IMG/VR virus record: IMGVR_UViG_3300041964_000018
Coordinates: 1-29,428 of that record
From: a virus
Direction: 5' to 3' (one strand)
DNA: 29,428 nt
Shown one piece after another: positions 1 through 29,428 of this stretch (positions within the stretch are counted from its first letter, which is position 1; the number at the start of each line of letters is the position of its first letter). Under the pieces are notes generated by a model. The model was not told the origin of the DNA. It saw only the letters and a list, made by a program, of their open reading frames with translations, and did not search any database. The position numbers and the translations under genes are program-made.

Positions 1-5
1 GCCGC

Positions 6-257
6 ATGAAACACGCCCGCGAAGACTACAACCGCATCCAAGATCCGGCCGGGCTGATCCCCGAGGACGAGCCGGTGTTCCTCATGCGGGCACCCGACTT
101 GGCCGCCCCGTTCGCGGTGATGGCGTGGGTGCAGGAGGCCATGCGGTTCGGAGCGGCTGACGCCATCTTGCGCGCCGCCTTTGAGCAAGCGCTGGCGATG
201 CGCCGGTCTCAGGCCCGTGGCTATCCGCACGCCAAGATCCCGGACATGCCAGCATGA
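6..257 (+). CDS. hypothetical small phage protein
   Basis: An 83-residue acidic and alanine-rich protein of unknown function. I see no membrane segment, signal peptide or metal-binding motif. The body (DEPVFLMRAPDLAAPFAVMA and a following amphipathic stretch) looks helical. The ATG lies at the very edge of the window, so its ribosome-binding site cannot be judged. Its TGA overlaps a possible 19-residue ORF that leads into the DUF3307 gene. This places it as the first visible member of a run of small coupled genes. It has the look of an accessory phage protein, but I do not recognise it. Confidence 0.6.
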   Translation: MKHAREDYNRIQDPAGLIPEDEPVFLMRAPDLAAPFAVMAWVQEAMRFGAADAILRAAFEQALAMRRSQARGYPHAKIPDMPA

Positions 258-313
258 ATCCCGACCGCATGTCGCTGGCGCTCAAGGCGCGGGAACAGAG
301 GAGGGGAGCGTGA
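254..313 (+). CDS. possible tiny coupling ORF (19 aa)
   Basis: A 19-residue reading frame, MNPDRMSLALKAREQRRGA, starts on an ATGA overlap with the preceding stop. It ends on a TGATG overlap with the next gene's ATG at 313. It may be a real micro-gene or just a ribosome bridge that keeps translation coupled between its neighbours. Its last codons contain the purine-rich ribosome-binding site of the next gene. No function can be assigned. Confidence 0.3.
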   Translation: MNPDRMSLALKAREQRRGA

Positions 314-654
314 TGGCCTTCGAGCTTTTGCTGGCGCTGTTGGTCGGGCACGCCCTCGCGGATTACCCCCTCCAGGGCGACTTTCTGGCTCGCGGCAAGA
401 ACGCGGCCGCGCCTCTGCCGGGCGTGCCGTGGCCCACCATCCTGCTGGCCCATGCAGCGATCCACGGCGGCTTCGTCGGCTACCTCACCGGGTCGGTTTG
501 GCTCGGGCTTGCCGAGTTCGTGGTCCACGCCGGCATCGACCACGCAAAGTGTACGGGCCGCTTCGGCACAGGTGAGCGCGCGTTCAACATCGACCAGGGG
601 TTGCACGTCGCTTGTAAGGTGCTGTGGGTGCTGATCGCTGGGGCGAACGCATGA
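313..654 (+). CDS. DUF3307-like membrane protein
   Basis: A 113-residue hydrophobic protein resembling the DUF3307 family, which occurs in phages and bacteria and has no established function. The N-terminus FELLLALLVGHALADYPLQG is the recognisable family opening. Two further hydrophobic segments follow, around residues 45-70 and near the C-terminus, so it is probably a multi-span inner-membrane protein. I choose the ATG at 313 because a strong purine-rich site (gaggggag) lies a few bases upstream; the longer frame from 181 runs antisense-like sequence through the preceding gene. The stop overlaps the next start in an ATGA. A holin role is conceivable, but the recognisable lysis genes are elsewhere (25953-27494). 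Confidence 0.65.
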   Translation: MAFELLLALLVGHALADYPLQGDFLARGKNAAAPLPGVPWPTILLAHAAIHGGFVGYLTGSVWLGLAEFVVHAGIDHAKCTGRFGTGERAFNIDQGLHVACKVLWVLIAGANA

Positions 655-1022
655 CCCGCGACCGCATCACCCTCGGCGCGGTCCACTGGGGCGTCATCGG
701 CGTCTGCTTCGTCGTGCTCATCGAGCTGGCTCGCTGTTCCGCCCAAGCCTCTGACACCCTAGGCCCCGCCAAGTGCGAGCGGCTGACCAGCATACCCGAG
801 GGGCTGCGGTTTACGGGGAGGGTGGTGCAGGCTGAGGGATTAGCTACGGGCGCGCAGTCTGCGCCTGACCTCGTTGGCGATGGCCTTCTCGATGAAGGCG
901 TTCCGGTCCTCTTTCGGCTCCAGCACGGCGGCGATCTTCTCGAACGTGCCCGCCGCCACGCGCAGGGAGTGGAACTCCCGCTCGCCCTTGCTTGTCCGCC
1001 CCATGCGGGGGCTTGTCGCTGA
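651..1022 (+). CDS. small single-span membrane protein, C-terminus doubtful
   Basis: The frame starts at an ATGA overlap with the DUF3307 gene and encodes one clear hydrophobic segment at about residues 10-29 (AVHWGVIGVCFVVLIELA). A short extramembrane region with two cysteines follows. The last 60 or so codons run straight through the oppositely oriented gene at 840-1004 and have no protein-like character. The real product may therefore end near 835-843, where stops occur in the two other frames and where one lost base would terminate it. Function is unknown; one span with a short tail is common among accessory phage proteins. Translation coupling to the preceding gene is the best evidence that the start is right. 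Confidence 0.45.
   Translation: MTRDRITLGAVHWGVIGVCFVVLIELARCSAQASDTLGPAKCERLTSIPEGLRFTGRVVQAEGLATGAQSAPDLVGDGLLDEGVPVLFRLQHGGDLLERARRHAQGVELPLALACPPHAGACR
840..1004 (-). CDS. ribbon-helix-helix-like small DNA-binding protein
   Basis: A 54-residue basic protein on the minus strand. Its pattern is a short strand (REFHSLRV) followed by two helices (GTFEKIAAVLEPKEDR, then AFIEKAIANEVRRRLRARS). That is the usual layout of Arc/CopG-type ribbon-helix-helix repressors, in which the strand of a dimer contacts the major groove. I assign it from this pattern, not from a strict motif. The ATG at 1004 gives a family-typical length; the frame extends to a TTG at 1040 with no clear ribosome-binding site for either. 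It is the only minus-strand gene in the left 3 kb and faces away from the gene at 1137, with an operator-like spacer between them. That arrangement suits an autoregulated repressor. No toxin partner is visible. Confidence 0.5.
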   Translation of the reverse strand: MGRTSKGEREFHSLRVAAGTFEKIAAVLEPKEDRNAFIEKAIANEVRRRLRARS

Positions 1023-1136
1023 TATCCGAAAATGAGTCAAAGAGGTCGTTTTCTGCTATCTGATATTGCAGCGTACCGGATAGCTGATACGGTGGCAATT
1101 AGATATCTGAATCCGCTCACCACAGGAGACTGCACG
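1005..1136. promoter_or_regulatory. divergent regulatory spacer with operator-like repeats
   Basis: This spacer separates the minus-strand ribbon-helix-helix-like gene from the plus-strand gene at 1137 and is clearly more AT-rich than its surroundings. It holds several related elements: GCTGATATCC at 1018-1027, TATCTGATA at 1057-1065, an imperfect palindrome at 1075-1093 with arms ACCG and CGGT around AGCT, and AGATATCT at 1101-1108. TATCTGA occurs twice (1057 and 1104) and GCTGATA twice (1018 and 1083). Such repeats suit binding of a small dimeric repressor such as the adjacent gene product. The promoters themselves cannot be placed with confidence. Confidence 0.4.
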
Positions 1137-1502
1137 ATGACCACCACCATGGAACACGAAGCCGCGCCTCTCGCTCACGCCGATTTCGCCACCCTGACGT
1201 CGCTTGCATGGCCGGACCCCACGCCGGAGATGCTGGGCGATCCCCGTTTCAACGCGATTTGGCAGGCCATCAAGGCTTGGGACATCAGCGTTCCGGGCGC
1301 CTATGGTGGCTACTGCGGCGCGACCGGAAATCATGTCCGCGCGATCCTCGATGCTATCGCCAAGGTGTCCGGCCCGCTTGTCATGGGCACCAGAGGCCCG
1401 TCGGCGGCGGAGATGCTGGCGAACCCCAGAGAGGTGCAGGAGCGCTGTACGTCGCCCGACACCGGCAACGAAGGCGAACTCGGCAGCGAGGGCCGGCCAT
1501 GA
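1137..1502 (+). CDS. conserved hypothetical phage protein
   Basis: A 121-residue protein. The region around residues 33-75 (DPRFNAIWQAIKAWDI, then GAYGGYCGATGNHVRAILDA) resembles a block I remember from other phage hypothetical proteins of alphaproteobacteria; no function is known. The N-terminus is threonine- and alanine-rich and the C-terminal 25 residues are polar and probably disordered. The ATG at 1137 is preceded by caggagactgcacg, a good ribosome-binding site that recurs before the gene at 2104 and in variant form before the major tail protein. The upstream in-frame extension to 1032 runs through the operator-like spacer and is not used. Its TGA overlaps the next start (ATGA). Confidence 0.6.
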   Translation: MTTTMEHEAAPLAHADFATLTSLAWPDPTPEMLGDPRFNAIWQAIKAWDISVPGAYGGYCGATGNHVRAILDAIAKVSGPLVMGTRGPSAAEMLANPREVQERCTSPDTGNEGELGSEGRP

Positions 1503-1732
1503 ACGTCGCCTTCTCCCCCGTCCGCGAGGACCGCTACAGCGCCACCATTGAGTGGGAGGAGCTTCGCGCTCTGATCGTGGAGGCCGTGCTGAAGGAGGTG
1601 GCCGTCAGGCCGGACCGCGCGAACATCGGCACTTCGCTCCAGATCAAGCAGGTTGAGGAGGGCAGCCCTGCCTATCGGGTGAACCGCTGGACCGCGACCG
1701 TGGAGATCATCAATCCGCAGGCCGTCGATTGA
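1499..1732 (+). CDS. hypothetical small phage protein
   Basis: A 77-residue soluble protein of unknown function starting on an ATGA overlap. Its order is a short strand (MNVAFSPVRED), a helix (WEELRALIVEAVLKEVA) and a beta-rich tail (SPAYRVNRWTATVEIINP), which suggests a small compact alpha-beta fold. It ends on a TTGA overlap with the next gene, so it is translationally embedded in the same operon. A much longer open frame covering it is out of phase upstream and is only a shadow of the preceding gene. I do not recognise the family. Confidence 0.6.
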   Translation: MNVAFSPVREDRYSATIEWEELRALIVEAVLKEVAVRPDRANIGTSLQIKQVEEGSPAYRVNRWTATVEIINPQAVD

Positions 1733-1968
1733 CCGACCACACCTCTGACTGCGCCGTTCACAACGAGCCCGCCTTTCCAGCGGGGCCGTGCAACTGCGGG
1801 ACAGGGTTGCTCCACTTAGCCGGCACGCTCGTGAACGACCTCATGAGCCTGTCGGATGAGGAGCTGCTGGCGGAGGTGATCGAAGACGGGCTCGCCCCTG
1901 AAGCGGAAGCCGCTCGCATCCGCGCCCGCATCAACGCCGCCCTCGACGAAGGCCCCGACAATGCATGA
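1729..1968 (+). CDS. hypothetical protein with N-terminal Cys/His cluster
   Basis: A 79-residue acidic protein that starts with TTG in a TTGA overlap. The first 25 residues contain C and H in the pattern CAVHNEPAFPAGPCNCG, a short cluster that could bind a metal and that I have seen in phage hypothetical proteins. The rest is a charged helical region (LSDEELLAEVIEDGLAPEAE). No function is established. The TTG is chosen because no ATG or GTG precedes the cysteine cluster and because the overlap matches its neighbours. The next small gene begins inside its last codons. Confidence 0.6.
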   Translation: MTDHTSDCAVHNEPAFPAGPCNCGTGLLHLAGTLVNDLMSLSDEELLAEVIEDGLAPEAEAARIRARINAALDEGPDNA

Positions 1969-2107
1969 GTGGCAGGAGACAGCAGCCGGCCGGCTCAGGT
2001 TCTGCCTAGTCGTCCTCCTGCTTGCGCCGGTCGCTTTCGGCCTATGGTTGCGCGACCGCTTCCCCGCTCCCCCAGAAGGCCCCGACACCCAGGAGACAGC
2101 ACGATGA
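1961..2107 (+). CDS. small single-span membrane protein (48 aa)
   Basis: A 48-residue frame starting at an ATG inside the end of the preceding gene and stopping in an ATGA overlap with the next. It has a short polar head (MHEWQETAAGRLR), one strongly hydrophobic span of about 20 residues (FCLVVLLLAPVAFGLWL), then basic residues and a proline-rich tail. Coupling at both ends plus a clean membrane segment make it convincing despite its size. It is probably an inner-membrane peptide with the basic RDR inside the cell. Function is unknown. Without it the 2.0-2.1 kb interval would have no gene. Confidence 0.55.
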   Translation: MHEWQETAAGRLRFCLVVLLLAPVAFGLWLRDRFPAPPEGPDTQETAR

Positions 2108-2292
2108 GCGAGAGCAACTTGGGAGCCCTGGTGCGCGTGTCGGACGACGGTGAGGTGTCATTCGACTTGGAGGCCATCCGCGCGAAGGCGGCTGAGCCGT
2201 GGGATCGTTTCGCCATCGATGTCCCAAGCTGGGCTTGGTGCCGCGTCGTTGTCGCAGCCCTTCAGGAGCCCACCCCCAATGCCCAAGCCTAG
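2104..2292 (+). CDS. hypothetical small phage protein
   Basis: A 62-residue soluble protein. The first half (LVRVSDDGEVSFDLEAIRAKA) looks like a strand-turn-strand followed by a helix, and the second half is rich in tryptophan. The ATG is preceded by caggagacagcacg, nearly identical to the site before the gene at 1137, which supports this start over the longer in-frame extension to 1969. It overlaps the stop of the preceding membrane peptide by four bases, and the lipoprotein gene starts inside its end. No family is recognised. Confidence 0.6.
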   Translation: MSESNLGALVRVSDDGEVSFDLEAIRAKAAEPWDRFAIDVPSWAWCRVVVAALQEPTPNAQA

Positions 2293-2557
2293 GACCAAGC
2301 GCGCCAGCACGCTGATGATGCTCGCCAGCGTCGCCGGATTTCTATCCGCTTGCGGAACGCCGGAAGAGCGTGCCCGCGCACGGGCCGAGTTCTACCGCAG
2401 CGAGATGGCCGCCATCGACAAGAGAGAGCGCCGGATCATCTACCTGCATGACGCTCGAACCAACCTCTGTTTCGTTAAGTCGGGCCTGTCGGTCGTCCAG
2501 ATCGCCTGCACTCCCGAGGCTATCCGACTGGCGAAGGAGCCCTCCCGTGTCCCGTAA
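2279..2557 (+). CDS. small phage lipoprotein
   Basis: A 92-residue protein with a textbook lipoprotein signal: basic start (MPKPRTKR), hydrophobic core (LMMLASVAGFL) and lipobox LSAC, giving a predicted lipidated Cys at residue 25. The mature part has a basic helix (EERARARAEFYRSEMAAIDK) and a C-terminal domain with two further cysteines, in NLCFVKSG and IACTPEA, which could form a disulfide in the periplasm. It is not obviously an Rz1-type spanin because it is not proline-rich and does not sit inside an Rz gene. Alternatives are a superinfection-exclusion or outer-membrane-anchored accessory protein. The start lies inside the preceding gene. Confidence 0.65.
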   Translation: MPKPRTKRASTLMMLASVAGFLSACGTPEERARARAEFYRSEMAAIDKRERRIIYLHDARTNLCFVKSGLSVVQIACTPEAIRLAKEPSRVP

Positions 2558-3099
2558 AAATCAAGCGCGCCAGCACGCCACGGGTGAGCGGATGACCTGG
2601 TATGCCGTCTTCACCCAGCCCATGCGCGAGCGCCGCGTAGAGCAGGAGCTTCGGGCCCAAGGGTTCGACGCCTACTCACCATCTGAAACCCGGTGGCGCA
2701 CCGTAGGGCACAAGCGCGCCCCCGCGGCATCTCCGCTTCTGGTGCGGTACGTGTTCGTTGACCTGGATCCGGCCGGGCCCCGCTTCGATTTGGTGCGCCA
2801 GACCTATGGCGTGGTCGGGATGGTGGGCATCCTGGGCGAGCCTAGAGCGATCGACCCCCGCTTTCATCGAGGGCGTGCGCGAGGCGGAGACGCTTGGCCA
2901 CTTCGACCGGACCAAGCCACCGGCCAAGATGACGTTCAAGCCGGGTCAGCCTGTTCGGGTGATCGCCGGTCCATTCACCGGCCACATGGTCGAGTTCATG
3001 GCGGCCAAGGACAACGAGAGCCGCGTGCGTGTGCTGCTGACCTTGTTCGGTCGCCCGGGGCCCATGACCATCGACCGCACGGCCCTAGAGGCCGCCTGA
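2547..3099 (+). CDS. NusG-family transcription elongation factor (phage paralogue), one-base frameshift
   Basis: The N-terminal half (TWYAVFTQPMRERRVEQELR, then a GFDAYSP block and a VRYVFVDLD strand) is the NusG N-terminal domain that binds the RNA polymerase clamp. The C-terminal half has a KOW motif (KPGQPVRVIAGPFTGHMVEF). The two halves lie in different frames: a run of five C at about 2857-2861 carries one C too many, and removing it gives one protein of about 183 residues. GTG at 2547 has a GAAGGAG site at good spacing; ATG at 2592 is an alternative giving about 168 residues. Host NusG is usually encoded near ribosomal genes, so a copy among phage genes is most likely a specialised factor like RfaH acting on phage late transcripts. 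That role is inferred. Confidence 0.75.
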
Positions 3100-3324
3100 T
3101 ACACTACCCCTTGCGCCAGAACACAAAGCAGGGCACATTCCCAAGTGGTGACCGGCTAGGGAGCAACGCGCTCCATGCCGAACAGGAGCCCAGCGGGCTT
3201 GGCCGGTCCCGGCGGACGGAGTTCCCGCACCCCTTCCGAAATGCGCCCCGACCAAGGGCAACAGATTCGAGCCCGCAACGCCGATCAACGCATCGCCTAG
3301 CGGCTCTACGCGCGGCTCGAACCC
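3100..3324 (+). other. structured spacer downstream of the NusG gene
   Basis: About 225 bases with no convincing gene. Three consecutive small hairpins can be drawn: GGAGC/GCTCC at 3160-3174, AGCCC/GGGCT at 3187-3199, and GCCG/CGGC at 3202-3213. No T-tract follows, so they are not terminators. A 41-residue frame at 3175-3300 overlaps them but has low-complexity composition and no ribosome-binding site. The spacer could act as RNA, for example as a loading site for the antiterminator encoded just upstream, but this is a guess. Confidence 0.3.
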
Positions 3325-3510
3325 CTAAGCCTGAGTGATGGTCTTGCCGTCGAGGTCCGTTGGGGCTTCGAGGTAAGCGTGGAGGGCGGCCATGCGCTCC
3401 TCATGGTCAGGCACAAGGGCCGTCCCGCACTCCAGTGCCGTCTGCCGGATCATCCGATCCAAGAGCACCGCCGGGTTCTCGGTCAACAGGTGCTCATCGG
3501 GGTCCGACAT
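3325..3510 (-). CDS. hypothetical minus-strand small protein
   Basis: A 61-residue protein on the minus strand with credible composition: an acidic start (MSDPDEHLLTENPAVLL), a helix (DRMIRQTALECG) and a second helix (HEERMAALHAYLEAP). The frame extends upstream to 3570, but that part would run into the start of the plus-strand gene at 3539, so the internal ATG at 3510 is preferred. The ribosome-binding site is weak. It is divergent from the HEAGH-motif gene, with under 30 bases between the starts. Function is unknown. The plus-strand frames over the same bases are shadows. Confidence 0.5.
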   Translation of the reverse strand: MSDPDEHLLTENPAVLLDRMIRQTALECGTALVPDHEERMAALHAYLEAPTDLDGKTITQA

Positions 3511-3538
3511 GGGGCCCACTCTACCACGAGGAGCCCAG

Positions 3539-3964
3539 ATGCACAGCATCGACCTCGGCTCCGGCGTCACCTCTGAGGTTCACGACGGCTTCGCTCGCAC
3601 CGTCTACCCGGACGGGTTCCACATGGACGCCACCCGGCCCGATACGTCGGAGAACAGGGCGGAAGCTGCGGACCAGAGCTACCCGGCAACTGCCGAAGGT
3701 GTGTGGCAGAGCCTGCTCGAGCATGAGGCCGGCCACACCCTCGCCGGCCGGATCCTGTTCGGCACCGAGAGCGCCGTCCTACGCCACGAAAGCGGGGCAG
3801 ATCCCCACCGCTACGCCAAGCGCCTGCACGAGGAGGCTTTTGTCCTCAGCGCACAAAGATTGGCCAATACAGGGCAAGCCGACCCCGTCCTCGCCATGAA
3901 CGCCTGGGCGGCACGGAACATGATGGAGACGGTGCGCTCCCTGCTCCGGCCAGCCCTTGGGTAG
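3539..3964 (+). CDS. hypothetical protein with HEAGH motif
   Basis: A 141-residue protein. Residues around 60-70 read LLEHEAGHTLAGR, which contains the HExxH signature of zinc metallopeptidases. An acidic third ligand is possible downstream (for example in LHEEAF), but I cannot show a full gluzincin or metzincin site, and the motif may be structural. The N-terminal 50 residues are polar. The ATG is preceded by cgaggagcccag, a good ribosome-binding site, which decides it over the longer frame from 3392. The HNH gene begins inside its last codons. Chance occurrence of the motif cannot be excluded. Confidence 0.55.
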   Translation: MHSIDLGSGVTSEVHDGFARTVYPDGFHMDATRPDTSENRAEAADQSYPATAEGVWQSLLEHEAGHTLAGRILFGTESAVLRHESGADPHRYAKRLHEEAFVLSAQRLANTGQADPVLAMNAWAARNMMETVRSLLRPALG

Positions 3965-4271
3965 GCTCACCAACATCAAGCCGCAGCTCGGCTCCATCGG
4001 CCCACGCCTCAAGCCACCGCTTAAGCTGGTCGAGCAGTTCTACAGCAGCCCCGAGTGGCTCGCCCTACGCGCCAAGCGCAAGCGGGACCCCGACTACCAA
4101 GCCGCACTCCAGCGCGCCAAGCCCGGCGAGCGGGTGATCCTCGACCACATCCGTGAGCGCAGGGACGGAGGCGACGACCTCGATCCCAACAACACGGCCT
4201 GGCTCACGAACTCAGAGCACCAAGCAAAGACCGCACGCGAGCGCAGCCGGCGGGCAAGGGGACAGACGTGA
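3957..4271 (+). CDS. HNH endonuclease-like protein
   Basis: A 104-residue basic protein. The core VILDHIRERRDGGDDLDPNN (residues 60-79) and the following SEHQAKTARE match the HNH beta-beta-alpha nuclease fold: first His at 64 (DH), Asn at 78-79 and last His at 88. The zinc-binding cysteine pairs seen in some HNH proteins are absent. Small HNH proteins encoded near terminase genes, such as HK97 gp74, help terminase cut DNA during packaging, and the terminase genes begin about 700 bases downstream. The start is a TTG overlapping the end of the preceding gene. A free homing endonuclease is the alternative. Confidence 0.75.
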   Translation: MGRLTNIKPQLGSIGPRLKPPLKLVEQFYSSPEWLALRAKRKRDPDYQAALQRAKPGERVILDHIRERRDGGDDLDPNNTAWLTNSEHQAKTARERSRRARGQT

Positions 4272-4432
4272 ACCAGTCCCGCCCCACCCAAGGCCCGGAT
4301 ATCGAGGAGCAATGGCGTCGCGCCTTCGACGGACTGTGGGACATGGCCCGGACGTGGCAGCGCGAGGTCAACCCAGAACACAACGCCAAGACGGCGAAGG
4401 CCAAGGGCCGGAGAGCGAAAGGGCAGGGATGA
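4268..4432 (+). CDS. hypothetical small basic protein (54 aa)
   Basis: A 54-residue frame starting with GTG in a GTGA overlap with the HNH stop and ending in an ATGA overlap with the next gene. The middle (EEQWRRAFDGLWDMARTWQR) is an amphipathic, tryptophan-rich helix. The tail (AKTAKAKGRRAKGQG) is strongly basic and could bind nucleic acid. Its position between an HNH nuclease and the terminase genes makes a packaging or DNA-handling role imaginable, but nothing proves it. It is real by coupling on both sides. Confidence 0.5.
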   Translation: MNQSRPTQGPDIEEQWRRAFDGLWDMARTWQREVNPEHNAKTAKAKGRRAKGQG

Positions 4433-4692
4433 CGCGGTTCGCTGAAGAGTTCATCGGGCCTGCGCGCATGGCGGCAGCTCGGGACAGTCGATGGAGACCA
4501 ACAATGCCCGGAGAGAACGGAGACCCCTCGGGTCCCTACGGCAAAGGGAAGCTCCCGCTGCTCCCGACGGGCGGCTCCGGCCTACCGCCCGCGCCCAACC
4601 AGATGAGCGAAGAGCGGGTAAGGCAGATCATCCGAGAGGAGATCGCCAAGCACCACGCAGAGACGGCTGCCGGTCGCGTGTTCGGTTTCTGA
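4429..4692 (+). CDS. hypothetical small phage protein
   Basis: An 87-residue frame beginning at an ATGA overlap. Residues 26-58 are rich in glycine and proline (GENGDPSGPYGKGKLPLLPT) and probably disordered; the C-terminus (SEERVRQIIREEIAKHHAE) is a clear charged helix. A second ATG at 4504 would give a 62-residue version that keeps the helix. I prefer 4429 because of the overlap. The pattern of a disordered linker plus terminal helix suggests a small oligomerising or adaptor protein, but the family is not recognised. Confidence 0.5.
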   Translation: MTRFAEEFIGPARMAAARDSRWRPTMPGENGDPSGPYGKGKLPLLPTGGSGLPPAPNQMSEERVRQIIREEIAKHHAETAAGRVFGF

Positions 4693-4705
4693 GCAGGAGG
4701 CAGGA

Positions 4706-4885
4706 ATGTGGACGCGCATAGGCTTCGTCACCAAGGCCCAGCTCGGAGAGATGCAGAGGCGTGGCCTTAAGGCCAAGGAAGCGGTGGACCGCATCTTCGC
4801 GGAAGCCAAGGCACGTCACCCACAAGCCACGGTGGTCATGACCCCGAGCACAGACGGCTTCAGCATCGACGCCCTCCCGAACTGA
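4706..4885 (+). CDS. hypothetical small protein (59 aa)
   Basis: A 59-residue frame with a strong ribosome-binding site (gcaggaggcagga) directly before the ATG. It reads as a helix (KAQLGEMQRRGLKAKEAVDR), a second helix (IFAEAKARHPQA) and a short strand (TVVMTPSTDGFSI). The compact alpha-beta pattern and the site make it convincing. It is the last gene before the G-tract and palindromes that precede the terminase. Function is unknown. Confidence 0.55.
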   Translation: MWTRIGFVTKAQLGEMQRRGLKAKEAVDRIFAEAKARHPQATVVMTPSTDGFSIDALPN

Positions 4886-5002
4886 GGGGGGGGGTATCTC
4901 AAATTTGAGAACCGGGCTCTCGCGATTTCACCGGCGCCCCCGCCATTCACAGAATAAAACCAGCCCGTTTGAAATCCGGGCCAGCAATTCAAAGGCTCCA
5001 TC
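4886..5002. other. candidate packaging-site region: G9 tract and palindromes before terS
   Basis: A 117-base non-coding interval directly upstream of the small terminase gene. It starts with nine consecutive G (4886-4894), followed by the perfect 14-bp palindrome TCTCAAATTTGAGA (4897-4910). Further on is an inverted repeat, GCCCG and CGGGC, around 4967-4985. In many HK97-like and lambdoid phages the cos or pac site lies just before terS, so this is the natural place for it here. It could equally contain the promoter and operator of the packaging operon. No cut site can be read from sequence alone. Confidence 0.35.
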
Positions 5003-5329
5003 ATGCCCAGAGGCGGCGCACGTCCTGGCGCTGGACGGCCCCCTAAGGGTCAGAGCCGCGCCGAAACAAAGACTCGAGACACCGATGTCCGCCGGGCGGC
5101 CAGGGCCGAGGGCGTCTCTCCGCTGGAGTACATGCTGAAGGTCATGAACGACCCGCTGGCGGAGGACGCTCGGCGGGACAAGATGGCCCAAGCCGCGGCG
5201 CCCTTCGTTCACGCGAAGCCGGGCGAGAAGCCCATGGGCAAGAAGGGCGAGCAGGAGGCGGCGGCTGGCCGGGTCGGCGGGAAGTATGCCCCGCCGAGCG
5301 CGCCGAAGCTGGTCGTCAGCAACCCGTGA
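5003..5329 (+). CDS. terminase small subunit-like protein
   Basis: A 108-residue protein beginning [17 protein letters not shown], an opening I associate with small terminase subunits in phages of alphaproteobacteria; it binds DNA through basic residues. The central part ([20 protein letters not shown]) is helical and the tail is lysine-, glycine- and alanine-rich. Small terminase recognises the packaging site and positions the large subunit. The assignment rests on the opening motif, its length, and its position: it ends in a GTGA overlap with the large terminase. The candidate cos/pac region lies immediately upstream. Confidence 0.75.
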
Positions 5330-7013
5330 AGGAGTGGTCGACGGCGTGCCCGGACTGGGAGCGCCGGATCGTGACCGGCCGCCCGCTCGTGCCGTTCGCG
5401 CCGCTGTTCCCCGACGAGGCCGAGGCCGCGCTCCAGGTATTCAAGTCCCTCAAGATCGTGGATGCGCCCGGGTCGCCGACGTTCGGCGAGGCGTGCGAGC
5501 AGTGGGTCTTCGACTTCGTCGCGGCCATCTTCGGGTCCTACGACCCGCAGAGCGCCAAGCGCCTCATCCGTGAGTTCTTCCTGCTCATCAGCAAGAAGAA
5601 CTCAAAGTCCACCATAGCCGCGGGCATCATGCTCACGGCGCTGATCCGCAACTGGCGGCTCTCGGCCGAGCTGCTGATCCTGGCGCCCACGATCGAGGTG
5701 GCGGACAACTCGTTCAAGCCGGCCGCCGACATGGTGCGGCACGACGAGGAGCTATCGGACCTCCTGCATGTGCAGGACCACATCCGGACGATCACGCACC
5801 GGACCACCCGGGCCTTCCTGAAGGTCGTCGCCGCGGACAGCGACACGGTCTCCGGCAAGAAGGCCGCATTCGTCCTGGTGGATGAGCTGTGGGTGTTCGG
5901 GAAGCGCGCCAACGCCGACGCCATGCTGCGGGAGGCGACCGGCGGCTTGGTGTCCAGGCCGGAAGGCTTCGTGATCTACCTCTCCACGGAGAGCGACGAG
6001 CCGCCGGCCGGGGTGTTCAAGGCGAAGCTGGCCTACTTCCGCGACGTCCGCGATGGGGTGGTCAAGGACAACAAGAGCCTGGGGGTGCTTTACGAGTTCC
6101 CGCCGAAGATGCTTGAGGACAAGAGCTGCTTCGACCCTGCGAATCTCTACATCACCAACCCGAACCTTGGACGGTCGGTCAGCCAGGAGTGGCTAGAGGA
6201 CGAGCTGCAGAAGGCGCAGGCGACAGAGGACGGGTCCAAGTGGACCTTCTACGCCAAGCACCTGAACATCGAGATTGGCCTAGCCATCCGGAACGACGCC
6301 TGGGCGGGCGCGCGGTACTGGCAGGGCGCGGCCGACGACACGCTCACCCTGGACGAGCTGATCGAGCGCTCCGAGGTCGCTGTGGTCGGCATCGACGGCG
6401 GCGGGCTGGACGACCTCTTGGGCATGGCGGTCATCGGCCGGTGCAAGACGACGCGGGACTGGCTGCTCTGGAACCATGCCTGGGCCCACGAGGACGTGTT
6501 CGAGCGCCGCAAGGACATCGCTTCCACCTTGGCGGGGTTCGTCAAACAGGGCGACCTGACCCGGTGCGTGGATCCGACCCAGGACGTGAGCGAGGTCGCC
6601 GACTTCGTCCAGCGCCTGTCAGAGGCGGGGTTGCTGCCCGAGAAGCACGGCGTCGGCTTCGACCCTCAGGCGTTGCCGCGATGGTGGACGAACTCGCGGC
6701 CCGCGGGATTGGCGACGAGCAGGTTGTGGGCGTGTCTCAGGGTTTCCGACTCTCGTCGGCAGTCTGGGGCGCGGAGCGGAAGCTTAAGGATGGCACGCTT
6801 TGGCACTCCGGCTCGGAGATGATGGCCTGGTGCGTCGGCAATGCGAAGGCTGAGCAGCGCGGGAACGCAGTGCTGATCACGAAGCAGACGGCCGGCAAGG
6901 CGAAGATCGACCCGCTGATCGCGGCGTTCAACGCGGTGACGCTGATGAGCCGAAACCCTGAGCCTGCCGGAGGCCCCTCAGTTTACGAGGAGCGCGGCAT
7001 CCGCATGATCTGA
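5326..7013 (+). CDS. terminase large subunit, one-base frameshift
   Basis: The ATPase-nuclease motor that packages DNA through the portal. The Walker A-like segment is SKKNSKST at residues 89-96, a variant P-loop of the HK97-type terminases. Walker B is VLVDE at 183-187, with the catalytic Glu at its end. The C-terminal RNase H-like nuclease starts at [12 protein letters not shown], with the first metal-binding Asp at about 357. The frame from 5326 goes wrong near 6672: after GVGFDPQA the family-like continuation ([19 protein letters not shown]) lies in another frame and ends at 7013. Restoring one G in caggcgttgcc gives one protein of about 562 residues. The GTG start overlaps the terS stop. 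Confidence 0.9.
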
Positions 7014-7023
7014 GGGGAAGCGA

Positions 7024-8298
7024 TTGCGACACACGCCGTTTGCCTTCCCCGAGCCCGAACCGGGCGTCGCTCTTTCAACGCCGACCGCTGGGCGCACTGT
7101 CCACGTCCAGGCTTTCGACGGTTACGACTTCAACGACCCCCGGCTTGCGCTCTTCCTCCGCAGCGGCGCGGAGACGGCGTCGGGTGCGGTGGTCAGCGTC
7201 CACGCGGCGATGCGAAACCCGGCGGTCTATCGAGCGGTGACGCTGATCTCGTTCGCGATCGGGATGCTGCCCTGCCACCTGATGAAGGACGGGCCGAACG
7301 GGGCGGAGAAGGCCTCTGATCACCCGCTCTTCCGGGTGCTTCACCGCGAGCCGAACAACTGGCAGTCGGCCTTCGACTTCCGCTCGCTGCTCCAACTTCG
7401 GGCGCTGGTCCACGGCAACGGCTACGCCCAGGTGGTGCGTTCACGCGGTAATGTGCTCGCCCTCAATCCGTTGGACTCGGAGAAGGTCACACCATTCCAG
7501 CGGCCCGACCTTTCCGTGGCTTACAAGTACCGCCGGCCGGATGGGGTGGAGATCACGCTTGAACCCTCGGAGGTCTTCCACCTTCGCGGCGCGACCCTGG
7601 ACGGCATCAACGGCCTGTCGATGGTCCGCCAGGCTGCGGAGGCTATCGGCCTCGGGCTGCAGGCGCAGCGGGCAACGGCACGGGTCTACAAGAACGGCAG
7701 CTTCAACAGCGCGCCGCTCTCGACCGAGAAGGGTCTGAGCGACACAGCCTACAATCGGTTGAAGGAAGACTGGCAGGATCGCTACGGCGGCGCGGACAAC
7801 GCCGGCAAGACACCCATCCTGGAGGAGGGGCTCAAGCCGGTGAACGTTGGTCAGTCAGCTCGAGACGCCCAATTCATCGAGACGCAGAGGCACCAGATTG
7901 AGGAGATCGCCCGCGCTTCCGGCGTGCCGCGTCCCCTGCTGATGATGGACGAGACGACTTGGGGAACCGGGATTGAGGCCCTGGGCCTGTTCTTCGTCAC
8001 CTACGCTCTCCAGCCGTGGTTCACGGCCTGGGAGCAGGCGATCGAGCGGACGCTGCTGACCGGCCGCGAGAAGGACACGCACTCGGCTAAGTTCAACGCC
8101 GGTGCGCTGCTCCGCGGCTCGCTCAAGGACCAAGGCGAGTTCTTCGCTAAGGCGCTCGGCTCCGGCGGACATGACCCCTGGATGACCCAGGACGAGGTCC
8201 GCAAGCTGGCGGATCAACCCACCCGCGGCGGTGCTGCGGACGAGCTGAGCAAGGGCGCCATGAGCGCGAAGGGAGGACCTGATGCGGAACCGGCCTAA
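7024..8298 (+). CDS. portal protein (HK97 family)
   Basis: A 424-residue portal subunit; twelve copies would form the ring at the capsid vertex through which DNA enters and to which the connector binds. Family features are VYRAVTLISFAIGMLPCHLM (residues 69-88), the block HGNGYAQVVRSRGNVLALNP, and, in the second half, IEEIARASGVPRPLLMM followed by ALGLFFVTYALQPW. The length is normal. The TTG start follows a gaggggaag site and sits 10 bases after the large terminase stop; no better ATG precedes the conserved region. Its last codons overlap the start of the head protease gene, the usual HK97 order. Confidence 0.93.
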   Translation: MRHTPFAFPEPEPGVALSTPTAGRTVHVQAFDGYDFNDPRLALFLRSGAETASGAVVSVHAAMRNPAVYRAVTLISFAIGMLPCHLMKDGPNGAEKASDHPLFRVLHREPNNWQSAFDFRSLLQLRALVHGNGYAQVVRSRGNVLALNPLDSEKVTPFQRPDLSVAYKYRRPDGVEITLEPSEVFHLRGATLDGINGLSMVRQAAEAIGLGLQAQRATARVYKNGSFNSAPLSTEKGLSDTAYNRLKEDWQDRYGGADNAGKTPILEEGLKPVNVGQSARDAQFIETQRHQIEEIARASGVPRPLLMMDETTWGTGIEALGLFFVTYALQPWFTAWEQAIERTLLTGREKDTHSAKFNAGALLRGSLKDQGEFFAKALGSGGHDPWMTQDEVRKLADQPTRGGAADELSKGAMSAKGGPDAEPA

Positions 8299-9166
8299 GG
8301 TCTTCGCCAAGACGCGCCCCGGCGCGCTGCCTGTACCGGAGCGGCGCGACGTTCACGCGCTCACCCGTCCGGAGGTGATCGCCCGTCACGACTTGGAGGC
8401 CGCGGGTATCCGCGCGCTGGCGTCGGGCGACACCGTGATCACGATGTTTGACACCATCGGCGAGGATCCCTGGTCGGCGACCGGCGGCGTGACGGCGAAG
8501 AAGATCGCTGCCCAGCTGCGTGCGATCGGTGATCGGCCGGTGGAGGTGCAGATCAACAGCCCCGGCGGCGATATGTTCGAGGGCATCGCGATCTACAACG
8601 TGCTTCGCGAGCACCCCCAGCAGATCACGGTCAAGGTCATGGGTATGGCGGCATCCGCCGCTTCAATCATCGCGATGGCCGGCGACAACGTCGAGATCGG
8701 CGCGGCCTCATTCCTGATGATCCACAAGTGCTGGGTCCTGGCGATGGGCAACGCGGACGACATGGTCGAGACAGCCGAATGGCTTCGCCCCTTCGATGAC
8801 GCGATGGCCGCGGTCTACGCGGCGCGCAGCGGGGTCGAGGCAGCCGAGGCGCTGCGAATGATGAAGGCGGAGACCTGGCTCTCCGGTCAGGCCGCCGTCG
8901 ACAAGGGCTTCGCCGACGCGCTTCTGCCGTCCGACAAACTGACGGTCGACGCGAGCGCGATGGGTGAAGATCAACGCATCAACAAGCTCCGCGCGATGGA
9001 GCTGAAGCTCATGATGACGGGTGAAAGCCGCTCCGAAGCGCGCGCCCACGTCAACGAAATCCGGGGCACGACGGACTCTGCCCCGCCCGCTGGCACGACG
9101 GACTCTGCCGGCTCTGACCTGTCCGGCCCGCTCGCCGGACTTCTGGCAACCCTCACAGCCGCCTAG
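8282..9166 (+). CDS. ClpP-like (S14) prohead maturation protease
   Basis: A 294-residue head protease of the ClpP/S14 clan that trims the major capsid protein after prohead assembly. Visible marks are EVQINSPGGDMFEGIAIYN (residues 88-106), GMAASAAS with the likely nucleophile Ser125, and FLMIHKCW with the likely base His148; an Asp near 172 (RPFDDA) may complete the triad. The last 70 residues are polar and may act as scaffold. They contain an 18-bp in-frame direct repeat (9065-9082 and 9092-9109) encoding GTTDSA twice. The ATG has a gggaggacct site and overlaps the portal gene by 17 bases. Confidence 0.9.
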   Translation: MRNRPKVFAKTRPGALPVPERRDVHALTRPEVIARHDLEAAGIRALASGDTVITMFDTIGEDPWSATGGVTAKKIAAQLRAIGDRPVEVQINSPGGDMFEGIAIYNVLREHPQQITVKVMGMAASAASIIAMAGDNVEIGAASFLMIHKCWVLAMGNADDMVETAEWLRPFDDAMAAVYAARSGVEAAEALRMMKAETWLSGQAAVDKGFADALLPSDKLTVDASAMGEDQRINKLRAMELKLMMTGESRSEARAHVNEIRGTTDSAPPAGTTDSAGSDLSGPLAGLLATLTAA

Positions 9167-9184
9167 CCGGCCAAGGACACTCCC

Positions 9185-10408
9185 ATGAACACCCGACTGA
9201 TCGGGGCCGCTCCGCGCGCCCTGTGCGGTGTCGTGCGCGCTGATGCGTCCGACCCGAAGGCCATGATCGGCCAACTCCAAGCTGCGTTCGAGGCCTTCAA
9301 GACGGCCAACGACGAGAAGATCAGCGCCGCCAAGGCCGACGTGCTGAACGACGAGAAGGTGGTCCGGATCGACGATGCCGTGACCGCCCTTCAGGCGGAG
9401 ATCGACAAGGTCAACGCCGCGATGGCGGCTCGCCAGATCGGCGGCGGTCAGCAAGAGGTCCGCGACCCCGAGTACAACACGGCCTTCGCCGGCTACGTCC
9501 AGAAGGGCTCGGTGCAAGCCGCGCTCAACAAGGGCGCCGACGACGAGGGCGGCTATCTCACTCCCGTGGAGTGGGACCGCACGATCAACGACAAGCTGGT
9601 CGAGATCTCGCCCATGCGACAGCTGGCCACCGTCCGCCCCATCGGCGGCTCCGGTTACAAGACGCTGTTCAACATGCGCGGGACCGGCTCCGGCTGGGTC
9701 GGGGAAACGGCGCTCCGTCCGGAAACCTCCACGCCGGAGTTCGCTCCCCTGGCGTTCGCGTTCGGCGAGATCTACGCCAACCCGGCCGCGACGCAGCAGA
9801 TGCTGGACGACTCCGAGATCAACCTGGAGCAGTGGCTGGCCGGCGAGGTGAACACCGAGTTTGGCTATCAGGAGGGCCTGGCCTTCGTTTCCGGCAACGG
9901 CACGAACAAGCCCAACGGCTTCCTGACCTACGCGACGGGCGCGGCCAACGCCGCCACCCATCCGCTGGGCGCCATCCAGGTCACCACGGCCGCCTCGGCC
10001 ACGGCGGTGACCACGGACGAGCTGCTGGACGTGATCTACTCGGTCCCGGGTCAGCTCCTGCAGAACGCGCGGTGGACGATGAACCGCCTCACCATGTCCA
10101 AGATCCGCAAGCTCAAGGACGCCGACGGCAACTACCTCTGGCAGCCCTCGCTTGCGGCTGGAGAGCCGGCGGCGCTCATGGGCTTCCCGGTGACGGACAT
10201 GGCGGCCATGCCCAACGCCACGGCCGGCGCCTTGCCGATCGCCTTCGGCGACTTCCGCCGCGGCTATCTGATCCTCGATCGGATGGGCGTGCGGGTGCTC
10301 CGCGACCCCTACACCAACAAGCCCTACGTGATGTTCTACACCACGAAGCGCGTTGGCGGCGGCGTTCAGGACCCCACGGTGCTCCGCGCCGTGAAGATGG
10401 CGGCCTAA
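9185..10408 (+). CDS. major capsid protein (HK97 fold)
   Basis: A 407-residue HK97-type coat protein. Residues 24-85 form a charged coiled-coil delta-domain (AAFEAFKTANDEKISAAKAD and onward) that serves as built-in scaffold and is normally removed by the protease. The mature part starts near residue 95-120. Family blocks include GGYLTPVEWDRTINDKLVEI, PMRQLATVRPIGG, GWVGETALRPETSTPEF, and AFGEIYANPAATQQMLDD. Length and order are typical: directly after the protease and before the connector genes. A GC-rich hairpin with a weak T-rich tail follows the stop and may set capsid expression above that of the downstream genes. Confidence 0.93.
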   Translation: MNTRLIGAAPRALCGVVRADASDPKAMIGQLQAAFEAFKTANDEKISAAKADVLNDEKVVRIDDAVTALQAEIDKVNAAMAARQIGGGQQEVRDPEYNTAFAGYVQKGSVQAALNKGADDEGGYLTPVEWDRTINDKLVEISPMRQLATVRPIGGSGYKTLFNMRGTGSGWVGETALRPETSTPEFAPLAFAFGEIYANPAATQQMLDDSEINLEQWLAGEVNTEFGYQEGLAFVSGNGTNKPNGFLTYATGAANAATHPLGAIQVTTAASATAVTTDELLDVIYSVPGQLLQNARWTMNRLTMSKIRKLKDADGNYLWQPSLAAGEPAALMGFPVTDMAAMPNATAGALPIAFGDFRRGYLILDRMGVRVLRDPYTNKPYVMFYTTKRVGGGVQDPTVLRAVKMAA

Positions 10409-10422
10409 GGGCGGCTGAACCC

Positions 10423-10454
10423 GGGCGGGCTTGCGGGCCCGCCCACCTTTCCTT
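10423..10454 (+). terminator. terminator-like hairpin after the capsid gene
   Basis: GGGCGGGC (10423-10430) pairs with GCCCGCCC (10437-10444) over a six-base loop, giving an 8-bp all-GC stem. The bases that follow (acctttcctt) are T-rich but not a clean T-run, so it is probably a partial terminator or an mRNA-stabilising end for the abundant capsid transcript. The next gene follows 28 bases after the stem. Confidence 0.5.
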
Positions 10455-10471
10455 CCACAAAGGAGGCCGTC

Positions 10472-10855
10472 ATGGCCAAGAAGCCTACCCCGGCCGCCGC
10501 GCCGGAGAACCAAGCCGATGCTGCTGAGCGCTTCACGCAACAAGCTCTGGAACAGCAAATCGAAGCGGCCGACCGCGTCACGGCGACGGCAGCCGACGAG
10601 GGCCGCCTGCCCGAGAACGCGGCGGTGGCCAATCCCGCTCCCGCCCAAACGATGAACAACGCTGGCGGAGCCTTCGTCGAGCAGGAAGTCATCGACGGCA
10701 TCCCGGTCGACCATCCGTCGATCGAGAACAACCCGCGCCAGGGCACGTCAGGCATCCAGAACGGGGGCGATTTCAACGACCCCTTCGGGCGCAACCCCGG
10801 CGACGACGGCTTCACCGGCCAGGGCCTGGACCTGAGCGTCTACGGCAAGGGCTAA
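10472..10855 (+). CDS. hypothetical structural-region protein
   Basis: A 127-residue acidic, low-complexity protein rich in Ala, Asn, Pro and Gly. It reads as an N-terminal helix (AERFTQQALEQQIEAADRV) and a disordered, asparagine- and glycine-rich C-terminal half (NNPRQGTSGIQNGGDFNDPF). It has an excellent ribosome-binding site (caaaggaggccgtc). Its position between the capsid and the first connector is where decoration, head-fibre or minor head proteins occur in other phages, but nothing in the sequence confirms this. Composition alone does not identify a family. Confidence 0.65.
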   Translation: MAKKPTPAAAPENQADAAERFTQQALEQQIEAADRVTATAADEGRLPENAAVANPAPAQTMNNAGGAFVEQEVIDGIPVDHPSIENNPRQGTSGIQNGGDFNDPFGRNPGDDGFTGQGLDLSVYGKG

Positions 10856-10861
10856 ACTGAG

Positions 10862-11416
10862 ATGGCCGTCATCGTCATCACCCCGCCCGAGCCGCTGGTC
10901 GACCTCAACGAGACCAAGCAGTGGTTGCGGGTGGACCACGCTGACGATGACGGCCTTATCGCCGGCCTTATCGCTGCGGTGCAGAGCCACATCGACGGGC
11001 CGGATGGCGTGCTCGGCCGGGCCCTGGGCACCCAGATCCTGGAATACGGGCTGGACCGTTTTCATGGCCACCACATCGAACTGCCGTGCCCTCCGGTGAT
11101 CTCAATCGAGAGCGTCACCTACACCGGCCAAGCCGGCTCTGACGTGGCCTGGGCGGCTGGGTGGCGACTGTACGATGCCGGGCTTGAGCGGTGGTCGCTC
11201 GCGCCACTGTACGGCGGCTCCTGGCCTTCAGTTCGATACGACCGACGCTCCGTCCGCATCCGCTACCGTGCAGGCTACGAGACGCTCCCGGCGGCCGTGC
11301 CGCTCGCGGTGAAGCGGATGGTGGCACACCTCTACGACAACCGCGCCTCCGCCCCCGCTGACGCCATGAAGGCTGTCGCGGCGGAGCTCGGACACCTCAA
11401 GATCTACCGCGTCTAG
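10862..11416 (+). CDS. head-tail connector protein (gp6-like)
   Basis: A 184-residue protein of the phage connector family typified by HK97 gp6, which forms the ring under the portal. The N-terminus (PLVDLNETKQWLRVDHADDD followed by GLIAGLIAAVQSHID) is the recognisable helical part. A middle beta region (PPVISIESVTYTG, SVRIRYRAGYETLP) and a C-terminal helix (AVPLAVKRMVAHLYDNR) complete the pattern. Length fits the family. It sits 6 bases after the previous gene and begins the connector block. Confidence 0.85.
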   Translation: MAVIVITPPEPLVDLNETKQWLRVDHADDDGLIAGLIAAVQSHIDGPDGVLGRALGTQILEYGLDRFHGHHIELPCPPVISIESVTYTGQAGSDVAWAAGWRLYDAGLERWSLAPLYGGSWPSVRYDRRSVRIRYRAGYETLPAAVPLAVKRMVAHLYDNRASAPADAMKAVAAELGHLKIYRV

Positions 11417-11426
11417 GAGACCGACC

Positions 11427-11615
11427 ATGCGCGTGAAGCTGCTTCGCGACCGCGACCTCGTGCCCCCGAACGAGCCCCGGATCACCGTCGCCTACAAGAA
11501 GGGCTGGGAGGGCACGGTGAAGCGCGAGTGGGGAGACATCCTCGTCGCCGACAAGAACGCCGAAGAGGTGCCCGCACCGCCGCGTGACGGCAAGGCCGAT
11601 GCCCGGGGCGGGTGA
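11427..11615 (+). CDS. hypothetical small protein in connector block
   Basis: A 62-residue protein with a beta-rich core (VKLLRDRDLVPPNEPRITVA, then KKGWEGTVKREWGDILV) and a disordered proline- and lysine-containing tail. Short proteins of this kind often lie between gp6-like and adaptor genes in phages of alphaproteobacteria; I know no function. Its ATG follows an aggagaccgacc site, and its end overlaps the start of the head-tail adaptor gene by about 17 bases. Confidence 0.65.
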   Translation: MRVKLLRDRDLVPPNEPRITVAYKKGWEGTVKREWGDILVADKNAEEVPAPPRDGKADARGG

Positions 11616-11931
11616 TCTCCGTGAGCGGGTTGGCTTTTGGGTCCGCGGCCTGGACGAGAACGACGACCGCCTTGGCCCGGAAGCCGAGCAGTTCGTCCGC
11701 TCCGCCCAAGCCATCCCTCTCCGTGGCGGTGAGGCGGTCCTGGCGGGTCGGCTGGCGGGGACGAAGCCGACAGTGATCGTGGTCCGCGAGGACAGCCAGA
11801 CGCGCACGGTCGACACCGACTGGAAGCTCCGGATCGCGGAGGGGCTGTTCAAGGGCGATTACGAGATCAGGCAGGTGGCGCCCAACAAGCAGCGGGGGTT
11901 TCTAGATTTCACCGTAGAGGCTGCGGCGTAG
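11599..11931 (+). CDS. head-tail adaptor / head closure protein
   Basis: A 110-residue protein of the phage head-tail joining family (SPP1 gp16-like), which closes the head after packaging. The pattern is GDLRERVGFWVRGLDEN near the N-terminus, the middle TVIVVREDSQTRTVDTDWKL, and the end YEIRQVAPNKQRGFLDFTVE. The ATG at 11599 gives the usual start (MPGAGDLRERV) and has a short AAGG; a GTG at 11584 would add five residues. The gene starts inside the previous one and its TAG shares a base with the next GTG, so all three are tightly coupled. Confidence 0.8.
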   Translation: MPGAGDLRERVGFWVRGLDENDDRLGPEAEQFVRSAQAIPLRGGEAVLAGRLAGTKPTVIVVREDSQTRTVDTDWKLRIAEGLFKGDYEIRQVAPNKQRGFLDFTVEAAA

Positions 11932-12371
11932 TGGCCGAGTTCAGCGCCGCGGCGAAGGCCCGCGCGATCCGGCGCATGGGGCGGCTGCACCCCTCCATCA
12001 CGCGCAAGGTGAAGGAGCGGCTCGCCGATGATGCGGCTTCCCTCGTGGAGTACCAGAAGCGCATCGTGCCCGTGCGGAGCGGCACCCTTCGCGACACGAT
12101 CAAGAACGAGGACGTCTCGGACGAAAGTCGCATTGCACAGAAGCTGACGGCGGGAGGCCCGGCGACCACGGTGAAGGTTCGCGGCGGCGTTTCCGACCAG
12201 GATTTCGCGGCCGGCAACGGGGCTTACGACTACGCTCGCGGGGTCGAGTTCGGGACCAGCGACACGCCGGCCTTGCCCTTCTTCTTCGTCGCCTACCGCA
12301 ACCGGAAACCGAAGATCCAGGCCAACCTCGCGGCGGCGGCCGAGGACGGGATTGACGAGGCGCTGTCATGA
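11931..12371 (+). CDS. HK97 gp10-like tail/head-tail joining protein
   Basis: A 146-residue protein of the HK97 gp10 family, which acts at the head-tail junction or tail terminator. Key blocks are VEYQKRIVPVRSGTLRDTIK (residues 42-61), which is the family signature, and YARGVEFGTSDTPALPFFFVA near the C-terminus, followed by a helix. The GTG start overlaps the previous stop by one base (tagtgg), and its end overlaps the next ATG (ATGA). Length is normal. Confidence 0.85.
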   Translation: MAEFSAAAKARAIRRMGRLHPSITRKVKERLADDAASLVEYQKRIVPVRSGTLRDTIKNEDVSDESRIAQKLTAGGPATTVKVRGGVSDQDFAAGNGAYDYARGVEFGTSDTPALPFFFVAYRNRKPKIQANLAAAAEDGIDEALS

Positions 12372-12757
12372 GCGATCCCGCTGCAGCGATCCGAGCGGCC
12401 TTCATCGCACGGATGCGGACGGCAATGGTCGGCGTGGCCAAGGTCTATGACGAGGTCCCGAGCACGCGGACCTGGCCGTACCTGGCCCTCCGCGCGATCC
12501 AGACGATCCCGCGGGAAACGGAGTGCTCGTCGGGGTCGGAAACCTTCATCGACTTCGACGGCTGGTCCAAGAAGCTGAACCACGCCGAGACGGATGCCAT
12601 GCGGGCGGCGGCTCGCGAGGCGCTCAAGACGGACCTGGTCGTGCCCGGCCACGAGGTCATCATCCAAGAGTTCGAGGGAGGCCAAGCCACTGGCGACCCC
12701 GACCCCAGCATCGCGCGCGTCGCGATGAGCCTGCGCCTGGAAACAGAGCCGGCCTAA
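12368..12757 (+). CDS. tail terminator-like protein (DUF3168)
   Basis: A 129-residue protein that fits the DUF3168/gp17-like tail completion family. These proteins cap the tail tube and stop its growth at the set length. Features are an N-terminal helix (DPAAAIRAAFIARMRTAM), VYDEVPSTRTWPYLALRA, and the later FIDFDGWSKKLNHAETDAM followed by a beta-rich end. It begins on an ATGA overlap with the gp10-like gene and is the last gene before the short spacer preceding the major tail protein, which is the normal order. Confidence 0.82.
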   Translation: MSDPAAAIRAAFIARMRTAMVGVAKVYDEVPSTRTWPYLALRAIQTIPRETECSSGSETFIDFDGWSKKLNHAETDAMRAAAREALKTDLVVPGHEVIIQEFEGGQATGDPDPSIARVAMSLRLETEPA

Positions 12758-12794
12758 CCGCCCCGCGTGGGCTTCTACCTCAGGAGACTACACA

Positions 12795-13235
12795 ATGGCC
12801 GCAGTAAATGCGTTCAAGGGGCAGCTTATGGCCCTTCAAATCGGCGACGGCGCTGAGCCGGAAGTTTTCGGCCCCTTCTGCTCCATCAACGCCGAGCGGG
12901 GAATCAGCTTCACCGCCGAGACCAACGACGTCGCTCTTCCCGACTGCACGGATTTGGAGCTCGTGGACTGGATCGCTCGGGAGAAGGTTAGCCTTTCCGC
13001 CGGGATCACGGGCTCGGGGATGCTGGACAAGGCGGATGTTCCGAAGTTCTACGCCTTCCTCGCCGACACCGAGTCCCGCGGTTGCCGGCTCACCATACCG
13101 GGTCCTGGCGGCACGCTCTTTGCGGGCAAGTTCCACCTGACCGGCTTTGAGATCACCGGCGCCCGCAATGAGCGCTCAACGTGCTCCATCACGCTGGCCT
13201 CTGACGGCCCTGTCACCGCAACGCCGATCACCTAA
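12795..13235 (+). CDS. major tail (tube) protein
   Basis: A 146-residue tail tube protein of the TP901-1/major tail protein 2 type, which polymerises on the tape measure to form the tube. Family blocks include FKGQLMALQIGDG near the start, a central KVSLSAGITGSGMLDKADVP, and a beta-strand C-terminus (AGKFHLTGFEITGARNERS). The ATG has a caggagactacacaatg context close to that of two early genes. The preceding spacer of about 37 bases, unusual in this packed operon, may allow separate mRNA processing or strong initiation. Its TAA overlaps the ATG of the chaperone gene. Confidence 0.85.
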   Translation: MAAVNAFKGQLMALQIGDGAEPEVFGPFCSINAERGISFTAETNDVALPDCTDLELVDWIAREKVSLSAGITGSGMLDKADVPKFYAFLADTESRGCRLTIPGPGGTLFAGKFHLTGFEITGARNERSTCSITLASDGPVTATPIT

Positions 13236-13794
13236 TGAGCCGATCGGCAAGCATTCCCCTGGTCTTCGGTGACGGGGAGCACACCTTCAGGCTCGGCATC
13301 GGACAGCTCGCCGAGCTCGACGAGAAATGCGACGCCGGTCCCATGGAGCAGCTCGCCCGGATGCAAGCCGGAACCTGGCGGATCAAGGATCTCCGGGAAA
13401 CGATCCGGCTAGGGCTGATAGGCGGGGGTCTCCCTGCTGCTGACGCCTTCCGGCTGGTCCAGCGGTACGTCGATGAGCGGCCGCTGGCGGAGAGCGTGCC
13501 GATCGCTATGGCGGTGCTCTACGCCTGTGTGGTGGGCGACCCCGGAGACGAGCCGGGGGAGGGCGAGGCGGGGACGGAAACGGCGACCGACCCCGCGGCA
13601 AGCTCGACTTCGCCGGACTCTACGGCAGCGGCGCGGCCCTCGGGTGGACGCCGCGCCAAGTCGACGCCTGCAGCCTCTGGGAACTCGGAGCCGCCGTCGA
13701 CGGGTGGATGAAGGCGAACGGAGCGGAGCAGTCCGCACGCCCGCCGACCGAGGAAGAGCACGAAGCCTTGCTGGCTCAGGTCAGTGGGGGTTAG
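13235..13794 (+). CDS. tail assembly chaperone with probable -1 frameshift product
   Basis: The zero frame (13235-13711) opens with SIPLVFGDGEHTFRLGIGQL and has the look of GTA gp10-like chaperones (Phage_TAC_11); it degenerates after about residue 107 into low-complexity Ser/Thr/Ala sequence. The -1 frame is open from 13477 to 13794, has no ATG, GTG or TTG before its protein-like part, and encodes KLDFAGLYGSGAALGWTPRQ followed by a W-rich helical block to AQVSGG. A -1 shift would give a fused protein of about 186 residues beside the shorter one, as in lambda gpG/gpGT. The best slippery candidate is GGGGGAG at 13555-13561, an imperfect heptamer. A plain one-base deletion is the alternative. 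Confidence 0.75.
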
Positions 13795-13803
13795 CCTCGC
13801 CTC

Positions 13804-13986
13804 ATGAACGAGACCGATAGACCACACGGCGCGAGCCGGGACGCGGAGATGATCGCGCTTGCGATCTACAATCAGTGGTTCAGGCGCGGCTTCTACTTCG
13901 GAATAGGCTTCTGGCTGGCGGGTGTGGTGGCGATGCTCATCACGGCCTTCTTCATCCTCCTGATGCTGGGCTCCGCCGGCGTCTGA
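13804..13986 (+). CDS. small membrane protein between chaperone and tape measure
   Basis: A 60-residue protein with a polar N-terminus (NETDRPHGASRDAEMIALAI) and a long hydrophobic stretch from about residue 29 (FYFGIGFWLAGVVAMLITAFFILLMLG). That stretch is long enough for one span, or a tight hairpin of two. It has only a weak ribosome-binding site. A membrane protein at this place is unexpected in a tail operon; it could be a superinfection-exclusion factor, or help tail tips at the membrane. It ends just before a strong terminator hairpin. Confidence 0.6.
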   Translation: MNETDRPHGASRDAEMIALAIYNQWFRRGFYFGIGFWLAGVVAMLITAFFILLMLGSAGV

Positions 13987-14004
13987 ACCACCTACCTTTG
14001 AACG

Positions 14005-14042
14005 AAGCAGGCCGCTCTCCGGGGCGGCCTTTTTCATGGGAG
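14005..14042 (+). repeat. 38-bp direct repeat, copy 1 (terminator plus ribosome-binding site)
   Basis: This 38-bp segment is identical to 21982-22019. Each copy contains a complete intrinsic terminator and ends in gggag, which serves as ribosome-binding site for the next gene (ATG at 14048 here and 22025 for the other copy). The flanks differ on both sides. No other copy was noticed in the window. Confidence 0.9.
14010..14034 (+). terminator. intrinsic terminator with UCCG tetraloop before the tape measure gene
   Basis: GGCCGCTC pairs with GGGCGGCC (one G-T pair) closing a TCCG loop on a C-G pair, an extra-stable UNCG tetraloop, followed immediately by five T. It is a strong Rho-independent terminator by form and lies in the middle of the tail operon, so transcription of the tape measure and later genes must read through it or restart after it. 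Confidence 0.8.
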
Positions 14043-14047
14043 CTTCA

Positions 14048-16690
14048 ATGGCCCGCGACATCGAAGCGCTCCAGCTCGTCATCACCGCCAACACGCGACA
14101 GCTCGAAGCCTCGATGGACCGGGCTTCAGCCCAAACCGGCAAAGCTCTCGCCGTCATTGAGAACCGCGCGACGCAGACCGAAGGTCGGCTGGCCCGGCTG
14201 GGTGCGAGCTTCAAGGGCGGGCTGTTTGGCAACGTCTTCTCGGAGGCCCGCAATCAGATGCAGGGCTTCGCAGGTCAGATCCCGGTTGTGGGCGGCGCTC
14301 TTTCTGGATTGACGGGCCCGCTTCTCGCCCTGTCTGGCGCTGCGGTGGCGGCCTCTGTGGGGCTCGACCGAGCCCGCAAGGCGATGCAGTTCGCCGACGA
14401 CTTGGTGACGTCTGCGGACAAGCTCGGCGTGGGTGTCGAGGCCCTTCAAGAGCTCCGCGCCGCGGCCGAGGCCAGCGACGTCCCGGTGGCGAAGCTGGAT
14501 GACGGGCTCGCCAAGCTCACGAGAACGATCGGGGCGGTGCAGACCGGTCTAGGCGGTAAGGAGGCGAAAAAGGCCTTCGCCACCCTCGACATCACTCCCG
14601 AACAGCTGGCCAACATCCGGACGGCCGACGAGATCATACCGCTACTCGCGGACAAGCTGAGCGCGATCAGCGGCACGGCCGCCGAAACCCAGATCGCCAA
14701 GAAGCTCGGCATTGAGGATTTGCTGCCCCTCCTTCGCCAAGGCAGCGCCGGGTTGAGCGAGCTTCGCGAGGAAGCCCGCGCTCTGGGCATCGTCATGTCC
14801 GACGACGTCGCGCGCCGGGCGGCTGACGCGAACGAGGAGCTGCGGATCGCGGGCGAGGTGATCAGCAAAAACCTGACGATCGCCTTCGCAGAGCTCGCCC
14901 CGTACATCGCCAACGCAACATCGGCGATGGCCGACCAGATACCCAAGCTGGCGGAGTTGGTCCGCCAGGCTGCAGCCTTCGGGATGCAGGTGAGCGACGT
15001 CTTCAACCGGGCGGCTCGCGGCTACGCGGCGGCCCAAGACTACGCCACGGCGACGGGCAAGCTGCTCCGCGACCCTCGGCAGGGCCGAGAGGCGTTCGGA
15101 GTGGCCCGCGGCCGGCAGCGCGGGCGCGTGGCCGCTGCGGCGCAAGCCGAACGCGAGGCGCAGGATAAGCGCAACTTCAACCTGTTCGGGACGAACCCTC
15201 GCCCGGTAGTCGACACGCCGGACGTGGGTGGCTTCAACCCTGCGGTCGACCCGCCCCGTCGCACCCGCACGCCGCGCGCTCGCAAGGGCCCGCGCGGCAA
15301 GAGCGCGGAGCAACTGGCTCGGGAGGCCGAACGCGCCGCGCAAGAGGCTCTCCGCCGGCTTCGCGACTACGAGGATGCGGTGGACGGCATCGCCAGCCGC
15401 GACCTGTCCGCGCGGGAGGCCGCCGCGAAGACGGCGGAAGAGCGTTACGAGCTCGGCCGCGAGCGCGCCGGCATGGAGCGGGAACAGCTCGTCGAGGAGC
15501 GCGCCCGAGCCGTGCAGGACGGCAAGCTGACCCAGGCCCAAGCCGATCGGCTGAACGCCTTGGACGCCAGCGTGGACATCCTTGAGGACCAGAACGCAGT
15601 CGCAGAGCTGACCCGAGCTATTGAGGAGCGCGCCGCCAAAGCCGCGGAGGAGGTCTATCGCCTCAGCGCCGAGGCCTTGGGCATCGAAGCTGGCATGGCC
15701 ACCACGCTCACGCAGCGGGCGGAGGTTGAGCGTCGCATCCTGGCCCTGGCCCAGGCGGAGGAGCGGCGTCGGCTTGAGCAAGAGATAGCGGCTGGAGAAA
15801 TCTCCAACCCGCAGGCCGCCCGCTACAATCTCGGCACCCGACAAGCCGGAGAGCGCAGCGCCCAAACCGCCAACCCCCTCGGCCGCGGCCCTCTGGACGC
15901 AGGCGCGGACCAGATCGCCAACGGCATTCTCGACCAGGACGGAGCCGCGGATCGCTACGCCGCGGAGATGGCCCGCATCCAGGAGCTGCGGAACCAGAAC
16001 GTCCTGAGCGAGCAGCAGGCTCAACAGGCCATGGCGCAGTCAGCCGCCGCCTACAATGAACAGCGGCTTGCCGGGGCGCAGTCGTTCTTCGGCGCCCTGT
16101 CTGGCCTGGCCAACAGCGAGAACAAGAAGCTGGCCGCAATCGGCAAGGCTGCAGCCATCGCACAGGCCACCATCGACGGCGTGTTGGCGGTTCAGAAGGC
16201 GCTCGCCTCCGTGCCGCCGCCGTACAACTTCGCGGTCGCCGCGGCGGTGGGCGCGGTCGCGGCTGTGAACGTGGCCAAGATCGCCGGGTTCGAAAAGGGC
16301 GGCTGGACGGGCCCGGGGGCGCGGAACAAGCCGGCCGGCATCGTTCACGCCGAAGAGATGGTGATCCGCAAGGGCCCGGCGGCCGACTTCCGCGCCGAGT
16401 TGGAGCACCTGAACCGCACGGGCAAACTGCCTGGCTACGCGACCGGCGGCTTCGTCATGCCGTCCGCCCCGCGCCTGCCGAGCATGGACCGGATTGCTGC
16501 AGTGACGTCGGCTCGGCCCGTGGCGGCTCCTGTCCAGCACTTCTCCGTTGATGCACGGGGGGCGATCTTGGCCGACACCCTGATGAGCCAGATGCGGGAG
16601 GTGGGCGCGCGTGCGGTGGTGGGCGGTTCCCGCCAAGCGCAAGCCGATCTCGCCAAGCGCGAACGTTACAACCTCAACGCCGCGCGATGA
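14048..16690 (+). CDS. tail tape measure protein
   Basis: An 880-residue tape measure protein that sets tail length and helps DNA pass into the host. The N-terminus (IEALQLVITANTRQLEASMD) is typical. A glycine/alanine-rich hydrophobic segment around residues 75-105 (PVVGGALSGLTGPLLALSGA) could insert in a membrane. Long coiled-coil stretches rich in Ala, Glu and Arg follow to about 640. The C-terminus holds a second hydrophobic block (FAVAAAVGAVAAVNVAKIAG) and the widespread ending FEKGGWTGPG...PAGIVHAEEMVI. ATG 14048 is preferred to 14036 because gggagcttca is its ribosome-binding site and MARDIEAL is the family-like start. Its length would predict a tail of roughly 130 nm by the usual scaling. 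Confidence 0.93.
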   Translation: MARDIEALQLVITANTRQLEASMDRASAQTGKALAVIENRATQTEGRLARLGASFKGGLFGNVFSEARNQMQGFAGQIPVVGGALSGLTGPLLALSGAAVAASVGLDRARKAMQFADDLVTSADKLGVGVEALQELRAAAEASDVPVAKLDDGLAKLTRTIGAVQTGLGGKEAKKAFATLDITPEQLANIRTADEIIPLLADKLSAISGTAAETQIAKKLGIEDLLPLLRQGSAGLSELREEARALGIVMSDDVARRAADANEELRIAGEVISKNLTIAFAELAPYIANATSAMADQIPKLAELVRQAAAFGMQVSDVFNRAARGYAAAQDYATATGKLLRDPRQGREAFGVARGRQRGRVAAAAQAEREAQDKRNFNLFGTNPRPVVDTPDVGGFNPAVDPPRRTRTPRARKGPRGKSAEQLAREAERAAQEALRRLRDYEDAVDGIASRDLSAREAAAKTAEERYELGRERAGMEREQLVEERARAVQDGKLTQAQADRLNALDASVDILEDQNAVAELTRAIEERAAKAAEEVYRLSAEALGIEAGMATTLTQRAEVERRILALAQAEERRRLEQEIAAGEISNPQAARYNLGTRQAGERSAQTANPLGRGPLDAGADQIANGILDQDGAADRYAAEMARIQELRNQNVLSEQQAQQAMAQSAAAYNEQRLAGAQSFFGALSGLANSENKKLAAIGKAAAIAQATIDGVLAVQKALASVPPPYNFAVAAAVGAVAAVNVAKIAGFEKGGWTGPGARNKPAGIVHAEEMVIRKGPAADFRAELEHLNRTGKLPGYATGGFVMPSAPRLPSMDRIAAVTSARPVAAPVQHFSVDARGAILADTLMSQMREVGARAVVGGSRQAQADLAKRERYNLNAAR

Positions 16691-17295
16691 CCGTCTTCTT
16701 TCCTATCTGCCCCGACCCGACGCGCCCGGGGAACGACTGGAATGTGCGTCCGATCGAGTTCGGAGTGCCCCTGCGTCCTGCGTCTGGTGGTCCGGTCCGC
16801 CGCCTTAACCGGCCGGGCAACCGGTTCGCCTTGGACATAACCTTCGGGCCTATGCGCTACGCCGACATCGGCCGGATTTGGGCCTCACGGCTGCTCCAAG
16901 GAGCGACCGACACCGTTGCCATGCGGCTACCCCAGCCGGGCTACAAGACGGGAAACCCAGGCAATCCAGTAGCGGACGGCGCGGGCCAAACGGGGCAGTT
17001 GCTCGCCATGAGGGGGCTCGTGCCCGGCTACCTCATCCAAGAGGGGCAGGCATTTAGCCTGATCGTTAGCGGCCAGCGCTATGACTACTTCGCCGTGGCC
17101 GACGTGGCCGCCGACGGCACCGGCCGGGCTCCTGTCGTGATCCGCCCGATGATCCGCAAGAGCCCCCCTGACGGTGCGGTGGTCGAGCTAGGGCAGCCCG
17201 TCATTGAGGGCTTCCTCGTGGGTGATCCGTCTGGATGGACCGGGCGCGCCGCCAAGACTGTCGGCATCAGCTTCACGATCGAGGAGCGCGCATAA
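16687..17295 (+). CDS. distal tail / minor tail protein
   Basis: A 202-residue beta-rich protein starting on an ATGA overlap with the tape measure stop. Blocks are PDPTRPGNDWNVRPIEFGVP, the central NRFALDITFGPMRYADIGRI, and GQAFSLIVSGQRYDYF. The position directly after the tape measure is that of distal tail proteins (Dit) or GTA gp12-like proteins, which form the ring linking tube and hub. I assign it by position and beta-rich character more than by a strict motif. It has no cysteine-rich or enzymatic feature. Confidence 0.65.
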   Translation: MTVFFPICPDPTRPGNDWNVRPIEFGVPLRPASGGPVRRLNRPGNRFALDITFGPMRYADIGRIWASRLLQGATDTVAMRLPQPGYKTGNPGNPVADGAGQTGQLLAMRGLVPGYLIQEGQAFSLIVSGQRYDYFAVADVAADGTGRAPVVIRPMIRKSPPDGAVVELGQPVIEGFLVGDPSGWTGRAAKTVGISFTIEERA

Positions 17296-17298
17296 GTC

Positions 17299-17937
17299 AT
17301 GCCTCTCGATCCAGCCATGAACGGCGCGCTCTCGGGCGCGACGGCGACCCTCTGCGGCCTGATCGAGGTCCGGCTTCCCACGCGCACCCTGCGCTGGATC
17401 GACGGCTCGGCCGACGTGACGTGGAACAACCAGGTCTTCACGGGCGAGGATCCCGAGTTCGGGGCCATCGACTCCATCAGCGAGCTTTCGGACGGGCTCG
17501 GGGAGAACGCTCCCTCCGCCACCCTGACCGTGCTCCCGCCCACGAACACCGCGGCGGCGACGCTGGCCAACCCGACGCACCAGGGGTCCGAAGTTTCCAT
17601 CCTGGCGGCCGTGGTCGACCCGGTGACCGGGACGGTGACGGGCACGCCCTATGCCCTGTTTGAGGGCGAGCTGGACGTGCCGCGCCTGCGGATGGGCGAG
17701 GGGGAGCGCTCGCTGGAAATCGAGATCGTCAGCGTGTTTGAGCGCTTCTTTGAAGTGAGCGAGGGCGCCCGGCTGTCCAACGCGCACCATCAATCCGTCT
17801 GGCCCGGAGAGCTCGGCTTCGATCAGGTCACCGGAGTCGGCACGCCTCGCTACTGGGGTGCCGATGGTCCGAAGCCTGCCGTGGTGGTGGGGGCGACGCT
17901 CGTCGGGCGCGGCGGCGGCGGCGGACAGATCAGCTGA
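17299..17937 (+). CDS. baseplate hub-like tail protein (DUF2163-like)
   Basis: A 212-residue protein. The N-terminus (ATLCGLIEVRLPTRTLRWID) and the segment around residues 155-170 (NAHHQSVWPGELGFDQVTGV) resemble the DUF2163/GTA gp13-like hub proteins, which form part of the tail tip. In GTA and related siphophages the gene order tape measure, Dit, hub, NlpC-like peptidase, tip protein is conserved, and that order is found here. The C-terminus is glycine-rich and may be flexible. It ends on a TGATG overlap with the next gene. Confidence 0.65.
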   Translation: MPLDPAMNGALSGATATLCGLIEVRLPTRTLRWIDGSADVTWNNQVFTGEDPEFGAIDSISELSDGLGENAPSATLTVLPPTNTAAATLANPTHQGSEVSILAAVVDPVTGTVTGTPYALFEGELDVPRLRMGEGERSLEIEIVSVFERFFEVSEGARLSNAHHQSVWPGELGFDQVTGVGTPRYWGADGPKPAVVVGATLVGRGGGGGQIS

Positions 17938-18368
17938 TGGCCAAGCCGAAGCCCATCATCCTGCAGCGCCGTGACGCCGCTCAAGCCGCGGTGCAGCGCT
18001 TCAAGGATCGGCCCCATCGCTGGTCGTCAAACGACTGCGCTCGGATGGTGGCCTTCACCCTCCGCAAGCTGGGCCACAAGCCGCCCATGCCTAGGGCCGG
18101 GAGCTATCGCTCGGCCCTGACTGCCCGGAAGGCCTTGCACGCCGCGGGGTTCAAAAGCCTGGAGGACGCGCTGGACGGCATGGGCCTGCCCCGCATCGGC
18201 TGGGCCTCTGCCGTTGTGGCGGACATCGTCGCCATGGAGGGCGAGGACGGCTGGCTGGCGCTGGGTGTTGCGGTCGGGAACGGCCGGGTCCTAGCCTACC
18301 ACGTCGACGCGCCCGGGGCCGTCATCGTCCAGCCCACGAACGTGCTGATCGCCTGGAGGTCTGTCTGA
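17937..18368 (+). CDS. tail-associated cysteine protein (DUF6950/NlpC-P60-like)
   Basis: A 143-residue protein with RFKDRPHRWSSNDCARMVAF (residues 21-40), where Cys34 sits at the start of a helix as in NlpC/P60 peptidases and in DUF6950 proteins. A possible partner His occurs late, in VLAYHVDAPG. In GTA and lambda-like tails the matching protein cuts peptidoglycan during DNA entry or helps tip assembly. Whether this one is active is uncertain because a full Cys-His-polar triad is not proven. It overlaps genes on both sides (TGATG), so it is made together with the hub and the tip. Confidence 0.7.
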   Translation: MAKPKPIILQRRDAAQAAVQRFKDRPHRWSSNDCARMVAFTLRKLGHKPPMPRAGSYRSALTARKALHAAGFKSLEDALDGMGLPRIGWASAVVADIVAMEGEDGWLALGVAVGNGRVLAYHVDAPGAVIVQPTNVLIAWRSV

Positions 18369-21300
18369 TGGCCAAGGCGCTCAAGTCCGCTGGCGACGTC
18401 GTCGTGAAGGTGGCGAGCTTCGGGCTGATCGGCCTTGCCGGCGGCCTGTTGTCGAAGCCGCCGCTTCAGACCACGGGGGCGCAATCCGAGTTCAGGGCCG
18501 ATCCGCAGGCCGGCATTCCGTACGCCATGGGCCGCACCATGACGCGCGGCAACATCGTCGCGGAGTTCGGGTCGGGCGATAAGAACAACTACAAGACCTT
18601 CGCGGTGGTGCTCTCCGGCGGGGGGCCGCACCAGGCGATCGAGCGGTTCGAGGCCGGCGGCGAGGTCGTCCAGTTCACCCAAGACCAGGGAGAAGGCGCG
18701 ACCGGCCGCTGGCGGCATCGCATGTGGATGCGGACGTCGTTGGGCGGCCAAGGGCTACCGGCGCTCCGGCTCACCAGCACGGGGACGAAGGACACCCCCG
18801 GGGACCACAACGGCCACCCCGCGGAATGGACCACGGCGCACAAGCTGTCGGGCTACGCGCACGCGCTTTGGTGTCTCCGCTACGACACGGAGAAGTACCC
18901 GAACGGCGCTCCTGAACCGGGCTGGGTCGGGCTGTGGGCCAAGGTCTATGATCCTCGCAAGGACAGCACCTATCCGGGCGGCTCCGGGCCACACAGGGCG
19001 CTGAACGAAGCGACGTACGAGTGGTCCGAGAACCCGTGGCTCCACGCCCTGACGTGGAACCTCGGCCGGTGGCAGAACGGCAAGTGCGTCCTGGGCGTCG
19101 GGGCTCCCATCCGCCTGATCGACGTCGCGGCGTTCGTCGAGGCGGCCAACGTCGCCCACCTCAACAACTGGACGTTGGGCGGTGTGGTCTACACCACGCA
19201 AGGTAAGTGGGACCCGCTCAAGCAGATGTGCCAGGCGGGCGGCGGCGAGCCGCTACGGTTGGGCGCCCGGCTGAGCTGCTTCGTCAATATGCCCCGGGTG
19301 TCGCTGGACGCGGTGACCCGCGACGACATCATCGGCTCGGCTTCGGTGGACGGCAGCCGTTCGCGGCGAGAGCGCATCAACCGGATCATCCCCCGCTATC
19401 GCAGCGAGGCGCACGGCTGGGAGATCGTCGCGGCCTCGCCCATCGTGGTGCCTGAGCACGTCCTGGAGGACGGAGGTGAGCGCACGCGCGAGCGGGATTA
19501 CCCGCTGGTGCAGGACGTGGCCCAGGTTGGGCAGCTCGCCCGCTACGACATCGAGAACGAGCGCGAGCTCCCGGGCGAACTCCTGCTCATGCCCCGCTTC
19601 ATGGGCTACGAGCCGGGCGACTGCCTGACCGTCACCGAACCCGAGCTGGGGCTCAACGGGCAAAAGGTCGTCATCCTAAATCGCGGCTTCGACCCCGTGT
19701 CTGGCGCCGTCACCTTCGCGGTCCGAACGGAGACGGACGCCAAGCATCCGTTCGCTCTCGAGCAGACGACGACAGCCCCCCCCACGCCCGCGCTGACGGG
19801 CTTCGACCCCTCTGTGGTGCTCGCCCCCGGCGCGGGGTCGTTCCAAGCCGCTGCGGCGGCTGTGACGGGCGTCGGCGGCGCACAGGTCCCGGTGGTGCGG
19901 ATCACGGGCGAGCGGGACGACCCTGCGGCCCTGGACATCCTCGTCGGCTATCGTCGCGTTGGACTGGACAATCTCCCGCTCGAGGAGTGGCGCTGGGAGG
20001 TCTACCCGGGGACGGAGATCCGGATTGACCTGAGGGGGCTCGCCCCAGGCGCCCGCTATGAGATCGCGGTTCGTTACAGGACCGTTCGAGGCGTCGACGA
20101 CCCGACGACCTATCGGTCGCTCGGCTTCTTCCTGATCCCCGACCTGATCGCGTCGGACATCGCCGCAGACTCGCCCTTCGGAACCCAGCTATTCGATCTT
20201 CGGACGGAGGTGGACGACCTGGTTGCCGGCGGTCTGGAGTTTGTCACCGCCGAGCTTGAGGGTGCGTTCGTCAAGCGGATCGAGCTGGAGGATGCGGCCT
20301 ACGCGACCGTGGGCAACATCCTCCAGACTGTGGAGGAGGTGAAGGCTCGCAAGCTGGCCACCCACATCGCTGGCGAGCCTATCGGGCCAATCGTCGCCGC
20401 GGAACAGGTCCGCACCGACACCGCGATCAGCACGCTGGGCATCATCGGAACGGTCACGGAGGACGGCCTCGCGTTCCAAGTCGATCGCACGAAGTTCCTG
20501 GTGGAGAACGGTAAGAGCCTGGCCACGCGCGACAGCGAGATCGTGGCGCAGTTCGCGGGCGAGGCGACCAGCTACCTCAGATCAAGGCCGAGCTCGGGGC
20601 AGAGAAGGGCGTCGCTTCGGCTGAGACCCTGACCCAGATGGGCGCCATCCTGGGGCAGGGGCAGGCCTTCACCCTCGACTGGACGCGGGTCAAGGCGGGC
20701 TCGGACCAGACCATTGCCCAGCGAGACACGTTGATTGAGGCGCGGTTCGCCGGCACGTCGACCTCGTTCCTCCTCACCTCAACCCAAAACGCTGCCAGCC
20801 AGGCCGAGGCTGCGGCGTCGACGCTCACCCAGATGGGCGCGGTGCTCGGCAACGGCTCAGCCTTCACGCTTACGGCGGAGCGGATCAAGGTCACTCTCAC
20901 CGAGAGCCTGGCCGAACGGGTCAGCCTGATCGAGAACCGCTTCGGCGCGACCGCCAGCTCCGTCCTGCTGACGCGCACCAACTCCGCGGTTACCGACTCC
21001 ACAGCTGCTCTCGACACGCTCACCCAGATGGGCGTGACGGTGAACCAGGGCGCGGCTTGGAATCTGAGCGCGGCCAAAGTCCTGGTCGCCCCGGGCGAAC
21101 TGCTCAGCCAGCGGCTGGAGAGCGTCGGGGTCAAGCTCGGGACCGAGATCGAGTCACGGATCGACACCAGGATCACAACCGGCATCGGGCCGGGCGGACC
21201 TATCGCCGAATACGTCACCAGCGCCATCGCTACGGGGCAGGGGGCGGTGGCGCGCTTCATCCTGTCGGCGGAGGCCAGCGGAAGCCGTCCGGCGCTCCTT

Positions 21301-21955
21301 ACGCTGGAGTCCGGTGGTGGCTCCTCGAACATCGCCCTGCGCGCCGCAGAGGTGTTCTTCGGCGACAACACCGTCTTCGACGATGCCAGCAACACGTTCC
21401 AAAGCGTGGCGAACGGCCGACGCTTCATCCTCGGAGGCCCGTTCGGAGCGGAGGGGCTGACCCAATGGCTGGGCGACGCCGCCCTGAGCGCGAGCTCCGC
21501 CAGCCGCGCCAACGCCAACTTCTACGTCGCGACCACCCAGCCCCGGATCGGCGGTAGCGACTTCCCGACCGGCGGCCTTGCCGGTGCGACCCGTCGCCGG
21601 GCCTCCACCCCCATCAGCGGAACACAGCGGGCCAACGCCGTGAACTTCGGCCAGAGCGGGGCCGCGCTGCTGGACGTCAACCTGTTCCTGGGATCGCCCC
21701 AGTCCGCAAGCCAGAACGTGTCGGGGATCATCTTCATCGACCAGGGCGCGGGCAACAGCTGGAGCTACGTCGCCGACGTGCCCTTCACGATCACCAGCGA
21801 GGGCGCGGGGATCTACAGCGTCAACCCCGGACACGGCGGGGCTCTCCGGCCTGTCCATCACCTCGCCTGAGGTGAGCATCGTCGTCCAGATCAACAGCGG
21901 GACGGTGAGCAACTGGCCCGTCGTTCTCGACGCCTACCGCTGGCCCGCCGCCTAG
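18368..21955 (+). CDS. tail tip / host-specificity protein, two one-base frameshifts
   Basis: A receptor-recognition or hub protein comparable in role to lambda J, about 1195 residues when mended. The N-terminal third (KSAGDVVVKVASFGLIGLAG, FRADPQAGIPYAMGRTMTRG) and middle (YSWEN-like, LGGVVYTTQGKWDPLKQMCQ) resemble phage tip attachment proteins; a beta-sandwich region lies near residues 510-590. A C-terminal array of 65-residue repeats follows. The frame from 18368 breaks at about 20577 (one C missing in tacctcag) and continues to 21870. An extra C at about 21825-21828 then hides the true end, VQINSGTVSNWPVVLDAYRW and on to TAG at 21955. The ATG has ggaggtctgtctg upstream. Confidence 0.8.
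20432..21210 (+). repeat. tandem 195-bp repeats encoding 65-residue units in the tip protein
   Basis: Four units start at 20432, 20626, 20821 and 21016, each opening with a block like TLTQMGAVLGNGSAFTL. The last three are exactly 195 bp apart. The first step is 194 bp, which is what one deleted base at about 20577 would give. The units diverge outside the opening block but keep IEARF or IENRF, S.LL and an alanine-rich end. The pattern suggests a shaft made of repeated coiled or beta modules. Confidence 0.8.
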
Positions 21956-21981
21956 GCCCGACCGCCACCACCACCAATCGC

Positions 21982-22019
21982 AAGCAGGCCGCTCTCCGGG
22001 GCGGCCTTTTTCATGGGAG
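21982..22019 (+). repeat. 38-bp direct repeat, copy 2 (terminator plus ribosome-binding site)
   Basis: Identical over 38 bp to 14005-14042, 7977 bp away. It lies between the tip protein stop and the tail fibre ATG at 22025, and it supplies the fibre gene's ribosome-binding site (gggagg). The perfect identity suggests recent duplication, gene conversion, or strong selection. Confidence 0.9.
21987..22011 (+). terminator. intrinsic terminator with UCCG tetraloop before the fibre gene
   Basis: Same hairpin as at 14010-14034: an 8-bp stem (GGCCGCTC/GGGCGGCC) with a TCCG loop and a five-T tract. It ends the tip gene transcript in the absence of readthrough, and the fibre gene would need antitermination or a separate promoter, which I do not see. 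Confidence 0.8.
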
Positions 22020-22024
22020 GCCGC

Positions 22025-24479
22025 ATGGCCATCACCAGCGAACAATTCGCTGACAGCGACACCGCGCTCATTGAGCAGCGTATCGCCGACACGATCAGTG
22101 CTGCAGTCTTTGCCGCTCAACGCAGGTCCCTGGTCGTCAACGCTGGTGGCATCTTCATGCCCGGCAAGTTCGCCGCTCGGCTGGAGGAGTACACCAACGG
22201 CGAGCAACCCGCCAAACGGAGCTCCGCAACTGGTGGGCGGGTGAGGCGGACGGCGGACCCAATGGCGACGGCCTCTTCCCGTTCACGAACGACCTTGGCG
22301 TCATCACCTACCTCCCGTCGCCGGCGAAGATCATCACTCAGGTGGCCAAGGGCGATCCGGGCGCCGACGCCGGGGTTCGATACAGGTTCTCCACGGCAAC
22401 CGCCGACGCCAACCCGGGGAACGGCTACCTCCGCCTGAACAACGCGAACCCGGCGCTGGCGACGCGCATCTATATCCATGACGCCGACGCAGACGGTCAG
22501 TCCTTCGGGGCCATCGTCGGACAGTGGATCCAGAACGGCACGCGGGGCGAGATCATCCTCCGCCAGCGCGGCAGCACCTTTTACCGTCAGTTCCGAGTGA
22601 CGGGCTTCGACCCGGCGCAACCCTTCTACCAAGAGATACACGTGGAGCACCGCGGCGGCGGGGGCGTGTTCGTCAATGACGCCGAGCTGCTGCTGTCGCT
22701 GCTAGAGCGCGGGCCGCAGGGCGACGTAGGTCCGGCGCCGGCGATTACGTTCGCGCCTACCGTCACGGGCGCCCGGGATCCTCCGCCAGCGTCGCGGTCG
22801 GCGGCACGGCCCAGGCACCCCAGCTCACTTTCACCATCCCAAGAGGTGACCCGGGCACCGGCGACATGCTGGCGGCCAACAATCTGAGCGACCTGGCGGA
22901 CAAGCCGGCGGGTCGCGCCAACCTTGGCGTCACCATCGCCGACATTGTGGGCCGGTCGTTCGTTGCGGCGCCCTATGGGACCGCTGCACGCTCAACGCTT
23001 CAGCGGCTCGGGGAGGAGATCAACGTCAGGGAGCTTTATGAGGGCGAGGCGAACCACGTCCCCGCCTTCAACCGGGCTATCGCGCTTCTGAACGCGAGCA
23101 CCGCCACGTCGCGCCCTCGGTCGTGATGCGAGGGGTGTTCGACATCAGCTCCGGGGCGCTGAACACGATCCTGAAGAACCGCACAGAGTTTCGGGGGGTC
23201 GGCGACGGGACCCTCCTCATCATGCCCAACACGGGCGAGTCGTTCCGCTTCGGACAGGAGGGCTCCCGATGGTGGACGGCGGGGCGGTGCGCGACTGCAC
23301 GGTCTACAGCCCTGTTCCTGACGTCACCCAGTGCGCCTTTCGGCTACGCAACATAGCTCGCGCCCGCTTCAGCAACTCCGGGTGGAGAACGTCGGCTCAG
23401 TCTCGATCATGGGTGGGATACCGACCGGCGTGTTCTGCCAGGACATCAAGTTCAGAGATGTGAACGGCTACGTCGCCAACCTGGGTCAGAACGCCTTTGA
23501 TCTCGGAGAATAAAACGGGTTTGCGCTTTCGCGGTCCCAGATGTTCGTTGCTGGGGTTCCGGCAATCCAGAGTGCAACGGAAAACCTAGCAACCGCATCC
23601 GGCACCCGGTTTGTCACAGCAGGCGCGTTCTCCGTCGACACAATCCGGCTGTCGGACGTGTTTCCCGAGCGGTTCGACGCCATGCTCTATCTGGTGGCCC
23701 AATCCGGTCAGTCATCAACAATATCAAGGTTGACGGTGCGACGGCGGACTATTGCAACAACTCCATCGTAGCCTATGCCAATAGCGGCGGCGTCATCACC
23801 ACGCTGCACATCGGTAATTCTACCTGACCGGCTGGGGCGGCAATGCAATCGCTCTGGGAGCGGACGGAACAGGGCAGGGCGCGCGCGTCATGGTCGAGGG
23901 GTGCGCTCTCTTCACAAACCTTGCGCGAAGGCTTCGTGATGAGCCCGCGGTGGAAGAACGTCCACCTGACCGGGTTGCAAGTCTACGAGAACGACCGCGC
24001 GGGCCAAGGCCATCCGAGCGTCCACTTTGAGCCGGGGTGCGCCGCCTTCAGCCTGAGGGATAGCCAAGTCGGGTTCACCGAGCCGCACTTCGGCTACTCC
24101 TTCCGGGGGGATCACGGCGTGCGTGTTGGCGCGGATTGCGACGACTACAGCATCCAGGGCGTCCAAGCGTCCGGGGCCGTTGCTGGATGGGACATCGCGG
24201 CCAACACGCCGGATCGAAGAAGCGGAGCATCAAGAACAACGAGGGCGAGCCGAACTACGCAGACAGCAAGCCCTTCACCGTCCCGCATCTGGCGTCCCGT
24301 GGGTCAACCACCACGCCGCACAGGGTCACGCTCATTATGGGGGGCGGCAACGTCAGCGCCATCACCCTCGACGGAGTGTCCCTAGGGCGGGTGACCGGCA
24401 ACTATCCGGTGGCCCCCGGGCAGGCCTTCGCCATCACCTACAGCACGGCCCCGACCATCGCCATGTTCGTCGACGCTAG
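22025..24479 (+). pseudogene. tail fibre / tailspike gene, multiply frameshifted
   Basis: A fibre of about 818 residues read across three frames. Order: AITSEQFADSDTALIEQRIA (22025 on), TELRNWWAGEADGGPNGDGL, a collagen-like GPQGDVGPAPAITF, then GDMLAANNLSDLADKPAGRA at 22863, which is a common fibre motif. A middle of probable beta-helix follows (CAFRLRNIARARFSN, VSIMGGIPTGVFCQDIKFRD, NNIKVDGATADYCNNSIVAY, LREGFVMSPRWKNVHLTGLQ). The end (MGGGNVSAITLDGVSLG, AITYSTAPTIAMFVD) is that of tailspikes. Breaks lie near 22204, 22773, 23107, 23265, 23380, 23705, 23819, 23926, 24210 and 24470, nearly all single lost bases, plus an in-frame TAA at 23511. Continuity of protein across breaks argues for sequence error over decay. 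The end is placed at TAG 24477-24479. Confidence 0.65.
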
Positions 24480-25193
24480 CCATCGCCTGCACGCCTTCGT
24501 AGGCGACAACTTCATCCCGCGTCGGGTACGGCGGCACGGCGCACCCTCGGCGGCGCAACCACTCAACCCCGTTCGGGTCAGCTCACCGTCCACCATGGGC
24601 TCCTCCAGGAAAGCATGGTCCGGGTCGGCGCCCACGCCACCCCCGCCCGCCAGGGCCATTGCAGGACGCGGTCGTGGATGCTGTCCAGGCGGGCAAGCCC
24701 GTCAGTGTGCGTCGGAGAAGGCCCGCTCGGATGAGTGGTGATGGTAGAAGCCCGAAGCGCGCCGGGCGGTCTGTACCTTCATGGGAACGCCCCCCCACGG
24801 ATCGGTCCTCGCCCGGAACGACTCCTCCAGAGGGCGCACCAGCTTGACCCTCCTCAACCTCAGGCCCCGCTTCGTGCAGGCCCCGGAGTACGGTCGCGAT
24901 GGGCTTGGGCGTCTAGCTGCACCGGGAAGCGGTCCGTCGATGCACCAGAACACCCACTCCGCGTCGTCGAAGCCCTGCAGCAGGGCCTCGGCAGTCTCGG
25001 ACATCGGACTGGGGCAGCGGACCAGATCGCAGTCGGGCCGGCGTTCGAAGTAGTCGTGGGCCTCTGAGGAGCCGCCATTCACGGGCACCCGGAAGCGAAC
25101 GGGCATCTCGGGCCAAAGCGAGCGGTACTGCTTGTGCACCAGCTCCCCAAGGGAAAGCTGGGGATCGTAGGTGAAGAGAATGCCCGGGATCAT
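24476..25193 (-). CDS. glycosyltransferase-like protein, frameshifted
   Basis: Minus strand. The start is MIPGILFTYDPQLSLGELVH and continues with RSLWPEMPVRFRVPVNGG and GFDDAEWVFWCIDDRFPVQL when one extra base near 24935 is removed. IDDR could be the DxD-type metal site of a GT-A glycosyltransferase. Two more mends (near 24915 and 24870) join IATVLRGLHEAG to RVKLVRPLEESFRARTDPWG and SGFYHHH. Further fragments, DSIHDRVLQWPWRA and PDHAFLEEPMVDGELTRTG, continue to a likely stop at 24476-24478. Mended length is about 239 residues. It begins on an ATGA overlap with the sulfotransferase stop, so the two form an operon. The glycosyltransferase call is from the WCIDDRFP motif only; a hypothetical protein is the fallback. 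Confidence 0.5.
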
Positions 25194-25815
25194 GCCGCCA
25201 GTCCTGAGGGGTACCGAAACCGATCATAGTCTGACGCGAACCGCTCTCGAACGGCGTCTTGCGCACGGGTGTTCAAGAGGGCCCTCGCTCGGTCACCCGT
25301 CGTCGCCGCTGAACGGTTCAAGTGGGGCAGAGGTCTGTGTGGCAAGCCCACAGCGGTGCTGAGCGCCTCGTAGTCCGCCTCTAGGCGCTCTTGCCGGAGC
25401 ACGTAATCTGGCTCGCGGATCATACCCCCAACCGTGAGGAAGTCCGAGGCCGTATAGGTCTGGGCAACACAGTCCAGGAAGGCGTCCAGCGCCCATCGGG
25501 CCGCTCTAGCGTCCATCCATGCGGCGTCGGTCGATACCAGCGATGGGGCGAGAAGAACATGGAGACAGCTCGGGCCAACGGGTCCCGCACCGTGATCGCC
25601 ACCTGATACTCACTGATGTCCACCACCTGAGCGTACTCAGCCAAAGTCGCGTGCTTATGCGGGCTGATACCGCGAAGCTCGAAACGGTTCACGCCGTCCT
25701 GATGGCCCGACACCATGAAGGCGTCGTCTGAGAACTCCACGAGCCTGCTCTGTAGCGAGTTCCCGCCCGTCTTTGGGACGTGAAGCAGGATAAGGCCGAA
25801 CCGGCTGAATATCAT
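25190..25815 (-). CDS. sulfotransferase family protein, one-base frameshift
   Basis: Minus strand, about 208 residues when mended. ILLHVPKTGGNSLQSRL (residues 9-25) is the 5'-phosphosulfate-binding loop of sulfotransferases that use PAPS. AITVRDPLARAVSMFFSPHR (73-92) is the 3'-phosphate-binding site with Arg77 and Ser85. The second half (DAFLDCVAQTYTASDFLTVG, then REPDYVLRQERLEADYEALS) lies in another frame because one base is missing near 25510-25530. ATG 25815 gives the standard distance to the loop. The product would sulfate a carbohydrate, probably a surface polysaccharide of the host or a glycan on the virion. It sits beside the fibre gene and before a glycosyltransferase-like gene, which supports that reading. 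Confidence 0.75.
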
Positions 25816-25899
25816 GGGTCTCTTTCGGGCCCACCATAAGCGGACCGAAGCGTGGCTGTCACCACCCTCCGGCCCTGACCACACGAGAGGATGTCTCGC
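25816..25899. promoter_or_regulatory. divergent spacer between the sulfotransferase operon and the lysis genes
   Basis: About 84 bases separate the minus-strand sulfotransferase start from the plus-strand small ORF at 25900. Promoters for both directions would have to lie here, since the flanking genes point away from each other. I cannot identify convincing -35 and -10 boxes in this GC-rich stretch. Confidence 0.3.
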
Positions 25900-25950
25900 A
25901 TGGCTAAGCAGAACCTAGGCCGTGCGCCTTACCGAACGGTGGAGGGCTGA
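25900..25950 (+). CDS. possible short leader ORF before the lysis cassette (16 aa)
   Basis: A 16-residue frame, MAKQNLGRAPYRTVEG, with a gagagga site about eight bases upstream. It ends three bases before the ATG of the first membrane protein and could couple translation into it. An in-frame ATG at 25891 would add three residues. It may also be the remnant of a longer gene cut short by an indel, given the state of this region. Confidence 0.3.
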   Translation: MAKQNLGRAPYRTVEG

Positions 25951-25952
25951 AC

Positions 25953-26465
25953 ATGCCGCATCCTCTCGCGGCCGAACTCGGCTGGCCGAGGGCCGGCGTT
26001 GCGCTGGGCCTTGGCCTGTGCATCGACCTCGCAACGCACCAGGCGGCACAGGCCGCGGTGCAGACCGGCGGCGTCATCACCGACATGCCGCCCGTCGCCG
26101 GGGCCCTGGGCGGCCTCGTGGGCGCGCTGGTGCACATTATGGCCGCGCTGCTCGTTTCCGCCCCTGGAAGGCCGCAGCCGCAACCTCGCCGTCACCCTGC
26201 TGGAGGGCCTGTGCGCGATCGTGGTGGGCTCCATCACGGCGGAGTACTTGGCCTATCCACTGCGGCCGCGCTGCCCTTCGTTCCGACCACAAGCACGCCG
26301 CTCGCGGGCTTCGGCATCGGCGTCTTCGCCTGGGCCATGGCTCCGGGCGTGATCGCCGGGATGCGCCCTCGCCGCCTCGCCCAAGCGGTTGCTCGCGCCG
26401 CCCTGGGCCGTCTGTCGACGTGGCTAAGCGAGCCTGGAGACGGCAATGAGGGGACATCGACCTAG
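25953..26465 (+). CDS. holin-like multi-span membrane protein, two compensating frameshifts
   Basis: About 170 residues when read across frames. Segments are GVALGLGLCIDLATHQAAQA, PVAGALGGLVGALVHIMAAL, then in the shifted frame NLAVTLLEGLCAIVVGSITA, and back in the first frame TPLAGFGIGVFAWAMAPGVI. Three to four hydrophobic spans and the position two genes before the muramidase suit a class I holin or a related phage holin family. An extra base near 26155 and a missing base near 26262 explain the switches. GGAGGG stands five bases before the ATG. The identity as holin is inferred from topology and context, not from a family motif. Confidence 0.55.
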   Translation: MPHPLAAELGWPRAGVALGLGLCIDLATHQAAQAAVQTGGVITDMPPVAGALGGLVGALVHIMAALLVSAPGRPQPQPRRHPAGGPVRDRGGLHHGGVLGLSTAAALPFVPTTSTPLAGFGIGVFAWAMAPGVIAGMRPRRLAQAVARAALGRLSTWLSEPGDGNEGTST

Positions 26466-26901
26466 CTGCAGTCGTCTGCTGCCTGCTCGCAGGCGTGCTC
26501 GTATTCCTCGCCGCGGAGATCGGGCGGGCGCGGCTCCGGGGCTACCTCAACACGCCATGGCTGGTCCGTTGGGGCCTCTACCTCCTGACGATCCTGTTCG
26601 CGTCGCGTGCCTGGCGCATCTGGACCGGCTACGGCGAGGCGGATGTAAGCGAGGTGCTGCTCTACTCCGGCCTGATCGCGTGCTTGGTGCTGATCGTCGG
26701 GCTCATGGTGCGCCGCGCCTGGAGCGAGAGGCTCGACCGTGCGCCTTTGGATGCCCTGCCCGTGATCAAGGAAGCGTGCGCGAGGCCGCGACGGAGGCCG
26801 TCCCTGGCTGGATGCAGGATCTGAACGCCAAGCCCGCCGACTACCAGAACGCAGGCGGTGACCAAGGCGTCGCCATGACGCCTCGCGAACGCAGGGCCTG
26901 A
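26446..26901 (+). CDS. second membrane protein of the lysis region, frameshifted
   Basis: About 150 residues when mended. After a start at 26446 an extra G in gggg shifts the frame; restored, it opens with DIDLAAVVCCLLAGVLVFLA as the first span. GLYLLTILFASRAWRIW and LLYSGLIACLVLIVGLMVRR form two more. A soluble tail follows, EAATEAVPGWMQDLNAKPAD to MTPRERRA, reached by a second shift near 26775. Three spans plus a charged tail suit a holin or an accessory lysis protein, perhaps the holin-antiholin partner of the preceding gene. It overlaps that gene by about 20 bases and ends 11 bases before the muramidase. Confidence 0.5.
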   Translation: MRGHRPSCSRLLPARRRARIPRRGDRAGAAPGLPQHAMAGPLGPLPPDDPVRVACLAHLDRLRRGGCKRGAALLRPDRVLGADRRAHGAPRLEREARPCAFGCPARDQGSVREAATEAVPGWMQDLNAKPADYQNAGGDQGVAMTPRERRA

Positions 26902-26912
26902 GGAGGACAGCC

Positions 26913-27494
26913 ATGAGCAAGCACCTGACCGACGCCGACGTGGAGCGCGCCGCGGCCCTCCTAGGTGTGACCCCGGCGCACATCCGCACCGTAGCGGCCG
27001 TGGAGAGCGCAGGGGAGGGCTTCGCCGACGACGGGCGGCCCATCGTGCGGTTTGAGCCCCATTGGTTTCAGCGGCTGACTGCCGGCCGCCACGACAAGAC
27101 GCATCCGCACCTGTCGCACGCCTACAGCCGCCGCCGGGCTTTCCGTCAGCCGGCGAACCAAGCCGAGCGCTGGAGCCTCCAGCTTGACCCCGCCTTCGCT
27201 CTGGACCGCGACGCGGCCATTCAGGCGACCTCCTGGGGCATGTTCCAGATGATGGGCTTCAACCATCGGCGCTGCGGGTTTCTGACGCCTCAGGCGTTCC
27301 TCAACGCGCACTGGCGGAGCGAGGGCGGACAGCTCGACGCGGCGGCGGCCTTCATCAAGAGCGCTGGCCTGGCTGACGAGCTACAGCGCGGAGATTGGGC
27401 CGGGTTCGCGCACGGTTATAACGGGTCGGATTCGCAATAACAGATAGATAAACGCTTGCGGCTTGCTTACGAGTCCTATAGTAAAGCTGCATGA
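26913..27494 (+). CDS. endolysin, N-acetylmuramidase family, C-terminus interrupted
   Basis: A muramidase of the DUF3380/N-acetylmuramidase type that cleaves the glycan backbone of peptidoglycan. Marks are VAAVESAGEGFADDGRPIVR (residues 27-46) with Glu31 as likely catalytic acid, RFEPHWF, and the substrate-groove block ATSWGMFQMMGFNHRRCGF. No signal peptide or cell-wall-binding domain is seen, so it would need the holin for release. The open frame stops at TAA 27438-27440, but after it the same frame runs on as QIDKRLRLAYESYSKAA to TGA 27494. That matches the usual C-terminal helix and overlaps the next ATG (ATGA). I take 27494 as the real end, so the interruption is probably an error or two compensating indels. 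Confidence 0.85.
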
Positions 27495-28298
27495 CCGACG
27501 AGTTTGATGCTTCGCGATACCGGCTTGGCGCGTTGTGCGCCGCCGGACACGAGCACGGCTCTACAAGTCGGAGCCTTCGGTATCTTAGTTCTCCCAACTG
27601 TGTGACATGCGCGATTGCTTACCGGCGACAGCGGGATGCGAGGGCCCGGGCGATCCGCCTTGAGCTTGCGGAGGCGTTGCCGGAAGGCATGAAGCGGTGT
27701 CCGGCCTGCACTGCTCTGATACCCTCAACCGACTGGCGGTGCCCGCCTTGCCGAACCGCATATCGCGCTGACTACAGGTGCGTCGGGTGCATGTGCTGGT
27801 GGCGGGCCAGGCGAGGGTCCGAGAGTCCAAGCGTCGACGTTGGGCCGAGACACTTCTAAGCGGCAGCCTGTCGAGCAGCAGGAAGCGCGGCATGGATCAC
27901 AGTCTCGGCCTCTCCGACATACGTGGCCTGTGGGATACGCAGGAGGGGCGCTGCTACTGGAGCGGCGTTGCGCTTGATCCCACCCAACCAAAGCGCCACC
28001 CCTCAGGCCGTCCCTGGACCGCCTTGATCCCGCTCAGGGCTATGTCCCCGGCAACGTGGTTCTTGCCAGCCTCTTTGTGAACTTCGGCCGCTCTACAGCC
28101 AGCGTGGACGCTACGGAGGCTGTGCTCGAAGCTCTCCGCTTGGCGCTGAACGATAAGAAGCTGCGACGGCTTACCGATCGTACTCGCGGGTGGCCTGAGG
28201 ATAGTCGGAACCGGCGCGATCTAACGGGCCACTCCGGTTCTCTGGCCGTTCCTGGCCTCCGTCTATCTTGGGGAAGGGACGGAGCGGGGAGAGGATAG
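27491..28298 (+). CDS. zinc-ribbon HNH endonuclease, two frameshifts
   Basis: A phage HNH nuclease, probably a homing endonuclease. The N-terminal part has RYRLGALCAAGHEHG and cysteine pairs CVTC, CPAC, CPPC and CVGC, forming two or more zinc ribbons. After a lost base near 27815 the next part is LSGSLSSSRKRGMDHSLGLS and GRCYWSGVALDP; after another near 28005 it reads PSLDRLDPAQGYVPGNVVLA followed by SLFVNFGRS. The last blocks are the HNH core, with Asp/Arg/Asp before GY..GNV. The reading frame ends at 28298, but the last 30 residues or so look random and the real stop may be earlier. Start ATG 27491 overlaps the endolysin's TGA. Confidence 0.7.
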
Positions 28299-28649
28299 CG
28301 GGAGGGGCCTACCGCCAGAACGCCGGAGCTTGATCCAGCGCTCTGGACGGCCCAGAGGCAGGCCTCCAGTCGATCTGGAATGAGCACGCTGCGAAGATGT
28401 CCGCGAAGAACCGCGCGCCTCGCACGGCGGATTTGCCTCTCGTCTAAGCCGTGCCCCCGGGGGCTGCGGATTGACCGCATCTGCGCCTCCTGGCGAGCCA
28501 GTAGCGGTCCAAAGCTGTCTTGGCGGCCCAAGTTCCGGAGGAGGCTCATGACGTCCATTATACCGGAAAGACGTTGAGTCTGCACGCGATTTCATGCTAG
28601 AGAGTAACGGGCGCGGCGCGTGGAATCTGCTCGGTAGGATCGACCCAAA
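28299..28649. other. stretch without a confident gene
   Basis: About 350 bases with only overlapping, mutually exclusive frames on both strands. On the plus strand a fragment at 28398-28448 (MSAKNRAPRTADLPLV) and one ending at 28577 look partly protein-like. On the minus strand the frame from 28585 starts with a plausible helix but becomes a shadow of the HNH gene. The local indel rate makes a broken small gene likely. I see no tRNA, terminator or repeat here. Confidence 0.3.
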
Positions 28650-28837
28650 ATGCGAGACAGACCGCCCACCAGCTTCTACCTGATGGCTCTGGGATGCATC
28701 TTCTCGGGGTCGGAGCTTATACGCTAAGTCGCGCAATCGGCGCAGAGCCAGGACACGCGGAGATCGTTGGCTTCTCCCTCGGATCCGGCGTTGCGCTTCT
28801 CTTTACGTCGTTCCTGCGATGGTCGGCAGGCAAGTAA
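28650..28837 (+). CDS. small two-span membrane protein, one-base frameshift
   Basis: A reconstructed 62-residue protein. It starts MRDRPPTSFYLMAL at 28650, then continues one frame over as MHLLGVGAYTLSRAIGAEPG and GFSLGSGVALLFTSFLRWSA to TAA at 28837. The junction needs one base restored near 28690. Two hydrophobic segments around a short polar loop make a compact membrane hairpin. It has no obvious ribosome-binding site. The call depends on the mend; unmended, no frame here exceeds 30 residues. Function is unknown. Confidence 0.4.
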
Positions 28838-28846
28838 CGCCCGCAG

Positions 28847-29068
28847 CTACCTCCCCAGCTTCAACACCGGCTTCACCTTCATGCTATCCGTAGGGTGACG
28901 CCAGGACGCCTTGTTCCCGCACTTCTGACAGGTGAAGCGGGTCCAGTCCGTCTCGAACACGAGGTCGGCGGGAGGCGCTCCAGCTCGCACCACGCGGCCT
29001 TCGCGGCAGGGCTCCGAACACCAGACGGTCAGATCCAGGTGGCGGGCCAGGGCTTCGGCGGCGGTCAT
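28847..29068 (-). CDS. small zinc-finger-like protein
   Basis: A 73-residue minus-strand protein. The N-terminus (AAEALARHLDLTVWCSEPCR) holds one CxxxC pair, and the C-terminal half has TRFTCQKCGNKASWRHPTD with a CxxC pair, together enough for a four-cysteine zinc site. Such small zinc proteins are common among phage early genes, but I know no function for this one. Its ATG overlaps the stop of a 20-residue ORF upstream (ATGA), so it belongs to a minus-strand operon entering from the right edge. Confidence 0.6.
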   Translation of the reverse strand: MTAAEALARHLDLTVWCSEPCREGRVVRAGAPPADLVFETDWTRFTCQKCGNKASWRHPTDSMKVKPVLKLGR

Positions 29069-29127
29069 GAAAGCCGAAGCTCAATTCCGCGTTTCGCTAG
29101 CCAGCCGATGAAAGCTCCGCGTTTCAT
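29065..29127 (-). CDS. possible 20-residue coupled ORF
   Basis: A minus-strand frame, MKRGAFIGWLAKRGIELRLS, with a ggctgggg sequence just before its ATG and an ATGA overlap with the zinc-finger-like gene. The MKR..FI.WL opening resembles the start of small phage proteins with an HicA-like N-terminus, but at 20 residues it is a truncated piece or a coupling peptide. An indel could have shortened it. Confidence 0.35.
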   Translation of the reverse strand: MKRGAFIGWLAKRGIELRLS

Positions 29128-29169
29128 CCCCAGCCGGGAGTAAGGCGCCGGGGCGGAGGGGGTCAACGG

Positions 29170-29347
29170 CTAGGTGTACGCCCCATCCAGGAGCTGTCGG
29201 AGGATGCGGCGCGCACCGTCGCCCTGAGCCTCGGGGTACAGGTCGGCTGGCTCCGATCCCTGAGCAGCTTCTGCTCGCCTGCCACCAGCTTCGGTCGCTG
29301 CCGGCGAGTACATCTCCAGCAGCATCTCTCGGATGTCGTCGGGCCAT
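29170..29347 (-). CDS. hypothetical small protein, probable indel at the start
   Basis: The protein-like frame reads PDDIREMLLEMYSPAATEAG, then GSEPADLYPEAQ and GARRILRQLLDGAYT to a TAG at 29170. It has helices at both ends. It lacks a good start in its own frame. One frame over stands ATG 29347 with aggaagggg directly before it, so one base is probably missing within the first few codons. The mended protein has about 59 residues. Upstream, a partial gene ends 16 bases before this ATG, consistent with an operon. No function is recognised. Confidence 0.45.
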
Positions 29348-29362
29348 CCCCTTCCTACCACG

Positions 29363-29428
29363 TCAGTAGACCGGGGAGGAGAGAGCGGCCTGCCGTTCGT
29401 CCTCAATGACCTTCAGGGCGCGCTGCAG
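29363..29428 (-). CDS. partial gene cut by the right edge
   Basis: The last 21 codons of a minus-strand gene enter from the edge: LQRALKVIEDERQAALSSPV and a final Tyr before the TGA at 29363-29365. The piece is a charged helix. It is too short to identify, but spacing to the next ribosome-binding site shows it is the upstream member of the right-hand minus-strand operon. Confidence 0.45.
   Translation of the reverse strand: MQRALKVIEDERQAALSSPVY

What the first reader, a model, noticed from the sequence alone, without database searches (positions are those of the whole stretch)
2547..22011. Phage NusG paralogue with terminators inside the late operon: possible processive antitermination circuit
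Seen: a NusG-family gene (N-terminal domain plus KOW) upstream of the packaging and structural genes; a hairpin after the capsid gene (10423-10454); and two identical strong intrinsic terminators before the tape measure and fibre genes. Known: NusG paralogues such as RfaH act on selected operons, and many phages control late genes by antitermination. Inference: the phage NusG loads on the late transcript and lets polymerase pass these terminators, setting the ratio of capsid, tail and fibre products.
Basis: partly seen in the sequence, partly recalled or inferred. Interest (0 to 1): 0.75.

Follow-up and report, generated by a model that had tools for sequence, protein, structure and literature searches.

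The report
Phage NusG gene and late-operon terminators

Summary
Confirmed: a NusG paralogue (2547-3099) upstream of the terminase genes, and two identical intrinsic terminators (14009-14034, 21986-22011), each ending about 13 nt before the likely start of the tape-measure or fibre gene. Corrected: nusG is split between two frames by one extra C (run 2855-2859), and the post-capsid hairpin (10423-10444) has no U-tract. The proposed link between NusG and these terminators is not supported. In relatives, a terminator at the tape-measure start is common without NusG (15/22) and absent from the five other NusG+ phages. The window's NusG groups with cellular RfaH-like factors of polysaccharide clusters.

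Following the gene into relatives showed something better. In rhizobial phages and prophages a different NusG-paralogue family fills the same slot, and a 110-180-nt structured RNA follows it (152/152 loci with enough upstream sequence; 51/51 loci found by covariance model). It shows strong covariation, has no Rfam match, and is usually followed by an intrinsic terminator (55/78 against 3.5% of control windows), then the packaging genes. This is the anatomy of a processive antitermination switch (lambda Q-, put- or LoaP-like) with a new RNA. The window lacks a recognisable copy of the RNA. All of this is sequence evidence.

The parts
2547..2859 (+). nusG paralogue, N-terminal (NGN) part; GTG 2547 or ATG 2592; overlaps the end of the upstream ORF (stop 2555-2557)
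   Evidence: PF02357 E 9.5e-16, phrog_6386 E 3.6e-15; sequence
2855..2859 (+). C5 run at which the nusG reading frame breaks (one base too many)
   Evidence: frames, sequence; the two halves read on as one protein if one C is dropped
2860..3099 (+). nusG paralogue, C-terminal KOW part in the other frame, stop TGA 3097-3099
   Evidence: phrog_6386 positions 117-171, E 1.9e-5
3097..3300 (+). stretch after nusG, where the rhizobial phages carry the structured RNA; no recognisable copy here
   Evidence: no CM hit above noise; fold z -0.53; similarity to the elements no better than other window segments (23 of 144 score as high)
5003..5329 (+). probable terminase small subunit ORF
   Evidence: homologues at the same place in several relatives; family not separately scanned
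5326..7013 (+). terminase large subunit (broken by a frameshift near 6.67 kb)
   Evidence: PF03354; 64% identity to Burkholderia phage Bcep176 TerL; frames
7024..8298 (+). portal protein
   Evidence: PF04860 E 4.6e-92
9185..10408 (+). major capsid protein
   Evidence: PF05065 E 4.1e-83
10423..10444 (+). GC-rich hairpin after the capsid gene, without a U-tract
   Evidence: tail ACCTTTCCTT
14009..14034 (+). intrinsic terminator before the tape-measure gene
   Evidence: -16.4 kcal/mol; shuffles
14048..16690 (+). tape-measure gene; likely start 14048 (after GGGAG), alternative ATG 14036
   Evidence: large ORF after tail-tube genes; assignment by position, length and N-terminal character
21986..22011 (+). 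identical intrinsic terminator before the fibre gene
22025..22438 (+). start of the probable fibre gene (alternative ATG 22013), frameshifted near 22.2 kb
   Evidence: identity as fibre by position only

Best explanation
The slot between the early genes and the packaging genes of these siphophages is used by a phage-borne specialised NusG that modifies host RNA polymerase so that it runs on into the late operon. In rhizobial phages the nusG transcript continues into a structured RNA, which I infer is the loading or modifying site for the phage NusG, and then meets an intrinsic terminator. Once NusG has accumulated, polymerase carrying NusG (with or without the RNA) would read through into HNH, terminase and structural genes, giving a delayed early-to-late switch. 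In the window the slot holds a NusG of another, RfaH-like lineage without a recognisable RNA; it probably also promotes late-operon elongation, by an unknown recruitment signal. The terminators at 14.0 and 22.0 kb are separate, NusG-independent partial terminators that lower expression of low-copy tail proteins. Shown from sequence: gene order, RNA conservation and covariation, terminators, phylogeny. Inferred: binding, antitermination, timing and stoichiometry.
For: The RNA motif was searched blind to NusG in IMG/VR and GTDB contigs; every hit with at least 700 nt upstream (152/152; 78 non-redundant elements overall) lies 86-182 nt after a nusG stop codon. All 51 loci found by covariance model in whole genomes have a nusG ORF ending at or just before the element, including about 25 without the original motif. 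Covariation: 16 pairs with changes on both sides, 117 such cells against 42.9 shuffled, 0/500; sliding destroys it; the 3' domain alone 22 against 6.4. Terminator within 100 nt downstream: 55/78 against 110/3120 control windows. Isolated phages phi3LM21 and Rivra carry the element; phi3LM21 shows the order replication initiator - nusG - RNA - terminase. Tree: window NusG with RfaH-like paralogues, support 98/95. Tape-measure terminators in 15/22 relatives without NusG.
Against: No expression or biochemical data. About 30% of elements lack a scored terminator within 100 nt, though at least six of those show the same hairpin with a shorter T run. In the window the RNA is not detected and nusG is frame-broken, so for the window itself the claim rests on gene position and protein kinship. 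WIN, L026 and L002 are long branches in the tree, and the L002 row is very short.
Confidence: 0.65

Rival explanations
1. One reading: the window's NusG loads on the late transcript and lets polymerase pass the 14.0 and 22.0 kb terminators, setting capsid, tail and fibre ratios.
For: Both terminators are real and must be passed, with no promoter between T-tract and start. LoaP, a NusG paralogue, does read through terminators inside its target operon (PMC12691694).
Against: Terminators at the tape-measure start are common in NusG-less relatives and absent from the other NusG+ phages; late-operon terminators of NusG+ phages are near the antisense background.
Confidence: 0.2
2. The window's NusG is an RfaH-like anti-polarity factor that protects a long late operon from Rho and couples it to translation, with no role at intrinsic terminators.
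For: It groups with NusG paralogues from polysaccharide clusters; RfaH is known to counter Rho (abstract of PMC5449661).
Against: No excess of ops-like sites (6 found, 5.5 expected); an alphaproteobacterial ops may differ. No functional data.
Confidence: 0.3
3. The rhizobial RNA is an autoregulatory or stabilising 3' UTR of nusG mRNA, not an antitermination element.
For: It begins at or just after the nusG stop codon in every case checked.
Against: Its 3' block is the most conserved part, it is followed by a terminator and then the packaging operon, and NusG proteins act on elongating polymerase.
Confidence: 0.15
4. The window record is a decaying prophage with a dead nusG, and nothing is regulated there.
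For: Frame breaks in nusG, TerL and fibre.
Against: Many other structural ORFs are intact; single-base breaks in a GC-rich metagenomic contig also fit sequencing error.
Confidence: 0.15

Closest known systems
LoaP (Bacillus velezensis dfn/mln operons)
   Same: NusG paralogue; RNA hairpin in the leader followed by an intrinsic terminator; read-through also of terminators further inside the operon (PMC12691694)
   Different: LoaP uses a small UNCG hairpin; here a 110-180-nt multi-helix RNA. The first member tested scores far below the LoaP cut-off (29 of 125 bits). Phage late operon instead of antibiotic genes.
HK022 put RNA
   Same: Phage cis-acting RNA that suppresses pausing and termination (PMC9378689 abstract)
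   Different: put RNA works without a phage protein and on early genes; here the RNA is always beside a NusG gene and before late genes
Phage lambda Q with qut and tR' (own knowledge)
   Same: Antiterminator gene at the end of the early/replication region, cis element and terminator before the late operon
   Different: Q is not a NusG homologue and qut acts as a DNA element at the late promoter
RfaH and UpxY
   Same: NusG-paralogue fold; the window's NusG is nearest to RfaH-like paralogues of polysaccharide clusters
   Different: Recruitment by ops DNA in RfaH, which was not found here; the rhizobial phage member tested is below the NCBIfam cut-offs
T7 terminator T-phi after capsid gene 10 (own knowledge)
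   Same: Partial terminator inside a structural operon that lowers downstream genes
   Different: T7 RNA polymerase; here a host-type GC hairpin + T5 directly before tape-measure and fibre genes

Membership tests
NusG/Spt5 superfamily (PF02357 + KOW) | NGN domain | tested here: met
   window PF02357 58.5 bits against cut-off 22.2
NusG/Spt5 superfamily (PF02357 + KOW) | C-terminal KOW domain in the same protein | tested here: inconclusive
   KOW half matches phrog_6386 but lies in another frame in the window; intact in relatives, AF2 model pLDDT 88
RfaH (TIGR01955) | score above curated cut-off (rhizobial phage family, first member) | tested here: not met
   35 of 144.5 bits
RfaH (TIGR01955) | ops DNA element in the target operon | tested here: inconclusive
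   E. coli ops-like sites no more than chance in the window
LoaP (NF033641) | score above curated cut-off (rhizobial phage family, first member) | tested here: not met
   29 of 125 bits
UpxY (NF033644) | score above curated cut-off (rhizobial phage family, first member) | tested here: not met
   70 of 100 bits
Processive antitermination system (rhizobial relatives) | cis element upstream of terminator and target operon | tested here: met
Processive antitermination system (window) | cis element upstream of terminator and target operon | tested here: not met
   no RNA element recognised after nusG
Processive antitermination system (rhizobial relatives) | factor- or RNA-dependent read-through | not testable with these tools
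   needs transcription assays
Known Rfam RNA families | match to a curated covariance model | tested here: not met
   no gathering-level hit; permissive hits only chance-level
Intrinsic terminator | GC-rich stem directly followed by a U-tract | tested here: met
   14009 and 21986; not met at 10423

The most novel reading that the evidence does not exclude
Rhizobial phages use an undescribed ribonucleoprotein antitermination system: a distinct phage NusG subfamily recruited by a new, highly covarying 110-180-nt RNA encoded directly after its own gene, reading through the adjacent terminator to start late transcription. The window's phage evolved a parallel solution with an RfaH-like NusG.
Probability: 0.65. 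Interest if true: 0.85.

Novelty: new variant of a known kind. Interest (0 to 1): 0.7.

Why it matters
How temperate phages of alphaproteobacteria switch on late genes is little described in the papers I could search. A widespread RNA (33 of 298 sampled Rhizobiaceae genomes), tied to a NusG paralogue in every case checked and usually followed by a terminator, gives a concrete, testable candidate for that switch. It would extend RNA-recruited NusG paralogues, described for LoaP in Gram-positive bacteria, to phages of Gram-negative bacteria, and it would add an RNA family. The separate finding, a terminator set directly before the tape-measure gene in many siphophages without NusG, points to a simple way of limiting a low-copy tail protein.

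Tried and rejected
The nusG N-half and the joined protein found no close relatives in viral or genome contigs, and the N-half none in phages. The exact window terminator was not found elsewhere; a relaxed form occurs before the tape measure of L012 (its own contig again as L343) and L345, and once before a tRNA-like sequence, L344. A loose hairpin scan by folding energy was too permissive in GC-rich DNA and was replaced by stem-and-T-tract rules. Folding energy alone does not reveal the RNA: known elements L023 and L017 have z near or above zero, so energy neither supports nor excludes an RNA in the window. A first local alignment of window 3097-3300 with element L111 looked good against mononucleotide shuffles but was not better than other window segments, so I dropped it. 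WIN-L002 similarity after nusG was not taken further. Class- and order-wide RNA searches used strict pre-filters and lose weak copies.

Full report
What is in the window. The window is a 29,428-base IMG/VR virus record of a siphophage with HK97-type capsid genes. Order on the + strand: nusG, an HNH-like ORF, terminase subunits, portal, ClpP-type protease, capsid, head-tail genes, tail tube, tape measure, tail tip, fibre and a muramidase. NusG is recognised by PF02357 (E 9.5e-16) and by phrog_6386, 'transcription antiterminator', in both halves. The halves lie in different frames; one C too many in the run at 2855-2859 accounts for this. TerL and the fibre gene carry similar breaks. I treat them as probable sequencing errors but cannot exclude decay.

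The terminators. The hairpins at 14009 and 21986 are identical over 38 nt, with 9-bp stems and T5 tracts. They are far beyond chance under a strict rule, although the tools' loose scan is not above chance overall. Each T-tract is followed after about 13 nt by the likely start codon with a GGGAG-type ribosome site, and no sigma70-like promoter was found on the + strand, so the genes behind them are presumably reached by read-through. The hairpin at 10423 has no U-tract.

Are these terminators tied to NusG? I fetched 80 relatives by capsid and compared them. A strict terminator at the start of the longest ORF after the capsid (usually the tape measure) occurs in 15 of 22 relatives without NusG and in 1 of 6 with it, that one being the window (Fisher p 0.057, or 0.0098 without the window). 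From the portal gene on, NusG+ loci have 0.38 + strand terminators per 10 kb against 0.22 antisense; NusG- loci have 1.39 against 0.23. Hairpin sequences differ between phages while the position stays, which suggests selection for a terminator there. Many NusG- loci belong to one clade, so this is not a phylogenetically corrected test. It is enough to say that the device does not need NusG.

What NusG sits next to elsewhere. Among relatives with NusG, the stretch after the stop codon contained shared blocks. In 152 of 152 hits with at least 700 nt upstream, a NusG-paralogue gene ends 86-182 nt before the motif (some of these loci are the same contigs fetched twice). 78 elements remain after removing those over 92% alike. 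Forty full-length elements give a structure of 32 pairs in nine helices: 95.2% of cells paired, 16 pairs with changes on both sides, 117 such cells against 42.9 +- 6.8 shuffled (0 of 500), and at most 15 when partners are slid. Relatedness inflates the shuffle control, but sliding keeps relatedness and loses the signal. The 3' domain alone gives 22 such cells against 6.4. No Rfam family matches.

Held-out test. A covariance model of the element was run over whole genomes: 25 copies in 20 genomes known to carry it, 33 of 298 sampled Rhizobiaceae genomes, 2 of 199 of the order and 1 of 289 of the class (strict filters, and the one class hit is the centre genome itself). All 51 loci read out (L258-L308) have a NusG ORF ending at or just before the start of the element. 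About 30 of these places were not in the earlier genome set, and about 25 of those lack the original motif.

The terminator after the RNA. 55 of 78 elements have an intrinsic terminator within 100 nt, against 110 of 3120 random windows of the same loci. At least six of the rest show the same hairpin with a shorter T run. The next ORF follows closely, and where terminase is recognised it lies about 0.9-1.4 kb on in most loci. In Sinorhizobium phage phi3LM21, nusG overlaps the end of a putative replication-initiator gene, and the RNA (model hit, 109.6 bits) fills the gap before the next gene and the terminase genes. Agrobacterium phage Rivra also carries it, with HNH next. A paper on phiLM21-like prophages notes the antiterminator gene but, in the searches I made of its text, not the RNA; the LM21 prophage paper holds none of the terms searched.

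The protein family. 54 rhizobial phage members share the NGN and KOW domains plus an N-terminal extension. The first member is below the NCBIfam cut-offs of NusG, RfaH, LoaP and UpxY (for the other members best E-values, not cut-off status, are listed). All 54 match phrog_6386, so the protein as a phage family is already catalogued. The predicted structure is confident (pLDDT 88) and its best matches are solved NusG and RfaH structures (low whole-chain TM-scores, as expected for two domains on a flexible linker).

Where the window's NusG belongs. In a tree it lies with L002 and with paralogues found in 385 sampled alphaproteobacterial genomes, support 98/95, and L026 joins them one step out (98/92); nearly all RNA-bearing phage proteins lie on the other side. 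The genome neighbourhoods I listed show polysaccharide-type genes (epimerase-, aminotransferase- and asparagine-synthase-like ORFs), read by eye from translations and not by family search. The window, L026 and L002 are long branches, so exact placement is unsure. Neither the 63-nt nor the 164-position model finds the RNA in the window, and sequence similarity after nusG is at background. Ops-like sites are at chance. I therefore read the window as a phage in which an RfaH-like NusG fills the same slot, with unknown recruitment.

Verdict. The best-supported antitermination switch of this phage group lies immediately after nusG in the rhizobial relatives and involves a new RNA. The terminators in the window's late operon are a separate, NusG-independent device. 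Every functional step is inference from sequence.

Noticed in passing
L012, L030, L040, L042, L045, L053, L064, L066, L070, L345 and others: Intrinsic terminators of different sequence stand directly before the tape-measure gene in siphophages in which no NusG was found.
   Followed up: partly
L101:12609-12739; L010 and L014 after nusG: The RNA looks modular: L101 joins the 5' domain seen in L010/L014 to the common 3' domain, whereas L010/L014 have another 3' part.
   Followed up: partly
L130 after the element: A tRNA-like sequence follows the RNA at once in place of the terminator; not checked with ARAGORN.
   Followed up: no
L344:1573-1603: A close copy of the window's terminator stands before a tRNA-Leu-like sequence in a 71-kb contig.
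   Followed up: no
PP395642.1 (Nostoc phage Nsp-JY10), about 25.3-26.1 kb: Carries a rhizobial-type NusG and the RNA (82% identity to L092), odd for a cyanophage; the host label may be wrong.
   Followed up: no
NZ_CP140896.1 (Sinorhizobium medicae, 50-kb record): The element occurs on a record listed as a plasmid, 90% identical to L092; possibly a plasmid-like prophage.
   Followed up: no
window 20606-21034: Three approximate repeats with 195-nt spacing in the tail-tip region.
   Followed up: no
window, TerL about 6.67 kb and fibre about 22.2 kb: Frame breaks in further genes of this record.
   Followed up: partly

Follow-up and report, generated by a model that had tools for sequence, protein, structure and literature searches.

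Why does a phage genome carry the same 38 bp, letter for letter, directly ahead of two different genes of its tail region? The question is raised by a 29,428-base virus record (hereafter the window, that is, the whole stretch of DNA that was analysed), in which positions 14005-14042 match positions 21982-22019 perfectly and the bases bordering the two copies differ on both sides. No other exact direct repeat in the window comes near this length, the runner-up measuring 18-19 bp (9065/9092). Chance cannot account for an exact 38-mer in a sequence of 29 kb, and the identity of the copies implies a copying event. The reading that we favor, with a probability of about 0.62, is that the two copies (T1 and T2) are intrinsic terminators of a late operon that directly adjoin the following gene's ribosome-binding site, that T1 closes a moron-like gene and that T2 is a copy of T1 placed at the border of the central tail fibre gene, J.

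Structure and gene setting of the repeat

The genes of the window are arranged as in an HK97-type siphophage: TerL, portal, capsid, major tail protein, chaperones, tape measure protein (TMP), distal tail protein, DUF6950 protein, J and endolysin. The features that bear on the repeat are the following.

13235..13795, + strand, tail assembly chaperone region; its first ORF (13235-13711) belongs to phrog_8985
13804..13986, + strand, 60-aa ORF located between T1 and the tail chaperones, with a single predicted membrane helix
14005..14042, + strand, repeat copy 1 (T1): hairpin 14009-14030, T-run 14030-14034, CATGGGAG 14035-14042
14048..16690, + strand, tail length tape measure protein gene (TMP), matching PHROG tape-measure families; start behind GGGAG
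18368..21955, + strand, central tail fibre gene J, with frame breaks near 20.5-20.6 kb and 21.6-21.9 kb; stop codon TAG at 21953-21955
21982..22019, + strand, repeat copy 2 (T2): hairpin 21986-22007, T-run 22007-22011, CATGGGAG 22012-22019
22025..24385, + strand, one or more genes following J, perhaps encoding a tail fibre or spike; several broken frames, weak phrog_35140 match confined to 22342-22884

Both copies contain the hairpin AGGCCGCTC-TCCG-GGGCGGCCT, which has 9 pairs (7 of them G-C) and the loop C(UCCG)G, and the hairpin with its T-run has an energy of -16.5 kcal/mol in each copy. Intrinsic terminators are recognized by a G+C-rich hairpin with a U run directly behind it, and this is what both copies have. 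Behind the T-run and CATGGGAG there are 5 nt and then an ATG start, at 14048 for copy 1 and at 22025 for copy 2; the ATG within the repeat (14036 and 22013) is likewise in frame. An earlier note on this DNA had described a perfect duplication, each copy joining a terminator-like hairpin with a UCCG loop closed by C-G to the gggag of the next gene, and all of this is borne out. The five T that it counted are present in both copies, but the first one pairs with the leading A, leaving four unpaired. The + strand of the window has no other T5 run. Terminator-like sites in 9500-29428 number 8 against 10.6 expected, a count not above chance, and T1 and T2 are the only matches in that interval in which a G+C-rich stem is followed directly by a pure T-run. 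The letters of the two copies thus support their description as terminator-like hairpins fused to the putative ribosome-binding site of the next gene. Rfam gave no match. A further strong hairpin, with a poor T tail, lies directly behind the capsid gene of the window (10423-10444), and a hairpin occupies the same position in Kronos (L009 6515), TMCBR2 (L010 6505) and HK97 (5192).

The hairpin of T1 starts 22 nt past the stop of the 60-aa ORF, giving the order tail chaperones, small ORF with a single, strongly hydrophobic helix, T1 and TMP. The second frame of the chaperone region (stop at about 13795, judged by eye) resembles the second small chaperone-like ORF of one related locus, L023. The stop of J lies about 30 nt upstream of T2, with no ORF between them. 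The earlier note placed both copies before large tail genes; this stands for copy 1, which precedes TMP, but the gene behind copy 2 is fragmented in the contig, with no clear family and no certain size. The stretch behind T2 had no phage match by DNA, nor by its first 61 residues. Between 20500 and 24800 the third-position G+C profile shows the coding signal switching frame in J and in the gene or genes behind it, which suggests assembly indels or decay; the frames of TerL, portal, capsid and TMP are, unlike this region, intact. An imperfect repeat also occurs three times in the C-terminal part of J, at intervals of 195 nt (65 codons; 20606-21034). Within the TMP gene, some 200 nt (16085-16282) are 77-80% identical to YuA-like Pseudomonas phages and other phages, and the remainder of the queried 4 kb has no such identity to them.

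Judged by J, the relatives of the window are Caulobacter phages such as Kronos and loci in the genomes of Sphingomonas, Brevundimonas, Caulobacter and Asticcacaulis. No close relative of the window was found, and no IMG/VR relatives were confirmed for its TMP or, in a single-sequence query, for its J.

Putative terminators abutting the next gene in related loci

The loci fetched as relatives were scanned with one hairpin-plus-T rule, their genes being called by our own codon-usage script and not by a published caller. For the site density and later counts on this set, 195 loci were reduced to 157 non-redundant ones, leaving out the window and L001-L008 (copies of the window, and loci that owed their selection to the pattern or to junction similarity). 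Hairpin-U sites were about 12 times denser between genes (190 sites, 0.62/kb) than inside them (129 sites, 0.05/kb). Furthermore, 52 of the 144 sites with co-directional flanks end 10-20 nt before the next start, when about 19 would be expected if sites were placed at random in their own gaps, indicating that it is usual among the relatives for a terminator to adjoin the following ribosome-binding site. The genes behind such junctions include those for TMP, major tail protein, capsid, J and endolysin, and loops of the UNCG type (TTCG, TCCG) are common in the hairpins. We make no claim of base-pair covariation, because the hairpins were selected by pairing.

The same arrangement is annotated in HK97, whose late strand carries, in the first 20 kb, seven putative terminators that each end 5-13 nt before the next start and that sit behind the portal, capsid and major tail genes, among others. 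The repeat itself is therefore a type of punctuation for which HK97 already has annotated examples, and the suggestion that such an arrangement is unusual does not survive the comparison. The duplication is true and exact; it is ordinary in kind and unusual in being letter-perfect.

The slot upstream of the tape measure gene

Terminator junctions are concentrated at TMP, where they precede 10 of 77 starts against 49 of 2736 other co-directional starts (p 2.8e-6). A first, narrow test that counted only membrane helices in the ORF before TMP gave 1/14 with a terminator and 0/69 without, which is not significant. The definition was widened after this result by adding lipoprotein and signal-peptide patterns and by including capsid-anchored loci. 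Under the wider definition, an export-type ORF lies just upstream of TMP in 11/21 loci with a terminator and 5/101 without (p 7e-7, window counted), or in 10/20 and 5/101 when the window is removed. The association was then examined in a second set of loci, anchored on the chaperone, with thresholds fixed beforehand and no sequence in common with the first set (77 loci, of which 62 shared no sequence with the first set, reduced to 54; 43 gave a TMP). Here an export-type ORF preceded TMP in 6/6 loci with a terminator and 3/37 without (p 1.4e-5), figures that come nearer to 5/5 and 2/36 once near-duplicates are considered (L238 and L240 share one junction, L252 and L253 one ORF). We found no earlier account of this association in literature listings and claim no novelty for it. 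A hairpin abutting the ribosome-binding site of TMP thus points to a slot upstream in which small exported proteins are frequent.

A moron is by definition a unit of promoter, gene and terminator. The 60-aa ORF is an extra gene between genes that are adjacent in relatives: in HK022, gp14 is followed after about 20 nt by TMP, with neither gp15 nor a hairpin there, and in Kronos the annotated gene preceding TMP ends 4 nt before it. T1 would provide the ORF with a terminator of its own. No sigma-70-like promoter was found on the + strand of 9500-29428, using a consensus that may not suit the host. In HK97, the corresponding order is the moron gp15 (62 aa, with a membrane helix), an annotated putative terminator (8398-8422), the 12 nt atgggtgaaaat and the start of TMP (gp16). 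The HK97 gp15 protein is reportedly a superinfection-exclusion factor that targets DNA entry by the tape-measure route.

The proteins encoded in the slot vary from phage to phage. That of the window matches no family in PHROG, nor any in Pfam above the cut-off; those of L277 and L252 match phrog_8032, those of L119 and L075 phrog_2320, and gp15 phrog_5031. Because different genes occupy one slot, we regard it as a moron-like site. L023 has a lipoprotein-like ORF in the same place, followed by AGGCCGTCCTTCGGGGCGGCCTTTTTCATGGGTG and TMP. Small, mutually similar lipoproteins lie directly upstream of TMP in L075 (14562-15032), L119 (4304-4657), L117 (3752-4192) and L176 (4434-4778) and have in common a motif that reads by eye roughly DPDSA-F-DV. 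Upstream of TMP in L015 (14790-14826) there is an inverted repeat with no T-run, one arm of which contains GGAGG (by eye); it could hide a ribosome-binding site instead of ending transcription.

In the reading that we favor, T1 and T2 would act as intrinsic terminators within the late (structural) operon, each lying directly before the ribosome-binding site of the gene that follows, with T1 closing a small moron-like membrane-protein gene placed between the tail chaperones and TMP, in the slot of HK97 gp15. T1 would then keep transcripts of the small gene, in a lysogen for example, out of the tail genes. Late transcription in HK97 depends on antitermination, and late transcripts of the window may likewise pass T1 by antitermination or by leakage. 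Such readthrough would expose the GGGAG right behind the hairpin and allow TMP to be translated. T2, located where J gives way to the next gene, may reduce or gate expression of that gene.

We also put forward, as a tentative proposal whose truth we would not presume, that a swappable slot directly upstream of TMP is common to HK97-type phages of alpha- and gammaproteobacteria and is composed of a small membrane-protein or lipoprotein gene and a terminator fused to the ribosome-binding site of TMP. The slot proteins might be superinfection-exclusion factors directed against DNA entry by way of the tape measure, as gp15, and the junction might be copied intact to another tail-gene border. The TMP-slot hairpin offers a simple sequence handle on candidate superinfection-exclusion genes in uncultured phages and opens a test of whether slot proteins act on the tape measure.

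A terminator does not presuppose a moron, because 10/21 TMP loci with a terminator have no export-type ORF just upstream and no ORF separates J from T2. The same 10 loci are what would be expected if the hairpins were attenuators of expression level that step transcription down from high-copy proteins (major tail protein, chaperones) to low-copy ones (TMP, fibre), with no moron needed. Junctions before the major tail protein, major capsid, J and endolysin genes also fit this explanation, as do the putative HK97 terminators behind the portal, capsid and major tail genes. We nevertheless consider it unlikely. About four in five TMP genes (101/122) have no terminator, so that one is not needed for stoichiometry, and the strong association with an extra export-type ORF at TMP, found in both sets of loci, argues for the moron-like slot.

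Origin of the second copy

The pattern hairpin-CCTTTTTCATGGG-start recurs directly before TMP in L023, L240, L261 and L197, and a looser version of the junction is found before TMP in L231, L221, L277 and HK97. No hairpin was detected within 250 nt past the end of the J frame in 102 loci, a count that is not de-duplicated and in which the window, though included, is missed, its J frame being broken. As the junction recurs before TMP and not after J, the place of copy 1 is probably ancestral and copy 2 probably derives from it. The sequence TTTTCATGGG is not limited to TMP, since it follows a hairpin before J in L039 and before an endolysin gene in L177, and convergence or further copying is therefore possible elsewhere.

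The earlier note proposed a mobile or converted cassette that serves as a recombination joint for swapping tail modules. The two exact copies, both at module borders, invite this explanation, and two other loci have same-genome pairs of junctions about 80% alike (L119 and L139). However, the search for the 38-mer in related genomes that the note had suggested as a check did not find the cassette outside the window: an exact 36-base pattern covering it was in no other IMG/VR contig, and 33 of its bases, allowing up to 3 mismatches, were in none of 390 Caulobacteraceae genomes and none of 23 genomes holding J relatives. The position of copy 2 is, moreover, not common to the relatives (0/102), and the resemblance of terminators within a genome is otherwise near chance. 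A mobile cassette or a joint for swapping modules is thus very unlikely.

The pairs in L119 (4687, 8811) and L139 (3831, 4855) are the nearest parallels to that of the window, each having one junction before TMP and the other before another tail gene. With the window included, 6 of 148 same-genome terminator pairs reached a similarity of at least 0.6, when shuffled labels gave a mean of 2.1 and a maximum of 9. A general homogenisation of terminators within a genome was considered and set aside as weak, same-genome resemblance being near chance.

That the duplication is an assembly artefact, a false duplication or a false join at a short repeat, is still less probable. The broken frames in J and behind it would suit an imperfect assembly, and no close relative was found in which the duplication could be compared in a second genome. 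A false join would, however, mix the flanks, and both have the expected order (chaperone, small ORF and TMP; J and the next gene); L023 and others also carry a near-homologous counterpart of T1 in the same position.

Comparison with known systems

The start-associated sequences of cluster K mycobacteriophages and their extended forms (SAS/ESAS) share with the window a repeated sequence and inverted repeats just upstream of start codons. In the excerpted account of PMC3203893, they have a 13-bp GGGATAGGAGCCC core and 17-bp imperfect inverted repeats and occur in 11-19 copies in the non-structural half of the genome. That the 38-mer is a translation-initiation element of this type is hardly credible, as it has a different consensus with neither that core nor such 17-bp inverted repeats, carries a T-run and is present in only two copies, both among structural (tail) genes.

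The closest parallel is the gp15/terminator/gp16 junction of HK97, which reads hairpin, TTTTTTTT, atgggtgaaaat and ATG. Like the window, it has a gene for a small, one-helix membrane protein between the tail chaperones and TMP, a hairpin with a T-run and an ATGGG stretch, and the start codon lies 12 nt from the T-run in HK97 and 13 nt in the window. The small proteins themselves have no relation detectable by family search, gp15 matching phrog_5031 and the 60-aa ORF no family. A second, identical terminator, located after J, and the lack of a recognised promoter also set the window apart from HK97. The late-gene terminators of HK97 are, as in the window, intergenic and close to the next start; all seven differ in sequence, whereas the pair in the window is identical over 38 bp.
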